NCBI RefSeq assembly: GCF_000331225.1 | Contig: NZ_ANFY01000010.1 | Coordinates: 1-64,000, forward strand | Length of the DNA: 64,000 nucleotides | Direction: 5' to 3' | From: Sandarakinorhabdus sp. AAP62 | Lineage (GTDB): Bacteria; Pseudomonadota; Alphaproteobacteria; Sphingomonadales; Sphingomonadaceae | Part shown: one piece after another, positions 1-64,000 of the stretch | Layout: every line of letters starts with the position of its first letter | How positions within the stretch are numbered: position 1 is the first letter of the stretch | Program-made: the position numbers and the translations under genes | The notes under the pieces: generated by a model | The model's database searches: none | What the model saw: only the letters and a program-made list of their open reading frames with translations | What the model was told of the DNA's origin: nothing

Positions 1-23
1 CGGGCGAACGCGCGGTAACAGCT

Positions 24-47
24 CCCCTCCCTGCTTGCAGGGAGGGG
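24..47. repeat. 11-bp hairpin (CCCCTCCCTGC/GCAGGGAGGGG)
   Basis: Perfect 11-bp inverted repeat with a 2-base loop, followed by ctgggggagggt. It resembles the CTCTCCC-type intergenic repeats at 53391 and 56135: pyrimidine arm, purine arm, then a G-rich tail. It could be a distant member of that family or a factor-independent terminator without a T-run. Confidence 0.5.
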
Positions 48-104
48 CTGGGGGAGGGTGCGTGCCATAAGCGCGGTCCACTGCCGGGCAATCCCAACTC
101 CGCT

Positions 105-126
105 CATGCCGAGCTTGTCGAGGCAC
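105..126 (+). repeat. Half copy of GAGCTTGTCGAG-type repeat
   Basis: The 22 bases are identical to the left arm of the complete palindrome at 5888-5947, and about 17 bases upstream are also nearly the same (aatcccaa..cgctcatgcc). The second arm is missing, so this is a solo half-element. Confidence 0.75.
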
Positions 127-245
127 CCCATAAACGTGGCGGCTGGCCCGTGCCCGCGCGGCCGGCGGCAAAGCCGCCGAGTCCGCTGAGTGTGCCAAGG
201 AAGAAGGCAGAAAGAGCGTGGCGGAGCCACGCCGTCGGACGAGTC

Positions 246-271
246 AAAAAAGGCGGGAGGAAGCTCCCGCC
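246..271 (-). terminator. Rho-independent terminator of aceA
   Basis: Perfect 8-bp stem GGCGGGAG/CTCCCGCC (252-259 and 264-271) with a 4-base loop. Read on the minus strand it is followed by six T residues (251 down to 246), 62 bases beyond the aceA stop codon. On the plus strand it is followed only by CTTTCTC-like sequence, so it acts mainly on aceA transcripts. Confidence 0.85.
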
Positions 272-333
272 TTTCTCGCTCGCCGGCCGCGCTTGCGCGA
301 GTCGGCAAATAGCTGCGCTATCTGCGCGCCGCG

Positions 334-1926
334 CTACGCGGCGAACTGATTCATCGTGTTATGCACGCCCCCAGCCTTCAACGCCGCCTCCCCGGCAAAA
401 TATTCCTTGTGATCATCGCCAATGTCGGAGCCCGACATGTTCTGGTGCTTCACGCAGGCAATGCCCTGGCGGATCTCGGCGCGCTGGACGTTCTTCACAT
501 AGCCCAGCATGCCGGCATCGCCGAAATACTCCTTCGCCAGATTGTCGGTGGACAGCGCCGCCGTGTGATAGGTCGGCAGGGTGATCAGGTGGTGGAAGAT
601 GCCCGCCTCGCGGGCCGCATCGCGCTGGAAGGTGCGGATGCGCTCGTCGGCTTCGGCGGCCAGATCGCTGCCGTCATAGTCCACGCTCATCAACCGGGCG
701 CGGTCGTAGGCTGAAACATCCTTCCCGGCTGCAACCCAGGCATCGAACACCTGCTGACGGAAATTCAGCGTCCAGTTGAAGCTGGGCGAGTTGTTGTAGA
801 CCAGCTTGGCAGTGGGGATGACCTCGCGGATGCGGTTCACCATGCCGGCAATCTGGCCGATATGCGGCTTTTCCGTCTCGATCCACAGCAGATCAGCGCC
901 GTTCTGCAAGGAGTTGATGCAGTCGAGCACGCAGCGATCCTCGCCCGAACCGGCGCGGAACTGGAACAGGTTCGATGCCAGCCGCTTCGGCCGCAGCAGC
1001 TTGCCATTGCGGCTGATCACCACGTCGCCGTTGCCGACCTGGCCGACGTCGATCTCGTCGCAATCGAGGAAGCTGTTGTATTGATCGCCAATGTCGCCCG
1101 GCTCGCGGCTGAAGGCGATCTGCTTGGTGAGGCCGGCGCCCAGACTGTCGGTGCGGGCGACGATGATGCCGTCCTCCACGCCCAGTTCCAGGAAGGCGTA
1201 GCGGATGGCGCGGATCTTGGCGACGAAGTCTTCATGCGGCACGGTCACCTTGCCGTCCTGGTGGCCGCACTGTTTCTCGTCCGACACCTGGTTCTCGATC
1301 TGCAGCGCGCAGGCCCCGGCCTCGATCATCTTCTTGGCGAGCAGATAGGTGGCCTCCGCATTGCCGAACCCGGCGTCGATATCGGCGATGATCGGCACCA
1401 CGTGGGTCTGGAAATTGTCGATCTGGTGCTCGATCGCCTTGGCCTTCACCGCATCGCCGGCAGCACGGGCGGCATCGAGATCGCGGAACAGGCCGCCCAG
1501 TTCGCGGGCATCGGCCTGGCGCAGGAAGGTGTAGAGCTCCTCGATCAGGGCAGGCACGCTGGTCTTCTCGTGCATCGACTGGTCGGGCAGCGGGCCGAAT
1601 TCGCTGCGCAGCGCGGCGATCATCCAGCCCGAGAGGTAGAGGTAGCGCTTGTCGGTGGTGCCGAAATGCTTCTTGATCGAAATCAGCTTCTGCTGGCCGA
1701 TGAAGCCGTGCCAGCAGCCCAGCGACTGGGTGTAGGCGGCCGGATCGGCATCATAGGCCGCCATGTCGCGGCGCATGATCGCGGCGGTGTAGCGCGCGAT
1801 GTCGAGGCCGGACTGGAAGCGGTTCTGCAGGCGCATGCGGGCAACGCTTTCGGCGCTGATCGATTCCCAGCCGGGCTTGCCATTGACGGCGGCCGCGGCG
1901 GCCTGGACTTGCGATTGATAGCTCAT
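334..1926 (-). CDS. aceA: Isocitrate lyase
   Basis: Cleaves isocitrate to glyoxylate and succinate, the first glyoxylate-shunt step, in the cytoplasm. The 530-residue product has the Mg-binding segment ADIDAGFG (about 181-188) and the catalytic loop KQCGH with Cys220. The KQCGH (rather than KKCGH) form and the long length match the subfamily known from Pseudomonas aeruginosa, not the E. coli type. The start at 1926 is preceded by AAAGGAG; a longer frame to 1989 exists but lacks this. It is divergent from a ScfR/RamB-like regulator, and malate synthase follows 2 kb away, so the whole shunt and its probable regulator are clustered. A strong terminator follows. Confidence 0.97.
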   Translation of the reverse strand: MSYQSQVQAAAAAVNGKPGWESISAESVARMRLQNRFQSGLDIARYTAAIMRRDMAAYDADPAAYTQSLGCWHGFIGQQKLISIKKHFGTTDKRYLYLSGWMIAALRSEFGPLPDQSMHEKTSVPALIEELYTFLRQADARELGGLFRDLDAARAAGDAVKAKAIEHQIDNFQTHVVPIIADIDAGFGNAEATYLLAKKMIEAGACALQIENQVSDEKQCGHQDGKVTVPHEDFVAKIRAIRYAFLELGVEDGIIVARTDSLGAGLTKQIAFSREPGDIGDQYNSFLDCDEIDVGQVGNGDVVISRNGKLLRPKRLASNLFQFRAGSGEDRCVLDCINSLQNGADLLWIETEKPHIGQIAGMVNRIREVIPTAKLVYNNSPSFNWTLNFRQQVFDAWVAAGKDVSAYDRARLMSVDYDGSDLAAEADERIRTFQRDAAREAGIFHHLITLPTYHTAALSTDNLAKEYFGDAGMLGYVKNVQRAEIRQGIACVKHQNMSGSDIGDDHKEYFAGEAALKAGGVHNTMNQFAA

Positions 1927-2071
1927 GGCCACTCCTTTGCACTGACAATTGGCAGGGTGTGGGGCCGCCCTGCCGGTAAAACTTGTCAACGCCCTGCGCT
2001 TGGGCTACCGCCCGGTCAACCCGATTCAGTCAAAGAATCGTGTGTAAATGTCCCTCTTTCGCTGTAATCTT

Positions 2072-2087
2072 TTGTGAAGTTGTAAAG
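2072..2087 (+). promoter_or_regulatory. Tandem 8-bp repeat, candidate operator between aceA and its regulator
   Basis: TTGTGAAG is followed immediately by TTGTAAAG (7 of 8 identical), just ahead of the proposed TTG start of the regulator and about 150 bases upstream of aceA. RamB/ScfR regulators are known to bind A/T-rich tandem boxes of the TTTGCAAAG kind beside glyoxylate-cycle genes. The match to that consensus is only partial, so this is an inference from position and repetition. Confidence 0.35.
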
Positions 2088-2090
2088 ATA

Positions 2091-3518
2091 TTGACAGAAC
2101 CGCCTGCCTCCGCTGCTGCTGTCGAACTGCCCGAAACCTTGGGCGGCGGGCGCAAGATCTTTGCCGGCGCGCGCGTCCGCCGTCTCCGCACGAGCCGTGG
2201 CCTGACGCAGACGCGAATGGCCAATGATCTGGGTGTTTCAATCTCTTATCTCAATCTGATCGAACGCGATCAGCGCCCGCTGTCGGCCAGTTTCCTGCTC
2301 AAGCTGGCGCAGAATTATGATCTCGATATCCGCAGCCTGACCGGAAACGACGAAGGCGAGCTGGTCGACGACTTGTCAAAGCTGTTCACCGATCCGCGCC
2401 TGATCGGCATCGACGTGCCGCGTGCCGAGCTGCGCGATCTGGCCGCCCGCGCGCCCGCCATCGCCCATGCGCTGCTGCGCCTCGCCGCAGCCACGCCCGC
2501 CACCGGGCCGGAACCGCCGCCGCCAGGCCCGATCGCGGCCGTTACCCGGATGATCGACGCCGCCGGCAATCATTTTCCCGCGCTCGACGAGGCGGCCGAG
2601 AAGCTGGCCGACGAACTGCGCCTGTCCGGCCCCGATCTCAACGCCGCCGTGGTCGAGCGGCTGCGCGCCCGCCATGCCATCACCGTCCGCGCCCTGCCGC
2701 TGGAAGTGATGCCCGGCCATCTGCGCCGGCTCGATCTCCACTCGCGCCAGCTGCAATTGTCCGAATCGCTCGACGCCGCCAGCCGGGGCTTTGCCGCCGC
2801 CGTGCAGCTGGTGCTGATCGAGTTGAAGGCGGAGATTGCCGCCACCATTGCCAGCGCCGGCATCAGCGATCCGCTCGACGTGCGCGCCGCCACCGTGGCC
2901 ATGGGCAAATATGCCGCCGCCGCCACGCTGATGCCCTATGCCCGCTTCCTCGCTGCCTGTGAGGCGACGGGCTATGACGTGGAGCTGCTGCAGGCGCGTT
3001 TCGGGCGCGGGCTGGAACAGGTGGCCCACCGGCTCACCACGCTGCACCGCCCCGGCACGCGCGGCGTGCCCTTCTTCTTCCTGCGGGTGGATCGTGCCGG
3101 TACCGTCTCCAAACGCTTCGCGCCCGGTGCATCCCCACTGCCGGTCACCGGCGGCTGCGCGCTGTGGCACGTTTATCACGCCTTTGACCGGCCCGGGGAA
3201 ATCCGCCGGCAACTGGTCGAACTGGAAGACGGCCAGCGCTTCCTCACGCTGGCCCGCACCATCCGCACCGCTGCCCTGCCCTGGGGCGTGCCGCGCCCCG
3301 GCTTTGCCATCGGCATCGGCTGCGACGTCGCCCATGCGTCATCCCTGTCGTGGAGCGCCGGCATCGATCTCAATGGCCCGGCCACCCCGATCGGCCCCGG
3401 CTGCGCCGCCTGCCACCGCGCCGCCTGCCGCCAGCGCGGCGCGCCGCCCGCCGGCGCCCACCTCGCCTTCGACGAGCGCCAGCGCGTGCTGACGCCGTTC
3501 CGGTTCACCGATGAATAG
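2091..3518 (+). CDS. XRE-family short-chain acyl-CoA-responsive regulator (ScfR/RamB type)
   Basis: Likely transcription factor that adjusts acetate/propionate and glyoxylate metabolism. An N-terminal XRE helix-turn-helix (about residues 22-75: RVRRLRTSRGLTQTRMAND..SISYLNLIERDQRPLS) is followed by a long alpha-helical region and a C-terminal sensor part ending in the Cys-rich segment GPGCAACHRAACRQRGAPP, characteristic of this family (CxxCxRxxCxQRAxPP in relatives). About 475 residues. The start is chosen at TTG 2091, just before LTEPPAS; the open frame extends to 1983 but the extra part overlaps the control region. It is divergent from aceA (164-base gap), which together with aceB nearby points to shunt control. 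The effector is not proven. Confidence 0.85.
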   Translation: MTEPPASAAAVELPETLGGGRKIFAGARVRRLRTSRGLTQTRMANDLGVSISYLNLIERDQRPLSASFLLKLAQNYDLDIRSLTGNDEGELVDDLSKLFTDPRLIGIDVPRAELRDLAARAPAIAHALLRLAAATPATGPEPPPPGPIAAVTRMIDAAGNHFPALDEAAEKLADELRLSGPDLNAAVVERLRARHAITVRALPLEVMPGHLRRLDLHSRQLQLSESLDAASRGFAAAVQLVLIELKAEIAATIASAGISDPLDVRAATVAMGKYAAAATLMPYARFLAACEATGYDVELLQARFGRGLEQVAHRLTTLHRPGTRGVPFFFLRVDRAGTVSKRFAPGASPLPVTGGCALWHVYHAFDRPGEIRRQLVELEDGQRFLTLARTIRTAALPWGVPRPGFAIGIGCDVAHASSLSWSAGIDLNGPATPIGPGCAACHRAACRQRGAPPAGAHLAFDERQRVLTPFRFTDE

Positions 3519-3525
3519 GCCGCGA

Positions 3526-4011
3526 TCAGAGCTGCAGGTTGGACGCGTGCAGGTGCAGGATTCGCCAATCGCCAGCGCGCCGCACCAGCACGATGCTGCG
3601 CCGGCCCAGCCGGTTCGGGCTGTCGAAATGAAACGCGCAGATGGCCACATCGCCAACGACCTGCACCAGCAGATCATCGATCAGATCGGGCCGGTGATAG
3701 GGTGGGCCGGGCCGCTCCTTGGGCAGTTGTTCCGCGATGCGGCGCATGGTCGGCGGCATGCCGGGGTGACGCTTCATGCTGTCCTTGGCCGGCAGCGCGG
3801 CGCCGGCGCTGGCCGTCAATGCATCGAAACTGGTGGCATCGGGCGCAAAGGCGGCCTCCATCGCCGGCAGATCGCAGTTGGCAAAGCTGCGCAGGAAGGC
3901 GCGCAATGCCGCCTCCGCGCTCGCGGCGTCATTCTCGCCAGCCGCCGCGACCGGCGCGGCCGTCAGCGCCAGCCCCAGCCCGATCGCTTGGCGCCGGTTG
4001 GTTTCCGTCAT
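3526..4011 (-). CDS. Exported SnoaL/NTF2-like protein
   Basis: Small 161-residue protein with a twin-arginine-type signal (ETNRRQAIGLGLALTAAPVAAA) followed by an NTF2/SnoaL-like alpha+beta domain (AALRAFLRSFANCDLPAMEAAFAPDA, then a C-terminal sheet ending SIVLVRRAGDWRILHLHASNL). Relatives are annotated as nuclear transport factor 2 family or DUF4440; no catalytic residue can be assigned. It is convergent with the ScfR/RamB-like gene (7 bases between stops) and divergent from aceB, leaving only 51 bases for both promoters. A substrate-binding or hydrolytic role in the periplasm is possible but unproven. Confidence 0.75.
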   Translation of the reverse strand: MTETNRRQAIGLGLALTAAPVAAAGENDAASAEAALRAFLRSFANCDLPAMEAAFAPDATSFDALTASAGAALPAKDSMKRHPGMPPTMRRIAEQLPKERPGPPYHRPDLIDDLLVQVVGDVAICAFHFDSPNRLGRRSIVLVRRAGDWRILHLHASNLQL

Positions 4012-4062
4012 CCCGCTTCCCCCTTCATTTCAACCCCTTCATCCTGACCTGAAAGGCCCATC

Positions 4063-5661
4063 ATGACCAGCAACCCCGCTCTTGCCGGCGTCGAGATCAA
4101 GGGCGCGATGCAGCCCGGTTACGAGGCGATCCTCACAGCCGAAGCGCTGGCCTTCGTCGCGCAGCTGCACCGCATGTACAACCCGACCCGCCTCGCCCTG
4201 CTGCGGGCGCGGGATCAGCGGCAGGCGTGGATCAACGCGGAAGGCTTCATCGGCTTTGCACCCGAATATTCGTCGATCCGTGATGATCGCAGCTGGCAGG
4301 TGCGCCCCGCCCCGGCCGATCTGGCCGATCGCCGCGTCGAGATCACCGGGCCGTGCGACCGCAAGATGGTGATCAACGCGCTCAACAGCGGCGCGCAATG
4401 CTTCATGGCTTGCCTGGAAGACGCTTCCGCACCGACGTGGGACGTGATGGTGCAGGGCCAGGTCAATCTGCGCGATGCGGCTGCCGGTACCATTTCCCTT
4501 GAGGACAAGGGCAAGAGCTACAAGCTCAATGAGAAGACCGCGGTGCTCATCTGCCGCCCGCGAGGCTGGCATCTCGATGAAGCGCACATGATCGTCGATG
4601 GCGAGCGCGTCGCTGGTGCCATCTTCGATTTCGGCCTCTATTTCTTCCACAACGCCAATGCGCTGCTGGCCAAGGGCAGCGGACCCTATTTCTATCTGCC
4701 CAAGCTGGAGCACAGCCTGGAAGCGCGGCTGTGGAACAATGTCTTCATCACCGCCCAATCGATGCTCAACCTGCCGCTGGGCACCATCCGCGCCACCGTG
4801 CTGATCGAAACGCTGCCCGGCGCCTTCATGGCGGAGGAGATCCTCTATGAGCTGAAGGACCACATCACCGCGCTGAACTGCGGCCGCTGGGATTATATCT
4901 TCAGCTATATCAAGACCTTCCAGGCCGATGCGACAAAGCTGCTGCCCGATCGTGCCGCCGTCACCATGAAGGTGCCGTTCATGGCCGCCTATGCCGCGCA
5001 CGTGGTGCGGGTGTGCCACCGCCGCGGCGCCCACGCCATGGGCGGCATGAGCGCCTTCATCCCGGTCAAGGATGACGAAGCCGCCAACGAAGCGGCGTTT
5101 GCCGCCGTGCGCGCCGACAAGGAACGCGAAGCCACATTGGGCCATGATGGCACCTGGGTGGCGCACCCCGGCCTCGTTGGCGTGGCGCGCGAGGTGTTCG
5201 ACCGGCTGATGCCGACGCCCAACCAGCTGCACGTGATCCCCGAGGGCGAGGCGACGCTGGCCGATCTGGTGACGCCGCCCGATGGCCCGCGCACGCTGGC
5301 CGGGCTGACCAACAACATCAATGTCGGCATCGGCTATGTTGCGGCCTGGCTGCGCGGGCAGGGCGCGGTGCCGCTGCACAATCTGATGGAAGACGCTGCC
5401 ACCGCCGAAATCAGCCGCACCCAATTGTGGCAATGGCGCAAGAACGGCGCGACGCTGGACAGCGGCGAGGCAGTGGATGCCGCGCTGATCACCCGCGTCA
5501 CCGAAGAGCAGCTCGCCGTCTACAAGGCCCAGGTGGGCGACAATTTCTTCGCCACCGGCAAATATGCCGAAGCCGCCGACCTGTTCCGCACGCTGGTGCT
5601 GGCCGACCGGCTGGAACCGTTCCTGACCAGCCCGGCCTATGATTTCTATTTCGCGAAGTGA
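4063..5661 (+). CDS. aceB: Malate synthase A
   Basis: Condenses glyoxylate with acetyl-CoA to malate, the second shunt enzyme. The 532 residues match the length of the A isoform (about 530), not the 720-residue G isoform. The family signature is complete (KDHITALNCGRWDYIF), and the glyoxylate/Mg site region CRPRGWH is present. ATG 4063 follows GAAAGG at a good distance. It sits beyond the regulator from aceA and is transcribed in the opposite direction to aceA; a shared ScfR/RamB-like control is likely. A cloverleaf repeat element follows 43 bases after the stop. Confidence 0.97.
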   Translation: MTSNPALAGVEIKGAMQPGYEAILTAEALAFVAQLHRMYNPTRLALLRARDQRQAWINAEGFIGFAPEYSSIRDDRSWQVRPAPADLADRRVEITGPCDRKMVINALNSGAQCFMACLEDASAPTWDVMVQGQVNLRDAAAGTISLEDKGKSYKLNEKTAVLICRPRGWHLDEAHMIVDGERVAGAIFDFGLYFFHNANALLAKGSGPYFYLPKLEHSLEARLWNNVFITAQSMLNLPLGTIRATVLIETLPGAFMAEEILYELKDHITALNCGRWDYIFSYIKTFQADATKLLPDRAAVTMKVPFMAAYAAHVVRVCHRRGAHAMGGMSAFIPVKDDEAANEAAFAAVRADKEREATLGHDGTWVAHPGLVGVAREVFDRLMPTPNQLHVIPEGEATLADLVTPPDGPRTLAGLTNNINVGIGYVAAWLRGQGAVPLHNLMEDAATAEISRTQLWQWRKNGATLDSGEAVDAALITRVTEEQLAVYKAQVGDNFFATGKYAEAADLFRTLVLADRLEPFLTSPAYDFYFAK

Positions 5662-5704
5662 TCGCGTGTCTTGGCGACCTTGAGCCGGAGGGCCAGGCAA
5701 TGGT

Positions 5705-5828
5705 GCCTCCGGCGGCCAGGGGCTGAGCCCCTGGACCCGCTTTCGTTGGTGCGTGCCCCATGACGAACATTGGGCATGGAGGCCGGAAAAACAAATGGGT
5801 GCAGGCCTCAGGCCTGCCCGCCGGAGGC
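5705..5828. repeat. Cloverleaf inverted-repeat element, copy A
   Basis: Outer inverted repeat GCCTCCGGCGG/CCGCCGGAGGC is perfect. Inside lie a left hairpin CCAGGGGC-TGA-GCCCCTGG (5716-5734), a central arm beginning ACCCGCTTTCG and closing AACAAATGGGT, and a right hairpin GCAGGCC-TCA-GGCCTGC. The central tip is short and of the same type as copy B. Relative to copies C-F the element is inverted (the CTTTCG side is on the left). It lies between two converging genes. Confidence 0.85.
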
Positions 5829-5887
5829 TATTCCTCCCTGCTTCTTCACCGTGCCAATCGAAGTCAGCAAACAATCCCAAACCCGCT

Positions 5888-5947
5888 CATGCCGAGCTTG
5901 TCGAGGCACGCACCGCGGTCGATCGGTGCCTCGACAAGCTCGGCATG
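5888..5947. repeat. Complete GAGCTTGTCGAG-type palindromic repeat
   Basis: Two perfect 22-base arms (5888-5909 and 5926-5947) around a 16-base centre. The arm core GAGCTTGTCGAGGCAC is a common type of short extragenic palindrome in sphingomonad-like genomes. A half copy is present at 105-126. Confidence 0.85.
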
Positions 5948-6006
5948 GGCGGCTTCGTCGTTTTGGGAAGCGCGACAAGAGCTGGCGCGGCCTTCGCGGC
6001 CGGCGC

Positions 6007-6405
6007 TCACTGTTCGCGAAAACCGCCCTTCGGTGCCGGCAGGCCCATCTCCGCGATCATGGCGGGCGTCACCTTGTCCTTGTACTTGTTGCCGAAATTG
6101 CTGCGGACATAGTTGATGACGTCGGCAATCTGCTGGTCGGTCAACAAGCCCCGGAACCAGGGCATGGCGTTCTTGCCGCCGGTCACCACCATGATCGGAT
6201 AGCCGGCCGCTTCCAGCGCGCCATTCCTTGCCAGCGCCGGGATCTTGCCGGCGCCTTCGCCGCCCAGTGCATTGGCCATGTGGCAGGCCTGACAGATATT
6301 CTGATAGACCTCGGCACCCGGATGAGGCGCCGGTGCCGGCTTGGCGGGCTTCTGGGCCAGGGCCGGGACCGCGATGAAGGCGGCAGCGAGCAGAACGAAA
6401 CGCAT
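6007..6405 (-). CDS. Periplasmic class I c-type cytochrome, partner of the amine oxidase
   Basis: A 132-residue protein with a cleavable signal peptide (MRFVLLAAAFIAVPALA) and one heme-binding CQACH motif (about 38-42). A downstream Met in NAMPWF is the likely sixth ligand. It starts 3 bases after the stop of the Tat-exported flavin amine oxidase on the same strand, so the two are co-transcribed. In Pseudomonas putida S16 a small cytochrome c (CycN) accepts electrons from the related enzyme NicA2; the same role is inferred here. Confidence 0.9.
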   Translation of the reverse strand: MRFVLLAAAFIAVPALAQKPAKPAPAPHPGAEVYQNICQACHMANALGGEGAGKIPALARNGALEAAGYPIMVVTGGKNAMPWFRGLLTDQQIADVINYVRSNFGNKYKDKVTPAMIAEMGLPAPKGGFREQ

Positions 6406-6408
6406 TGA

Positions 6409-8001
6409 TCAGGCCTCCAGGGCGCGGCTGTGCAGGCGGGTGACGGCATCGAGCGACGACAGGATCGCGCCTTCCATCCAGCAGCCAACATAGGACGCAT
6501 GTTCGCCAGCCAGCACCAGCCGGTTATCGACGGCAACCAGCGTCTGATAATGTTCCTTGCGGGTTTCCTCGTTCCACATGGCGCAGCAGCCCAGCGTGAA
6601 GGGCACCCGGCTCCACGCCACGGTGGCGCCGCCGATATATTCTTCCTTGTAGCGGCCGGGGTGGAACACGCTGCCCTGCTCCAAGGCGCGCGCGATGCGC
6701 TCTTCGGGTGTCATGCCGGCGAACTTGTAGCTGGCCGGGCCGAACGTATAGGCGCCCAGAATCACCGCCGGCCCATCGCTGTGCAGCTTGCCGGACGGAT
6801 AGGAGATCATGTTGATCTCCCGATCGGTGAAGCTGATGCCGCCATAGATGGCCTCTTCCTCTTCCCAGAAGCGCCGCTTGAATTCCAGGCCGACCTTCAC
6901 GCTATTGGAGTAGGGGATGGCGTGGATCGCTGCATCGAGGCCGGGTGAGCAATCGACATCGATCTGGCTGAGCACCGACAGTGGGATGGTGCACACGCAA
7001 TAATCGGCTTCGGTGGTGCTGGTCACGCCGGTGCCGGTATCCTTGTGCGTCACCGTTACCTTGCCGCCCTGCTGGCTGATGCTGGTGACCTTCTGGTTGT
7101 AACGGATCTTGCCTTCGACCTGTTTGGCAAAGCCGCGCCCGATCATGCCCATGCCGCCCACCGGCTGGAACATCGAATGCTGGTGATCGATGTTCATGTG
7201 CTGGGCCACGGTACGCCAGATGCCGGAATCGAGGATATCCTTGAAGGCATGGGGATCGGACGGGATGGGTTCACCCAGCACACCGCCGCCCTGCGCGCGT
7301 TCAAAGCCGCGCCGGCGCGAGGCCCGGTAGTTCTTAGTATATTTGAAATCCTGATCCAGCGCGCCCCATTCGCGCAGCGCCATGCGCAGGCGGTCGCCGT
7401 CTTCCTTGGTCATCACCGAATCGAGGCCGCGATTGTCGATCGCCTTTGACAGCAGCTCGGCCACGTTCCCGTCCCAATCGGCGTGCAGCTCGCGATAGCG
7501 CATCGGCTTGCCACCGAACGCCTCGGACGAATGCACCAGCGCCTGCTGGTTCATCTGGATGAAGGGCTCCAGCGCAACGCCGAACTTCTTGCAATAATGC
7601 AGCAGGGCGCGGTGGTGATAGGGAATGCGCCATGGGCCGGGATTGAGATAATTGCCGGGCGCAAAGCCGACCTTCTGGGTGGCGCCGCCCAGTTCGGTAT
7701 AGGTGTCGCCGCCATAGAGCGACCAGTTCCGGCCACCGGGGCGGTTGTTGTATTCGAGGATCTGCACCTCATAACCGGCCTTGGCCAGTTCATAGGCCGC
7801 CAGCATGCCGGCCAGGCCCGCCCCCAGCACCACGACCTTGGTACCCGGCCGTGCGCCTTGGAGGTTGGGCGGCCCGGCAAATTGGGTTTCCTTGGCGTGG
7901 CCAAGGACTTCCATCGCCTGGTAAAGCACGGCGGTGCCCGCCATCATGCCGATAGCGCGCAAGACTTCGCGGCGCGTCGGACCGGATTCAGCCCAGTTCA
8001 T
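6409..8001 (-). CDS. Tat-exported flavin-dependent amine oxidase/dehydrogenase
   Basis: A 530-residue flavoprotein of the monoamine oxidase superfamily. The N-terminus has a twin-arginine signal (TRREVLRAIGMMAGTAVL), then the FAD-binding Rossmann motif VVVLGAGLAGMLAAYELAKAG (about 56-76) and GGRNW; the C-terminal FAD motif is LVLAGEHASYVGCWMEGAILS. Substrate residues cannot be assigned. The adjacent cytochrome c gene suggests that electrons go to cytochrome c rather than O2, so it may be a dehydrogenase. AAGGGGAAG lies ahead of the ATG. The substrate (polyamine, aromatic amine or other) is unknown. Confidence 0.9.
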   Translation of the reverse strand: MNWAESGPTRREVLRAIGMMAGTAVLYQAMEVLGHAKETQFAGPPNLQGARPGTKVVVLGAGLAGMLAAYELAKAGYEVQILEYNNRPGGRNWSLYGGDTYTELGGATQKVGFAPGNYLNPGPWRIPYHHRALLHYCKKFGVALEPFIQMNQQALVHSSEAFGGKPMRYRELHADWDGNVAELLSKAIDNRGLDSVMTKEDGDRLRMALREWGALDQDFKYTKNYRASRRRGFERAQGGGVLGEPIPSDPHAFKDILDSGIWRTVAQHMNIDHQHSMFQPVGGMGMIGRGFAKQVEGKIRYNQKVTSISQQGGKVTVTHKDTGTGVTSTTEADYCVCTIPLSVLSQIDVDCSPGLDAAIHAIPYSNSVKVGLEFKRRFWEEEEAIYGGISFTDREINMISYPSGKLHSDGPAVILGAYTFGPASYKFAGMTPEERIARALEQGSVFHPGRYKEEYIGGATVAWSRVPFTLGCCAMWNEETRKEHYQTLVAVDNRLVLAGEHASYVGCWMEGAILSSLDAVTRLHSRALEA

Positions 8002-8171
8002 TGGAGCGTACTTCCCCTTTGCCTGTCATCGGCGGCAACTCTGGCAGGCGAATGGCCCGCTGGCCAGAGCCGGCAATGATCGGACGTTCCGATGCGCCCT
8101 CATCCGCCGGCCGGATAGTGGTGAAATAGCGGGGATTTCCCCCATTTGCGGCCCCAGCGCGCAAGCTGGCC

Positions 8172-9674
8172 TCAATAATCCGATCCGCCAAACTCGCTTT
8201 CGGCGCGGTCGGCGAATTTGGTGTACTGCTTTATGAAGGTCAGCGGCACCGTGCCGGTGGCGCCGTGGCGCTGCTTGGCGATGATCACTTCGGCCAGGCC
8301 AAAGATTTTTTCGGCCTTTTCCCGCCACTTCATGTGCTTGTCCGCCTCTTCGGGATCGGGCTGTTTCAGGCTGTGATAATATTCCTCGCGGTAGACGAAC
8401 ATCACGATGTCCGAATCCTGCTCGATGGTGCCGGATTCGCGCAGATCGGCGAGCTGCGGCCGTTTGTCCTCACGATTCTCGACCGCGCGGGACAGCTGTG
8501 ACAGCGCGATCACCGGCACCTGCAGTTCCTTGGCCAGCGTCTTCAGGCCGCGGGTGATCTCGGAAATTTCCTGCACGCGGTTGTCACCGCCGCTGTTCTT
8601 GGAACCGGTGAGCAGCTGGAGATAGTCGACCACGATCAGCCCGATGCCGTGCTGGCGCTTGAGCCGGCGAGCGCGGGTGCGTAGCGCCGCGATCGACAGC
8701 CCAGGCGTGTCGTCGATCCACAGTGGCAGGGCAGCCAGCTCGCTGGAGGCGCGGGCCAGTCGGGTGAAATCCTCATTAGAAATCTTGCCCATCCTGAGCG
8801 ATTCGCCGTTCACTTCCGATTGTTCGGCCAGGATGCGGGTGGCGAGTTGGTCAGCCGACATTTCCAGGCTGAAAAACGCCACTGGGGCGCCCGAGGACTT
8901 CTCCGCCTCGATGCCGCGGGCCCGGTCCTGCGCGAACCGCTGGGCGCAGGCAAAGGCGATGTTGGTGGCAAGGCTGGTCTTGCCCATGGCCGGGCGGCCG
9001 GCGAGGATGAGCAAGTCGGACTTGTGCAGGCCGCCCATCTTTTCATTCAGGCCGGTGAGGCCCGTCGTGTAGCCCGACAGATGCCCGCCCGAACGCTTGG
9101 CGCGGTCGGCCTGGGCCACGGCTTCCATCGCGGCCTCGCGGAAGGTCTTGACCGCGCCTTGCACTTCGCCGGCTTCGGCAACCTTGTAGAGCGCCATTTC
9201 GGCCGCTTCGATCTGGGTGATCGGTGCGATGTCCTTGCTGGTGTCGCTGGCTTCCGTCACCATCTCGCGGCCGACGCGGATCAGTTCGCGCAGCAGGGCC
9301 AGATCATAGATTTGCTGGGCAAAATCGCGCGCCGCCAGCAGCGCTGCGCCATTCTGGGTGAGGCTGGCGAGATAGCCGGGACCGCCCAGTTCGGCGATGG
9401 CCGGATCGGCTTCGAACATGGGCTTGAGCGTCACCGGAGTCGCCGCCATGCCCTTGGCCGACAGGGTGAGCACCGCGGCATAGATGCGGCCGTGCAGTGG
9501 ATCGGCGAAATGCTCGGTCTTCAGCTTGGTGATGACATCTTCCACCAGCCGATTGTCGATCATCAGCGCGCCGAGCAGGGCGGCTTCGGCCTCCAGATTC
9601 TGCGGCAGGGTCGCGCTCGCCGGGCCGCCTTCGAGAACGCGAAACGGGGTGACTGAAGGAGGAAGGCTGGCCAT
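8172..9674 (-). CDS. dnaB: Replicative DNA helicase
   Basis: Hexameric helicase that unwinds DNA at the replication fork. The N-terminal DnaG-binding domain (LPQNLEAEAALLGALMIDN) is followed by the RecA-like core with Walker A AGRPAMGKTS, Walker B LIVVDYLQLL, and ALSQLSRAVE..RPQLADLRESGTIEQDSD. The 500-residue product starting at ATG 9674 matches the family; the frame continues upstream to 9938 but that part is low-complexity and overlaps the nusB start. It is divergent from nusB, with 145 bases between. Confidence 0.97.
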   Translation of the reverse strand: MASLPPSVTPFRVLEGGPASATLPQNLEAEAALLGALMIDNRLVEDVITKLKTEHFADPLHGRIYAAVLTLSAKGMAATPVTLKPMFEADPAIAELGGPGYLASLTQNGAALLAARDFAQQIYDLALLRELIRVGREMVTEASDTSKDIAPITQIEAAEMALYKVAEAGEVQGAVKTFREAAMEAVAQADRAKRSGGHLSGYTTGLTGLNEKMGGLHKSDLLILAGRPAMGKTSLATNIAFACAQRFAQDRARGIEAEKSSGAPVAFFSLEMSADQLATRILAEQSEVNGESLRMGKISNEDFTRLARASSELAALPLWIDDTPGLSIAALRTRARRLKRQHGIGLIVVDYLQLLTGSKNSGGDNRVQEISEITRGLKTLAKELQVPVIALSQLSRAVENREDKRPQLADLRESGTIEQDSDIVMFVYREEYYHSLKQPDPEEADKHMKWREKAEKIFGLAEVIIAKQRHGATGTVPLTFIKQYTKFADRAESEFGGSDY

Positions 9675-9819
9675 GGCTGCGTCATCGCGCAAGCCTGCGG
9701 CAATGCCAAGGCTCACGCCAAAATTTCGCGGTGGGCAGGCCTGTGGACAAGCCGGGGACAGCAGGGGGACAAGTCGAGCCGCTTGCCGGGGCCTCCCACA
9801 ATCGCGTAAGGCCGCCGCG

Positions 9820-10272
9820 GTGAGCAACATTCCTGATTTTCGTGGCCGTTCGGCCGCCCGCCTCGCTGCCGTGCAGGCGCTGTACCAGCTGGAGATGCGC
9901 GGCGAGACCGTGCCAAAGCTGCTGACCGAGTTCCACAAGCACCGGCTGGGCCAGGAAATCGAAGGTGCCGAATATCTCGCTGCCGATGAACCCTTCTTCG
10001 ATGATGTGGTGGCCGGCGTCGCGGCCCGTCAGGCCGAGCTGGACGAACTGATCTCCAGTGGTCTCGCCGAAGGTTGGACGCTGAACCGGCTCGACCGGCC
10101 GATGCGGGCGCTGCTGCGCGCGGCGCTTTACGAACTGGTGGCGCGGGCGGATGTGTCGGCAGCGACCGTGATCAATGAATATGTGGATGTCGCCCACGCC
10201 TTCCATGACGAGAAGGAAGCCAGGTTCGTCAACGGCCTGCTCGATGCGCTGGCGCGCCGGGTGCGCGGCTGA
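9820..10272 (+). CDS. nusB: Transcription antitermination factor NusB
   Basis: All-helical 150-residue protein that binds boxA RNA with NusE (S10) during rRNA transcription. It shows RSAARLAAVQALYQLEM at the N-terminus and the typical C-terminal EYVDVAHAFHDEKEARFVNGLLDALAR. The GTG at 9820 is taken as the start because conservation begins at SNIPDFRGRSAAR and a TAAGG lies 5 bases upstream; the open frame extends much further but antisense to dnaB. thiL starts 5 bases later, so the two are an operon; nusB-thiL adjacency is common in proteobacteria. Confidence 0.95.
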   Translation: MSNIPDFRGRSAARLAAVQALYQLEMRGETVPKLLTEFHKHRLGQEIEGAEYLAADEPFFDDVVAGVAARQAELDELISSGLAEGWTLNRLDRPMRALLRAALYELVARADVSAATVINEYVDVAHAFHDEKEARFVNGLLDALARRVRG

Positions 10273-10277
10273 CGCGG

Positions 10278-11210
10278 ATGGCGGAGCGGGACTTCATCGC
10301 CCGCCTGGCAGCGACCCTGGCCACATCACCGGCCGCGCGCGCTTTTGCCGACGATGCGGCGGTGTGGACCCCGCCGCTGGGCCGCAATCTCGTCTTCACC
10401 CACGATGTGCTGGCCGCCGGCGTGCATTATCTGCCGGACGATCCGCCATCGGATGTGGCGTGGAAACTGCTGGCGGTGAACCTGTCTGATCTGGCCGCGA
10501 TGGCGGCCACCCCGGCCGGCGTGCTGCTGGGGCTGGGCCTGTCGGCGGCTGAAGATGCGGCGTGGCGCGACGCCTTCATCGCCGGCCTGGCGCGGGCGCT
10601 CGCTCATTTCGGCGTCGAACTGTGGGGCGGCGACACGGTGAGCGGGCTGGGCCAGGCCGTGCTCGGCCTGACCGCCATTGGCTGGGTTGAACCGGGCCGG
10701 GCGCTCGGCCGCAAGGGGGCGCAGCCGGGCGACGCCGTGTGGGTTTCGGGCACGATCGGCGATGCCGGGCTGGGCCTGGCTGTGGCCAAAGGTGACGCGC
10801 CGTTCGACAAGCCGCTGCTCAACCGCTTCCGCCGCCCGACACCGCGCCTTGCGCTGGGGGCCGTGCTGGGCGGCCATGCGTCGGCCGGAATGGATGTGTC
10901 GGATGGATTGCTGATCGATGCGGACCGGCTGGCCGCCGCCAGCGGTGTGGCGCTGCACATTGATCTGGCGCAGGTGCCGCTCTCCCGTCCGGCTGCCGGC
11001 CTGGAAGACGTGCTGGCGCGGACGACGGCGGGCGATGATTATGAGTTGCTGTTCACGGCGCCGGCCGATGTCGATGTGGCAGCGCTGGCGGCGCCCTCCA
11101 GAACGCCGGTAACCCGCATCGGCAGGGTGACCGCGGGTTCCGGTGTGATGCTCAGCCTTGCCGGCCAGCCGGTGCCACTCCCCGCCCGGCTGGGCTGGGA
11201 ACACGGCTGA
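10278..11210 (+). CDS. thiL: Thiamine-monophosphate kinase
   Basis: Phosphorylates thiamine monophosphate to the diphosphate cofactor. The 310 residues contain the ATP/Mg segment FADDAAVWTPP, VFTHDVLAAGVHYLPD, LAVNLSDLAAMAATP and GMDVSDGLLIDADRLA, all hallmarks of the PurM/ThiL fold. Its ATG is 5 bases after nusB. A cloverleaf element (copy B) lies 38 bases downstream, in the convergent gap with the aminotransferase gene. Confidence 0.95.
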   Translation: MAERDFIARLAATLATSPAARAFADDAAVWTPPLGRNLVFTHDVLAAGVHYLPDDPPSDVAWKLLAVNLSDLAAMAATPAGVLLGLGLSAAEDAAWRDAFIAGLARALAHFGVELWGGDTVSGLGQAVLGLTAIGWVEPGRALGRKGAQPGDAVWVSGTIGDAGLGLAVAKGDAPFDKPLLNRFRRPTPRLALGAVLGGHASAGMDVSDGLLIDADRLAAASGVALHIDLAQVPLSRPAAGLEDVLARTTAGDDYELLFTAPADVDVAALAAPSRTPVTRIGRVTAGSGVMLSLAGQPVPLPARLGWEHG

Positions 11211-11248
11211 TAACCACATCCCGTTGATCTGAACGCATCAAGAAGAGT

Positions 11249-11370
11249 GCCTCCGGCGGCCAGGGGCTGAGCCCCTGGGCCCACTTTTGATGGCGCGCCC
11301 CATGACGAAATTTGGGCATGAAGGGCGGACAAACAAATGGGTGCAGGCCTCAGGCCTGCCCGCCGGAGGC
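11249..11370. repeat. Cloverleaf inverted-repeat element, copy B
   Basis: Same design and orientation as copy A. Outer arms are perfect (11249-11259 and 11360-11370), left hairpin CCAGGGGC-TGA-GCCCCTGG, right hairpin GCAGGCC-TCA-GGCCTGC, and a short centre around cccatgacgaaatttgggcatg. It lies between the converging thiL and class V aminotransferase genes. Confidence 0.85.
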
Positions 11371-11446
11371 TCTGCTTCCTTGTTCTTCAACCCTTTCCAA
11401 CTGAAATTCCGGGAGGTTGAAGTCTCTGGCATTTGGCGTCGGACGT

Positions 11447-12733
11447 TCAGCGCGCGATCTGCGGCACCAGATCCTTCAGCGCCGCCACCAGCAGATCGCA
11501 ATCCTGCGCCCGCGTGAACAGGCCCGGTGTCACCCGCACACAGCCGCCATCGGCCAACCCCAACCGATGCACGGTCATGATGCGATATCGATTGAACAGC
11601 GTATCGGTGATGGCAATGTTGTCCGCGGTGCTGGTGTGGCCGGCAATGCGGAAGCTGGTGATGGCGCCAAATGTCGCCGGATCATCGCCCAGCATGATTT
11701 CCAGCCCCGAAAGCCCGCGCAATGGCTTTACCCATCGGTTGCGCAGATACTGCAGCCGCGCCAGTTTCATCGGGATGGGCAGCATCTGCTCCTGGAAATC
11801 CAGCGCCGCCGGCAGGGTGAGCTGCGGCGCATAATCCAGCGTGCCCTGGTGCACCTTGGCCTGCACATTCTCCGGCTTGGCGTCGGGTTCGGCAGCGGCG
11901 GCCGCGATCATCGGCGCAGCGCCCGGCCGGATCCAGAAGCCTGCCACGCCCACCGGCGCCCCCACCCATTTGTGGAAATTCAGCACGACAAAATCCGCGC
12001 CGAAATCCGGGATCACGAACGGCCGCATGCGGAAACTCTGCGCGCAATCGACCAGCACCATGGCGCCGGCCGCCTTGGCCAGCGCGGCAATTTCCGCCAC
12101 CGGCACCACCATGCCCGATTTGTGGGTGCCGTGGGTGAGCAGCACGAACTTCAACCGGGGCGTTTTCCTGATCGCTTCGGCATAGGCGGCAATCACGTTT
12201 TCCCGCGTTGGCGCGCGCGGCAGGTTCACCATCACGGGCGTCGCCCGCCGGCTGCTTGCCAGGCTCCGCATGGCATGGTGGCTGGTTTCATAATCCGAGT
12301 CCGACCACAGGATCGCGTCACCTTCCGCCACACCCTGGAACTGGCTGATCAGCGCCTGCAGCGCTTCGGCGGCGTTGCGGCAAAAGCCGATCTCTTCGGG
12401 CTGCACGCCCATCGCCTGTGCGGCGCGGGCCTTCACCACCTCCTGGTCCTTGCGCATCGCCCGGCGGGCATAGATGCTGGTCTCGCGGTTGAGCCGTTCC
12501 ACGATGGCCTTGTGCGTTTCGGCGACCTGCAGCGCCATATTGCCCCAATAGCCATGTTCCAGCTGGGTCACCGGGCCGGCCATGCTGGGGTAGAGCGCAG
12601 CGATCCGCGCCCAGCCGGCTTCATCATCGGGCGCGATCGGGCCGATGGAAAGCGCCTGAACCGGCCCGGCATTCCCGGCCACAGCACTGGCCGCCGCCGC
12701 CAGCATCATCGCGTCACGCCTGGTCACTGTCAT
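11447..12733 (-). CDS. Tat-exported class V aminotransferase family protein (isopenicillin N epimerase-like)
   Basis: A PLP-dependent fold type I protein of 428 residues. It starts with a Tat-type signal (MTVTRRDAMMLAAAASAVAG). The cofactor lysine is in NFHKWVGAPVG, the aspartate that contacts the pyridine ring is in VLVDCAQSF, and GTHKSGMVVPV is typical of the isopenicillin N epimerase/CsdA-like branch. PLP enzymes with a twin-arginine signal are unusual; they would have to fold with PLP before export. The reaction is unknown. It is convergent with thiL and divergent from hppA (131-base gap). Confidence 0.85.
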   Translation of the reverse strand: MTVTRRDAMMLAAAASAVAGNAGPVQALSIGPIAPDDEAGWARIAALYPSMAGPVTQLEHGYWGNMALQVAETHKAIVERLNRETSIYARRAMRKDQEVVKARAAQAMGVQPEEIGFCRNAAEALQALISQFQGVAEGDAILWSDSDYETSHHAMRSLASSRRATPVMVNLPRAPTRENVIAAYAEAIRKTPRLKFVLLTHGTHKSGMVVPVAEIAALAKAAGAMVLVDCAQSFRMRPFVIPDFGADFVVLNFHKWVGAPVGVAGFWIRPGAAPMIAAAAAEPDAKPENVQAKVHQGTLDYAPQLTLPAALDFQEQMLPIPMKLARLQYLRNRWVKPLRGLSGLEIMLGDDPATFGAITSFRIAGHTSTADNIAITDTLFNRYRIMTVHRLGLADGGCVRVTPGLFTRAQDCDLLVAALKDLVPQIAR

Positions 12734-12864
12734 TGCGTCTGCTCCCTGTTTCGATGGGCGAAAACTGCACCAAGCGGCTTGCGTTCGCGAAATCCCATGC
12801 CATGGTGCGGCAAAATGCCCAAGCCCGATACTAGGGGTGGGGCATCAACAGGGGAAGGGGACCA

Positions 12865-15000
12865 ATGGATAGCGTTGTTCTGGCCATCATTTGCGGGCTT
12901 GCCGCCGTGGCCTATGGAGTGATCACTTCGCGGCAGGTGCTCGGCGCCTCGGCGGGCAATGCCCGCATGCAGGAAATCGCGAAAGCCATCCAGATCGGCG
13001 CCGGCGCCTATCTCACCAAGCAATATACCGCCATCGCTGTCGTCGGCGTCATCGTCGCTGGCCTGGTGGCGATGTTCCTCGGCATCATCCCCGCCATTGC
13101 CTTCGTGCTCGGCGCCGTGCTGTCCGGCGCCACCGGCTTCATCGGCATGAACATCTCGGTGCGCGCCAACGTGCGCACCGCCGAGGCCGCGCGCCAGTCG
13201 CTGCAAGCGGGCCTCACCATGGCGTTCCGTTCGGGCGCGGTGACGGGCATGCTGGTCGCCGGCCTCGCGCTGCTTGCCATCGCCGGTTATTTCTACGCGC
13301 TGATCGGCTCCGGCCTCGAACCCACCAGCCGCGCGGTTGTCAACGCGCTGGTCGCCCTGTCGTTCGGCGCTTCGCTCATCTCCATCTTCGCCCGTCTCGG
13401 CGGCGGCATCTTCACCAAGGCCGCCGACGTCGGTGCCGACATGGTTGGCAAGAACGAACTCGGCTTTGACGAGGATGATGATCGCAACCCCGGCGTGATC
13501 GCCGACAACGTGGGCGACAATGTCGGCGATTGCGCCGGCATGGCGGCCGATCTGTTCGAAACCTATGTGGTCACCATCGGCGCCACCATGGTGCTGTGCG
13601 CCCTGCTGGTCGCCGGCCCGGATGCCACCAGGCTGATGACGCTGCCGCTGCTGGCTTGCGGCGTGTGCATCATCACGTCCATCATCGGCACCTATTTCGT
13701 CCGCCTTGGCGGCGGCTCCATCATGGGCGCGCTCTACAAGGGCCTGATCGTCACCGGCGTGCTCTCCGTGCCGGCACTGTGGTTCGCCACGGCCGCCATC
13801 TTTCCGGACATGAACGCCGTGATCGGCTTTGATGCGGCGGCGGCCACGGCGGAGGATCCGGCCACGGTCACGGTCGCCGGCGTCGAAGGCGGCTTCACCG
13901 GTGCGGCCCTGTTCTACTGCATGCTCATCGGCCTGGTCGTCACCGCGCTGATCGTGTGGATCACCGAATATTACACCGGCACCGATTATCGCCCGGTGCA
14001 ATCCATCGCCAAGGCGTCAGACTCGGGCCACGGCACCAACGTCATCCAGGGTCTCGCCGTGTCGATGGAATCGACCGCGCTGCCCACGCTGGTGATCGTT
14101 GCCGGCATCATCGCCACCTTCAAACTGGGCGGCCTGATCGGCATCGCCTTTGCCGCCACCGCCATGCTGGCCCTGGCCGGCATGATCGTCGCGCTGGATG
14201 CCTATGGCCCGGTGACAGACAACGCCGGCGGCATCGCCGAAATGGCCGGCCTGGATGGCGAAGTGCGCCAGCGCACCGATGCCCTCGATGCGGTGGGCAA
14301 CACCACCAAGGCCGTCACCAAGGGTTATGCCATCGGTTCGGCCGGCCTGGCCGCGCTGGTGCTGTTTGCCACCTATACCGAGGATCTGGCGCAGTTCTTC
14401 AAGGATGTTGCGGTCGATTTCTCGCTGTCCAACCCGTACGTTGTCGTCGGGCTGCTGCTGGGCGCCCTGCTGCCCTATCTGTTCGGCGGCATGGCGATGA
14501 CAGCGGTGGGCCGCACCGCCCAGGCGGTGGCGCAGGATATTCGCGCCCAGTTCCGCGAAAACCCCGGCATCGCCACCCGCGAGGTGAAGCCCGATTATGC
14601 CCGCACCGTCGGCCTCGTCACCGCCGGCGCGATCAAGGAAATGATCGTGCCGTCGCTGCTGCCCGTGCTGGCCCCGATCGTGGTGTATTTCGCCATCACG
14701 GCGGTCGCCGGCCAGGGCAACGGCTTTGCAGCGCTTGGCGCGCTGCTGATGGGCGTGATCATTTCCGGGCTCTTTGTGGCCATCTCCATGACCAGCGGCG
14801 GCGGCGCGTGGGACAATGCCAAGAAGGTGATCGAACAGGGTGCCTATGGCGGCAAGGGCTCGCCCGCGCACCAGGCCGCCGTGACCGGCGACACCGTGGG
14901 TGACCCCTACAAGGACACCGCCGGCCCCGCCGTGAACCCGATGATCAAGATCACCAACATCGTGGCGCTGCTGCTGCTCGCGGCGCTGGCCGGGCACTGA
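12865..15000 (+). CDS. hppA: Membrane-bound proton-translocating pyrophosphatase, K+-independent type
   Basis: Hydrolyses pyrophosphate and pumps protons across the inner membrane. The 711-residue, about 16-helix protein has the substrate site [32 protein letters not shown] and the second conserved block [14 protein letters not shown] near the C-terminus. The stretch [16 protein letters not shown] carries Lys where K+-dependent enzymes have Ala, so the protein should be K+-independent. It has its own upstream gap and a strong terminator at 15028. Confidence 0.97.
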
Positions 15001-15027
15001 GACGGCACCGCATCAGCCCAAGGACGA

Positions 15028-15057
15028 AGGGGCGGCCCGCAAAGGCCGCCCCTTTTT
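15028..15057 (+). terminator. Rho-independent terminator of hppA
   Basis: Perfect 9-bp stem GGGGCGGCC/GGCCGCCCC (15029-15037 and 15044-15052) with a 6-base loop and TTTTT following, 28 bases after the hppA stop. On the minus strand, where it lies beyond hisE, the stem is followed by TTCGTCC and would be weak. Confidence 0.9.
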
Positions 15058-15084
15058 CTTGCCTGTCACTTGGCCCTGATCACC

Positions 15085-15399
15085 TCAAGTCGACCGCCTG
15101 GCCTTTTCCTCGATGCCCGAAACCCCTTCGCGGCGTTCCAGTTCGGCGCGCACATCATCGAACGACAGCCCGGCATCGGCCAGCAGCACGGCGAGGTGGA
15201 ACATCAGGTCGGCGCTTTCCGAAACCATGCCAGCCTTGTCGTCGCCGATCGCGGCGATCACCACTTCCACGGCTTCCTCGCCCAGTTTCTGGGCCATCTT
15301 GGCGCGGCCCTTGGCGGTGAGTTTCGCCACGTACGACGTCGCCGGATCGCCGCCGCGTCGTTCGATGATGGTGGCCAGCAACTGGTCAAAGCGCTCCAT
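15085..15399 (-). CDS. hisE: Phosphoribosyl-ATP pyrophosphatase
   Basis: Second step of histidine synthesis: PR-ATP to PR-AMP. The 104-residue all-alpha MazG-fold protein has [38 protein letters not shown], with the conserved E/E/D metal ligands. It is a stand-alone hisE, not fused with hisI. Its start overlaps the end of hisF by 14 bases; it is the last gene of the hisBHAFE operon. Confidence 0.96.
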
Positions 15400-16165
15400 G
15401 AAACACCTCGCGAACAGGCAGGCCAGCCTCAGCCAGCGCCGCGCGCGCCTCGGCCACGGTCACTTCGCCGAAATGGAAGATGGAAGCCGCCAGCACGGCC
15501 GAAGCATGGCCATCGCGCACGCCGCTGACAAGATCGGCGACGCCGCCGACACCGCCCGAGGCCACCACCGGCACCGGCACCGCGTCGGCGATGGTGCGGG
15601 TGAGCGCCAGGTCGTAACCGGCCCTGGTGCCGTCGCGGTCCATCGAGGTGAGCAGGATTTCGCCAGCGCCCAGCCTGGCGGCTTCGATGGCATAGGCCAC
15701 CGCGTCGATGCCGGTCGCCTTGCGGCCGCCGTGGGTGAAGATTTCCCATTTGCCGGGGCCGACGGCCTTGGCGTCCACTGCCACCACCACGCATTGCTCG
15801 CCAAAGCGCATGGCAAGTTCGCCAATCAGCGCGGGCCGCGCCACGGCGGCGCTGTTCACCGCCACCTTGTCCGCCCCGGCCAGCAGCAGCGCGCGCGCGT
15901 CCTCCACCGAGCGCACACCGCCACCAACGGTGAGCGGCATGAAGCACTGATCGGCGGTGCGCTCGACGATATCGAGCAGGGTGCCGCGGTTCTCGTGGCT
16001 GGCGGTGATATCGAGGAAGCAGAGCTCGTCCGCACCGGCCGCATCATAGGCGGCGGCGGCCTGCACCGGATCGCCGGCATCGCGCAGGGCGACGAAGTTG
16101 ACGCCCTTCACCACGCGGCCATTGGCGACATCGAGGCAGGGGATGATGCGGACGGCCAGCGTCAT
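15386..16165 (-). CDS. hisF: Imidazole glycerol phosphate synthase, cyclase subunit
   Basis: Uses ammonia from HisH to make imidazole glycerol phosphate and AICAR. (beta/alpha)8 barrel of 259 residues with the catalytic Asp in [18 protein letters not shown] (Asp11 region), the phosphate loop [10 protein letters not shown], and the second catalytic Asp in [19 protein letters not shown] overlap with hisA upstream. Confidence 0.97.
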
Positions 16166-16881
16166 GCCGCCACCCTGATGGCCTCGGCCAGATCAAGCCG
16201 GCCATCATAGAGCGCGCGGCCGGTGATGACGCCTTCGATACCGTGCTTGCCGATCAGCGCATGGATGTCGGCGATGGAGGCCACCCCGCCCGAGGCAATC
16301 ACCGGCAGGCTGGTCGCGGCGGCCAGCGCCACCGTGGCTTCGACATTCACGCCCTTCAGCATGCCATCACGGCCGACATCGGTGAACAGCACGGCGGCCA
16401 CGCCGGCATCCTCGAACTGCTTCGCCAATTCGGCGACGGGCAGCGTCGACACATCGGCCCAGCCACGCGTCGCGACCATGCCGTCGCGGGCATCGACGGC
16501 GACGACGATGGTACCGGGATGATCCTTGGCCAGGCCCTGCACCAGATCGGGATTTTCCAGCGCCGCCGTGCCCATCACCACGCGCCACACGCCGGCGGCC
16601 AGCCAGCCTTCGACATGCGCGGCCGTGCGGATGCCGCCGCCGACCTGCACCTTGCCTTCGCCGAAACCGGACAATGCAGCCTTCACGCCGTCCGCGTTGC
16701 GGCTGTCACCAGCAAAGGCGCCATCCAGATCGACCACGTGCAGATGCGTCGCCCCGGCAGCGCGAAACAGCGCCGCCTGCGCCGCCGGATCATCGGCGTA
16801 GACGGTGGCGCGGTTCATGTCGCCTTCGGCCAGCCGCACGCACTGGCCGCCCTTCAGATCGATGGCCGGGAAGATGATCAT
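16162..16881 (-). CDS. hisA: 1-(5-phosphoribosyl)-5-[(5-phosphoribosylamino)methylideneamino]imidazole-4-carboxamide isomerase (ProFAR isomerase)
   Basis: Isomerises ProFAR to PRFAR. The 239-residue barrel begins [17 protein letters not shown] with the catalytic Asp, has VGGGIRT and the second catalytic Asp in [13 protein letters not shown]. It overlaps hisH by 4 bases (ATGA) and hisF by 4 bases, so translation is coupled. Confidence 0.97.
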
Positions 16882-17486
16882 GAGCTGAGCCAGTTCGACA
16901 GGAAGGCCAGACCATAGGCCTGGCTCTTTTCCGGGTGAAATTGAACGCCGGTGATGTGCCCGCGCTTGACGATGGCGGCAAAGCGCCCGCCGTGATCGCT
17001 CACCGCCTGCACATCGGCCGGATCGTCGGGCGTGAAGGCGTAGCTGTGCACGAAATAGGCATCACCCGATGGCACCGGCGCGCCGTTCACCGCCTCGACG
17101 CGGTTCCAGCCCATGTGCGGGATCTTCAGCGCCGGGTCGGACGGCGTGAGGCGCTCGACCCTGCCCGGCAGCCAGCCCAGGCCCTTGTGCACGCCATGTT
17201 CGTGGCCTTCGCTGGCCAGCAACTGCATGCCGACACAGATGCCCAGGAACGGCACGCCGCGCCCGTTCACCGCTTCGTTCAGCGCCGCCTCGATGCCGGT
17301 CCGTTCGCGCAGCTGGTTGATGCACTGGGCAAACGCCCCCACGCCGGGCAGCACGATGCGCGCCGCGCCCGCAATCACCGCCGGATCATCGGTGACCACC
17401 ACGCGCGCACCCGCCCGCTCCAGCGCCCGCGCCGCGGAGCGCAGGTTGCCGGCGCCATAATCAACCAGCGCAACCGTGTCAGGCAC
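16878..17486 (-). CDS. hisH: Imidazole glycerol phosphate synthase, glutamine amidotransferase subunit
   Basis: Supplies ammonia from glutamine to HisF. The class I glutaminase has its nucleophile in [10 protein letters not shown] (Cys84) and the His/Glu pair in VQFHPEKS. Starting at GTG 17486 the product is 202 residues and begins [17 protein letters not shown]; no better start is in frame downstream, and the frame upstream runs antisense-like through hisB. The start lies inside the end of hisB (8-base overlap). Confidence 0.95.
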
Positions 17487-18093
17487 CGCCCCCAGAGCCT
17501 CCCAATGTGCCCTTGGTCGACGGGATCGCGTCGCTCTTGCGCGGATCAATCGCCACCGCCGCGCGCAGCGCCCGCGCGAGCCCCTTGAAGCAGCTTTCGG
17601 CGATATGGTGATTGTTGACGCCATAGAGCGTCTCGATGTGCAGCGTGATCCCCGCACTGCCGGCAAAGGCGGCGAAGAATTCCTTGAACATCTCGGTATC
17701 CAGCGTGCCCAGCTTGGGCTGGCTGAACGATGTGCGCCACACCAGATAGGGCCGGCCCGAAATGTCGAGCGCGACGCGGGTGAGCGTTTCATCCATCGGG
17801 ATCAGTGCATCACCATAGCGGGTGATGCCGCGCCGGTCGCCCAGCGCGCGTGCCACGGCTTCGCCCAGCGCGATGCCGGTGTCTTCGGTAGTGTGGTGGC
17901 CATCGATGTGCAGATCGCCCGTGGTCTTCACGGTGAGATCAATGAGACTGTGCCGCGACAATTGCTCCAGCATGTGATCGAGGAACCCGATGCCGGTCGA
18001 CACGTCGTACGTGCCGCTGCCGTCGAGGTTCACATGGACCTCGACCTGGGTTTCCTTGGTCACGCGGGAAATGCTTGCCGTGCGCGCTGTCAT
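17479..18093 (-). CDS. hisB: Imidazoleglycerol-phosphate dehydratase
   Basis: Mn-dependent dehydratase, 204 residues, monofunctional (no histidinol phosphatase domain). The metal-binding repeats [24 protein letters not shown], and [17 protein letters not shown] are all present. First gene of the operon hisBHAFE; the promoter should lie in the short gap before 18177. Confidence 0.97.
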
Positions 18094-18125
18094 GAGCCTG
18101 CTCCTTGGGCGCAGCGCCTAGAGCA

Positions 18126-18143
18126 TTGCCGCACAGGCGGCAA
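18126..18143. other. Short stem-loop between hisB and the unknown membrane gene
   Basis: TTGCCGC-acag-GCGGCAA, a 7-bp stem with 4-base loop, lies 34-51 bases beyond the stop of the upstream membrane protein gene and ahead of hisB, both on the minus strand. It has no T-run, so termination is uncertain; an operator or leader structure is possible. Confidence 0.35.
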
Positions 18144-18176
18144 GTTTGCCCGCCGACATGCGTCGGCCCGCCGCCC

Positions 18177-19427
18177 CTAACCCGCCTGCGTCGTCTGCCG
18201 CTCCACCCGTGCCGCTTCGTCCTTGCGGGCGATGGTGGAGCGCAGCTTGATCAGGTTGGACAGCATTTCATACCAGAACGGTGCGCCCAAAGAGAGCAGG
18301 CCAAGCGACAGGAACATGCCGGTCACCTGCAGGCCCCACGGCACCCAGCCCCGCTGCCAGTTGCTCAGCCATTTTTCGTGGCTGTCGGGCCAGGTCACCA
18401 GCCCCAGCTTAGTGGCCTGCGACAGGCCCATGCAATCGGCATAGCCGCCAAGCCCGGCTTCCTTTGCCGTTTTGCCGGCGATGATTGCGGCCGCCTCCTT
18501 CTCGGCAGCAACACGTGTGCTCAGCAGATGGTCTTGCGCGCATTGCTCTGCCTTGGCTTTGGCCTTGGCTGCATCGTCTCCCGATGCGGGATCGCCTGCC
18601 TCCACGGCCTTGATCGCCGATGCCACCACCTTGTCCCGCAACGCGCTATCGGCATTCAGCCGGGCCAGCAGATCGAAACTGTCCAGCTGCAGCACGAGCA
18701 CCAGCGCGAAACTGATGCCCGTCGTCCAGTTGCGCACCCGCGCCGTGAAGGCAGCTTCCACCCGGTCGATGGTCTGATCATACCAGCCAACCAGCTTGGA
18801 CATGAACGGCTTCACCGGGTCAGACGCCAGAAACACTTCCAGCATCGCCTGATCCGAACGCCGGCTGCTGGACCATGTCGGCTCCTGCAGCTCCAGCGCC
18901 GCCACCCGGTCGCGCACCTTCACCAACAGCGCACGTGCCTCGGCTGCCGTCTGCACACCAATCAGATCGCGCGCCTGCTGGCGCACCGGCGCCAGTTCAT
19001 CCTTGGTCTGATCATCGCTCTGGGTTCCCGCAAAATCCAGCAACAGCCGCACGAACTCCTCGCGGTGCATCACGGCGGCGCGCGCACGGGCAACCGGCTT
19101 CTGCACATGGCTTGAATCGACCAGCTTGCAGAGCCACGCCCAGACATCGCGTGCCAGCACCACCAATCCAGCGCGACGGGGGGAGAGCAGCGGATCACGC
19201 AGGATATGATCAATCAGGCCACGCGCACCATCGTCCAGCGTCTTGCCGGTCGCGGGATCATGCGAAATGCGCAGCACCAGATCGATCAGGCCATTTTGCA
19301 GCGAGACGCCCTTCAGATTGCCCAGATACACCGGCACCGCCTGCACCATCGCCGTCACCGCCAGGCTGAGCACCAGCATGGTGAAGACAAAACCGATCAT
19401 CACATCAAGATAATGCAGCACGATCAT
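18177..19427 (-). CDS. Unknown multi-spanning inner membrane protein
   Basis: Not recognised. The 416 residues have a hydrophobic N-terminal segment (VMIGFVFTMLVLSLAVTAMVQAV), a long soluble helical region rich in Ala/Arg/Lys, a second hydrophobic stretch (GISFALVLVLQL) around 245 and a C-terminal pair of segments (WGLQVTGMFLSLGLLSLGAPFW), then a charged tail. A few cysteines (AEQCAQD, YADCMG) lie in the loop between the last segments. The start at 19427 follows TTCGGGGGA. It is divergent from hslV and upstream of hisB; no functional link to either is evident. Confidence 0.65.
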   Translation of the reverse strand: MIVLHYLDVMIGFVFTMLVLSLAVTAMVQAVPVYLGNLKGVSLQNGLIDLVLRISHDPATGKTLDDGARGLIDHILRDPLLSPRRAGLVVLARDVWAWLCKLVDSSHVQKPVARARAAVMHREEFVRLLLDFAGTQSDDQTKDELAPVRQQARDLIGVQTAAEARALLVKVRDRVAALELQEPTWSSSRRSDQAMLEVFLASDPVKPFMSKLVGWYDQTIDRVEAAFTARVRNWTTGISFALVLVLQLDSFDLLARLNADSALRDKVVASAIKAVEAGDPASGDDAAKAKAKAEQCAQDHLLSTRVAAEKEAAAIIAGKTAKEAGLGGYADCMGLSQATKLGLVTWPDSHEKWLSNWQRGWVPWGLQVTGMFLSLGLLSLGAPFWYEMLSNLIKLRSTIARKDEAARVERQTTQAG

Positions 19428-19544
19428 TCCCCCGAATGAAGTATCCCACCATAACCGGTTTGAGGACCGGCGTCGCGCGTGTCGCAGCACCCTTTTTTCG
19501 CAGCCGGCCACATCCTACATGGACCGTATGAAAGGCCTTCCCTT

Positions 19545-20093
19545 ATGAGCGAACTTCCCCAATTTCACGGCACCACCATCGTTTCCGTCCGCAAGGGCGG
19601 GCAGGTTGTCGTAGCCGGCGACGGCCAGGTGACGATGGGGCAGACCGTGATGAAGCCCAATGCCAGGAAGGTGCGCCGTCTGGGGCCGAAGGGCGAGGTG
19701 ATTGGCGGGTTCGCCGGCGCCACGGCTGATGCCTTCACCCTGTTCGAACGGCTGGAAGCCAAGCTGGAACGCCACCCCGGCCAGCTGATGCGCGCCGCCG
19801 TTGAACTGGCCAAGGATTGGCGGACGGACCGCTATTTGCGCCGTCTCGAAGCCATGATGATCGTCGCAGACGCAACCGTCACACTGGTGATCACCGGCAA
19901 TGGCGATGTGCTGGAACCGGTGGGCGGCATCGCGGCGATTGGCTCGGGCGGCAATTTCGCGCTGGCTGCCGCCCGCGCGCTGGCCGATTCCGATCACAGC
20001 GCCGAAACCATCGCGCGCAAGGCCATGAAGATTGCGGCCGATCTGTGCGTTTACACCAACGAGGAACTGACCGTGGAGGCCATCGAACTGTGA
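19545..20093 (+). CDS. hslV: HslV, proteolytic subunit of the HslUV protease
   Basis: Threonine peptidase that forms a dodecamer capped by HslU ATPase rings. After a 9-residue propeptide (MSELPQFHG) comes the mature N-terminal [10 protein letters not shown] with the nucleophile Thr, then [17 protein letters not shown] and [14 protein letters not shown]. 182 residues from ATG 19545, which follows GAAAGG. Its stop overlaps the hslU GTG start (GTGA). Confidence 0.97.
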
Positions 20094-21388
20094 GCGCCGA
20101 TCTGACCCCCCGCGAGATCGTTGCGGCGCTCGATCGCCACATCATAGGCCAGGATGATGCCAAGCGCGCCGTCGCCGTTGCCCTCAGGAACCGCTGGCGC
20201 CGCCAGCAATTGCCCGACGATCTGCGCGATGAAGTGGTGCCCAAGAATATATTGATGATCGGCCCCACCGGCTGCGGCAAGACCGAGATCAGCCGGCGGC
20301 TGGCGAAGCTGGCGGGCGCGCCCTTCATCAAGGTGGAAGCCACCAAGTTCACCGAAGTCGGCTACGTCGGCCGCGACGTCGATTCGATCATCCGCGACCT
20401 GGTGGAGGAATCGATCCGCCTCGTCCGCGAAGCCCGCCGCAGCGCCGTGAAGGACAAGGCGGAAGACGCCGCGCTCGCCCGCCTGCTCGATGCGCTGGTG
20501 GGCAAGGATGCCAGCGAAGCCACGCGCCTCGCCTTCCGCCAGCGTTTCGAAGCCGGCGATCTGAAAGGCCGCGAGGTGGAGATCGAAGTGGCCGACGCGC
20601 CGCCCAGCTTCGAAATGCCCGGCATGCAGCCCGGCCAGGTTGGCATGATCAACCTGTCCGACATGATGGCCAAGGCGATGGGCGGCCGCACGAAGCGCCG
20701 CAAGCTGAAGGTGGGTGAAGCCTGGGAGGCGCTGCTGGCTGAAGAATCCGACAAGCGCCTCGATGACGAGGAAATCCAGCGCGAAGCCGTGCGCAATGCG
20801 GAAAGCCAGGGCATCGTGTTCCTGGACGAGGTGGACAAGATCGCCGTCTCCGACGTGCGCGGCGGCAGCGTTTCCCGCGAAGGCGTGCAGCGCGACCTGC
20901 TCCCCCTGATCGAAGGCACCACCGTCGCCACCAAGTACGGCCCGGTGAAGACCGACCATATCCTCTTCATCGCCTCGGGCGCCTTCCACGTCGCCAAGCC
21001 ATCCGACCTGCTGCCCGAACTGCAAGGCCGCCTGCCGATCCGTGTCGAACTGAAGGGCCTGACCGAAGAAGATTTCCGCCGCATCCTCTCCGACACCGAT
21101 GCCAGCCTGATCCGCCAGTACGCCGCCCTGCTCGCCACCGAAGGCGTGACGCTGACGATCACGCCCGACGGCATCGACGCCATCGCCCGCACCGCCGCCC
21201 AGGTGAACGAGACGGTGGAAAACATCGGCGCCCGCCGCCTGCACACGGTGATGGAAAAGCTGCTGGAATCCGTCAGCTTCGACGCCAGCGAACGCGGCGG
21301 CGACACGGTGACGGTGGACGCGGCGATGGTGGCGAAGGAGCTGGGCGACATCGCGGGGAATCGCGATTTGTCGAAGTATATCCTGTAA
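20090..21388 (+). CDS. hslU: HslU, ATPase subunit of the HslUV protease
   Basis: AAA+ unfoldase of 432 residues. Walker A GPTGCGKT (58-65), the pore motif GYVGRD, the inserted I domain (about 110-230), Walker [12 protein letters not shown], and a C-terminal tail ending DLSKYIL that docks into HslV. The GTG start at 20090 overlaps the hslV stop by 4 bases, giving coupled translation. Cloverleaf element copy C begins 3 bases after the stop codon. Confidence 0.97.
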
Positions 21389-21391
21389 GGG

Positions 21392-21624
21392 GCCTCCGGC
21401 GGGCAGGGTCGCAGACCCTGCACCCGTTTGTTTTCGGGCGTCCCCCAACCAACAACACTTGTCATGCTGGCGCAGGCCAGCATCCATCGTGTCGTCGCGC
21501 GCAAGAGCCGAAATCCCGGCACCACCGTGGATGCTGGCCTGCGCCAGCATGACGACCCAATTTGAACAGGAGCCGTCCAAAATCGAAAGCGGGTGCAGGG
21601 GCTCAGCCCCTGCCCGCCGGAGGC
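21392..21624. repeat. Cloverleaf inverted-repeat element, copy C, with nested hairpin
   Basis: Outer arms pair over 17 bases (GCCTCCGGCGGGCAGGG). Left hairpin GCAGGGTC-GCA-GACCCTGC, right hairpin GCAGGGGC-TCA-GCCCCTGC, central stem ACCCGTTT/AAAGCGGGT. The tip holds a second palindrome with perfect 26-base arms (21461-21486 and 21528-21553; core GCTGGCGCAGGCCAGC), also present in copy D. The element fills almost the whole 240-base gap between the converging hslU and topA: 3 bases from one stop codon and 4 from the other. Confidence 0.9.
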
Positions 21625-21628
21625 CCGC

Positions 21629-24193
21629 TTACTTCTTCTTAGGCGCAGCCTTCTTCTTTGCCGCTGGCTTCTTGGCTGCTGCCTTCTTCGCCGGGGCCTT
21701 CCTGCCCTTCTTGGCCGGCGCTGCGGCTGCGCGCGCGGCCAGCAGGGCCACGGCTTCGTCCAGCGTCACTGCGGTCGGTTCCGCACCCTTGGGCAGGGTG
21801 GCGTTGGTGGTACCGTCGCTCACATACGGCCCATAGCGCCCGGCCAGCACGCGCACGTTCGCGCCTGATTCCGGATGCGCGCCCAGTTCGGCCAGCGCGG
21901 TTGCTGCGCCGCGCTGGGGCCGGCCGCCGTTGGCTTTCGCGGCGGCGGCTTCGGCCAGTTTCACCACGGCGGCGTTCATGCCGGTTTCAAACACTTCGGC
22001 CGTGCTCGACAGGCGGCCATAGGCACCGTTGTGCGCCAGATACGGCCCATAGCGGCCGATGCTCGCCGTGATCGGCTCACCGGTTTCCGGGTGGGGGCCG
22101 ATGGTGCGCGGCAGGTTGAGCAGCTTGATCGCCCACTCGATGTCTTCCGGCCCGGTGATGCTCACGTCCTTGGGGATGGAGGCCCGGGCCGGCTTCTCGC
22201 CTTCGCCGCGCTGCACGAAGCGGCCAAAGCGGCCGGTGCGCACGCTGATCGGCTCGTTCGTGTCCGGATCATTGCCCAGTTCCAGCGGTCCATCGTTCGC
22301 CCCGCCTTCACTGGCAAACGGCCGCGTATATTTGCATTCCGGATAGTTGGAGCACGCCACAAACGCCCCGAACCGCCCGGTCTTCAGGCTCAGCCGCCCC
22401 GCCGCACACTTCGGGCACAGGCGCGGATCCACCCCGTCGCCCTTGTCGGGAAACAGGAACGGCGCCAGATATTCGTCCAGCGCGGCGGTCACGTCCGAAG
22501 GCCGCTGCTCCATGATCTCGGCGGTTTTCGGCTGGAAATCCGCCCAGAACGACCGCAGCAATTCCAGGTAGCTGGCATCGCCGGCCGACACATCATCCAG
22601 CTGGTTTTCCAGGCCCGCGGTGAAATCATACTCCACGTATCGCGTGAAGAACCGCTCCAGGAACGCCGTCACCAGCCGGCCCTTTTCCTCGGCGAAAAAC
22701 CGGTTCTTCTCCACCCGCACATAGGCCCGGTCGCGCAGCGTCTGCAGCGTGCTGGCATAGGTGGAGGGCCGCCCGATGCCGAGCTCCTCCAGCTTCTTCA
22801 CCAGCGTCGCTTCCGAAAAGCGCGCGGGCGGCTCGGTAAAGCTCTGGATCGCCTCCACCGTTTTGGACGCGCAGCGATCGCCGCCGGCCAGCCGTGGCAG
22901 GCGGGCACCATCGTCATCGTCTTCCGCCGGTTCATCGCGGCCTTCGGTATAGAGCGTCAAAAACCCCGGCGTGATCACCACCTGGCCGGTGGCCTTCAAA
23001 CCGTGGCGGCCATCATCATCGAACAATTCTACCGTGGTGCGCTCCAGCTTGGCGCTCGCCATCTGGCTGGCCACCGTGCGGTTCCAGATCAGCGCATAGA
23101 GCCGCTCCGCATCCGAATCGGCGCGGCCGGGTCGGCGCGAGAAATCCGTCGGGCGAATGGCTTCGTGGGCTTCCTGGGCGTTCTTCGCCTTGGTGGCATA
23201 GAAACGCGGCTTTTCCGGCAGCACCTCGGGCTTTGCCCCGTAGTCGCGCGCGATCAGATCACGAACAGCATTCATGGCTTCGCCGGCGATCTGCACGCCG
23301 TCGGTCCGCATATAGGTGATGTGGCCATCTTCATACAGGTTCTGCGCCACCCGCATGGTGTGGCTGGCGTTGAAGCCCAGCCGGCGCGATGCCTCCTGTT
23401 GCAGGGTCGATGTGGTGAACGGCGGCGCCGGGTTGCGGCTCACCGGTTTGGTCTCCACCGTCCGCACGGTAAATCCATTCTTCTCAATGGCTTCCCGCGC
23501 AGCATTGGCTGCAGCATTGGTCAGATCAAACTGGCCCAGTTTCTTGCCGCCCAGCACCGCCAGCCGCGCCTTGAAGGTGGCGCCGTTGGGCGCAATCATC
23601 TCGGCATCGACGCGCCAATATTCGCGCGCCACGTGCGCTTCGATCTCGCGCTCGCGCTCCACCACCAGGCGCAGCGCGACCGATTGCACGCGGCCCGCGC
23701 TCTTCGCGCCGGGCAGTTTGCGCCACAGCACCGGGGAAAGCGTGAAGCCCACCAGATAATCCAGCGCGCGGCGCGCCAGATAGGCATCGATCAGCGGCTG
23801 ATCCAGATCGCGCGGCGCCTGCATGGCGCGCGTCACGGCCGTCTTGGTGATTTCATTGAACGTCACCCGCCGCGCGCCGCCGGGCGGCAACGCCTTCTTG
23901 GCCTTCAACACTTCCAGCAGGTGCCACGAAATCGCCTCGCCCTCGCGATCAGGGTCGGTGGCCAGGATGACCTGGGTGCTGCGCTTGGCCGCGTCCGAAA
24001 TCGCCTTCAGCTGCTTGGCGCGATCGGCCGAAACCTCCCACTCCATGGCGAAATCCTGGCCTGGGTCGACCGATCCATCGCGGGCCGGCAGATCGCGCAC
24101 ATGCCCGAAACTGGCGAGCACCTCATACTCACTGCCCAGATATTTATTGATGGTCTTCGCCTTGGCCGGCGATTCAACGATGACAAGCTGCAT
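21629..24193 (-). CDS. topA: DNA topoisomerase I
   Basis: Relaxes negative supercoils. Of 854 residues, the Toprim domain comes first (MQLVIVESPAKAKTI, ATDPDREGEAI), the active-site tyrosine is in HITYMRTDG, and C-terminal zinc-ribbon and topoisomerase C-terminal repeats follow (CPKCAAGRLSLKTGRFGAFVAC..C, then GRFGRFVQRG, GRYGPYLAHN, GRYGPYVSDG). The tail is a Lys/Ala/Pro-rich basic stretch. ATG 24193 is chosen because VIVESPAKAK begins there; the frame to 24316 is not conserved. It is normally adjacent to dprA in this group, but here an ATPase gene intervenes. Confidence 0.97.
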   Translation of the reverse strand: MQLVIVESPAKAKTINKYLGSEYEVLASFGHVRDLPARDGSVDPGQDFAMEWEVSADRAKQLKAISDAAKRSTQVILATDPDREGEAISWHLLEVLKAKKALPPGGARRVTFNEITKTAVTRAMQAPRDLDQPLIDAYLARRALDYLVGFTLSPVLWRKLPGAKSAGRVQSVALRLVVEREREIEAHVAREYWRVDAEMIAPNGATFKARLAVLGGKKLGQFDLTNAAANAAREAIEKNGFTVRTVETKPVSRNPAPPFTTSTLQQEASRRLGFNASHTMRVAQNLYEDGHITYMRTDGVQIAGEAMNAVRDLIARDYGAKPEVLPEKPRFYATKAKNAQEAHEAIRPTDFSRRPGRADSDAERLYALIWNRTVASQMASAKLERTTVELFDDDGRHGLKATGQVVITPGFLTLYTEGRDEPAEDDDDGARLPRLAGGDRCASKTVEAIQSFTEPPARFSEATLVKKLEELGIGRPSTYASTLQTLRDRAYVRVEKNRFFAEEKGRLVTAFLERFFTRYVEYDFTAGLENQLDDVSAGDASYLELLRSFWADFQPKTAEIMEQRPSDVTAALDEYLAPFLFPDKGDGVDPRLCPKCAAGRLSLKTGRFGAFVACSNYPECKYTRPFASEGGANDGPLELGNDPDTNEPISVRTGRFGRFVQRGEGEKPARASIPKDVSITGPEDIEWAIKLLNLPRTIGPHPETGEPITASIGRYGPYLAHNGAYGRLSSTAEVFETGMNAAVVKLAEAAAAKANGGRPQRGAATALAELGAHPESGANVRVLAGRYGPYVSDGTTNATLPKGAEPTAVTLDEAVALLAARAAAAPAKKGRKAPAKKAAAKKPAAKKKAAPKKK

Positions 24194-24498
24194 ATTGGTC
24201 CTCACGTGTACGCGCGAGGGTGGGGGGCCGGAGCGAGGGGCGTCAAGGGGTGAGGGGACGCAGGGTGTTACACCGGCACCTTCAACAATTGGGACGCGAG
24301 CAGCCTGCGCGGACACAGTAATTACTGCTGCTCAATCGGCCGGAAATGCATAGCAAAAGAGCAGAAATAACACGGGCTTTCCTGTAGGCAGCTTGCATCT
24401 GCGTATAGGTAACATATCATCGTCGCTTGGATTCGTTCTGCGGGAAATTTTATACCCCCGGGGACTAAAAGCTGACATTTGGGCAGTTCCGGATTGGA
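24194..24498. other. Divergent gap between topA and the ATPase gene
   Basis: 305 bases. The half next to topA is GC-rich; from about 24340 the sequence turns clearly A/T-richer, marking the left edge of the foreign-looking segment. A possible -35/-10 pair (TTGCAT at 24393 and TATCAT at 24415, 16-base spacing) precedes the ATPase. No terminal inverted repeats or target duplications were recognised. Confidence 0.5.
24393..24420 (+). promoter_or_regulatory. Possible promoter of the ATPase gene
   Basis: TTGCAT and TATCAT with 16 bases between, about 80 bases ahead of the GTG start, in the A/T-rich part of the gap. The -10 matches the sigma-70 consensus in 5 of 6 positions, the -35 in only 3. Confidence 0.25.
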
Positions 24499-27171
24499 GT
24501 GGTAGTGGGAAGACTGGCAGATTGGTGCGCAGGACAGCCGCCTTGGGCGGTGGATGCGATGCAGCGCGTTGCGACCTCCTCCACAGTGACGACCAATGAC
24601 GTCGGCGCGCTAGTTAATCGTATCGCGCTCGTACACGGGTTGACGGTTGAGGGTTCCCACCCGTTCCTGGTGTTCGACGAGAGCTCGGTCGTTACGCTGG
24701 CGAATAGCCCAGACGACGTAATCCTGCGATCGGTTGGCCCTTTGAAAGGGCTAGATCGCTTGGTTCCCGACCAAGTCCTGAACTTCGCTATCGATGGCGT
24801 GACCGTGATCTTTGGCGAAAATGGGTCAGGAAAGAGCGGATACACCCGCGCGCTACGACAATTGTGCAGCGCAAGAAAAGAGCCCGAGTTGCAATGCGAC
24901 GTGTTTGCTGACGGCACGGAGCCAGCCAAATCAATTACCTATACCTACCAGCAAGGCGCAAACGCGCCGCTATCCGAAACCTGGGCTGAAGGCGAAGTGA
25001 AGCCTAACCCGCTGGCAGGAATCACGTTGCTCGATACCGATAACCTGCGCGTCTATGTTGAGAGCAAAAATGAGATTCTTTATTTGCCACCCGAGGTGGC
25101 ATGTGTTGGTCGGCTCGCTGACCTGTATAGAGCGGCGGCCGCTCAATATCGAACTTGGATCGATGCAAATACACAGCAATATGGTGCGAATTTTGGAGCG
25201 CATTATCAACAGGGCACAACAGCTGCTCAACTGAGTGCACGTCTTCAGATCGGAACGCCTGAAAGCAAACTGCCTACAGAGGAAGAATTGCGGACTGCCG
25301 CCGTTTGGACGCAAGAGCTTGAAGCCGAGTTAGGGCGCTTGAGAGAGCAAGTCGTTCAAGGCCCGGCAGCAGTGGCTAGCCAGTTTGATCGCATTGCCGC
25401 TGCTTGCACTTCGGTGGTCGACGACTTAAGCCGCAGCGCGCCGCCTCTAGCTGACATGATGATCGGCCTAGACGCAGTTGCCATTCAGACACATGAGGAG
25501 AAAAGGCGAATTGCCGACACGTTGCGTGCCGAGCAGATTGGGTCACAACCGATTTCGGCTACGGGATCGGATTCATGGAAGGCATTGTTTCAGTGGGCCA
25601 GACACTTCGCGGCTGAAGCGGGCGTAAGACAAGCGGGTGAGCCATTCGAAGCAGGCGATCCGTGCCCGCTCTGCCAGCAAGGCTTGAGTGCAGATGCTGC
25701 GAAGCGGCTCGCTGCTTTCGATTCGTATGTGGAAGGACGGGCGGCTCAGGAGGAAGATGCCGCGCATAAGGCTATCCAAAGCCGCGTTGCGGCATTGCGC
25801 GATCTGACTTTCAAGAACCAATCGGAACTGACTGCCTTGCTTGGCGAGACGGCAACTTACGGTCCAGAAGCCGCATTGCTCGTACAACAAGCCGTCGCGT
25901 TTAGCGCTGAGCTACAGGCTCGACGCGACAAACAGGTCCAATATCTGGAAGCGGGTCGCCTGCAACCATTGTCCCCATTGCCTGCGTCGCCAATCGAAGG
26001 GTTACGCAACTTTAGCGCAATGCTAACCACGCAGGCTGCCGCGCTTCGCTCTGGGGACGATCAGACAGTTAGGATCGCGGCCCGGATCGCCGAATTGAGC
26101 GCGCAAAGGCAGTTTCACGCACAGCTCGACGAAGCAATCGTGAGACGACGCGCCCTTTTTGCGACTCTCCGCTACAAGGAATGTGAAGCGGCACTCAATA
26201 CGGGTCCGCTATCGCGCCTCATCTCGTCGTTACGGAAGGAGCTGACATCGCCAGATCTGAAAGCGAGAATCGAAGCTGAAATTGCCGGCTTCGCCCTTAC
26301 ACACATTCCCTTGAAGTTTTGCGACGAAAGCGAAAAAGGGGTGAGCTTCTTCGAAGTCGAACTGGCGACGGATAGAAAAGCGAAAAAATCGCGGGTCTTG
26401 AGCGAGGGTGAACAGCGCGCCTTAAGTCTCGCCTGCTTCCTTGCTGAAACACACGTGGCGGGAAAGCGTTCAGGAATCATACTTGATGATCCCGTCACCA
26501 GCCTAGATCATGGCCGGGTTCGTCGTGTAGCACGCCGCTTGATCGACGAGGCGGCCAAGGGCCGGCAGATAATCATTTTTACTCACAACTTGGTTTTTTA
26601 CCATGAACTGATGCTGGCATGTATCGACAGAGCAAATCCTGTGGCTGCTCTGCCATGTTTGATCCAACAGGGTGGGCCTGGTGAGTTTGGTGTGGTCTCA
26701 GTAGGCGACGAGCCTTGGGTAGCGCGCAAAGTCAAGGATCGTGAACTGACCCTCAAAGCCATGATCGACGCCATCCCGGATGATTTAGTAACGACGAGCG
26801 AGGAGTATCGCCGCCGCTGCACCGCCTTCTACGCTGCTCTCCGTGAAACTTGGGAACGCGCAGTGGAAGAATTAGTCTTGAACGATGTTGTGCGGCGTTT
26901 TGGATCAGATGTCGGCACGTTGCGGCTTGCTGGCGTGGAAGTGACCGACGATGACTTCATGTCGGTCTATCGCGCCATGAAACGCGCTTCAGAGTTCTCG
27001 GGCCACGATCAAGCGGCGGGCCGTCAAATCGAGACGCCGTCAAAGGATCAGATGAAGGCCGACCGGGATGAGCTGATCGCGTTCAGGGTAATCAAGGCAA
27101 AGACAAATAACGCCGCCGACAAGCGCCGCAAAGATATGGCATCAGGACCACCCATGGCGACTATAGGCTAG
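24499..27171 (+). CDS. Rad50/RloC-like ABC ATPase with zinc hook, possible defence protein
   Basis: About 890 residues. Walker A GENGSGKS (106-113), a long helical middle part with a zinc-hook motif CPLC (389-392), ABC signature LSEGEQRALSLA (634-645), Walker B GIILDDP (659-665) and an H-loop His696 (IFTHNLVF). Some 190 residues follow, including R782-x3-E786 and a His at 836 (SEFSGHD); R-x3-E with a later His resembles the catalytic set of PrrC/RloC anticodon nucleases, but this is only suggestive. The N-terminus (LADWCAGQPPWAVDAMQRV) looks like a family helix-rich leader. GTG 24499 is used; GTG 24505, 5 bases after GGAG, is an alternative. GC content and codon use differ from neighbours, suggesting horizontal transfer between topA and dprA. 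Confidence 0.8.
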   Translation: MVVGRLADWCAGQPPWAVDAMQRVATSSTVTTNDVGALVNRIALVHGLTVEGSHPFLVFDESSVVTLANSPDDVILRSVGPLKGLDRLVPDQVLNFAIDGVTVIFGENGSGKSGYTRALRQLCSARKEPELQCDVFADGTEPAKSITYTYQQGANAPLSETWAEGEVKPNPLAGITLLDTDNLRVYVESKNEILYLPPEVACVGRLADLYRAAAAQYRTWIDANTQQYGANFGAHYQQGTTAAQLSARLQIGTPESKLPTEEELRTAAVWTQELEAELGRLREQVVQGPAAVASQFDRIAAACTSVVDDLSRSAPPLADMMIGLDAVAIQTHEEKRRIADTLRAEQIGSQPISATGSDSWKALFQWARHFAAEAGVRQAGEPFEAGDPCPLCQQGLSADAAKRLAAFDSYVEGRAAQEEDAAHKAIQSRVAALRDLTFKNQSELTALLGETATYGPEAALLVQQAVAFSAELQARRDKQVQYLEAGRLQPLSPLPASPIEGLRNFSAMLTTQAAALRSGDDQTVRIAARIAELSAQRQFHAQLDEAIVRRRALFATLRYKECEAALNTGPLSRLISSLRKELTSPDLKARIEAEIAGFALTHIPLKFCDESEKGVSFFEVELATDRKAKKSRVLSEGEQRALSLACFLAETHVAGKRSGIILDDPVTSLDHGRVRRVARRLIDEAAKGRQIIIFTHNLVFYHELMLACIDRANPVAALPCLIQQGGPGEFGVVSVGDEPWVARKVKDRELTLKAMIDAIPDDLVTTSEEYRRRCTAFYAALRETWERAVEELVLNDVVRRFGSDVGTLRLAGVEVTDDDFMSVYRAMKRASEFSGHDQAAGRQIETPSKDQMKADRDELIAFRVIKAKTNNAADKRRKDMASGPPMATIG

Positions 27172-27215
27172 ACTACCAGTGATTACTCTGGCGCTATCTA
27201 GCCGAAAACACCCCC

Positions 27216-28313
27216 TCACCCCAACGCCACCCGCGCACCGGCGTGGCGCACCAGCGCGCCTTCCAGTTCCAGGTCCAGCAGCACGCTCGCCACTTGCGCA
27301 GGCGGCAGCCTGGTGAGGCGGATGAGATCGTCGATGGGCACGGCCGTGGGGGAGAGCAGGGCGAGAAGCGCCGCGCGGGCCGCCGGATCGGGGGTGAGGG
27401 CGGGGCCGAAGTCTGGCAGCGGGAGCGGCTCGGCGACGTTCAGGGGCAGCGCGGGCTGGCCGGAGAGGGTGGAGAGCGCCTCCAGCACGTCGGCCGCCGT
27501 CTGGATCAGCGTGGCGCCTTCGCGGATGAGCAGGTTGCAGCCCTGCGCGCGCGGATCGAGCGGGGAGCCGGGCACGGCCATCACCTCCCGCCCCAGATCG
27601 GCCGCGATGCGCGCCGTGATCAGGCTGCCCGATTTGGGCGCGCCTTCCACCACGATGGTGCCGGCCGAAAGCCCCGCGATGATGCGGTTGCGGCGCGGGA
27701 AATGGCGGGCCTGCGGCTCGACCCCCGGCGGCTGTTCGGCGATCACCAGGCCTTGATCGGCGATGCGCGCCATCAGATCGGCGTGATCGGGCGGATAGGG
27801 CACGTCCACCCCGCCGGCGACCACCGCGATGGTGCCGCGATCCAGCGCCGCCGCGTGCGCCGCCGCATCGATGCCGCGCGCCAGGCCGGAAACGACGACA
27901 TAATCCGCCTCTGCCAGATCCATCGCCAGTTGCCGGGCAAAGCGCGTGCCCGCCGCGCTGGCGTTGCGGGCGCCGACGATGGCCACCGCGGGCCGATCGA
28001 GCAGGGCGAGGTCTCCCCGGGCATAGAGCACGGGCGGGGCGGTTTCGGTGCCGGCCAGCAGCGCGGGATAATCCGGGGTGCCGAGGAAGAGCAGATCCGC
28101 GCCCAAAGTGGCGGCGGTTTCGAGTTCGGCGAGGGCTTCGGATTCGGGGTGCAGCGCGAGGCTGCGATTGCCGCGCCGGGCGAGATCGGGCAGCGCCTTC
28201 AGCGCGGTTTCGGCATCGCCAAAGCGTGCGATGAGCTGGCGATAGGTGACCGGGCCAATCGAATCGGTGCGGATCAAGCGCAGCCGGGCGACTGCATCCG
28301 ACGGCAGGCTCAT
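27216..28313 (-). CDS. dprA: DNA-processing protein DprA
   Basis: Binds incoming single-stranded DNA and loads RecA in natural transformation. The 365 residues comprise an N-terminal helical domain (RLRLIRTDSIGPVTYRQLI), the Rossmann core (VAIVGARNASAAGTRFARQLA, VVVSGLARGIDAAAHAAAL, GGVDVPYPPDH, FPRRNRIIAGLS, VVEGAPKSGSLITARIA, VPGSPLDPRAQGCNLLIREGA) and a C-terminal winged-helix segment (IDDLIRLTRLPPAQVASVLLDLELEG). Its start overlaps the plsY stop by 4 bases. Confidence 0.96.
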   Translation of the reverse strand: MSLPSDAVARLRLIRTDSIGPVTYRQLIARFGDAETALKALPDLARRGNRSLALHPESEALAELETAATLGADLLFLGTPDYPALLAGTETAPPVLYARGDLALLDRPAVAIVGARNASAAGTRFARQLAMDLAEADYVVVSGLARGIDAAAHAAALDRGTIAVVAGGVDVPYPPDHADLMARIADQGLVIAEQPPGVEPQARHFPRRNRIIAGLSAGTIVVEGAPKSGSLITARIAADLGREVMAVPGSPLDPRAQGCNLLIREGATLIQTAADVLEALSTLSGQPALPLNVAEPLPLPDFGPALTPDPAARAALLALLSPTAVPIDDLIRLTRLPPAQVASVLLDLELEGALVRHAGARVALG

Positions 28314-28894
28314 TTGGCCTTTTGCCCGATTTTCGATTCGGTGCCGGCGGCGAGGCGGCTGAGGTTATCGCGGTGCTGGAAGATCAGCAGCGCCGCCAGC
28401 GCGGCCAGGTGCGTGGCCCAGCCGAGATTGCCGGTGAGGAACCAGACGGCGATCGGGCAGGCGATGGCGGCGAGCATGCCGCCCACACTTGAATAGCGCG
28501 TGGCCAGTGCGCCGCCGAGCCAGGTTGCCAGCGCGATGACGCCGGCGAGCGGGGCAGCGGCCAGAGTCACCCCCAAAATCGTCGCGACGCCCTTTCCTCC
28601 ACGAAATTTGAGCCAAATAGGAAAACAATGGCCCACGAAAGCCGCTGTGCCGGACACGACCGCCCCCACTTCGCCACCCAGCCACCGCCCGATGGCCACC
28701 GCCGCCACCCCTTTGCCAGCGTCCAGCAGCAAAGTGGCCGCCGCCAAGCCCTTGTTTCCGGTGCGCAAGACATTGGTGGTGCCGATGTTGCCGCTGCCCA
28801 CTTGCCGGATATCGATGCCGATCATCCGGGTGAGCAGGAGCCCGAACGGGATCGAGCCGAGGAAATAGCCGATGGCGAGAGGAATCCAGTCCAT
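28310..28894 (-). CDS. plsY: Glycerol-3-phosphate acyltransferase PlsY
   Basis: Inner-membrane enzyme that transfers acyl groups from acyl-phosphate to glycerol-3-phosphate. 194 residues with five hydrophobic segments and the conserved motifs GSIPFGLLLTR, GSGNIGTTNVLRT and HCFPIWLKFRGGKGVAT. First gene of a plsY-dprA unit on the minus strand, divergent from the amidohydrolase gene. Confidence 0.96.
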   Translation of the reverse strand: MDWIPLAIGYFLGSIPFGLLLTRMIGIDIRQVGSGNIGTTNVLRTGNKGLAAATLLLDAGKGVAAVAIGRWLGGEVGAVVSGTAAFVGHCFPIWLKFRGGKGVATILGVTLAAAPLAGVIALATWLGGALATRYSSVGGMLAAIACPIAVWFLTGNLGWATHLAALAALLIFQHRDNLSRLAAGTESKIGQKAK

Positions 28895-28955
28895 AGCAGC
28901 AGCCTAGCGGGCGGGCCGGGCTGCGTCTATGCTTCACGCCAAGAGGGGGAAGTGC

Positions 28956-30545
28956 ATGAAAACGTTGATCGCCATCGCGCTGGGACTGCTGGCCAGCACC
29001 GCAAGCGCCCAGATGAAGCCCACCCCGCCGCGCGACACCGCGCTGGCCGCTGGACCGTATGAAACGCTGGTGATCCGGGGCGCCACCATCATCACCGGCA
29101 ACGGTGGCCCGCCGCAGGGGCCAGCCGATATCATCATAAGTAGCGGAAAAATCACCGATATCCGCCCTGCTGGCACCCCCGGCCTGCCGATGAAGGCCAA
29201 TCGCCCGCCGCAGAACCCCACCCGCGAGATCGACGCCACCGGCATGTATGTCCTGCCCGGTTTCGTGGACATGCACGGCCACAACGGCGATCCCGACAAG
29301 ATGGACGACCCCAGCTACGCCTGGCGGCTGTGGCTGGCGCACGGGGTGACGACGGTGCGCGGCGTGTCCTTCTTTGGCGGCGACGTTTCGCGCGCCTTTG
29401 ATGAGCGCAAGCGGGCCGCGGCGGGCGAGATCATCGCACCAAGGCTTTATGTTTATCAGACACTTGGTAGTGGCGCCAACGCCGGCTGGAAGGGCGGGCG
29501 CGTGACGACGCCGGAAAAGGCGCGCGAGTGGGTGCGCTGGGCGGCGAGCGCGGGCATCGACGGCATCAAGTTCTTCAACCGCGGCGACGAGACTCCGGAG
29601 ATCGACCGTGCCGCCATTGCCGAGGCGAAGAAACTGGGCCTGGGCACGGTCGCGCACCTCAGCCAGCCCAACATCGCCGAGTTCAACGCCCGCGATGCCG
29701 CCGCCGCCGGCCTGGGCACCATCACCCATTTTTACGGGCATTTTGAAAGCCTTCTGAAGGATCGCCGCGTGCAGGACACGCCGGCCGATTACAACTTCAA
29801 CGATGAGCAGAAGCGTTTTGGCGGCATCGCCGAGATCTGGAACCAGATCCACGAACCCGGCGGGCCGGAGTGGGTGGAGTATCTGAAGGCGCAGAAGGCC
29901 GCCGGCGTGGTTTTCGATCCCACCTTCAACATCTACAGCGCCAGCCGCGATCTGATGCGCGCCAAGCGGGCCGAATGGCACGATCGCTACACGCTGCCGA
30001 GCCTGACCGGCTTCTTCGAGAGCAACCGCGACAACCACGGCAGCTATTTCTTCGACTGGACCAGCGAGCGCGAATATGAATGGCGGCGCTTCTACACGCG
30101 CTACATGCAATTGGTGAATGATTACAAGAATATGGGCGGCCGGGTGACGACCGGCAGCGACCCGGGTTTCATCTGGCAGACGTGGGGTTTCGGTTACATC
30201 CTGGAGCTGGAACTGCTGCGCGAGGCCGGCTTTGCGCCACTGGAGGTGATCCAGTCTGCCACCATCAACGGCGCCCGCACGCTGGAGGAGCCCAAGGGCC
30301 ACGAGCCGGATTTCGGCTTGGTGCGGGTGGGCATGCGCGCTGATCTGATCGTGGTGCCGGAAAACCCGCTGCATAATCTGAAGACGCTCTATGGCACCGG
30401 CTTTGCCCGGCTGGATGAAGCGACGCAGAAGACGGTAGTGAAGGGCGGCATCCGCTGGACCATCCGCGATGGCATCGTGCACGACGTGCCGGCGCTGCTG
30501 AAGAGCGTGGAGGACCAAGTGGCGGCGGCGAAGGCGAAGCCGTGA
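28956..30545 (+). CDS. Exported metal-dependent amidohydrolase
   Basis: Amidohydrolase-superfamily enzyme, 529 residues, with a Sec signal (MKTLIAIALGLLASTASAQ). Metal ligands are visible as HGH in GFVDMHGHNGD, further His residues in TVAHLSQPN and TITHFYGHFE, and the late Asp in VTTGSDPGF. ATG 28956 follows AAGAGGGGGA. The substrate is unknown; relatives are called imidazolonepropionase-like or Xaa-Pro dipeptidase-like. The 2-hydroxyacid dehydrogenase gene overlaps its end by 4 bases, so the two are probably in one pathway, in different compartments. Confidence 0.85.
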   Translation: MKTLIAIALGLLASTASAQMKPTPPRDTALAAGPYETLVIRGATIITGNGGPPQGPADIIISSGKITDIRPAGTPGLPMKANRPPQNPTREIDATGMYVLPGFVDMHGHNGDPDKMDDPSYAWRLWLAHGVTTVRGVSFFGGDVSRAFDERKRAAAGEIIAPRLYVYQTLGSGANAGWKGGRVTTPEKAREWVRWAASAGIDGIKFFNRGDETPEIDRAAIAEAKKLGLGTVAHLSQPNIAEFNARDAAAAGLGTITHFYGHFESLLKDRRVQDTPADYNFNDEQKRFGGIAEIWNQIHEPGGPEWVEYLKAQKAAGVVFDPTFNIYSASRDLMRAKRAEWHDRYTLPSLTGFFESNRDNHGSYFFDWTSEREYEWRRFYTRYMQLVNDYKNMGGRVTTGSDPGFIWQTWGFGYILELELLREAGFAPLEVIQSATINGARTLEEPKGHEPDFGLVRVGMRADLIVVPENPLHNLKTLYGTGFARLDEATQKTVVKGGIRWTIRDGIVHDVPALLKSVEDQVAAAKAKP

Positions 30546-31657
30546 AGCTGGCCAGCATCGCCGATTACCGGGCAGCGTCCCGGCGGCGGGTGCCGCGGTT
30601 CCTGTTCGATTACACCGATGGCGGCAGCTATGCCGAGCAGACGCTGGCGGCGAATGTCGGCGATCTGGCAGCAGTGCAGCTGGATCAGCGGGTGCTGGTG
30701 GATGTGTCGCGCGTCGAGACGCGGGTGAAATTGCTGGGGCAGACGCTGGCAATGCCGGTGATTCTCGCGCCGGTCGGGCTGGCGGGGCTGCACGCAAGGC
30801 GCGGCGAAGTGCAGGCGTGGCGCGCGGCGCGGGAAGCGGGGGTGGCGATGGCGCTGTCCACCGTGTCGATATGCAGCCTGGCAGAAGTGACGACGGGCGG
30901 CGGCGCGGCGCCGTGGTTCCAGCTTTATCTGACCAGGGACAAGGGCGCGAACGCGGCGATGATCGCCGAAGCGAAAGCGCAGGGCTGCCCGGCGCTGATG
31001 CTGACGGTGGATCTGCCCACCCCCGGCGCGCGCTATCGCGATGTGCGCTCCAGCCTCACCGGCGCGCCGGGCCTCGCTGGCACACTGCACCGCGCGGCCC
31101 AGGTGGCGGCGCGGCCGCGCTGGGCGGTGGATGTGGGGCTGTTTGGCGGGCCGGTGGCGATGGGCAATCTCACCCGGCTGGTGGGGGCAACCGCGCCGCT
31201 GTCGGACTATCTGGGCTGGCTGGCGCGCAATTTTGATGCCAGCGCCGATTGGGACCGGTTTGCCTGGGTGCGATCGCTGTGGCCGGGGCCGCTGATCGTG
31301 AAGGGGATCCTGCACCCCGATGATGCCGCGCTGGCGGTGCAGCACGGCGCCGATGCCATCGTGGTGTCCAATCACGGCGGCCGGCAGCTGGATGGCGCGA
31401 TATCGGCGGTGCGCGCCCTGCCGGCGATCATGGACCGGCTGGGCGGCTGCATTCCCGTGCTCGCCGATGGCGGCGTGCGTTCCGGATTGGATGTGCTGCG
31501 CTATCACATGCTGGGTGCGGCGGCGGTGATGATCGGCCGGCCCTGGGTGTGGGGGCTGGGCGCCGGCGGGCAGGCCGGGGTGGCGCATGTGCTGCAGCTG
31601 ATCCGCGCCGAGCTGGAAACCGCAATGGCGCTCACTGGTCGCACCCGGCTGGCCTGA
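30542..31657 (+). CDS. FMN-dependent alpha-hydroxy-acid dehydrogenase (LldD family)
   Basis: Oxidises an L-2-hydroxyacid, such as lactate or mandelate, with FMN. The 371-residue barrel has RFLFDYTDGGSYAE near the start, the catalytic His in VVSNHGGRQLDGA and FMN-phosphate motifs ADGGVRSGLDV and IGRPWVWGLGAGG. The start is GTG 30542 (GTGA overlap). No signal peptide. Which substrate it takes cannot be told. Confidence 0.88.
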   Translation: MKLASIADYRAASRRRVPRFLFDYTDGGSYAEQTLAANVGDLAAVQLDQRVLVDVSRVETRVKLLGQTLAMPVILAPVGLAGLHARRGEVQAWRAAREAGVAMALSTVSICSLAEVTTGGGAAPWFQLYLTRDKGANAAMIAEAKAQGCPALMLTVDLPTPGARYRDVRSSLTGAPGLAGTLHRAAQVAARPRWAVDVGLFGGPVAMGNLTRLVGATAPLSDYLGWLARNFDASADWDRFAWVRSLWPGPLIVKGILHPDDAALAVQHGADAIVVSNHGGRQLDGAISAVRALPAIMDRLGGCIPVLADGGVRSGLDVLRYHMLGAAAVMIGRPWVWGLGAGGQAGVAHVLQLIRAELETAMALTGRTRLA

Positions 31658-31685
31658 TGGCCAAATCCGCTGTATCGCGCCCGAT

Positions 31686-33338
31686 ATGACCGACCGGTTG
31701 ACCATCGCCTTTGCCCAGTTGAGCGCCAGCGTCGGCGATCTTGCCGGCAATGCCGACGCCATATTGGCCGCCCGTGCCAAGGCGGCGGGGGCCGATCTGC
31801 TGGTGACGCCCGAATTGTCGGTGGTCGGCTATCCGCCGGAAGATCTGGTGCTGAAACCAGCCTTTGTCGCGGCCGCGCGGCAGCAGGTCGAGCGGCTGGC
31901 GGCAGCCACGGCGACAAGCGGCCCGGCGCTGCTGGTCGGCGCGCCGTGGGCCGAAGAAGGCCATGTCTACAACGTGATGGCAATGCTGGATGGCGGCCGC
32001 ATCGCCGGGATCACCCGCAAGCATGATCTCCCCAATTATGGCACGTTCGATGAAAAGCGGGTGTTTGCCGCCGGGCCGCTGCCCGGCCCGCTGGTGTTTC
32101 GCGGCGTGCGGCTGGGCGTGCCGATCTGCGAGGATATCTGGTCGCCCGAAGTGTGCGAGTGCCTGGCCGAAACCGGCGCCGAGTTGCTGATTGCCCCCAA
32201 CGGCAGCCCGTTCGAGCTGGGCAAGGACGATATTCGCCTCAACGTGGCGGTGGCGCGCGTGGTCGAAACCGGCTTGCCCTTGGCCTATCTCAACCGCGCC
32301 GGCGGGCAGGATGAACTTGTGTTCGATGGCGCGTCGTTCGTGTTGAATGCGACACGCACCCTGGCCCACCAACTGCCGATGTGGGACGATGAAGTGCGGC
32401 TGACACATTGGCAGCGCGGGCCGCAAGGCTGGCACTGCACGCCGGGTGAAATCACCGCGGCCGATGACGAACTGGCCGCCATCTATCACGCGATGCTGGT
32501 GGGCCTGCGCGATTATGTGAACCGCAATCGCTTCCCCGGCGTGGTGCTCGGCCTGTCGGGCGGGATTGATTCGGCGCTGTCGGCGGCCGTCGCGGTCGAC
32601 GCACTGGGCGCTGATCGCGTGTGGTGCGTGATGATGCCCAGCCCGTTCACCAGCAACGAGAGCCTGGACGATGCGGCGCAATGCGCAGCGATGCTGGGCT
32701 GCCGGCTCGACACGGTGCGCATCGAACCGGCGATGACAGCGTTCGACACGATGCTGGCGCCACTGTTCGACGGCCGCCAGCGCGACATTGCCGAAGAAAA
32801 TATCCAGTCGCGCATCCGTGGCCTTACCCTGATGGGCCTTTCGAACAAGTTCGGCCCGATGCTGCTCACCACCGGCAACAAGAGCGAGATGAGCGTCGGC
32901 TATGCCACCATCTATGGCGACATGGCCGGCGGCTATTCGGTGCTGAAGGACCTGTACAAGACGACCGTGTTTCGCGTGTCGGAATGGCGCAACGCCAACA
33001 CGCCGCGGCTGTCGATCGGCCCCGCCGGCCCGGTGATGCCGGTACGCGTCATCACCAAGCCGCCCACCGCCGAACTGCGCGAGAACCAGAAGGACGAAGA
33101 CAGTCTGCCGCCCTATGATCTGCTCGATCGCATCCTCTACGGCCTGGTGGAGCAGGAACGATCGGCCAGTGATCTGGTGGCCGAAGGGTTGGATGCCGCC
33201 ACCGTCGCCCGCATCGAACGGCTGCTGTATATCGCCGAATACAAGCGCCGGCAGGCGCCGCCCGGCGTGAAGATCGGCCGCCGCAATTTCGGCCGGGACC
33301 GCCGCTATCCGATCAGCAATGCGTTTCGCACGGCCTGA
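31686..33338 (+). CDS. nadE: Glutamine-dependent NAD+ synthase
   Basis: Converts deamido-NAD to NAD with glutamine. N-terminal nitrilase-type glutaminase with Glu in TPELSVVGYPPEDL, Lys in RKHDLPNYGTFDE and nucleophilic Cys in GVPICEDIWSP; C-terminal ATP-pyrophosphatase domain with the P-loop GLSGGIDSALSAA. 550 residues, usual for the proteobacterial two-domain form. The next gene starts within its last 20 bases. Confidence 0.97.
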   Translation: MTDRLTIAFAQLSASVGDLAGNADAILAARAKAAGADLLVTPELSVVGYPPEDLVLKPAFVAAARQQVERLAAATATSGPALLVGAPWAEEGHVYNVMAMLDGGRIAGITRKHDLPNYGTFDEKRVFAAGPLPGPLVFRGVRLGVPICEDIWSPEVCECLAETGAELLIAPNGSPFELGKDDIRLNVAVARVVETGLPLAYLNRAGGQDELVFDGASFVLNATRTLAHQLPMWDDEVRLTHWQRGPQGWHCTPGEITAADDELAAIYHAMLVGLRDYVNRNRFPGVVLGLSGGIDSALSAAVAVDALGADRVWCVMMPSPFTSNESLDDAAQCAAMLGCRLDTVRIEPAMTAFDTMLAPLFDGRQRDIAEENIQSRIRGLTLMGLSNKFGPMLLTTGNKSEMSVGYATIYGDMAGGYSVLKDLYKTTVFRVSEWRNANTPRLSIGPAGPVMPVRVITKPPTAELRENQKDEDSLPPYDLLDRILYGLVEQERSASDLVAEGLDAATVARIERLLYIAEYKRRQAPPGVKIGRRNFGRDRRYPISNAFRTA

Positions 33339-34293
33339 ACTGCTGGCGGCACTGCTGCTGGCGGCCACGCCGGCGCTGGCGGCGCGCAAGCCCAGAGTGC
33401 CGCCTCCGCCGCCATTGCCGCCGCTGGTGCTGCCGGCCGCAGCACCCGTGATCGACGCGCAGATTGCCGGACAGCCTGTACGGCTGACAGTGGACTGGGG
33501 CGGCGACCCGATGGTGCTGGTCAGCCCCGAGGCCGCTGCGCGCCTGCAGCTGGCCAGCAACAGCCGCGCCGGCGGGCAGGAGGTAAGCCGCGGCCGCTTC
33601 CGGGTTTCGGTGGGGCAGACCCACGTGGCCGTGCCGTTCAGCCGCGAATTGCTGGCCATCGCCGGGCGGTCATTGACGGTGCCGGTGTTGACCCCGGTGG
33701 CTCCGCCAGCCGGCCAGGCCCCTGGCAGCGACGGCGTGATCGGCCTGCCGCTGCTGCCGCATGACGAGGTGCAGCTGGTCTATCGAGCGGCCACAGCGCG
33801 GGACCGGCTGACCGGAGTCAACGCCGGCACCAGCGATCGCAGCAGCAGCCTGACGTTTGAATGGCCGCTCCCGGGCCAGCCGCCCATCGAGGTGGAACTG
33901 CACCAGCTGCGCCCCGCCAGCGTGGCCAGCGTGTCTGCGGCCAGCCGGCTGGCCGCAGCGGGCGACGGCAAGCTGACCGGCGCGGTACGGCGGGTGGCCA
34001 TCGGGTTTGGCGTGGCCCGACCGGTGCGCACGCTGGTGCTGGCGAGGCCATTGCCGGTTGCCGGCATCATGCTGGCCAAGGTGGATGTGCGGCTGTTCGA
34101 TTGGGCCGGGCGTGCCGATCTGCCGCCCGATGCCGATGATAGCGAAGGGGCGATGGTGACGGCCAGCCGCGGCCGCCAGAGCGGCTGGCCGATCCTGAAA
34201 CTGGGCCGTGATGTGCTGGATGGCTGTGCCAGCATCACCTGGCGCCGCGATGTCGGCACGCCGGGCCGCGGCAGTTTTGATCTGCACTGCTGA
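33319..34293 (+). CDS. Exported protein with retropepsin-like repeats, function unknown
   Basis: 324 residues with a signal peptide (FARPELLAALLLAATPALAA) and a Pro-rich linker, then two related beta-rich halves. The segment APVIDAQIAGQPVRLTVDWGGDPMVLVSPEAAARL looks like a retropepsin-fold half in which the catalytic D-T/S-G is replaced by DWGG, so proteolysis is doubtful. It overlaps nadE by 20 bases and may be translationally coupled. A C-terminal Cys follows in the segment SFDLHC. Confidence 0.6.
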   Translation: MRFARPELLAALLLAATPALAARKPRVPPPPPLPPLVLPAAAPVIDAQIAGQPVRLTVDWGGDPMVLVSPEAAARLQLASNSRAGGQEVSRGRFRVSVGQTHVAVPFSRELLAIAGRSLTVPVLTPVAPPAGQAPGSDGVIGLPLLPHDEVQLVYRAATARDRLTGVNAGTSDRSSSLTFEWPLPGQPPIEVELHQLRPASVASVSAASRLAAAGDGKLTGAVRRVAIGFGVARPVRTLVLARPLPVAGIMLAKVDVRLFDWAGRADLPPDADDSEGAMVTASRGRQSGWPILKLGRDVLDGCASITWRRDVGTPGRGSFDLHC

Positions 34294-34414
34294 AACCCTC
34301 GCATTTCCACTTGGTCAGATCAAATTGCGCGCAAAATTCTTGCCGCACGGCCCCAGCAGCGCAATGATGCAGCAAAAGGCCCGCAAATCTGGGCCAAATG
34401 GGGAGGAAGCGAAC

Positions 34415-35419
34415 ATGGACATGAACCGCAGAGACACGCTTGGTCTGGCTGCCAGCGCCGCCGCCATCGGTGCCTTGGGTGCGGCCGCACCGGCCGCCGC
34501 GCAGATGGGCGCGCGCCGGCTGGGCTCCAAGGAAAAGGTCGCCTATTGGGTGGCCACGGTCACGCCTTGCGATGCCAGGGGCATGTTCGATCCCGGCGCC
34601 ATGAAAGCGGTGATGGAATGGCACCAGAAGTGCGGCGCCGATGGCGTGGTCGTGCTCGGCACTTCGGGTGAGTTCCCCAGCTTCTCGGTGGCGGAACGCA
34701 AGCTCGTCACCGAAACCGCCATGAAGCACAAGGGCAACATGAACATCATGGTCGGCCCCGGCACGCCCAACATCGTCGAGACCATCGATCTGGCGAAGCA
34801 CGCCCAGTCCGTGGGCGCCGATGGCCTGCTGGTGATCCCGCCCTTCTATTTCAACCAGCCGCCCACCGAAGGCCTGATCCACTATTACACCCAGCTGTTC
34901 GAAGCTGTGTCGATCCCGATCAACCTCTACCATATCCCCGGTACGTCAGAGGTGGCGATCACCATCGAGCTGCTGAAGGCCATGATGAAATATCCGCACC
35001 TGGCCGGCATCAAGGATTCATCGGGCAACGCCGAAGGCTTTGCCGAATTCCTCAAGGGCTTCCCGGAACTCAACATGCGCTGCGGCACGTCGAACAACCT
35101 GATCCCGGCCGTTGAAGCCGGCATGGGTGCCATCCTGGCCGACGGCAACATGTTCAGCGACAAGAGCGCCGACATCTTCAAGACCTACCGCGCCAAGGGC
35201 GACTGGAAGGCCAAGCTGAACCATCTGCGCGCCGCCGGGGCGATGATGCGTGATCACCACATGGGCGCCAACACCTATGCGGCGATGAAGTACGTCCTGT
35301 CGCTGCGCATGGGCGGCCCGATGATGTATGCGCGCACCCCCTATCCGCAGCTGACCGACGCGCAGAAGGCCAGCCTGAAGGCGGGGCTCGACAAGGTGAT
35401 GCAGATGCCGGCGGCCTGA
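34415..35419 (+). CDS. Tat-exported DapA-family aldolase/lyase
   Basis: 334 residues of the dihydrodipicolinate synthase/N-acetylneuraminate lyase family. It starts with a twin-arginine signal (MNRRDTLGLAASAAAIGALGAAAPAAA), unusual for this cytoplasmic family. The Schiff-base lysine is in LAGIKDSSGN, the catalytic Tyr in NLYHIPGTSEV, and GTSGEFPSFS corresponds to the GTTGE motif. The pyruvate-binding Arg of true DapA is not obvious, so it is probably a catabolic aldolase. ATG 34415 follows GGGAGGAAG. It precedes the PQQ dehydrogenase by 40 bases. Confidence 0.85.
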   Translation: MDMNRRDTLGLAASAAAIGALGAAAPAAAQMGARRLGSKEKVAYWVATVTPCDARGMFDPGAMKAVMEWHQKCGADGVVVLGTSGEFPSFSVAERKLVTETAMKHKGNMNIMVGPGTPNIVETIDLAKHAQSVGADGLLVIPPFYFNQPPTEGLIHYYTQLFEAVSIPINLYHIPGTSEVAITIELLKAMMKYPHLAGIKDSSGNAEGFAEFLKGFPELNMRCGTSNNLIPAVEAGMGAILADGNMFSDKSADIFKTYRAKGDWKAKLNHLRAAGAMMRDHHMGANTYAAMKYVLSLRMGGPMMYARTPYPQLTDAQKASLKAGLDKVMQMPAA

Positions 35420-35459
35420 CGGTCAACACCGCGCGCATCATCCATCAAGGGGCAAACAC

Positions 35460-37538
35460 ATGAAGATCATTTCCACCCTGCCGCTGTCGGTCGCTGCGGC
35501 GCTGATGCTCACCACCTCTGCACTGGCGCAGACGCCGGGCAAGGAAGGCGTCGCTGCCGCGCGCACCACCAACGGTGTCGCCAACTGGACCACCTACAAC
35601 GCCGATCTGAAGGGCAGCCGCTATTCGCCGCTCGATCAGATCAATCCGGACAATTTCAAGGATCTTGAGATCGCCTGGCGCTTCAAGACCGACATTCTGG
35701 GCAGCCGCCCGGAATACAAGCTGGAATCGACCCCGCTCGCCGTTGATGGCGTGATCTACACCACCGGCGGCACCCGCCGCGCCGTCGTCGCGCTGAACGG
35801 CGCCACCGGTGAGCTGTTGTGGCAATATGCCATGCACGAAGGCAAGCGCTCGGCCGAAAGCCCGCGCGCCCTCTCCGGCCGCGGCCTGTCCTACTGGACG
35901 GACGGCACCAGGCGCCGCATCCTCTATGTCACCATCGGCTATCGCCTCGTCAGCCTTGATGCTGACACCGGCCGCCCCGATCCGGACTTCGGCACCAATG
36001 GCGTGGTCGATCTGAAGACCGATTTCGATCAGGATCTGGGCGATCTCGATACCGGCGAAGTCGGCGTTCACTCTGCGCCGGCGGTTTCGGGCAACACCAT
36101 CATCATCGGCGCCGCCTTCCGCGAAGGCTTCACGCCCAAGACCCACAACAACACCAAGGGCTATGTGCGCGCCTTCGACGTGCGCACCGGCAAGCGCATG
36201 TGGACCTTCCACACCGTGCCGAAGAAGGGCGAGTTCGGCTATGAGACCTGGCTGAACAATTCGGCCGACGTGAACGGCAATACCGGTGTGTGGACGCAGG
36301 TGTCGGTCGATGAGGATCTGGGCCTGGCCTATCTCGCGGTGGAATCGCCGACGTCGGACTTTTTCGGCGGCAAGCGCCCCGGCCCCAATCTGTTCGGCAA
36401 CAGCCTGGTCGCGGTCGATCTGAAAACGGGTGAGCGCCGCTGGCACTTCCAGCTGATCCACCACGAGATCTGGGATCTCGACAACAGCAGCGCCCCGCTG
36501 CTGATGGACGTGACGGTGGACGGCAAGCCACGCAAGGTTGTCGGCCTGCCATCAAAGCAGGGCTTCTTCTACGTTTTCGATCGCGCGACCGGCGTGCCGG
36601 TGTGGCCGATCAAGGAAACCAAGGTGGCCAAGGGCAATGTGCCCGGCGAATGGTACAGCCCCACCCAGCCGATCCCGTCGAAGCCGCCAGTCTACGCCCG
36701 CAACGGCGTCGAGGAGAAGGACCTGATCGATTTCACGCCTGACATGAAGAAGAAGGCGCTGGAGCTGACCAGCAACTATGTGCTCGGCCCCGTCTACACC
36801 CCGCCCATCGTCTCCACGCCGGAGAAGTTCGGGGTGATCAACAACTGGGCGCAGGGCGGCACCAACTGGCCGGGCGGCTCGTTCGATCCAGAAACCGGCA
36901 TCGCTTACGTTTATGCCTGCGGCGCCTGCATCTCCTCGACCGGCCTGTTGCCGCCGCCGGCCGGGCTTTCGGACATTCCGCTGGTGGTGGGCGTGGCCGG
37001 CCAGCCGGTGGTGATGATCAAGGGCCCCGGCGAAGGGGCGGGCGCCGACAGCCCGGCCCCGTCCACGCCCGTTGGCGCCAGCAGCGGCCCGCCGCGTCTG
37101 GCCGTCGACGGCCTGCCGCTGGTGAAGCCGCCCTATGGCACGATCAGCGCCATCGATGTGAACAATGGCACCATCAAATGGCAGGTGGCCCATGGTGAAA
37201 CACCGGATTTCGTGCGCAATCACCCGGTGATCAAGGCGATGGGCGGCATCCCGCGCACCGGCCAATCCACCTACCAGATCGGCACGCTGGTGACGAAGGG
37301 CCTGGTGATTGCCGGTGAAAACCAGTTCACCCGCACCGAAGACCGGCCACGCGGCGCCATGCTGCGCGCCTATGACAAGCAGAGCGGCAAGGAAGTGGGC
37401 GCGGTTTTCATGCCATCCACCCAATCCGGTTCGCCGATGACCTATATGGTGAACGGCAAGCAGTATATCATCGTGCCGACCAGCGGCGGCAATGCATCGG
37501 GCGAATTCCTCGCCTATGCACTGCCCAGCAAGCGATAA
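35460..37538 (+). CDS. Periplasmic PQQ-dependent dehydrogenase
   Basis: A 692-residue quinoprotein with Sec signal (MKIISTLPLSVAAALMLTTSALAQ) and an eight-bladed propeller. Family segments: YNADLKGSRYSPLDQI, STPLAVDGVIYTTGG, VVALNGATGELLW, HHEIWDLDNSSAPLLMDVTV, QGFFYVFDRATG. There is no N-terminal membrane domain and no heme motif; ACGACI has the spacing but lacks the final His. Electrons probably pass to the cytochrome c encoded 12 bases downstream. The substrate (sugar, alcohol or other) is unknown. Confidence 0.9.
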   Translation: MKIISTLPLSVAAALMLTTSALAQTPGKEGVAAARTTNGVANWTTYNADLKGSRYSPLDQINPDNFKDLEIAWRFKTDILGSRPEYKLESTPLAVDGVIYTTGGTRRAVVALNGATGELLWQYAMHEGKRSAESPRALSGRGLSYWTDGTRRRILYVTIGYRLVSLDADTGRPDPDFGTNGVVDLKTDFDQDLGDLDTGEVGVHSAPAVSGNTIIIGAAFREGFTPKTHNNTKGYVRAFDVRTGKRMWTFHTVPKKGEFGYETWLNNSADVNGNTGVWTQVSVDEDLGLAYLAVESPTSDFFGGKRPGPNLFGNSLVAVDLKTGERRWHFQLIHHEIWDLDNSSAPLLMDVTVDGKPRKVVGLPSKQGFFYVFDRATGVPVWPIKETKVAKGNVPGEWYSPTQPIPSKPPVYARNGVEEKDLIDFTPDMKKKALELTSNYVLGPVYTPPIVSTPEKFGVINNWAQGGTNWPGGSFDPETGIAYVYACGACISSTGLLPPPAGLSDIPLVVGVAGQPVVMIKGPGEGAGADSPAPSTPVGASSGPPRLAVDGLPLVKPPYGTISAIDVNNGTIKWQVAHGETPDFVRNHPVIKAMGGIPRTGQSTYQIGTLVTKGLVIAGENQFTRTEDRPRGAMLRAYDKQSGKEVGAVFMPSTQSGSPMTYMVNGKQYIIVPTSGGNASGEFLAYALPSKR

Positions 37539-37550
37539 GGAACCAGTGAC

Positions 37551-37985
37551 GTGAAGATTGCCCTGCCCCTTTTGATTGCGTTCGGCCTTGCTGGTGCTGC
37601 TGTCGCCCAGGATGCCGGCAAATCGGTGTGGCAGGGCATCTACACCAGCGAACAGGCAGACCGTGGCGCTGGCGTCTATGCCCAGCGCTGCGGTGCCTGC
37701 CACGGCGCGGCGCTGAACGGCACCGGCGAAGCGCCGCCGCTGATCGGCGGCGAATTTGTTTCGCATTGGGACACGATGACGGTGGGCGACCTCTATGACC
37801 GGGTGCGCACCACCATGCCGCAGAACGACCCGATGTCGATGACGCGCGAAGAATATGCCGATGTGCTGGCCTTCCTGTTGAAGAACAACGGTTTCCCAGC
37901 CGGTAGCCAGCCAATGGACAAACGTTCGGAAGTGCTGGCGACCATCGGCATCACGGCAGAAAAACCCGCCAGCAGCGGCGGCTGA
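37551..37985 (+). CDS. Periplasmic cytochrome c, partner of the PQQ dehydrogenase
   Basis: 144 residues, signal peptide (MKIALPLLIAFGLAGAAVAQ), one CGACH heme motif (about 48-52) and a Met ligand candidate in TTMPQNDPM. The GTG start at 37551 lies 12 bases after the PQQ dehydrogenase stop. Expected to take electrons from the quinoprotein and pass them to the terminal oxidase. Confidence 0.9.
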   Translation: MKIALPLLIAFGLAGAAVAQDAGKSVWQGIYTSEQADRGAGVYAQRCGACHGAALNGTGEAPPLIGGEFVSHWDTMTVGDLYDRVRTTMPQNDPMSMTREEYADVLAFLLKNNGFPAGSQPMDKRSEVLATIGITAEKPASSGG

Positions 37986-38003
37986 ACAAGCAAGGGGGAC
38001 GCA

Positions 38004-39089
38004 ATGAAGCGGATCATCACAGCGGCGCTGCTGCTGGCCGGCAGTGTCGTGCACGCGCAGCAGGCGACGTCTCCGCCCGCGCCCCCGCAGCGCCCGGTGT
38101 GGACGGTCGAAACCCTGCCCAAGCCGGCGCCGCTGACGCCCGAAACCAACAGGCAGCCCAACCCCTATCGCAGCGAACTGGGCTTCCTGAAGCTGCCCGC
38201 AGGGCGCGCGATGGGATCGACCAGCGCGGTCGCGGTGGACAGCAAGGGCCATATCTGGGTCGCCGAACGGTGCGGGGCCAATCTGTGCGCCACCAGCGCC
38301 ATCGATCCGATCATGGAGTTCGACGCAGCGGGCAATTTCATCAAGGCCTTCGGCGGCGGCCTGACCGTGTTCCCGCACGGTTTCTATATTGATGCGCAGG
38401 ACAATGTCTGGCTCACCGATGCCCGGGTGGCGGCCGGCAAGGGCGCGACGGTGATGAAGTTCTCCCCGGAAGGCAAATTGCTGATGACGCTCGGCAAGCC
38501 CGGCGTGCAGGGCAAGAGCACCGACCTGTTCACCGAGCCCAATGCCGTGATCGTCGCGAAGAACGGCGATATTTTCGTTTCGGATGGCCATGAGGCCGAT
38601 CGTGGCGTCGCCCGCATCCTGAAGTACGACAAGACCGGCAAGTTCCTCCTGCAATGGGGCCAGCCCGGCAAGGGCCAGGGCGATCTGGAAGTGCCGCACG
38701 CGCTGGCGATGGATTCGAAGGGCCTGCTCTATGTCGGTGACCGCTGGAACAACCGCGTGCAGGTCTACACGCAAAAGGGCAAGTTGCTGAAAAGCTGGAC
38801 ACAGTTCGGCCGCCCGTCGGGCCTGTTCATCGATCAGAATGACATTCTTTACAGCGGCGATTCGGAAAGCCGCCGCCCGGTCGGCTATGGCTACAACCCA
38901 GGCTGGCAGCGCGGCATCCGCATCGGCAGCGTGAAGGATGGCAAGGTGACGGCCTTCATCCCCGATCCCGATCCCAACCCCGACGCCGGCGCCACCAGCG
39001 GCGCCGAAGGCCTGTGGGTGGACAGGAACGGCGTGATCTACGGCGCGCAGGTGAAGGAACGCACCGTCGCGCGGCATATCCGCCAGTAA
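38004..39089 (+). CDS. Exported NHL-repeat beta-propeller protein
   Basis: 361 residues with a Sec signal (MKRIITAALLLAGSVVHAQ) and six NHL/SMP-30-like blades, for example STSAVAVDSKGHIWVAER, FPHGFYIDAQDNVWLTD, FTEPNAVIVAKNGDIFVSDG, VPHALAMDSKGLLYVGDRWNNRVQVY. Relatives are called peptidylamidoglycolate lyase-like or 6-bladed propeller. It follows the cytochrome by 18 bases behind a strong AAGGGGGA. Lactonase activity on the dehydrogenase product is a possible role. Confidence 0.8.
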   Translation: MKRIITAALLLAGSVVHAQQATSPPAPPQRPVWTVETLPKPAPLTPETNRQPNPYRSELGFLKLPAGRAMGSTSAVAVDSKGHIWVAERCGANLCATSAIDPIMEFDAAGNFIKAFGGGLTVFPHGFYIDAQDNVWLTDARVAAGKGATVMKFSPEGKLLMTLGKPGVQGKSTDLFTEPNAVIVAKNGDIFVSDGHEADRGVARILKYDKTGKFLLQWGQPGKGQGDLEVPHALAMDSKGLLYVGDRWNNRVQVYTQKGKLLKSWTQFGRPSGLFIDQNDILYSGDSESRRPVGYGYNPGWQRGIRIGSVKDGKVTAFIPDPDPNPDAGATSGAEGLWVDRNGVIYGAQVKERTVARHIRQ

Positions 39090-39169
39090 CGGCAACGCCG
39101 TCCCCGCAGCCGAAGGCGACCGAAGGTCTGCGGGACGGGAGTTGGTTCCATCCGCTGGCAATCGCGGCT

Positions 39170-40498
39170 ATGGCCAGCGCCATGATCGTCACCCGCTTCG
39201 CTCCCTCGCCCACTGGCCGCCTCCACGCCGGCAATATCCGCACGGCGTTGGTCAACTGGCTGCTCGCCCGTTCGGCGGGTGGCCGCTTTGTGCTGCGGCT
39301 GGATGATACCGATCTGGCGCGCTCGACCGCGGAATCGGCCCAGTCCATCCGCGACGATCTCGCCTGGCTGGGCCTGACGCCGGATGTTGAGGTCAAGCAG
39401 TCTGATCGGTTCGACCGCTATGAGGACGCGTTGGCCCGGCTCGCCGCGCAGGGCCGGGCCTATCCCTGCTATGAAACCGCCGAAGAGCTGGAACTGAAGC
39501 GCCGCGTTGCCCTGTCGCGCGGGCTGCCGCCCATTTACGACCGCGCCGCCCTGGCGCTGAGCGACGCCGACAAGACGAAGCTGGAGGCCGAGGGCCGCAA
39601 GCCACACTGGCGCTTCAAGATGGACGAAACCGCCGATGTCGAATGGCAGGACGGTGTGCGCGGCCACTGCCATTTCCCGGCTGGCGCGTTGGCCGATCCG
39701 GTGGTGCGCCGCGCCGATGGCTCGTGGCTCTACATGCTGCCGTCAGTGGTGGATGATATCGATCTGGGCATCACCGATATCGCGCGCGGTGAAGACCATG
39801 TCACCAACAGCGCCGTGCAGCTGCAGATGTTTGCCGCGCTGGGTGCCACGCCCCCACGCCTCGCCCACATGGCGTTGTTCACCGGCAAGGATGCGGCGCT
39901 GTCAAAGCGGCTGGGTTCGGAAGGTGTCGATGCGTGGCGGGAACAGGGCATCGAGCCGGTGGCCGTCGCCGCCCTGCTCGCCCGCCTGGGCACTTCGCAG
40001 CCGGTGGAGCCGATGGCCCGCCTGGCCGATCTGCTGCCCGGCTTTGCGCTCAGCCACTTCGGCCGCGCCCCGGCCCGCTTTGACCCGGCGGACCTCACCA
40101 GCCTGTCCGCCCGCTGCCTGCATCACATGAACCACGCCGATGTTGCCGATCGCCTGCCGGCCAGCATTGGCGAACGGGAATGGCTGGCGATCCGGCCCAA
40201 CCTCACCCGCCTCGATGAAGCCGAAGCCTGGCACGCCATCATCGCCGGCCCGATCAACGCCGAAGCCGAAGAGCCCGCGTATCTCGCTGCGGCTGCCGCC
40301 ACCCTGGCCGAACTGGCATGGGGCGACGATATCTGGAACCGGCTGATCGAAGCGCTGAAGGCCAGCACCGGCCGCAAGGGCAAGGCCCTGTTTCTGCCGC
40401 TGCGCCTGGCGCTGACCGGCCAGCCGCATGGGCCGGAAATGGCGGCCCTGCTACCGCTGATTGGGCGGGAGGAGGCCCTGCGGCGACTGGGCGGCTGA
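39170..40498 (+). CDS. gltX: Glutamate--tRNA ligase
   Basis: Charges tRNA with glutamate. Class I signature VTRFAPSPTGRLHAGNIRTALVNW with the HIGH-like HAGN, and the second signature ALSKRLGSEG. 442 residues from ATG 39170; ATG 39182 is an equal alternative. The length and sequence fit the second GltX of alphaproteobacteria, which often have two. It follows the NHL gene by 80 bases and probably has its own promoter. Confidence 0.92.
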   Translation: MASAMIVTRFAPSPTGRLHAGNIRTALVNWLLARSAGGRFVLRLDDTDLARSTAESAQSIRDDLAWLGLTPDVEVKQSDRFDRYEDALARLAAQGRAYPCYETAEELELKRRVALSRGLPPIYDRAALALSDADKTKLEAEGRKPHWRFKMDETADVEWQDGVRGHCHFPAGALADPVVRRADGSWLYMLPSVVDDIDLGITDIARGEDHVTNSAVQLQMFAALGATPPRLAHMALFTGKDAALSKRLGSEGVDAWREQGIEPVAVAALLARLGTSQPVEPMARLADLLPGFALSHFGRAPARFDPADLTSLSARCLHHMNHADVADRLPASIGEREWLAIRPNLTRLDEAEAWHAIIAGPINAEAEEPAYLAAAAATLAELAWGDDIWNRLIEALKASTGRKGKALFLPLRLALTGQPHGPEMAALLPLIGREEALRRLGG

Positions 40499-40531
40499 GC
40501 GCCGCAGCGGGCCAAAGATTCTCCTATCGAA

Positions 40532-40550
40532 AATAACAGTCCATGTTATT
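40532..40550. promoter_or_regulatory. 7-bp palindrome upstream of the TonB-like gene
   Basis: AATAACA-gtcca-TGTTATT, perfect arms with a 5-base spacer in an A/T-rich patch, followed by tctataac, which could be a -10. The gap between gltX and the TonB-like gene is 138 bases. The layout is that of a dimeric repressor operator over a promoter. Confidence 0.4.
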
Positions 40551-40636
40551 CTATAACGGCACCGCAGACATGGCGGAACGCCGGCACAGTGCCTGAAGGG
40601 GGCGGCCCCCGTCCCCTCTTCTTGGGAGGACTGCAC

Positions 40637-41263
40637 ATGGACAGACTTACGACCCGCGCATCCGGTTTCGTCGCCACCGCCGCCGTGCATGTCGGCATCG
40701 CCGCCCTGCTGCTGGCCGGCTGGCAGGTGACCCGACCCAAGCCGCAGCCAAAGCCGATCATCGCCGTTCCGATTCCCGTTCCCGTTGATCGCCCCGATGT
40801 GGTGGCGCCGCGTACCAGCGAACTGCCGGTCAGCATCGACATCGCCCAGCCGGTCTGGGACGAAGCCCAGCCCGACCGGGTGGTGACTCCGCCGATCGAC
40901 CGGGCGACCGGCGGCACCGAGAGCGACAACACCGCCATCGCCCAGCCGCCGCTGCCACCGCCCGTCGCCAGCGGACCAACGCGGGGCGCCCGGCTGATCG
41001 CCGCCACGACCATGCAGCCGCCCTATCCGTCCGCCTCGCGCGCACTGGGGGAAGAAGGCAGCGTGGAACTGATGGTGAGCTTCGACGAGCGCGGCCAGGT
41101 GACGGGCGTGAACCTGCTGCGATCATCGGGCCACGCAAGGCTGGACGCCTCCGCCATCGCCTTTGCCCTGAAACGCTGGCGCTTCGAAGCCGCGCTGGAA
41201 AACGGCAAGCCGGTGGCCGCCAACCGGCGCTTCACCATCCGCTTCAGCCTGTCTGCGGGCTGA
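40637..41263 (+). CDS. TonB-like energy transducer protein
   Basis: 208 residues: an N-terminal membrane anchor (GFVATAAVHVGIAALLLAGW), a Pro-rich periplasmic spacer (RPKPQPKPIIAVPIPVPVDRP) and a C-terminal TonB domain (ARLIAATTMQPPYPSASRALGEEGSVELMVSFDERGQV..WRFEAALENGKPVAANRRFTIRFSL). GGGAGGA precedes ATG 40637. No ExbB/ExbD genes are adjacent, so it either uses shared ones or is a TonB-domain envelope protein. Confidence 0.85.
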   Translation: MDRLTTRASGFVATAAVHVGIAALLLAGWQVTRPKPQPKPIIAVPIPVPVDRPDVVAPRTSELPVSIDIAQPVWDEAQPDRVVTPPIDRATGGTESDNTAIAQPPLPPPVASGPTRGARLIAATTMQPPYPSASRALGEEGSVELMVSFDERGQVTGVNLLRSSGHARLDASAIAFALKRWRFEAALENGKPVAANRRFTIRFSLSAG

Positions 41264-41271
41264 ACCCAGCG

Positions 41272-41315
41272 CAGGGGCGGCCGCAAAAGGCCTGGATTGA
41301 CCATGGCCGCCCCTG
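41272..41315. other. 11-bp inverted repeat after the TonB-like gene
   Basis: CAGGGGCGGCC (41272-41282) pairs perfectly with GGCCGCCCCTG (41305-41315) around a 22-base loop. There is no T-run, so it is at most a weak terminator or transcript-end stabiliser. Confidence 0.45.
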
Positions 41316-41330
41316 TGCCAATCTGCGGCC

Positions 41331-41870
41331 ATGAAGCTGCTCTTCCTCCACGGCCCGCCCGCCGCCGGCAAATATACCATCGCCCGCGCCGTCGCGGATG
41401 CCACTGGCTTGCCGCTGTTCCACAATCATCTGATCGTGGATGCGGTACATGCTGTCTTCCCGTTTGGTTCACCCGCATTCGTCGCCCTGCGCGAGCGTTT
41501 CTGGCTGGATGTGATCCGCGCGGCGGTGGCGGAAGACCGCTCGCTGATCTTCACCTTCCAGCCCGAATCCAGCGTGTCGCCGGGCTTTGCCGAACAGGTG
41601 GCGCGCATCGTCAACGATGCCGGCGGTCAGTGCCTGTTCGTGGCGCTGCGGCTCGATCTGGCCGGGCAGCAGGCGCGCATCGCCAATGATGATCGCGCCC
41701 GTTTCGGCAAGCTGCGCGATGTCGCCCTGCTCGAACAGCTCCACGCCGATTTCGCCGCCTGTGAAGCCGCCATGCCGCCATCGGCGCTGAACATCGACAC
41801 CGCCACCACGACTCCCGCCGACGCCGCCGCCCGCATCATTGCCCTGCTGACGGCCCCCTCGTCGAATTGA
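41331..41870 (+). CDS. P-loop kinase-like protein
   Basis: 179 residues; starts directly with a nucleotide-binding loop (LLFLHGPPAAGKYTIARAVADATG) followed by LFHNHLIVDAV, then a lid-like region with RLDLAGQQARIANDDR. It resembles the shikimate kinase/adenylylsulfate kinase superfamily but no specific substrate residues can be named. Lies in a forward run with the small membrane protein and ribD. Confidence 0.7.
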   Translation: MKLLFLHGPPAAGKYTIARAVADATGLPLFHNHLIVDAVHAVFPFGSPAFVALRERFWLDVIRAAVAEDRSLIFTFQPESSVSPGFAEQVARIVNDAGGQCLFVALRLDLAGQQARIANDDRARFGKLRDVALLEQLHADFAACEAAMPPSALNIDTATTTPADAAARIIALLTAPSSN

Positions 41871-41914
41871 CGCCCCTCTGGCCAAGCGCGCCGCGCCCCC
41901 CTATCTTGACCGCC

Positions 41915-42328
41915 ATGGCCTTTCTTGATCCCCCTGATGCCACCCAGCGCCGCCGGCGTTACTGGATTGCCGCCGGCGCCGTGCTGGCCACGACGATCCT
42001 GATGACGATGTTCCTGATCGAATCGCGCTGGGGCTATTCCAAGCAGGACCCGATCATCATCTATGCGCAAAGCTGGAAGGCCGACCGCAGCCGGGAGGAT
42101 GCGATCGCAGATGTGAAGGCCACGAAGGCCGCGCGTGAAGCCCGGCTGGCAGAAGCCCGCGCCGCCATTGCCACGCTCTCCGGCCAGGCCAAGATCGACG
42201 CGCAGGCGCAATATGATGCCTATGTGGAGGGCGGCGGCTTCAAGCGTGATCTGCCCTATGTCGCCGCCGAGCCGAGCGTGGAGGGCATCGTGCGCGTGCC
42301 GGCCCCGGCCGAACCGCCGATCGAGTGA
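41915..42328 (+). CDS. Small single-pass membrane protein
   Basis: 137 residues with one transmembrane segment (YWIAAGAVLATTILMTMFLI, about 17-36) and a periplasmic helical tail rich in Ala/Arg/Glu (ADVKATKAAREARLAEARAAIATL). Not recognised. ATG 41915 is preferred over an upstream start because conservation of composition starts there. Its stop overlaps the ribD GTG by 4 bases. Confidence 0.65.
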   Translation: MAFLDPPDATQRRRRYWIAAGAVLATTILMTMFLIESRWGYSKQDPIIIYAQSWKADRSREDAIADVKATKAAREARLAEARAAIATLSGQAKIDAQAQYDAYVEGGGFKRDLPYVAAEPSVEGIVRVPAPAEPPIE

Positions 42329-43299
42329 CCGGCACCACCGAAGACTGGCGCTGCATGGGCGCGGCGCTGGCGCTGGCCAGCCGCGGCATCGGCACGACCT
42401 TCCCCAACCCGTCTGTTGGCTGCGTGATCGTCAATGGCGGCCGCGTGGTCGGTCGCGGCTGGACGCAAGCTGGCGGGCGACCCCATGCCGAAGGCGTGGC
42501 ACTGGCGCAGGCCGGCGCGGCCGCCGCGGGCGCCACCGCCTATGTGACGCTGGAGCCCTGCGCCCATGTGTCCCCCCGCGGCCCGGCCTGCGCCGACAGC
42601 CTGATCGCCGCCGGCGTGGCGCGGGTGGTGATTGCCGCGCACGACCCTGATCCGCGCACCAATGGCGATGGTGCCGCCCGCCTGCGCGCTGCCGGCATTT
42701 CGGTTGCGAGCGGCGTGCGCGCCGCCGAAGGCGAACAGCAACTGGCCGGCTTCCTGACGCGGCTCAACCTTGGCCGCCCGCACATCACGCTGAAACTGGC
42801 CGTGTCGCTGGATGGCGCCATCGCCATGGCCAATGGTCGCAGCCAATGGATCACTGGCGACCGTGCCCGCGCTGCCGCCCATCTGGAACGCGCCCGCGCC
42901 GATCTGATCGTTGTTGGCCGTGGCACCTGGGATGCCGATGCGCCCACGCTGGACGTGCGCCTGCCCGGCCTCGAATCGCGCAGCCCCCGTATTGGCGTTG
43001 TCGGGCGCGGAGACGGCCTGCCGGGCCATGTCTCGCATTTCCCCGATCTGGCCGCGCTCACTGCCGATCCGGCGCTTGCCGTTCTGGTTGAAGGCGGCAT
43101 GGGGCTGGCCGCCAGCCTGTGTGCCGCCGATCTGGTGGATGCGCTGCTGTTGATGCGGGCGCCGATCCTGATCGGGGCGGGGCGCACACTGGGCGATATC
43201 GGCCTGGCTGATCTGCCGCACGCCCATGGCCGCTGGGCCATCGGACCGGCGATGACGCTCGGCCCCGACCGCATTGAACGTTACACGCGGACACGTTAG
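42325..43299 (+). CDS. ribD: Bifunctional diaminohydroxyphosphoribosylaminopyrimidine deaminase / 5-amino-6-(5-phosphoribosylamino)uracil reductase
   Basis: Second and third steps of riboflavin synthesis. N-terminal zinc deaminase (TFPNPSVGCVIV, HAEGVAL, LEPCAHVSPRGPACADSLI) and C-terminal dihydrofolate-reductase-like domain (LKLAVSLDGAIAMANGRSQWITG, LVEGGMGLAASL). 324 residues, GTG start at 42325. First of the rib cluster; ribE follows after 9 bases. Confidence 0.96.
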   Translation: MTGTTEDWRCMGAALALASRGIGTTFPNPSVGCVIVNGGRVVGRGWTQAGGRPHAEGVALAQAGAAAAGATAYVTLEPCAHVSPRGPACADSLIAAGVARVVIAAHDPDPRTNGDGAARLRAAGISVASGVRAAEGEQQLAGFLTRLNLGRPHITLKLAVSLDGAIAMANGRSQWITGDRARAAAHLERARADLIVVGRGTWDADAPTLDVRLPGLESRSPRIGVVGRGDGLPGHVSHFPDLAALTADPALAVLVEGGMGLAASLCAADLVDALLLMRAPILIGAGRTLGDIGLADLPHAHGRWAIGPAMTLGPDRIERYTRTR

Positions 43300-43308
43300 G
43301 GCAACCCC

Positions 43309-43911
43309 ATGTTCACCGGCATCATCACCGACATCGGCACCATCACCCACGTAGAGGAGCGCGGCGATCTGCGCGTGACGGTGCATACCGCCCATGACAC
43401 CAGCGGCATCGCCATCGGCGCTTCGGTGGCCAACAGCGGTGTGTGCCTCACCGTTGTCAGCAAGACCGCGAACAGCATCAGCTTTGACGTGTCGGCCGAA
43501 ACCCTGCGCTGCACCGCCAAGGGCATGTGGGACCAGGGCGCGCGGCTCAATCTTGAGCGCGCACTCAAGGTGGGCGATGAACTCGGCGGCCATATCGTCA
43601 CCGGGCACGTCGATGCTGTCGGCCGCATCACCAGCATCGAGGCCGAAGGCGATAGCAAGCGCTTCACCTTCCAGATGCCGGCCAGCGTCGCGCCCTATGT
43701 GGCGCCCAAGGGCAGCATCTGCCTGAATGGCGCGTCACTCACGGTCAACGAGGTCAGCGATGACGATCTCGGCCACTGGTTCACGGTGAACATCATCCCG
43801 CACACCGCCGAGTGGACGACGTTCGGCACGGCAGCGGTGGGCGACGAGGTGAATATCGAGATCGACGTGCTGGCTCGCTATCTGTTCCGGATGAACCAGC
43901 TGAAGTCTTGA
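43309..43911 (+). CDS. ribE: Riboflavin synthase, alpha chain
   Basis: Dismutates two lumazine molecules to riboflavin. Two tandem barrels: MFTGIITDIGTI..ANSGVCLTV and HIVTGHVDAVGRI..ICLNGASLTVNEVSDD. 200 residues, normal length. It lies between ribD and ribB; a palindrome with a ribosome binding site follows in the gap. Confidence 0.96.
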   Translation: MFTGIITDIGTITHVEERGDLRVTVHTAHDTSGIAIGASVANSGVCLTVVSKTANSISFDVSAETLRCTAKGMWDQGARLNLERALKVGDELGGHIVTGHVDAVGRITSIEAEGDSKRFTFQMPASVAPYVAPKGSICLNGASLTVNEVSDDDLGHWFTVNIIPHTAEWTTFGTAAVGDEVNIEIDVLARYLFRMNQLKS

Positions 43912-43937
43912 CAGCGCAATGTGATGGGCGCATCGCA

Positions 43938-43959
43938 ACTTCACATTCTGATGTGAGGT
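43938..43959. promoter_or_regulatory. Palindrome covering the ribB ribosome binding site
   Basis: ACTTCACAT (43938-43946) and ATGTGAGGT (43951-43959) are an inverted repeat, 8 of 9 paired, around TCTG. The right arm contains GAGGT, the only good ribosome binding site for ribB at 43964. ATGTGATG also occurs 20 bases upstream (43919). As RNA the fold would hide the binding site; as DNA it is operator-like. No FMN riboswitch consensus was found in the cluster. Confidence 0.5.
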
Positions 43960-43963
43960 CCAA

Positions 43964-45241
43964 ATGAGCGAGTCCCTGATTGCCCGGCTGCGTGACCTTG
44001 TCGCCAGCGGTGAGGAGAGCAAAGCCGGCATGGCCCGCGCCGCCGGCCTGCACGCCAACAGCCTCCGCGCCCTCGACGAAGCCGATTGGAACCCGACCAC
44101 CGACACGCTGCGCAAGCTGGAGAACTGGCTGGCCGATCGCAGCAGCGGCCCGGCGCTTTCCCCGATCGAGGATATCATCAACGAGGCCCGCAACGGCCGC
44201 ATGTATATCCTGGTTGATGATGAAGACCGCGAGAATGAAGGGGATCTGATCATCCCCGGCCAGATGGCGACGCCGGATTCGATCAACTTCATGGCCAAAC
44301 ATGGCCGCGGCCTGATCTGCCTGGCCATGGCATCGGAACGCGTGAAGGCGCTGGGCCTGCCGCTGATGGCGCAGCACAATGGCACCCGCCATTCGACCGC
44401 CTTCACCGTTTCGATCGAGGCGAAGGAAGGCGTCACCACCGGCATTTCGGCGGCAGACCGCGCCCGCACCATCGCGGTGGCCATCGATGCCGCCAAGGGC
44501 CCGGAACATATCGTTTCGCCTGGTCACGTGTTTCCGCTCGTCGCCCGCGATGGCGGCGTGCTGGTGCGCGCCGGCCATACCGAGGCCAGCGTGGATATCT
44601 CGCGCCTGGCCGGCCTCAGCCCGTCGGGCGTGATCTGCGAGATCATGAACGACGATGGCACCATGGCGCGCCTCCCCGATCTGATTCCCTTCGCCCGCCG
44701 CCACGGCATGAAGATCGGCACCATCCGCGATCTGATTGCCTATCGCCACGCCCACGACCGGCTGGTCAAATGCGTCGCCGAAACCAGGCTGGAAAGCTGG
44801 CACGGCGGCGAATGGACGGCGAAAACCTATGCCAACACCGCCGAATATGGCGAGCATATGGTGCTGCAGAAGGGCCGTGTCGAACCCGGCAAGCCCACGC
44901 TGGTCCGCGTCCACACCCAATCCATGTTCACCGACATGTTTGCCGAAAAGGGCGAGCGCGCCGGCCAGCTGCAGCGTGCCATGGACGTGATCGGCGAAGA
45001 AGGCGCCGGCATCATCGTCATCATCCGCGACGGCAGCCCCACCGCCATTTCCGAACAGATGCGCGCCAAGGGCCAGGGCGAATCCATCGTGCTGCGCGAT
45101 TACGGCATCGGTGCGCAGATCCTGGTCGATCTTGGCGTGACCGACATGATCCTGCTCACCAACCAGCATCGCAACATCGTCGGCATCGAAGGCTATGGCC
45201 TGCACGTGGTTGGCGAACGCGCCATCCCGCCCCGGAGTTAA
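43964..45241 (+). CDS. ribB: 3,4-dihydroxy-2-butanone-4-phosphate synthase with N-terminal HTH-like segment and degenerate GTP cyclohydrolase II domain
   Basis: 425 residues. About 1-60 resemble a small XRE-type helix-turn-helix ([41 protein letters not shown]). RibB follows (about 66-270) with the catalytic [11 protein letters not shown] and [13 protein letters not shown], complete. The C-terminal RibA-like part (about 275-425) lacks the zinc cysteines: where RibA has HSECLTGD..C.C this protein has [10 protein letters not shown]. It should therefore make the four-carbon unit but not open GTP. A separate RibA must exist elsewhere. The helix-turn-helix suggests DNA or RNA binding; autoregulation through the palindrome just upstream is a hypothesis. 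Confidence 0.92.
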
Positions 45242-45246
45242 GCCCC

Positions 45247-45663
45247 ATGCACATCCTGATCGTCGAAGCCCCGTTCTACACCCACATCGCCGACATGCAG
45301 CGCGACGGCGTCACCAGCGCCCTGAAGGCCGCCGGCGCCACCTGGGACGTGATCACCGTGCCCGGCGCGCTGGAAGTGCCGGCCGCCATCGCCTTTGCCG
45401 ACGCCAGCGGCGAATATGATGGTTATGTCGCGCTAGGCTGCGTGATCCGCGGCGAGACCTATCATTTCGAAGTCGTCGCCGGCGAATCCGCCCGCGCCAT
45501 CATGGCCCTGACGCTGGACGGGCTGGCCATCGGCAACGGCATCCTGACCGTGGAAAACGAAGCCCAGGCCATCGCCCGGGCCGACAAGAGCCAGAAGAAC
45601 AAGGGCGGCGAAGCGGCGGCCGCCGCACTGGCCATGGTGGCGCTGAAACAGCGTTTTGCCTGA
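45247..45663 (+). CDS. ribH: 6,7-dimethyl-8-ribityllumazine synthase
   Basis: Condenses the RibB product with the pyrimidine. 138 residues with [18 protein letters not shown]-like start, [36 protein letters not shown] and [14 protein letters not shown]. The first two motifs differ from standard lumazine synthases, which is common in alphaproteobacterial forms. Ends the rib cluster 5 bases after ribB. Confidence 0.95.
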
Positions 45664-45748
45664 ACGCGGCTTTGCCGGTGGCGCAGCGGCGCGGCTGATG
45701 GCACAGTGATGCCAGGGTCAGCCGCCGCTTCCGGGGGGAATTGCCGTC

Positions 45749-47794
45749 ATGACCATTGGTGACAAGACAGGCCGCAGCCTCGATTGCGACCTGATCATGA
45801 AGGGCGGGGTGACGAGCGGCATCGTCTATCCCGGGGCCATCGGCGCCATCACCCAGCGTTATCGCCTGCGCAACATCGGCGGCACATCGGCCGGGGCTAT
45901 CGCCGCGGCGGCGGCAGCCGCGATGGAATATGGCCTGCGCAGCGGCCGCAACCCCGAGGCCCGCGAACAGATGATGTGGCTGAGCCAGCAGACGGCGCAG
46001 CGCACTTCCACCGGCGGCAGCTATCTGCAGGCGCTTTTCGAACCGGATCCCGCCACTGCGCCGCTGCTGCACTTTCTGATGCCGGGGCAAGGCGGACGCA
46101 GCGCCGCGGCGCTTGCCCTGTTCGGCCGGCCCTTCGCGGGCTGGCTGGCGCTGGCGGTCGCCCCCGCCATCATCGTGGGCCTGGCCTTTGCCAGGGGGCC
46201 GCTGCACTGGTCGCCCGCAGCGGCAACATTGGTTGGCCTGTTCTGTGCTGCGCTGATGATGCTGGTCACCATCGGGGCGCTGCTGCACCGGACACTCAAC
46301 CAGCTGGCCGGCCGCGTGGTGGATAACGGGCTGGGCATCATGACCGGCATGGCTGCCAGCGGCGCCAGGGTTGATGGCGTGGCCGTGCCGGGGCTGACCC
46401 AATGGCTGCACGACAATGTGCAATCCCTGGCGGGCCGCACCGGCGGCACTGCCGACGACGTGCTGACCTTTGGCGATCTGTGGACGGTGGACAGCGGCGG
46501 GGTGCCCAGCGCCCGAAACGAACGCGGCATTGATCTGGTCCTGGTGTGCAGCGATCTCAACCGGCTGGAATCGGTCAGCTTTCCCTTCCTGCCGGAAAAC
46601 CACCGCCTCTATTATGATCCGCGCGCCTGGGCCCGGCTGTTCCCGGCCGATGTGCTCGCCGCGATGGCGCCCTGTTCCTGGAGCGTGCACGACGAGGGCA
46701 TGCCGCCGGGGCTGGGCTATACCGCCGACGAGATCTGTGCGGCGGCCGCAGCCTGCGGCGAGGTTGGCCGACATCTGCGACTGCTGCCCAAGGGCAAGGA
46801 TCTGCCGATCATCGTCGGCGCGCGCGCCTCGATGGCGTTCCCCGGCCTGTTCACGCCGCTGCCACTGTGGCTGCTGCGCTGGGTGGGCCAACCCGAAGTG
46901 CCCGACGAACGCCGTCCCATCCTGTCACCGGTCTTTCTGTCGGATGGCGGCATCACCTCCAATTTTCCCATTCACCTGTTCGATGGCGCCGTGCCCAACC
47001 GGCCAACCTTTGCGGTCAACCTGCTCTATCCCGGCGATGATCTGTCGATCGAGGAATATCGCGATATCGACGCCAGCCGCAGCCGGGCGGTGCCGGGCAA
47101 TGTCCGCACCCTGGGCGGCACCAATGAACGCGTGGCCGAAACCGGCCTGATCGATCTGATCATGCCCTTCGCCAACAGCGATCGGGTGCGATTCTACAAG
47201 GCACCGGCCAGCGGCGCTCCCGTCGCCCAGCTGGCCGGGCTGGCGATGCGCGTCGTGGAAACCGCCCGCACCTGGGCCGATGTCAGCCATTATGATCAGA
47301 CCGGCACGCGCGATCGCGTCATCCACATCCGCCTTTCTGGCGCCGAAGGCGGCTTCAACCTCAACATGGACAAGGCCACCATCGAAAGCATCGACAACAA
47401 GGGCAGCATGGCCGGGACCGTTCTGGCCAGCCGCTTTGACCCGCGCCAACCCACCGACCCGCTGGATGATCCGGAACGGCCGCGCTTCCAGCTCGACTGG
47501 ATGAACCATCGCATGGTGCGAATGCACGGCTTCATCGCCGCGCAGGATCTGCTGGCCGACCGGTTCAACGATTGTTTCTGGCCCAGGGGCAATCCCGGCC
47601 TGCAGGTCAGCAACCCGCTCTATCGCGATCTGCTCACCCCGGGCACGCATTTCCACGATGTGTCGTTGCGGCTTGATGCCATGGGCGCGCTGCCAGTGCC
47701 GGATCCCGATCCGCTGGATCGCGTGCTGCGCCCGATGGCGGTGTTGCGGATGCGACCGGCCACCAGCGATCCGCGCTCCACGCAGCGGCCCTGA
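45749..47794 (+). CDS. Patatin-like phospholipase domain protein with membrane insert
   Basis: 681 residues. Patatin features: oxyanion GGVTSG (19-24), nucleophile elbow GGTSAGAIAAA (Ser47 region), and catalytic DGG in LSDGGITSNFP. Two hydrophobic segments at about 130-150 (FAGWLALAVAPAIIVGLAFA) and 160-182 split the hydrolase fold, so it is probably anchored in the inner membrane. C-terminus is a long extra domain of unknown function. Likely acts on membrane lipids. Not linked to a neighbouring gene; an ineffective-looking hairpin (47797-47829) follows. Confidence 0.82.
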   Translation: MTIGDKTGRSLDCDLIMKGGVTSGIVYPGAIGAITQRYRLRNIGGTSAGAIAAAAAAAMEYGLRSGRNPEAREQMMWLSQQTAQRTSTGGSYLQALFEPDPATAPLLHFLMPGQGGRSAAALALFGRPFAGWLALAVAPAIIVGLAFARGPLHWSPAAATLVGLFCAALMMLVTIGALLHRTLNQLAGRVVDNGLGIMTGMAASGARVDGVAVPGLTQWLHDNVQSLAGRTGGTADDVLTFGDLWTVDSGGVPSARNERGIDLVLVCSDLNRLESVSFPFLPENHRLYYDPRAWARLFPADVLAAMAPCSWSVHDEGMPPGLGYTADEICAAAAACGEVGRHLRLLPKGKDLPIIVGARASMAFPGLFTPLPLWLLRWVGQPEVPDERRPILSPVFLSDGGITSNFPIHLFDGAVPNRPTFAVNLLYPGDDLSIEEYRDIDASRSRAVPGNVRTLGGTNERVAETGLIDLIMPFANSDRVRFYKAPASGAPVAQLAGLAMRVVETARTWADVSHYDQTGTRDRVIHIRLSGAEGGFNLNMDKATIESIDNKGSMAGTVLASRFDPRQPTDPLDDPERPRFQLDWMNHRMVRMHGFIAAQDLLADRFNDCFWPRGNPGLQVSNPLYRDLLTPGTHFHDVSLRLDAMGALPVPDPDPLDRVLRPMAVLRMRPATSDPRSTQRP

Positions 47795-47796
47795 AC

Positions 47797-47829
47797 GCGC
47801 CGCGCCCGCGACAGTCTGAAGCGCGGCGC
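47797..47829. other. GCGCCGCGC hairpin after the patatin-like gene
   Basis: GCGCCGCGC and GCGCGGCGC (perfect 9 bp) around a 15-base loop directly after the stop codon at 47794. No T-run follows, so it is only a weak terminator candidate. Confidence 0.4.
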
Positions 47830-48021
47830 TCATGCCGCAGTGCAACATCGGCCGCCACGGCCCATAGCGGCGCCAGCCTGTTCCTCCGTTCAGGTTGGCG
47901 CGGGTGCGGTTCTGGCGATCCGACCCGCCTGCTCTGCACCCGCGCCCCCTGCCGCCAGGCGTCCCCCGTCACCCAATTTGCCACCATGACAGCGCGGCTT
48001 GTTCCGCCTATGGCATGCCGC

Positions 48022-48693
48022 ATGACCGGCCTGGGCCACATTGATCACTGGATCTTCGATCTCGACAACACGCTGTACCCGGCGCACTCGGCGCTGTTTC
48101 CGCAGATCGATCAGCGCATGGGCCTGTATATCCAGCGCCTGCTGAACGTTGACCCACAAGAGGCGCATCGCATCCAGAAGGAACTCTATCACAGCCACGG
48201 CATGACGCTGCCCGGCCTGATGGCGCTGCACAATGTCGATCCGCACGATTTCCTGGCGCAGGTCCACGATGTCGATATCGAGGTCCTGCGCCCGCATCCG
48301 GAACTCGGCGACCTGATCAGCCGCCTGCCGGGCCGCAAATATATCTTCACCAACGCCGATGCGCCTTATGCCGAACGCGTGCTGGAACGCCTTGGCCTCA
48401 CCCATGCCTTTGATGCGCTGCACGACATCCACGCGCTGGATTATGTGCCGAAACCGCAGCCGCCGGCCTACACCCACATGTGCGCCGCCCACGGCATCAA
48501 CCCGAAACGCGCGATGTTCGTCGAAGACATGGCGCGCAACCTGACGCCCGCCAAGGCCATCGGCATGACAACCGTGTGGATCGACAACGGCTCCGAACAG
48601 GGGCCGGGCAGCGACCGCAATCACATCGACTTCATCATCAACGACCTCGCCGCCTTCCTGGCCGAGGTGCTGGAACAGGTGGAAAGCCCATGA
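48022..48693 (+). CDS. HAD-family pyrimidine 5'-nucleotidase-like protein
   Basis: 223 residues. HAD motif I DLDNTLYP (DxDxT/N), motif [15 protein letters not shown], motif [15 protein letters not shown] and [17 protein letters not shown]. Helical cap between I and II. Relatives dephosphorylate pyrimidine nucleotides. Upstream ATG codons at 47986 and 48010 are possible; 48022 starts next to the conserved part. dapD overlaps its stop by 4 bases (ATGA), a common alphaproteobacterial pairing. Confidence 0.85.
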
Positions 48694-49511
48694 ACATCGA
48701 AGCCATCATCAACGCCGGCTGGGAAGAGCGCACCAGCGTCACCAGCGCCACCCACGGTGAATTGCGCACCGCCGTCAACGCCGCCCTCTCGGCCCTCGAC
48801 GCCGGCGAATTGCGCGTGGCGGAGCCCGACGGCACCACCCACCAGTGGCTGAAGAAGGCCGTGCTGCTGTCCTTCCGCTTGGCTGACAATGTCGTCATGC
48901 CGGGCTTTGGTCAGGCAGGCTTCTACGACAAGGTGCCGCTGAAGTTCGACGCCTGGGGCGACAACCAGTTCCGCGCCGCCGGCTTCCGCGCCGTCCCCGG
49001 CGCTGTCGTCCGCCGTGGTGCCTATATCGCGCCCGGCGCCGTGCTGATGCCCAGCTTCGTCAACATCGGCGCCCGCGTCGGCAAGAACAGCATGGTCGAT
49101 ACCTGGGCCACCGTCGGTTCGTGCGCCCAGATCGGCGAGAATGTCCACATCTCCGGCGGCGCCGGCATCGGCGGCGTGCTCGAACCGCTGCAGGCCAACC
49201 CGGTCATCATCGGCGACAACGCCTTCATCGGCGCCCGCGCCGAAGTCGCCGAAGGCGTCATCGTCGGCGAAGGCGCCGTGCTCTCGATGGGCGTCTACCT
49301 CGGCGCCTCCACCAAGATCATCGACCGCGCCACCGGCGAAATCCACATGGGCCGCGTGCCGCCCTACGCCGTCGTCGTCTCCGGCAGCCTGCCCGGCAAG
49401 CCGCTGCCCGACGGCACCCCGGGGCCGAATTTGTACTGCGCGGTGATCGTGAAGACGGTGGACGCCCAGACCCGCAGCAAGACCGGCATCAACGAACTGC
49501 TGCGCGACTGA
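48690..49511 (+). CDS. dapD: 2,3,4,5-tetrahydropyridine-2,6-dicarboxylate N-succinyltransferase
   Basis: Lysine/diaminopimelate pathway. The left-handed beta helix is visible as hexapeptide repeats ([57 protein letters not shown]). 273 residues, normal length. Start ATG 48690 overlaps the nucleotidase stop. Cloverleaf element copy D begins 8 bases after its stop. Confidence 0.97.
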
Positions 49512-49874
49512 GAAAAGCGGCCTCCGCACTGGCCTTCGCCAGTGTGACTGGGCAGGGTCGCAGACCCTGCACCCGTTCGATTTGGCGGATCCTTGCATTA
49601 CAAGTTGATCGTCATGCTGGCGCAGGCCAGCATCCATCGCGGCGCGCGCACTCGCTTGGTTTTCTTTGGCCCCGGACTCTCCGTGGATGCTGGCCTGCGC
49701 CAGCATGACAATGACCCAGGGGAAGCAGGACTGAAACGACGAAAGTGGGTGCAGGGCCTCAGGCCCTGCCCAGTCACACTGGCGAAGGCCAGTGCGGAGG
49801 CTCCTGCCTATTCCCTTTGCCCCTTGCCATCGCGCACCCGCCCCGCTTTGATGCCCGCAACAAGGGGACACATC
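49512..49874. other. Gap between dapD and the M20 peptidases
   Basis: 363 bases, mostly cloverleaf element copy D (49520-49801). The last 73 bases, to the ATG at 49875, hold AAGGGG as a ribosome binding site. No gene. Confidence 0.7.
49520..49801. repeat. Cloverleaf inverted-repeat element, copy D, expanded outer stem
   Basis: Largest copy. Outer arms are 38 bases and perfectly paired (49520-49557 and 49764-49801) but differ from the family: a palindrome CACTGGC-cttc-GCCAGTG plus TGACT is inserted in both arms in place of part of GGCGG. Left hairpin GCAGGGTC-GCA-GACCCTGC, right hairpin GCAGGGCC-TCA-GGCCCTGC. The tip has the nested 26-base-arm palindrome of copy C (49611-49636 and 49684-49709). 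It lies between co-oriented genes. Confidence 0.9.
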
Positions 49875-51278
49875 ATGCGCACATTCATCGCTGCACTTCT
49901 GGCCGCCACCATCGCCGTTCCGGCCGCTGCACAAGCGCTTCGGCCTGATCAGCAGGCGTTTCGCGCGCTCTACAAGGAGCTGGTGGAGACCAACACCACC
50001 GTCTCCACCGGCAGCTGCAACCTGGCGGCCGAGCGGATGGCGGCGCGATTGAAGGCGGCGGGCTATCAGGATGCGGATATCAGGCTGTTCCAAGGCTCAG
50101 CCGAACGTCCGCAGGATGGCGGCATGGTGGCCACGCTGAAAGGCAGCGACCCCAAGGCCAAGGCCATATTGCTGCTGTCCCACCTGGATGTCGTGGAGGC
50201 CAAGCGGGCGGATTGGGAGCGGGATCCGTTCACCTTCATCGAGGAAGGCGGCTTCTTCTATGGCCGCGGCGTTTCCGACGACAAGGCGCATGGCGCGATC
50301 TTCACCGATGCAATGATCCGGCTGAAGCAGGGCAAGGCGCCGAAGCGCACGGTGAAGCTGGCGTTGACCTGTGGTGAGGAAGGCGGGCCGCACAACAGCG
50401 CCAAGTGGCTGGTGGAGGAGCATCGCGACTGGATCGAGGCGGAGTTCGTCCTGAATGAAGGCGGTGGCGGCAAGGCCGACGCCACGGGCAAGCCGATCAG
50501 CCTGGCCTTTCAGGCCGGCGAGAAAGTCTACCAGGATTTCACACTCGAAACCCGCAACCCCGGTGGGCACAGCAGCCGCCCGCGGCCCGACAATGCCATC
50601 TATGAACTGGCCGCCGGGCTGGTGCGCCTGTCGCGCAATGATTTCCCGGTGATATTGTCGGACACGACGCGCGCCTATTTCGCCGAGATGGCCAAGCTGA
50701 GTGATGCGCCGACGGCAGCGGCCATCCGTGCCGTGCTGGCCAATCCGGCCGACGCGGCTGCCGAAGCCATCGTGTCGAAGGATCCGGGCTGGCACAGCAC
50801 GCTGCGCACCACCTGCGTGGCGACGATGCTGGACGCCGGCCATGCGCGGAATGCCCTGCCGCAGCGCGCCCAGGCCAATGTGAACTGCCGCATGTTCCCC
50901 GGTGAGAGCGTGGAAAAGGTGCGCGGGCAGATCGTGGAGCGGCTGGGTGACCCAACGATCACCGTCACCCCGCGTGCCAGCGAAAACCCCGAAAAGGCCG
51001 CCCCGCCGCCGCCGCTGTCGGACATGGTCTATGGCCCCGCCGTCGCGCTCGCCGCCAAACATTTCCCCGGCATCCCGCTGATCCCGACCATGTCCACCGG
51101 CGCCACCGATGGCCGCTACCTCAACGCTGCCGGCATGCCGACCTATGGCATGCCCGGCCGGTTCGGCATGCCCGACGGCAATGGCGTCCACGGCCTCAAT
51201 GAACGCATCTCGGTGGCCGGCGTGATGAAGGAACGCGATTATCTGTTCGATCTGATCACCGTCTACGCTGGCAAGTAA
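49875..51278 (+). CDS. Exported M20-family metallopeptidase, first of a tandem pair
   Basis: 467 residues, Sec signal (MRTFIAALLAATIAVPAAAQ). Zinc ligands and catalytic residues: His in LLLSHLDVVEA, Asp in GRGVSDDKAHG, the Glu pair in TCGEEGG, and the dimerisation-lid segment NPGGHSSRPRPDNAIYEL. C-terminal HGLNERI supplies the final His. Similar to carboxypeptidase G2/ArgE-like enzymes. The next gene is a paralogue 10 bases downstream of the same length. Confidence 0.9.
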   Translation: MRTFIAALLAATIAVPAAAQALRPDQQAFRALYKELVETNTTVSTGSCNLAAERMAARLKAAGYQDADIRLFQGSAERPQDGGMVATLKGSDPKAKAILLLSHLDVVEAKRADWERDPFTFIEEGGFFYGRGVSDDKAHGAIFTDAMIRLKQGKAPKRTVKLALTCGEEGGPHNSAKWLVEEHRDWIEAEFVLNEGGGGKADATGKPISLAFQAGEKVYQDFTLETRNPGGHSSRPRPDNAIYELAAGLVRLSRNDFPVILSDTTRAYFAEMAKLSDAPTAAAIRAVLANPADAAAEAIVSKDPGWHSTLRTTCVATMLDAGHARNALPQRAQANVNCRMFPGESVEKVRGQIVERLGDPTITVTPRASENPEKAAPPPPLSDMVYGPAVALAAKHFPGIPLIPTMSTGATDGRYLNAAGMPTYGMPGRFGMPDGNGVHGLNERISVAGVMKERDYLFDLITVYAGK

Positions 51279-51288
51279 GGATTCCAGG

Positions 51289-52692
51289 ATGCGCGCGCTC
51301 TTCCTCACCGCTGCCCTGCTCGCCAGCACCGCAGCCCAGGCCCAATATGTCAGCCAACAGCCCGGCGAGCCCGCGTTCCGCGCGCTGTTCAAGGAAATGG
51401 TGGAGACCGACACCAGCCTGACCACCGGCAGTTGCACGGCGGCGGCAGAAAAACTCGCCGTGCGCTTCAAGGCCGCCGGCTTCGCCGATGCCGACATCAC
51501 CCAGTTCAGCGTGCCGGAGTTTCCGAAGGAGGGCGGCATCGTCGTCCATCTGAAGGGCGCTGACCCCAAGGTGAAGCCGATGCTGCTGCTCGGCCACCTC
51601 GACGTGGTCGCCGCCAAGCCGGAAGACTGGACGCGCAGCCCGTTTAAACTGATCGAGGAAGACGGCTATTTCTATGGCCGCGGCACCTTTGACGACAAGG
51701 CGCAGGCCAGTATCTGGGCCGATCTCCTCATCCGCATGAAGGCCGGCAAGGCGCCGAAACGCACCATCAAGCTGGCGCTGACCTGCGGGGAGGAGACCAC
51801 CTACGCCTTCAACGGCGCCGATTGGCTGGCCAGGAACCGCCCGGAACTGATCATGGCGGAATTCGCGCTCAACGAAGGCGGCGGCGGCCGCAACGGCCCC
51901 GATGGCAAGCCGCAGGGCCTGGCCGTGCAGGTAGGCGAAAAGACGGTGCAGAATTTTTGGGCAGAGGCCACCAACCCCGGCGGCCACAGCAGCGTGCCCC
52001 GGCCAGACAACGCCATCACCGATCTCACCGCCGCCGTGGTCGCCGTGAACCGCCACGAATTCCCGGTGCAGTTCACCGATACCACCCGCGCCTATTTCGC
52101 CACGCTGGCCAAGGTGATGCCCGATCCAGTTGGCCCCGCCATGGCCCGCCTGCTCAGCAATCCCGATGATGCAGAGGCCAATCGCATCGTTTCGATGGAC
52201 CCCACCAATCACAGCGTGCTGCGCACCACCTGCGTCACCACCCTGCTGGAAGCCGGCCACGCCGAAAACGCCCTCGCCCAGCGCGCCCGCGCCAACGTGA
52301 ACTGCCGCATGTTCCCCGGCACCGATCCCAATGCGCTGAAGGCCGATCTGGAAAAGATCATCGCCAATCCCAAGGTGAGCATCAGCCTGAAGCCGCCGAT
52401 CCGCCCGGTCGCCAAGCCCACCCCGATGAACCCCGCCATCATCGGCCCGATGCAGACCGTCGCCGCCAAACATTTCCCCGGCGTGCCCATGCTGGCGATG
52501 ATGAGCACCGGCGCCACCGATGCCATCTTCATCACGCCCATAGGCATTCCGGTCTATGGCGCACCCGGCACGATGATCGATGCCGATGGCAACGGCATTC
52601 ACGGCCTCAATGAACGCATCAGCGTGCGCAGCCTGATGCAGGGCCGCGATTATCTCTCCGATCTGGTGGCCGTGCTCGCCAATCCCAAATAG
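51289..52692 (+). CDS. Exported M20-family metallopeptidase, second of a tandem pair
   Basis: 467 residues, paralogous to the preceding gene over its whole length, signal (MRALFLTAALLASTAAQAQ). The same site residues appear: LLGHLDVVAAK, GRGTFDDKAQ, TCGEETT, NPGGHSSVPRPDNAITDL, HGLNERI. Changes near the site (TCGEETT for TCGEEGG) suggest a different substrate range. Likely tandem duplication and divergence. Confidence 0.9.
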   Translation: MRALFLTAALLASTAAQAQYVSQQPGEPAFRALFKEMVETDTSLTTGSCTAAAEKLAVRFKAAGFADADITQFSVPEFPKEGGIVVHLKGADPKVKPMLLLGHLDVVAAKPEDWTRSPFKLIEEDGYFYGRGTFDDKAQASIWADLLIRMKAGKAPKRTIKLALTCGEETTYAFNGADWLARNRPELIMAEFALNEGGGGRNGPDGKPQGLAVQVGEKTVQNFWAEATNPGGHSSVPRPDNAITDLTAAVVAVNRHEFPVQFTDTTRAYFATLAKVMPDPVGPAMARLLSNPDDAEANRIVSMDPTNHSVLRTTCVTTLLEAGHAENALAQRARANVNCRMFPGTDPNALKADLEKIIANPKVSISLKPPIRPVAKPTPMNPAIIGPMQTVAAKHFPGVPMLAMMSTGATDAIFITPIGIPVYGAPGTMIDADGNGIHGLNERISVRSLMQGRDYLSDLVAVLANPK

Positions 52693-52720
52693 TCTGGCAC
52701 TCTGGCCCGCAACACCCTAC

Positions 52721-53386
52721 ATGCCGGCCATGGACCTCGCCCACCTGCTCACCCCGGAAGCCCTGTCCGCCTTTGGCCAGGTGGTGCTGATCGATGTCGT
52801 GCTGGCCGGAGACAACGCCATTGTTGTCGGCGCGCTCGCCGCTGGCCTGCCGGCGGCGCAGCGCAAGAAGGTGATCCTGATCGGCATCATCGCCGCGCTG
52901 GTGCTGCGTATCGGCTTTGCGCTGGCCGTGACGCAATTGCTGCAGATCGTCGGCCTCATCCTCGCCGGCGGCCTGCTGCTGCTGTGGGTGGCGTGGCGCA
53001 TGTGGCGCGAAATCAACCCGCGCACTGCCCTGATCGACGCGCCGGGCAGCGACAGCGATGATTTCGTCGCCACCGATGCGCCGCCGCCGGCCAAGAGCTT
53101 CGCCGCCGCCGCATGGTCGGTCGCGCTGGCCGACGTATCGATGAGCCTTGATAACGTGCTCGCCGTCGCCGGTGCCGCCCGCGAACACCCCGATATCCTC
53201 ATCGCCGGCCTGGTGCTCTCGGTCGCGCTGATGGGCATCGCGGCCAACATCATCGCCCAATATATCGAACGCTACCGCTGGATCGCCTATGTCGGCCTGA
53301 TCGTGATCGTCTATGTCGCCTTCAAGATGATCTGGGAGGGTTTCAACGAAGTCGCCCCCATCGTGCAGCCGATGGTTGGCATGTAA
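52721..53386 (+). CDS. TerC-family integral membrane protein
   Basis: 221 residues with seven hydrophobic segments and the two acidic motifs of the family: DVVLAGDNAIVVGALAAGL and LADVSMSLDNVLAVAGAAREH. Members export metal ions, such as Mn2+, and aid metalation of exported proteins. A loop rich in Asp (DAPGSDSDDFVATDAPP) faces the cytoplasm or periplasm. Starts at ATG 52721, or 52730. No manganese riboswitch was seen upstream. Its job here is inferred from the family only. Confidence 0.85.
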   Translation: MPAMDLAHLLTPEALSAFGQVVLIDVVLAGDNAIVVGALAAGLPAAQRKKVILIGIIAALVLRIGFALAVTQLLQIVGLILAGGLLLLWVAWRMWREINPRTALIDAPGSDSDDFVATDAPPPAKSFAAAAWSVALADVSMSLDNVLAVAGAAREHPDILIAGLVLSVALMGIAANIIAQYIERYRWIAYVGLIVIVYVAFKMIWEGFNEVAPIVQPMVGM

Positions 53387-53390
53387 TCAC

Positions 53391-53443
53391 CCCTCTCCCC
53401 CTGCGGGAGAGGGTCGACTTGGCACAGCCGAGCGGGGTGAGGG
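53391..53443. repeat. CTCTCCC-type intergenic repeat, copy 1
   Basis: CCCTCTCCC/GGGAGAGGG stem (53391-53399 and 53405-53413), then tcgacttggcacagccgagcggggtgaggg. A second copy is at 56135. This is a widespread intergenic repeat type in alphaproteobacteria. It lies between the TerC and qor stops. Confidence 0.75.
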
Positions 53444-53455
53444 GGCAACGCCCCC
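53441..53455. terminator. GGGGGC-aac-GCCCCC hairpin at the qor stop
   Basis: A perfect 6-bp G/C hairpin that includes the qor stop codon region. There is no T-run on either side, so it is at most a weak transcription end signal between the convergent TerC and qor genes. Confidence 0.35.
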
Positions 53456-54420
53456 TAAGGCACCAGCACCGTCGATCCCGTCGTCAGCCGCGCCGCCAGA
53501 TCCTCGTGCGCCTTCGCGGCATTGGCCAGCTTGTAGCGCTGGTTGATCGCCAGTTTCAGGCCCCCAGAGGCCATCAGGCCCAGAACGCGACCCGCATGCT
53601 GCAGCCGCTCTTCGGTGCTCGCATAATAATCAAACAGCGTCGGCCGCGTCGCAAACAGCGATCCCTTGCGCGCCAATATGCCCAGATCCACACCCGAAAC
53701 CGGGCCGGATGCATTGCCGAAGCTGATCATCAGCCCGCGCCGCTTCAGGCTGTCCAGGCTCGATTCCCAACTGTCCTTGCCCACGCCGTCGAACACCACA
53801 TCCACACCGCGACCGCCGGTCAGCGCCCGCACCTGCGCCGCCACATCGCTGCCATCCAATATGCCATGATCGGCCCCGTGCGCCGCCGCCAGTGCCAGTT
53901 TCTGCGGCGTGCCGGCCACCGCGATCACCGTCGCCCCCACCAGCTTCAGCCATTGCATCAGCAACAGGCCCACACCACCCGCGGCTGCCGGCACCAGTGC
54001 CCAGTCCCCCGGCCGCACCTTCGCGCAGCGCTCCACCAGGAATTCCGTGGTGCAGCCCTTCAACAGCCCGGCCGCGGCCATGTCGTCCGATACGCCATCC
54101 GGCAACGGCACCAGCATCGCTGCGGCAATGTTGCGGTGCGTGGCATAGGCGCCGATTGGCCCCCAGCAATAGCCCACGCGTGTGCCCACCGGGATCGTCA
54201 CACCCTCGCCCACGGCCTCCACCACGCCAGCCGCTTCCAGCCCCAGACCAGACGGGTAGGCAATCGGATAGAGGCCGGACCGGTGATAGGTATCGATGAA
54301 ATTCAGCCCGATCGCCGTATGGCGCAGCAGCACCTCACCCGGCCCCGGCGGCGGCAGCGTGATATCCTGCCACTGCATCATTTCCGGGCCACCACTCGCA
54401 TCGATCCGGATCGCCTTCAT
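53455..54420 (-). CDS. qor: NADPH:quinone oxidoreductase, zinc-free MDR family
   Basis: 321 residues of the medium-chain dehydrogenase family. It begins MKAIRIDASGGPEMMQWQDI, has RHTAIGLNFIDTYHRSGLY, the NADPH-binding AAAGGVGLLLMQWLKLVGATVIAVAG and lacks zinc-binding Cys patterns, as in Qor. ATG 54420 follows AGGGGAG; a GTG 6 bases upstream is less likely. Role in detoxifying quinones. The gene is convergent with TerC. Confidence 0.9.
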   Translation of the reverse strand: MKAIRIDASGGPEMMQWQDITLPPPGPGEVLLRHTAIGLNFIDTYHRSGLYPIAYPSGLGLEAAGVVEAVGEGVTIPVGTRVGYCWGPIGAYATHRNIAAAMLVPLPDGVSDDMAAAGLLKGCTTEFLVERCAKVRPGDWALVPAAAGGVGLLLMQWLKLVGATVIAVAGTPQKLALAAAHGADHGILDGSDVAAQVRALTGGRGVDVVFDGVGKDSWESSLDSLKRRGLMISFGNASGPVSGVDLGILARKGSLFATRPTLFDYYASTEERLQHAGRVLGLMASGGLKLAINQRYKLANAAKAHEDLAARLTTGSTVLVP

Positions 54421-54567
54421 GCCCACTCCCCTTATGCTGCACTTATGTTGCGCGGTAACTGATTGTTTTTGCTCAAATGGCGGTTCGACTCAGCATCACC
54501 TTGCCGATTGCCACTTCCCGCCGCTACACTAACGCGAACAGAGCCAAGGAAAAGAGGCATTGCGGCC

Positions 54568-54816
54568 ATGAAGATCAGCTTCGACATCGATTGCACGCCG
54601 GAAGAAGCCCGCGCCTTCTTCGGCCTGCCCGATCTGCAGCCGCTGCACGATGTCTATCTTGATCGCATGAAGACCGCGATGACCGAAGGCATCACGGCCG
54701 CCGATTGGCAGCGCATGATGCAGAACTGGGCGCCCGGCATCGCCGGCGGTTTCGAACAATGGCAGAAGCTGATGATGGCCGGGCTCAGCGCCGCCGCCGG
54801 CAAGTCGCAAGGCTGA
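54568..54816 (+). CDS. Small DUF6489-like protein
   Basis: 82 residues: MKISFDIDCTPEEARAFFGLPDLQPLHDVYLDRM, then a helical half with W residues (DWQRMMQNWAPGIAGGFEQWQKLMMAGL). Conserved in alphaproteobacteria, often ahead of mnmE; function unknown. ATG 54568 is chosen; the frame extends upstream without RBS. It starts the run that leads to mnmE, 10 bases later. Confidence 0.75.
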   Translation: MKISFDIDCTPEEARAFFGLPDLQPLHDVYLDRMKTAMTEGITAADWQRMMQNWAPGIAGGFEQWQKLMMAGLSAAAGKSQG

Positions 54817-54826
54817 ACGACAAGAG

Positions 54827-56131
54827 ATGACCGCCACCATCGCGGCGCTGGCCAGCGGCCGTCCGCCGGCAGCGCTCGCCGTCATCCGCCTGTCTGGCCC
54901 GGCCGCCCTTGCCGCCGTGCAAGCCCTGGCTGGCCGCATCCCGCCACCGCGCCGCCTCAGCCTGTGCCGGCTCCACGCCGGCGATACACTGCTCGATGAA
55001 GCCCTCGTCGTCATCTTCCCCGGCCCCAACAGCGCCAGCGGGGAAGACCTGGCCGAATTCCACCTGCACGGCGGCGCCGCCGTCGTTTCCGGCGTGCTCG
55101 CCGCCCTCACTGCCCTGCCCGGTGTGCGCCTCGCGGAACCCGGCGAATATACCCGCCGCGCCTTCGCCAATGGCCGCATGGATCTGGCGCAAGTCGAAGG
55201 CCTCGCCGATCTCGTCAGCGCCGAAACCGCCAGCCAACGCGATCAGGCCCTCGCCCTTGCCGGCGGCGCCCTCGGCCGCCTGGCTGATCAGTGGCGCGAA
55301 CGCTGCCTGATGCTGCTGGCCGAAGCCGAAGCCGGCCTCGATTTCGCCGAAGACGAAGCAGATGTCGCCGAACGCCTCGATGAAGCCGCTCGCCACCAAT
55401 TGTTCGCCATGGCCGAGGAGCTGGCCGGCCTGATCGCCGATTCCGCCCGCGCCGCACGTATTCGTGAAGGCCTCTCCATCGCCGTCACAGGGCCGCCAAA
55501 CGTGGGAAAGTCCAGCTTGGTCAATGCCTTATCCATGCGTGACGCTGCCATCGTCACCCCCATCGCCGGCACCACCCGCGACGCAATCGAAGTCCCTGTG
55601 GATCTTGGCGGTATCGCCGCGGTCCTCATCGATACCGCCGGTCTGCGCGACACCACCGACCCAATCGAGGCAGAAGGCATTGCCCGCGCCCGCCGCCGCG
55701 CCGCCGCCGCCGATCTCGTCATCAGCGTCGCCAGCGCCGACGCGCCCGCTTGGCCCACGCCCCCCGCCAACGGCCCGCCCCACCTCCAGCTGCTCAACAA
55801 ATGTGACCTCGGCCAGCCCGAACTGCCACAAGCTACCCTCGCGGTCTCCGCCACCACCGGTGCCGGCATGGCCGCCCTGCGTGACTGGCTCGCCGCCTGG
55901 GCCCACACCACCACCCGCCCCGGCGAGCCCGCACTCCTGGCCCACGCCCGCCACCGCGCCGCCTTCGCCGACGCACAAACCGCCCTGCGCGACGCCGCCG
56001 ACGCCCCTGAACCCGTCCTGCGCGCCGAGTCCCTCCGCGCGGCCGCCCACGCCTTCGGCCGCATCGCGGGACGGATCGGCGTGGACGACGTGCTGGACCG
56101 CATATTCAGCCGCTTCTGCATCGGGAAGTAG
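54827..56131 (+). CDS. mnmE: tRNA uridine-5-carboxymethylaminomethyl(34) synthesis GTPase MnmE
   Basis: With MnmG modifies U34 in tRNAs. 434 residues: N-terminal tetrahydrofolate-binding domain (TIAALASGRPPAALAVIRLSGP), a helical domain with the G domain inserted (G1 GPPNVGKSS, G2 TPIAGTTRD, G3 DTAGLRD, G4 NKCD) and the C-terminal catalytic Cys motif FSRFCIGK. mnmG follows after repeats and a parS site. Confidence 0.97.
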   Translation: MTATIAALASGRPPAALAVIRLSGPAALAAVQALAGRIPPPRRLSLCRLHAGDTLLDEALVVIFPGPNSASGEDLAEFHLHGGAAVVSGVLAALTALPGVRLAEPGEYTRRAFANGRMDLAQVEGLADLVSAETASQRDQALALAGGALGRLADQWRERCLMLLAEAEAGLDFAEDEADVAERLDEAARHQLFAMAEELAGLIADSARAARIREGLSIAVTGPPNVGKSSLVNALSMRDAAIVTPIAGTTRDAIEVPVDLGGIAAVLIDTAGLRDTTDPIEAEGIARARRRAAAADLVISVASADAPAWPTPPANGPPHLQLLNKCDLGQPELPQATLAVSATTGAGMAALRDWLAAWAHTTTRPGEPALLAHARHRAAFADAQTALRDAADAPEPVLRAESLRAAAHAFGRIAGRIGVDDVLDRIFSRFCIGK

Positions 56132-56134
56132 TTT

Positions 56135-56188
56135 CCCTCTCCCCTTGCGGGAGAGGGTCGACTCGCCGCAGGCGAGCGGGGTGAGGGG
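56135..56188. repeat. CTCTCCC-type intergenic repeat, copy 2
   Basis: CCCTCTCCC/GGGAGAGGG (56135-56143 and 56149-56157), then tcgactcgccgcaggcgagcggggtgagggg. Matches copy 1 at 53391 with a different second stem (CGCCGCAGGCG, compared with cacagccg). Confidence 0.75.
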
Positions 56189-56213
56189 TTGTTGAAGTTG
56201 ATGATTGAAGAAT

Positions 56214-56390
56214 GCCTCCGGCGGGCAGGGACTCTGTCCCTGCACCCATTTGTTTTCGTGCGCGCTTTGCGTGAAGCGCGCTCATCGGCGCCGCAGGCAA
56301 TGAAAAGTGCCTGCGGCGCTGCCTTTCGAACCTGAAGCACCGCCTCAAACGAAAGTGGGTGCAGGGGCTCAGCCCCTGACCGCCGGAGGT
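56214..56390. repeat. Cloverleaf inverted-repeat element, copy E
   Basis: Outer stem GCCTCCGGCGG/CCGCCGGAGG(T). Left hairpin GCAGGGAC-TCT-GTCCCTGC, right hairpin GCAGGGGC-TCA-GCCCCTG. Central stem ACCCATTT/AAAGTGGGT, where A-T replaces the G-C of copy C. The tip carries two hairpins: GCGCGCTT/AAGCGCGC (56260-56281) and GCGCCGCAGGCA/TGCCTGCGGCGC (56288-56319); the latter is also in copy F. Confidence 0.85.
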
Positions 56391-56410
56391 ATCCTTCTCT
56401 CCTGCTCGAA

Positions 56411-56426
56411 TGTTTCACGTGAAACA
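56411..56426. other. parS centromere site 1
   Basis: TGTTTCACGTGAAACA, a perfect 16-bp palindrome that matches the chromosomal ParB-binding consensus exactly. It lies at the 5' end of mnmG and overlaps a possible ATG at 56410. It would nucleate ParB spreading and anchor origin segregation with the parAB genes 2.5 kb downstream. Confidence 0.95.
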
Positions 56427-56442
56427 TCACCAACGAATCGCT

Positions 56443-58299
56443 ATGGACAACCCCATGCACGATTACGACGTCATCATCGTCGGCGCCGGCCACGCCGGTT
56501 GCGAGGCAGCCGCAGCCGCTGCCAGGCGCGGCGCGCGTGTGGCGTTGGTCACGCTGCGCGCCGATGATCCCGGCACGTTGAGCTGCAACCCGGCGGTGGG
56601 TGGCATCGGCAAGGGCCACCTGGTCACCGAGATTGATGCGCTGGGCGGCATCATGGGGCGGGTGACAGATGCGGCTCGCTTGCAGTCGCGCTTGCTCAAT
56701 CGCTCCAAGGGCCCGGCCGTCCACGGCCCACGCGCGCAGGTGGATCGTGCGCTGTATCGCACGGCGATGGCCGAGGTGCTGGCCACGTTCCCGACCCTGT
56801 CTGTCATTGCCACTGCTGTGGAGGGGCTGGTTCTGGAGCAGGGCCGCATCACGGGTGTCGAGACCGCACACGGCCGATTGAATGCGCCGGCCGTGGTGTT
56901 GACCACCGGCACCTTCCTGGGTGGCATGATGCACATTGGCAGCCAGCGCGAAGCCGGTGGCCGGGTTGGCGCGCAAGCGAGCGATCTTGGCGCGGCGCTG
57001 CGGGCGATGGGCTTGCCGGTGAGCCGCCTTAAGACGGGCACTCCGGCCCGGCTGGATGGCCGCAGCATCGATTGGGCGGTGCTGGACTGGCAGCATGGCG
57101 ATGCCGATGATCCGCGCTTCAGCCGATTTGGCAAGGCCAATGGCCGGCCGCCGATCCCCTGTGCCGTGACACGGACCAATGCCGAGACGCATCGCATCAT
57201 CCGTGATCACCTGGGCGAATCGGCCTTGTATGGGGGCCATATCGATTCGGTCGGCCCGCGTTATTGCCCGTCGATCGAGGACAAGGTGGTGCGCTTTGGC
57301 GATCGTGACGGCCACCAGATTTTCCTGGAGCCGGAGGGTTATGATGACATCACCATCTATCCCAACGGCCTTTCGACGTCGCTGCCGCTACATGTGCAGG
57401 AAAAGTTCATCGCCTCGATCAAGGGACTTGAGCGCGCCCGCATTCTGCGCGCCGGCTATGCCATTGAGTATGATCATGTCGATCCCCGCGCTTTGACGCC
57501 GGGCCTGGCCGCCAAGGATGTGCCGGGCCTGTTCCTGGCGGGCCAGATCAACGGCACTACTGGCTATGAGGAAGCCGCCGCACAGGGCCTTGTGGCCGGC
57601 GCCAACGCAGCGGCGACTGCGCTTGGCCTGCCCGCGCTCAACGTTGACCGCACTTCTGCCTATATCGGCGTGATGATCGACGATCTCACCACGCACGGTG
57701 TGGCTGAGCCCTATCGCATGTTCACCAGCCGCGCCGAGTATCGCCTGCGGTTACGGGCCGACAATGCCGATCAGCGGTTGACACCGCTGGGCCTTGATCT
57801 CGGCCTCATCCCCGCCGCGCAAGCTGCTGACTTCGCAAACCAACAGGCCTCGCGCGAGGCCGCCCGCGCCCTGCTCGACAAATTATCGGCCACACCGCAT
57901 CAACTGGCCAACCACGGTATCGAAGTTCGTCAGGACGGCCAATTGCGTTCCCTGTTCGACTGGCTGCGCTTTCCGGCTGTCAGCCACGAGGCGGCTCGCC
58001 GCGTCTGGCCGGAACTGGCGCAAGTGCCCGATGATCTGCTCGCCAGCCTTGCTGTGGATGCCAACTACGCCGCGTACATTGCCCGGCAGGAAGCCGAAGT
58101 CGCCGCCTTGCGCCGGGACGAAGGGCTGACATTGCCCGCCGATCTTGACTACGCGGCTGTGGCGGGACTTTCCAGGGAGATGACCGAGCGCCTCAGCCGT
58201 GCCCGTCCTCTCACCCTCGGCGCCGCCAGTCGCGTGCCGGGCATCACACCCGCCGCCTTGATCGCCCTGCTCCCATACACCACCCGCAGGGCCGCCTGA
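56443..58299 (+). CDS. mnmG: tRNA uridine-5-carboxymethylaminomethyl(34) synthesis enzyme MnmG
   Basis: FAD enzyme that works with MnmE. 618 residues from ATG 56443. FAD motif [39 protein letters not shown], and the family segments [63 protein letters not shown]. The start could also be ATG 56410 inside parS (adds [11 protein letters not shown]) or 56455 (MHDYDV); no clear ribosome binding site decides this. rsmG follows after 1 base. Confidence 0.95.
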
Positions 58300-58300
58300 G

Positions 58301-58921
58301 ATGAGCGATGATGCCCGCGCCGCCTTTGCGGGCGAGTTTGATGTTTCACGTGAAACATTGGCCAAGCTTGATCGCTATGCCGAGCTGCTCACCGAATGGC
58401 AGCAGCGCATGAACCTGGTCGGCCCGTCCACCCTACCGCATATCTGGGATCGGCATTTCCGTGATTCGGCGCAACTGCTGGCCATTGCTGGCACTGGCAA
58501 GTCATGGCTCGATATTGGCGCCGGTGGCGGCTTCCCTGGCCTGGTGCTCGCGATCCTTGATCCTCAATCCAACATCACGCTCGTGGAATCCATCACGAAG
58601 AAATGCCGCTTTCTGGACACGGTGGCCCACGAAACGGACACCGTCGGCCACGTGACAATTGCCAATGTCCGCGTCGAGACACTGGCCGGCAGCAAATTCG
58701 ACATCATCACGGCCCGCGCCGCCGCCAGCCTGGAAACGTTGTTCGATTGGGGCCTGCGCTTTGCCGGCAGCGGTACACGCTGGATCCTGCCAAAGGGTGC
58801 CCGGGTGCAGGAAGAGCTTGCCAGCGCCGCCAACCGGTTCCACTTTGCCCACCAGCTGATTCCCAGCCGCACCGATTCCGATGCCCGTATCGTGGTCGCA
58901 ACAGGGGTGAAACGCCGATGA
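58301..58921 (+). CDS. rsmG: 16S rRNA (guanine(527)-N7)-methyltransferase RsmG
   Basis: Methylates G527 of 16S rRNA with S-adenosylmethionine. 206 residues: LTEWQQRMNLVGPSTLPHIWDRHFRDS, the SAM motif WLDIGAGGGFPGLVLAI, ESITKKCRFLDTVA, and ITARAAASLETLFDW. Its codons for DVSRETL contain parS site 2, an unusual fixed sequence within coding DNA. The stop overlaps parA by 4 bases. Confidence 0.95.
   Translation: MSDDARAAFAGEFDVSRETLAKLDRYAELLTEWQQRMNLVGPSTLPHIWDRHFRDSAQLLAIAGTGKSWLDIGAGGGFPGLVLAILDPQSNITLVESITKKCRFLDTVAHETDTVGHVTIANVRVETLAGSKFDIITARAAASLETLFDWGLRFAGSGTRWILPKGARVQEELASAANRFHFAHQLIPSRTDSDARIVVATGVKRR
58342..58357. other. parS centromere site 2, inside rsmG
   Basis: A second perfect TGTTTCACGTGAAACA, 1.93 kb from the first, lying inside the rsmG reading frame (codons for VSRET). 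The two sites flank mnmG and precede parAB. Confidence 0.95.
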
Positions 58922-59694
58922 TCATCGCGGTCGCCAACCAGAAAGGCGGAGTCGGCAAGACTACCACGGCGGTGAACCTCGCCACGGCCCTGGCCGCCAT
59001 CGGCAAGCGCGTGCTGGTGGTGGACAGTGACCCACAGGGCAATGCCTCCACCGGTTTCGGCGTTGGTCGCAAGGATCGCGACCCGTCCATCTATCAGGTG
59101 CTGGTCGATGGCGTGCCCGCCGCCGACGCTGTGCGCGATACGGTCATCCCTGGCCTTTCCATCCTGCCCGCCACCCCGGCCCTCGCCGGCGCAGAAGTCG
59201 AACTGGTGGATGCCGATCGTCGATCCAACCGGCTGGCGGATGCCCTCGCCAGCCTGCCGGCCTTCGACTTTGTGCTGATCGATTGCCCGCCCTCGCTCGG
59301 CCTGATCACGGTCAACGCACTGGTCGCCGCCGATGCCGTGCTGGTGCCACTGCAGAGCGAATTCTTTGCCCTGGAAGGCCTGAGCCAGCTGCTTGGCACC
59401 ATCGAACGGGTCAAGGCCGGGCTCAACCGCCGGCTCGAACTGCTCGGGATCGTGCTGACCATGGTCGATCGCCGCAATCGCCTGTCTGATCAGGTTTGCG
59501 CCGATGTGCGAGCCGTGATGGGCGCCAAGGTATTGAAAACACAGGTCCCGCGTAATGTCCGCCTGTCGGAAGCGCCCAGCCACGGCCTGCCGGCTCTGAT
59601 CTACGACAGCCGCTGCGCCGGCTCCGAAGCCTATCTGGCGCTGGCCCGTGAGCTCCTGGACCGATTGGATACCCCGCTGGTCGTGGCCAACTGA
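58918..59694 (+). CDS. parA: Chromosome partitioning ATPase ParA
   Basis: 258 residues, deviant Walker A KGGVGKTT (MIIAVANQKGGVGKTTTAVNL), Walker A' DSDPQGNAS and Walker B FVLIDCPPSLG. It forms ATP-dependent dimers on DNA that move ParB-parS complexes. ATG 58918 overlaps the rsmG stop; parB follows after 8 bases. Confidence 0.97.
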   Translation: MIIAVANQKGGVGKTTTAVNLATALAAIGKRVLVVDSDPQGNASTGFGVGRKDRDPSIYQVLVDGVPAADAVRDTVIPGLSILPATPALAGAEVELVDADRRSNRLADALASLPAFDFVLIDCPPSLGLITVNALVAADAVLVPLQSEFFALEGLSQLLGTIERVKAGLNRRLELLGIVLTMVDRRNRLSDQVCADVRAVMGAKVLKTQVPRNVRLSEAPSHGLPALIYDSRCAGSEAYLALARELLDRLDTPLVVAN

Positions 59695-59702
59695 CGAGAG
59701 AG

Positions 59703-60575
59703 ATGATGACCGACACGAAGCGCAAATCCGGTCTTGGCCGCGGGCTTTCGGCCTTGCTCGACGACATTGCGGCGCCACCCACCGCCACTGCACCTGGCGT
59801 TGTCCGCCTGCCCGTCGCCGACATCGTGCCCAACCCCGGCCAGCCGCGCCGCCAGTTCGACGAAACGGCGATGGCGGAACTCGTGGCCTCGGTGAAAGCC
59901 CATGGCGTGCTGCAGCCGATCCTCGTGCGCCCCCATGAAGGCCGTCACCAGATCATTGCCGGTGAACGCCGCTGGCGCGCCGCACAGGCTGCCGGGCTGC
60001 ATGAAATCCCCGTGGTGCTCCGCCGGCTGGATGATCGGCAAGTCTCTGAAATCGCGCTGATCGAGAATATCCAGCGCGCCGATCTCAACGCCATCGAAGA
60101 AGCGCGCGGCTACCAGAAGCTCATCGCCGATTTCGGTCATACCCAGGCCGCGCTCGCCGAAATCGTCGGCAAGTCGCGCAGCCATGTCACCAACCTGCTG
60201 CGCCTGCTCGATCTGCCGGCCACGGTGCAGACGCTGGTGGAATCAGGCGCCCTCTCCATGGGCCACGCCCGGGCGCTGGTTGGGGTGGCCAATGCCGAAG
60301 CGTTGGCCGAACGCGCTGTAAAACAAGGTCTTTCGGTCCGCGCCCTCGAAGCCCTCGTCGCCGGCGGCAAGGCCAAACCGAAATCCAACCGCACCGCACC
60401 AACACCCGCGGCCAACGATCCCAACAGCGACGCGCTTGAAGAGCAACTCGCCGAAGCCCTCGGAATGCCGGTTGCCCTGCAGGTCGCCCCCGGTGCCAGC
60501 AGCGGCAGCCTGACCATCCGCTTTGCCGACCTCGATCAACTCGACATGTTGTGCAGCAAGCTGGGCGTGGCTTGA
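59703..60575 (+). CDS. parB: Chromosome partitioning protein ParB
   Basis: 290 residues: N-terminal CTPase/box region (ADIVPNPGQPRRQFDE, GVLQPILVRPHEGRHQIIAGERRWRAAQAAG, IENIQRADLNAIEEARGYQKLI), central helix-turn-helix (TQAALAEIVGKSRSHVTNLLRLLDLP) and C-terminal dimer domain. Binds the parS sites at 56411 and 58342. A second ATG at 59706 is equally possible. Cloverleaf copy F begins 15 bases after the stop. Confidence 0.97.
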   Translation: MMTDTKRKSGLGRGLSALLDDIAAPPTATAPGVVRLPVADIVPNPGQPRRQFDETAMAELVASVKAHGVLQPILVRPHEGRHQIIAGERRWRAAQAAGLHEIPVVLRRLDDRQVSEIALIENIQRADLNAIEEARGYQKLIADFGHTQAALAEIVGKSRSHVTNLLRLLDLPATVQTLVESGALSMGHARALVGVANAEALAERAVKQGLSVRALEALVAGGKAKPKSNRTAPTPAANDPNSDALEEQLAEALGMPVALQVAPGASSGSLTIRFADLDQLDMLCSKLGVA

Positions 60576-60590
60576 GGCATCAAGAGAACT

Positions 60591-60760
60591 GCCTCCGGCG
60601 GGCAGGGTCGCGGACCCTGCACCCGTTTGTTTTCGGGCAGCCCATCACACAAGGGACAGCGCCGCAGGCAATGTGAACTTGCCTGCGGCGCTTTCCTTGA
60701 TTTCACGCTCAAGGCAAATTCGAAAGTGGGTGCAGGGCCTCAGCCCCTGCCCGCGGCGGG
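60591..60760. repeat. Cloverleaf inverted-repeat element, copy F
   Basis: Left arm GCCTCCGGCGGGCAGGG is intact; the right outer arm is degraded (ccctgcccgcggcggg). Left hairpin GCAGGGTC-GCG-GACCCTGC, right hairpin GCAGGGCCTCAGCCCCTGC. The tip hairpin GCGCCGCAGGCA/TGCCTGCGGCGC (60659-60691) is shared with copy E. It fills most of the 196-base gap between the converging parB and holA. Confidence 0.85.
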
Positions 60761-60761
60761 T

Positions 60762-60786
60762 CCCATCGAAACTATGTTTCGATGGG
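60762..60786 (-). terminator. Hairpin at the 3' end of holA
   Basis: CCCATCGAAAC-tat-GTTTCGATGGG, a perfect 11-bp stem with 3-base loop that overlaps the holA stop codon and abuts cloverleaf copy F. No T-run, so factor-independent termination is doubtful, but such a tight stem could stabilise the 3' end. Confidence 0.5.
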
Positions 60787-61842
60787 TGCCCTCGGAGGCC
60801 CACTTCTTCCCCTCGAACCAGCCACGGCCGCCCGTCGCGTCAGATCGAGCAACAATTGCTGCGCCCCGAGATCGGCCAGGCTGCCAGTCGCCTTCACCGC
60901 GCGTTCGGCGGCCAGGATGTCGCCCATGGCCGCCGCCAGGGCCGGCTGCGTCCACAGCGACAGCGCCTTGATAATGATCGGCTTTTCCTTCCAGAAAATC
61001 GCCTTGCCCTGGCTTTCGACGACGGCGGCCGGGGTGTCTCCGCCATCGACTTCGATGCGCAATTGGGTGAGCTGGGCGAAGCGGCGTTCGAGGGCGCGCA
61101 GCAAGGGTATGGCGGTGCCGTCGGGCAAGCGGCCGATGAGGTCAGTGGCTTGTGCGACGTCGCCGGTGGTGATGGCCGCGATGGGAGCGAAGAGCTCGGC
61201 TTCGCCGGTGGCGATGCCCAGCGCGGCAAGATCTTCGGCGGTCAGCTGCTGCGGGCTTTGCGGGCTGGCATCCTTGTAGAGGGCGTATTTTTCCAGTTCG
61301 CGGCGCATGATCATGCGATCACCGCTGGCGCTTTCGAACAGGGCTTCGGGCACGCCGCGATCCAGCCGCAGCCCGAGCGGTGCTGCCATCTCGGCGAGCA
61401 GGCGGCCAGCGTCGCGAAGGGAGGCTTCGTAATTGATGCAGGCGGCAATGGCGGGGTGCTTGTCGGCGAGAGTCAGCAGCTTGCTGCCCTTCTTGAAACT
61501 GCCGGCGACGGCCAGCACCGGGTGGCCGGGCGGCCCTTCCAGCAACGCTTCGACGGCCGCCAACGCATCATCATCGAGGCCATCGACGCGCACCAGTTCG
61601 CGATCCCCGAACATGGAGAGGCTGGTGGCGGCGGCCATCAACGCTTGCGGATCCGATCTCAGCGTGTTGCCGGCGAGTTCGGTGATGGTGATGCCCCCAC
61701 CCATCCCGGCACCCAGCCCGGCGGTGACCTGGCCGGCCATGTCGCGCGAGGTGGATTCATCGGGGCCGTGCAGCAGTACCAGCCGCACATCCGCAGGCCA
61801 GGCGCGGGCGATGGCCGCAATCCGGGCCGCGTCGGCCTTCAT
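60772..61842 (-). CDS. holA: DNA polymerase III subunit delta
   Basis: Clamp-loader wrench subunit, 356 residues. It has VRLVLLHGPDESTSRDM at the degenerate nucleotide-binding end, SMFGDRELVRVDGL, LLAEMAAPLGLRL, and a C-terminal helical domain (WTQPALAAAMGDILAAERAVKATGSL). The ATG overlaps the lptE stop by 1 base. Last of the leuS-lptE-holA operon. Confidence 0.95.
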   Translation of the reverse strand: MKADAARIAAIARAWPADVRLVLLHGPDESTSRDMAGQVTAGLGAGMGGGITITELAGNTLRSDPQALMAAATSLSMFGDRELVRVDGLDDDALAAVEALLEGPPGHPVLAVAGSFKKGSKLLTLADKHPAIAACINYEASLRDAGRLLAEMAAPLGLRLDRGVPEALFESASGDRMIMRRELEKYALYKDASPQSPQQLTAEDLAALGIATGEAELFAPIAAITTGDVAQATDLIGRLPDGTAIPLLRALERRFAQLTQLRIEVDGGDTPAAVVESQGKAIFWKEKPIIIKALSLWTQPALAAAMGDILAAERAVKATGSLADLGAQQLLLDLTRRAAVAGSRGRSGPPRAPIET

Positions 61843-62354
61843 CAGCCTTTTGCGGCGCGGGCGTAGCGGGCGAGCCGCGCGCTGATCTGGCGGGCGATAT
61901 CGGTCGACAGCCGCTCCAACGCCGTGGTTTCGGCGGCGACGACGGCAAAATTGGAGCTGACACGATCGATGCCGGCGTCGGCGGCGGCGGTATCGTCCAC
62001 CAGCACGGTGCCGGTGGCAGCGTCGATCAGGCGGTAACGGGCCCGCAGGGTACGGCGTTCCCGCGCGGCCGAGGAGTCGCCGCGCACACCAAAGGCGGTA
62101 ATCTGATCATCCAGCGCGATTTCGAGGCGATAGCGCGGGTTGGCGACACCAAGGCCGAACTGGTCCGCCAGTGCCTGCCGCACCATGAAACCGGCTCGTT
62201 CCGGGATGGGCGCGATAGCGATATCGGCCAGCAGGGTTGCAGGAGCAGAGGTGCTGCCACCGGCATAGACCGGGGTGAGCTGACAGCCGCCCAACAACAG
62301 CATGGAGGCCAGCATCGCCGGCATCAGGAGCAGAAGAGGGCGGGTATCAGGCAA
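61842..62354 (-). CDS. lptE: LPS assembly outer-membrane lipoprotein LptE
   Basis: Plug of the LptD translocon that inserts LPS in the outer membrane. 170 residues with a lipoprotein signal ([16 protein letters not shown], lipobox LGGC with the acylated Cys24), then QLTPVYAGG and [15 protein letters not shown]. The start is TTG 62354, which overlaps the leuS stop by 8 bases; the first in-frame ATG (62324) would leave a signal with no basic residue. Placement between leuS and holA is the usual one. Confidence 0.9.
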
Positions 62355-64000
62355 CGATATTCACCAGGCGATCGGGAACCACGATGATCTTCTTTGGCGC
62401 GGCGCCGTCAAGGGTACGGATCACGCCCGGCAGCGCCAGTGCGATGGCTTCCAGCGCGGTCTTGTCGCTGCCCTTGGCGGCGGTGAAATCACCTTTCAGC
62501 TTACCGTTGACCTGCACGGCAATGGTCACCTCGTCGTCCACCAGCAGCGCCGGATTGGCGACAGGCCAGGCGGCATCGCACACCAGGCCATCCTGCCCAA
62601 GCAGCGCCCACGCCTCTTCGGCCAGGTGCGGCGCCATCGGCCCCACCAGCTGCACCAACGTGATCACCCCGGCGCGGCGGCTGGGGCCGGCAGCACTGCG
62701 TTCCAAAGCACCCACCAGCTCATACAGGCGGGCGACAGCCTTGTTGAACTGCAGCTTGTCGATATCGCTGGTGACGGCGGCGATGGCGCGGTGCACGCTG
62801 CGATCCAGCTTCACGTCGGCGGCGCCACCGGCCGCGGTCGCCGTGTCTTCGGCCAGGCGCCACACGCGCTGCACGAAGCGCCAGGCGCCATCGATGCCTG
62901 CTTCCGACCAGGCGAGATCGCGTTCCGGTGGACTGTCGGACAGCACGAACCAGCGCACGGCATCGGCGCCATAGCGGCCCAGAATGGCATCGGGATCGAT
63001 GACATTCTTCTTGGATTTCGACATCTTGATGACGCGCCCGATCTCGACGGGCTGGCCGTCATCCTTCAGCGTCGCCTCGGTCCCGGTGCGCTCCACCTCG
63101 TCCGGCGAGAACCAGATTGGCGGCAGGCCTTCTCCCTGCGGCCGGCTGTAGGTTTCGTGCGTCACCATGCCTTGCGTGAACAGGCCGGCGAACGGCTCCG
63201 CCACGTCGAGCATGCCGATATGCTGCAGGGCGCGCGTCCAGAAACGGGCATAGAGCAGGTGCAGGATGGCATGCTCCACCCCGCCGATATACTGGCCGAC
63301 CGGTAGCCATCCTGCCGCCACGGCCGGATCGAACGGACGATCATCGGGCGCGCTGGCAAAGCGGATGAAATACCACGATGAATTGGTGAAAGTGTCGAGC
63401 GTGTCGGTCTCGCGACGGGCCGGCTTGCCGCATTGCGGGCAATCCACATGCTTCCACGTCGGGTGGCGATCGAGCGGGTTGCCCGGCACGTCGAAGGTCA
63501 CGTCTTCGGGCAGGATCACCGGCAGCTGCTTCTTTGGCACCGGCACCGCACCGCAGATCTCGCAGTGAATGATCGGGATCGGCGTGCCCCAATAACGCTG
63601 GCGGCTCACGCCCCAATCGCGCAGGCGATATTGGGTGACGCCCTCGCCCCAGCCCTCGGCCTCGGCCCGCGCGATCACGGCGGCGCGGGCCTCGTCGGCG
63701 CTCATGCCGTCCAGCCAGCGCGAATTCACCATACGGCCGGGGCCGGTGTAGGCCTCGTCGTGAATGGGGGCATTCTCCTCGCCCTCTTCGGCCACCACGC
63801 GGATCACCGGCAGCTGATATTTGCGGGCGAAATCCAGATCGCGCTGGTCATGGCCGGGGCAGCCGAACAGGGCGCCAGTACCATAATCCATCAGCACGAA
63901 ATTGGCGACGAACACCGGCAGGCGGATGGCGGGATCAAGCGGGTGGATGACGCTCAAACCCGTGTCAAAGCCCAGTTTTTCCTGGGTTTCGATATCGGCG
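62347..64000 (-). CDS. leuS: Leucine--tRNA ligase, C-terminal part (runs off the right edge)
   Basis: Partial: about 550 residues, from the editing (CP1) domain to the end. Visible parts: [31 protein letters not shown] with the editing-site Asp, [26 protein letters not shown], the zinc-binding pairs C..C (HCEICG, DCPQCGK), [16 protein letters not shown], and KMSKSKKN. The last residues are [14 protein letters not shown]. The frame is open to base 64000, so the start lies outside the window. Confidence 0.97.

Follow-up and report, generated by a model that had tools for sequence, protein, structure and literature searches.

What are the six similar, hairpin-bearing elements that lie between genes in this stretch, and how are their ends kept while what they enclose differs? 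The window considered here is the whole stretch of 64,000 nucleotides from contig NZ_ANFY01000010.1 of Sandarakinorhabdus sp. AAP62. A preliminary description of the window reported six cloverleaf-shaped intergenic elements for which it could name no repeat family. All six stretches are present and intergenic, three of them in need of correction, and a covariance model (R1) returned 12 halves in the window, making up these six elements and no others; R1 was built from halves of this genome, so that the scores it gives these halves follow from its construction. The elements (e1 to e6) and their parts are as follows, with the strand given where one is assigned.

5705-5828: e1, 124 bp, following malate synthase A and belonging to a short class of 8 members; halves at 5705-5750 (+) and 5785-5828 (-)
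11249-11370: e2, 122 bp, of the same class as e1, between converging thiL and aminotransferase V genes
21392-21624: e3, 233 bp, between converging hslU and topA, whose stop codons lie 3 and 4 nt off; interior lineage-variable
21392-21439, + strand: example of a T-type half, with GCCTCCGGCGG, hairpin GCAGGGTC-GCA-GACCCTGC, ACCC and a T-rich tract
21461-21553: CGTC-type REP dimer in e3 (21461-21486, +; 21528-21553, -)
21577-21624, - strand: example of an S-type half, with GGCTGAGCC core and CTTTCG tail
49520-49801: e4, 282 bp, between dapD and an M20 peptidase gene, both reading forward; 38-bp perfect arms with inserted hairpin
49611-49709: CGTC-type REP dimer in e4
56214-56390: e5, 177 bp, between mnmE and mnmG, both reading forward; missing in G021, with the same interior module in G004 and G010
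56288-56319: GCGCCGCAGGC hairpin module in e5
60591-60799: e6, 209 bp, between converging parB and holA, its right arm carrying an inserted hairpin; missing in G021
60659-60691: GCGCCGCAGGC hairpin module in e6

The half-unit

The outer arms GCCTCCGGCGG/CCGCCGGAGGC ascribed to all six elements are exact on both sides in three (e1, e2 and e3), and e4, e5 and e6 deviate. The right arm of e5 ends in GGT. In e4 the arms read GCCTCCG/CGGAGGC and the 38-bp inverted repeat is perfect because an identical CACTGGCCTTCGCCAGTG hairpin splits each arm, while the right arm of e6 is split by a CATCGAAAC..GTTTCGATG hairpin and the element therefore ends at 60799, not at 60760. The inner hairpins have the 3-nt loops reported; their stems are of 8 bp rather than 6-8 bp, with 7 bp only in the right halves of e1 and e2, and the right hairpin of e6 contains one mismatch. 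The central arm opening with ACCC and closing with GGGT occurs everywhere but in the left half of e2, which reads GCCC. Across 90 nt, right half included, e2 is 89% identical to e1. In the three elements that were folded, e1 (as DNA), e3 (as RNA) and e6 (60591-60760, as RNA), z was -6.5, -12.5 and -7.1, and in each case none of 200 shuffles was as stable; two foldings gave rods and one a cloverleaf.

The cloverleaf, initially taken as the shared architecture, is not the conserved unit: each half is, and two halves may be separated by kilobases that include a gene. A half-unit consists of approximately 18 purine-rich nucleotides, GCCTCCGGCGG, an 8-bp hairpin whose inner pairs differ by compensatory change, ACCC and then a T-rich tract. 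In an alignment of halves from loci L001-L030 and the window (A3, which omitted four real halves with decayed or split arms and one false match), 98.1% of cells were paired, against 27-44% in slid registers, and the covariation score was reached by 0 of 500 shuffles. The structure was derived from the same sequences, and covariation was freely tested at inner pairs 18/24 and 19/23 only, because the seed pattern fixed most hairpin bases; pair 18/24 was UA in 16 halves, GC in 14, AU in 10, CG in 5 and other in 1.

The left and right half types within an element are not significantly associated (Fisher p = 0.18, odds ratio 3). A rod, in which the left hairpin pairs with the right, was rejected as the conserved state, as 14 of the 36 elements typed on both sides mix S and T. 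Thirty long elements passed a strict pattern among Sandarakinorhabdus and Polymorphobacter contigs and sphingomonad metagenome-assembled genomes (MAGs), two bearing the labels Novosphingobium and Oxalobacteraceae; in these, beyond about 50 nt, counted from the outer end, left and right are no more alike than by chance. Matched T/T ends occur in 22 of the 30, compared to 8 of 47 short elements (p = 1e-6, post hoc), the T/S classes and the 450-bp cut having been set by hand after inspection and one short element of unclear type excluded.

Copies and position at gene 3' ends

The 3.13 Mb genome contains 125 halves at E <= 0.01: 38 short inverted pairs, about 10 pairs around 0.7-2.3 kb holding differing open reading frames, and about 27 halves without a clear partner. 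Neither of the outcomes named as speaking against the first description, a lack of additional copies or membership of a known family, came up in the searches made. The core pattern with at most one mismatch matches the genome 66 times, and 0 times when reversed. Inward-facing pairs within 3 kb number 49, compared to a mean of 15.8 (sd 3.1, maximum 26) in 2000 random orientations. It had been proposed that the elements are mobile or structural, and the similar copies at many sites support this. The supercoil insulator or nucleoid-protein site also suggested gained no support from these analyses.

Halves were found in 24 of 24 Sandarakinorhabdus genomes, this one included (E <= 1e-4), with at most 150 candidates scored per genome. 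The sequence GCCTCCGGCGGNCA occurs 97 times here and at most five times in each of 248 other Pseudomonadota genomes. GCCTCCGGCGGC occurs 403 times in G028 against a control of 11, and 0-19 times in the 78 others of that order, with counts modestly above the genome's own control in a few (e.g. 12 vs 0, 14 vs 3). Ends of this kind were also seen in unrelated lineages, namely Desulfoluna, an Oscillibacter (about 400 core copies) and an Acetobacteraceae MAG, and viral contigs gave two pattern matches.

Four of the six elements in the window lie between converging genes, as first described (e1, e2, e3 and e6), and e4 and e5 between co-directional ones. The amine oxidase gene that converges with malate synthase A at e1 lies 0.6 kb further on, a 132-aa frame on the same strand intervening. 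Codon scoring covered 47 elements, eight of which remained uncalled on a side; the 39 with both neighbours called were 25 convergent, 13 co-directional and 1 divergent, and at 38 of these sites at least one gene ends into the element. A cruder assignment (++ 13, +- 11, -+ 10, -- 9) gave no convergent excess and was replaced because it called e3 '--' despite the verified convergence of hslU and topA. The suggested role as a bidirectional 3' end gains from this location and from the T-rich tracts behind the hairpins: the tail after ACCC is 51% T, against 17% in the window. The features of an intrinsic terminator that are present are the GC hairpin, a T-rich tract that starts after the 4-nt ACCC and the position at gene 3' ends; a simple scan for terminators over 50-64 kb gave 8 sites against a shuffle mean of 7.7, which is no excess. 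Judged by these features, the elements are gene-3'-end elements and probably bidirectional terminators.

Interiors, cargo and their explanation

At hslU-topA the ends are kept in seven of eight syntenic genomes, and G021 has an ordinary hairpin instead. The interiors there are of five kinds: a REP dimer, a hairpin, a short spacer, a PEP-CTERM gene and a KAP NTPase gene. At a second site, C7, this genome holds a serine hydrolase gene, G006 and G007 have the same ends around other interiors, G001 has one element with another interior still, and G004 and G020 are empty. Identity at C7 ends 48-55 nt inside the outer ends in comparison with G006 and 32-80 nt in comparison with G007. Different whole-gene cassettes thus stand between the same conserved genes at both sites, between species rather than strains. 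The e5 interior module is common to three genomes, so interiors do not always differ; at the e6 site the element is present in G004 and G010 but lacks the GCGCCGC module there. Inspection by eye is the sole source for the name 'amidase' given to the middle gene at C7, for the peptidase next to the cassette of G018 and for the small genes of G010, G018 and G021. Empty sites may also be explained by loss at a hot spot.

The cargo has a G+C content of at most 0.60 in 30 of 36 distinct sphingomonad interiors (elements of at least 450 bp; range 0.43-0.65), against 0.657 in the window, which served as the sole reference in place of each host. The serine hydrolase was found in 1 of 24 genus genomes (E <= 1e-40). 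Defence-like cargo comprised DRT9 (1e-152), type IIG (E 0), PDC-S20 (KAP; 2e-66), PDC-M48B (6e-105), Mrr-type (2e-28) and MTase_II (2e-55) matches; PADLOC was given 20 proteins from 16 elements, partly picked as defence-looking, and 6 of 16 is accordingly not a rate. The same cargo was not seen at a second non-orthologous site in an all-vs-all comparison of the collected interiors or, for two proteins, in 24 genomes.

We favour, as on balance probable, the reading that these are cassettes with kept inverted hairpin termini and exchangeable interiors, whose terminator-like ends sit at gene 3' ends. The inverted termini that would bound a cassette are about 65-70 nt long (the purine-rich stretch of approximately 18 nt, GCCTCCGGCGG, the hairpin, ACCC and the T-rich tract) and lie close after stop codons, mostly between convergent genes. 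Read inward, a half looks like an intrinsic terminator, and a pair would accordingly act as a bidirectional 3' end, and we infer that the halves terminate transcription. The interior, which may be a short spacer, a set of other repeats (CGTC-type REP dimers, for instance) or from one to a few genes of foreign appearance, would be exchanged as the termini stay, swapped rather than separately gained and lost, and whole units would also insert at new sites. Exchange may run through the termini, either by RecA recombination within them or by an enzyme that works on the hairpin ends in trans. Points against this reading are that the searches made turned up no mobility enzyme, no cargo shared by two non-orthologous sites and no target-site duplication, and that about 27 of the halves lack an evident partner.

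An unlikely alternative, which nevertheless merits weighing, is that the elements are non-autonomous transposons with hairpin-bearing terminal inverted repeats, moved whole by a transposase in trans, the differences at orthologous sites being reinsertions at hot spots. The favouring of matched T/T ends in long elements, the existence of element-free sites, the spread over the genome of an 8-member and a 20-member interior class linked by BLAST, and one pair seemingly nested in another (C3:96533-99281 around 97408-97641) all speak for it. However, no target-site duplication was found (flank match 4.32 nt, vs 4.38 nt for mismatched flanks, in 44 elements), no transposase or integrase family was detected by Pfam in 34 sphingomonad cargo proteins, drawn from part of the elements, and one 56-nt half used as query matched none of 72,556 plasmid and 50,697 phage records. 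Moreover, insertions would have had to occur independently in seven of eight genomes, each only a few nucleotides from the hslU stop codon.

It is rather improbable that the halves are plain bidirectional intrinsic terminators under selection and that the enclosed genes reflect ordinary intergenic gain and loss. Their location at gene 3' ends, their T-rich tails, the ordinary hairpin in place at the G021 topA site and the many partnerless halves would fit such a view; yet identity between species breaks off close to the inner boundary of one half and picks up again at the other, inward-facing pairing is far above random, the ends of gene-bearing elements match by type, and the cargo is lower in G+C and includes several defence-like genes. 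A REP/REPIN-type family moved by a RAYT (Y1 HUH) transposase, for which GCCTCCGGCGG would be an unusual guide, is very improbable: the layout is the same (a conserved tag plus a hairpin of variable sequence, in inverted pairs), a Y1_Tnp-like gene lies between such halves on Desulfobacteraceae contig L182 and one or more core-like matches lie close to 11 of 30 Y1 loci (8 genomes), but the other 19 have none in the stretch examined, apparently 0 of the 30 Y1 genes are enclosed by an inward-facing pair, and Y1_Tnp is absent from this genome and from six of seven genus relatives.

A further-reaching version of the cassette reading, which we offer only tentatively, is a new cassette system, spread across phyla, whose ends are both terminators and docking sites for single genes, several of them for phage defence, with an enzyme that reads the hairpin ends. 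If the cassette reading is right, some 50 near-identical-ended sockets at gene 3' ends would load foreign genes, apparently complete small anti-phage systems among them, and leave the neighbours intact, which would help to explain scattered single-gene defence systems outside islands and prophages. It would also provide a sequence handle for new defence genes, to be looked for between paired halves, and cultured strains, S. limnophila DSM 17366 for one, would allow the moving enzyme to be sought. The elements seem to offer bacteria a little-known route for exchanging individual genes at gene ends.

Comparison with known systems

Integron cassettes are single-gene units with hairpin sites and diverse cargo, and the present elements resemble them in all three respects. 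Unlike integrons, they show no attC core GTTRRRY in 46 halves, and the integron integrase (TIGR02249) is not above cut-off in this genome; among 10 genomes of the genus it exceeds the cut-off in G001 alone, over positions 1-257 of 315. The dif modules (pdif) of Acinetobacter are likewise exchangeable modules of one to a few genes bounded by inversely oriented sites; here, however, TTATGTTAA, which we take to be an XerD-like half-site motif, occurs with at most two mismatches in 0 of 46 halves in a rough test, and the half used as query had no plasmid match. For the halves tested, integron, dif and attC origins are rejected.

RIME and other rhizobial mosaic repeats are intergenic double-palindrome repeats of about 100 bp in Alphaproteobacteria, and the likeness drawn to them is one of description. 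Mobile insertion cassettes and MITEs have terminal inverted repeats around passenger genes and lack a transposase, as do these elements in the cargo proteins scanned; for the elements seen, neither a parent insertion sequence with such ends nor a target duplication was found.

REP, BIME and REPIN elements with GTAG or CGTC tags resemble the halves in combining a tag with a hairpin, in inverted pairs at gene 3' ends (PMC3733652, PMC6006769), and CGTC-type REP dimers are present inside many elements, that of e3 having been likened by eye to the CGTC families of PMC3733652. The differences are a longer tag, GCCTCCGGCGG, the gene cargo between some halves and the lack of a RAYT gene, for which a search elsewhere in the genome had been advised: PF01797 gave 0 matches here and was positive in 5 of 14 control genomes. 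None of 46 halves carries a GTAG (or GTGG) tag at the base of the hairpin, and none has CGTC/TGTC at the base of a stem of 8-9 bp; the TIRYT/TIRtron motif GGGGWSAS is found in 2 of 46, the Y1 gene being absent from the genome. Among the seven relatives searched, Y1_Tnp occurs in G001 alone, where its locus (L276) has no core-like match, which largely refutes REPIN/RAYT for the genus. With no Rfam match in the window at gathering thresholds, no such tag and no Y1 transposase, the view that no named family fits holds within the search made.

The minimal mobile elements (MME) of Neisseria (Saunders and Snyder 2002, as described in PMC3898611) are fixed sites with strain-variable whole-gene cassettes, often restriction systems, for which homologous recombination was proposed. 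The present elements are like these in placing different whole-gene cassettes between conserved genes; unlike MME, which that description defines by conserved flanking genes, their sites share one dedicated inverted hairpin terminus, present in about 125 copies.

The conserved unit and its structure

Elements of this kind occur at six places in the window:
5705-5828, e1
11249-11370, e2
21392-21624, e3, between hslU and topA
49520-49801, e4, after dapD
56214-56390, e5, between mnmE and mnmG
60591-60799, e6, between parB and holA

The common layout of inverted outer arms, inner hairpins and a central arm that the preliminary description attributed to them was recognised in all six by direct reading and alignment, although several details of the arms and hairpins needed correction. 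A further alignment was built on halves, the units at each element end that face inward as an inverted pair, instead of on whole elements. In 46 aligned halves, GCCTCCGGCGG is followed by the hairpin GCAGGG(N)C nnn G(N')CCCTGC, by ACCC and by a T-rich tract (51% T versus 17% in the window). Hairpin cells are paired in 98.1% of cases, compared to 27-44% in slid registers, and hairpin pair 18/24 is compensatory (UA 16, GC 14, AU 10, CG 5, other 1). The covariation score was matched by none of 500 shuffles, a test which rests on the inner pairs as the search pattern had fixed most outer stem bases. Single-strand folding of three elements showed that shuffles fold far more weakly. The 44 elements compared (88 flanks) have an A/G tract of approximately 18 nt outside the halves, which gives way to background near position -20, while left/right identity falls to chance approximately 50 nt in from the outer end (30 distinct long elements, at least 450 bp); together, these indicate inverted termini of approximately 65-70 nt per unit.

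The outer arms of e4 (49520-49557 and 49764-49801) are perfect 38-bp inverted arms carrying an identical hairpin insertion, as though one arm were a copy of the other, made for instance through template switching within an extruded hairpin. In e6, a CATCGAAAC..GTTTCGATG hairpin interrupts the right arm (60760-60799), and contig L221 of S. oryzae has a similar module (5539) after a hairpin arm.

Copy number, genomic context and distribution

A covariance model built from these halves retrieved further copies, giving 125 halves in the genome (E ≤ 0.01), twelve of them in the window. These comprise 38 tight inverted pairs spanning 114-302 bp, ten further facing pairs with 0.7-2.3 kb between them, which upon translation contain different open reading frames in each case, and approximately 27 halves without a clear partner. 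Random orientations gave 15.8 ± 3.1 inward-facing pairs up to 3 kb apart (maximum 26), whereas 49 were observed. One pair, 97408-97641, seems to lie inside another, C3:96533-99281. Short interiors comprise a BLAST-linked class of 20, a class of eight (including e1 and e2), the pair e5 and e6, and eight singletons; REP-dimer arms occur in 18 elements, where halves and REP are conserved and spacers near random. Three contig ends of this draft assembly (C6:163812, C14:1, C22:19383) fall inside halves or within a few bases of one, and further gene-bearing elements may thus be hidden at assembly breaks. A separate repeat family, GCTTGTCGAGGCAC, lies outside the elements (window 113-126, 5896-5909 and 5926-5939) and, by eye, inside one (C7:325035-325286).

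Where both neighbours could be called (39 elements), 25 lay between convergent, 13 between co-directional and one between divergent genes, with stop codons 1-45 nt from the element at many sites. A cruder, earlier gene assignment, which showed no convergent excess, was replaced because it miscalled e3, located between convergent genes. The suggested role as a bidirectional 3' end is likely in view of where the elements lie, of their T-rich tails and of the fact that G021, a relative, has an ordinary hairpin at the topA site. Two parS-like TGTTTCACGTGAAACA sites (56411-56426 and 58342-58357), one at the mnmG frame start, lie in the mnmE-mnmG-parA-parB-holA region, which is probably near the replication origin. 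At window 50108-52673, two paralogues in tandem, of which the first encodes an M20 peptidase, show blocks of about 73-79% identity.

All 24 genomes of the genus, the present one included, contain halves (E ≤ 1e-4; 1 to 114 per genome), while 248 other Pseudomonadota genomes have at most five cores each. Among the matches listed, the half pattern occurs in Desulfoluna, other Desulfobacterota, Oscillibacter, other Clostridia, an Acetobacteraceae MAG, Asticcacaulis and a few others; loci from several such lineages also hold inward pairs, some few enclosing single genes. In Desulfoluna most pairs are separated by 220-470 bp, and neighbours of '-+' and '+-' orientation are equally common (19 versus 18). 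The Oscillibacter MAG G028 holds 403 copies of GCCTCCGGCGGC versus 11 of the reversed pattern, is alone in its order in being rich in the core (others 0-19), and has some inverted pairs around single genes (DUF4830, HTH; L120, L125, L177, L220). In the Desulfobacteraceae genome GLD-1, Y1_Tnp was matched approximately 19 times, in many cases by frames of approximately 310-350 aa that cover just the profile's first half. This patchy distribution is compatible with common descent, transfer or convergence.

Interiors at corresponding sites

Comparison between genomes established that interiors differ while the ends stay. Among 14 genomes compared, hslU and topA lie close together on one contig in eight, seven of which carry an element.

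Elements between hslU and topA
AAP62: 233 bp, REP dimer
G006: 177 bp, GCGCCGC hairpin
G004, G020, G010: 118 bp
G019: 1613 bp, PEP-CTERM gene
G018: 1778 bp, KAP NTPase gene; extra gene between element and topA

The eighth, G021, has a GC hairpin with CCTTCATTTC after it. The six remaining genomes, where the genes are apart or on separate contigs, yielded no convincing half in the fetched stretches (hslU side only for G002, G003 and G009). The window-site comparison covers e3-e6, e1 and e2 not being placeable in the stretches fetched. G021 lacks e5 and e6 and has a single right half at e4; in G004 and G010 the e5 module is the same as in AAP62, e6 is missing its GCGCCGC module, and the interior of e4 is short, with an extra gene adjoining the element. 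Halves without a partner, and an e5 module common to several genomes, slightly lower confidence in the cassette reading.

In AAP62, the region C7:346400-353500 runs from gene A through an element containing a serine hydrolase, then an amidase and a short element, to gene B. G006 and G007 keep both elements and the amidase with other interiors, and G001 has a single element with yet another. G019 retains one half, together with a protein 71% identical to a G006 cargo protein, these being the only two of the 24 genomes where it was found. The site is empty in G004 and G020, where stop codons overlap, and holds small genes without halves in G010, G018 and G021; in G014 the region could not be traced across. 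BLAST identity to AAP62 stops 48-55 nt (versus G006) and 32-80 nt (versus G007) inside the outer ends, and the purine-rich flanks are present or absent together with the element (AAP62 versus G004).

Cargo and possible mode of exchange

Distinct sphingomonad interiors of long elements have a G+C of at most 0.60 in 30 of 36 cases, versus 0.657 for the window. Pfam and PADLOC named a serine hydrolase (present in one of 24 genus genomes), a nucleotidyltransferase, an acetyltransferase, PEP-CTERM proteins, a chaperone-usher pair, an Mrr enzyme, a methylase-Mrr fusion, PDC-M48B with a partner gene, a KAP NTPase/PDC-S20, an MmeI-like type IIG enzyme and a DRT9 defence reverse transcriptase (S. oryzae, L190 4745-6286); many cargo proteins matched neither. 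Two further cargo stretches of low G+C (0.48), each with two genes and no strong Pfam or PADLOC match (L264 726-2362, L232 2612-4324), may represent new defence or toxin-antitoxin systems.

T-type ends, a class defined by hand and post hoc, flank both sides of 22 of 30 gene-bearing versus 8 of 47 short elements. In G018, seven of nine halves seen are of GGCG type, while both halves of the Mrr cassette are of the GTCGCAGAC type, which is frequent in S. oryzae (10 of 23). On these small numbers, the cassette looks to have arrived with its own ends.

The RAYT that the preliminary description proposed to look for was not found, AAP62 having no Y1 transposase, as is the case for six of seven relatives searched. 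No integron integrase scored above cut-off in AAP62, a Pfam scan of 34 sphingomonad cargo proteins found no transposase or integrase family, and one half used as query matched nothing in plasmid and phage collections; viral contigs gave two pattern matches. Within the portions of the literature accessible, no paper containing GCCTCCGGCGG seems to concern such a repeat, nor was it found described in those portions dealing with Sphingomonas REP, RAYT/REPIN, mosaic elements, MME, dif modules or MIC, or with Sandarakinorhabdus and Desulfovibrio/Oscillibacter repeats. We infer that interiors are exchanged between kept ends, which could be achieved by RecA or by a dedicated enzyme: recombination within the termini is the better fit to ends that have kept their position, whereas an enzyme recognising the ends better fits matched end types, the scatter over many sites and the conserved hairpin.
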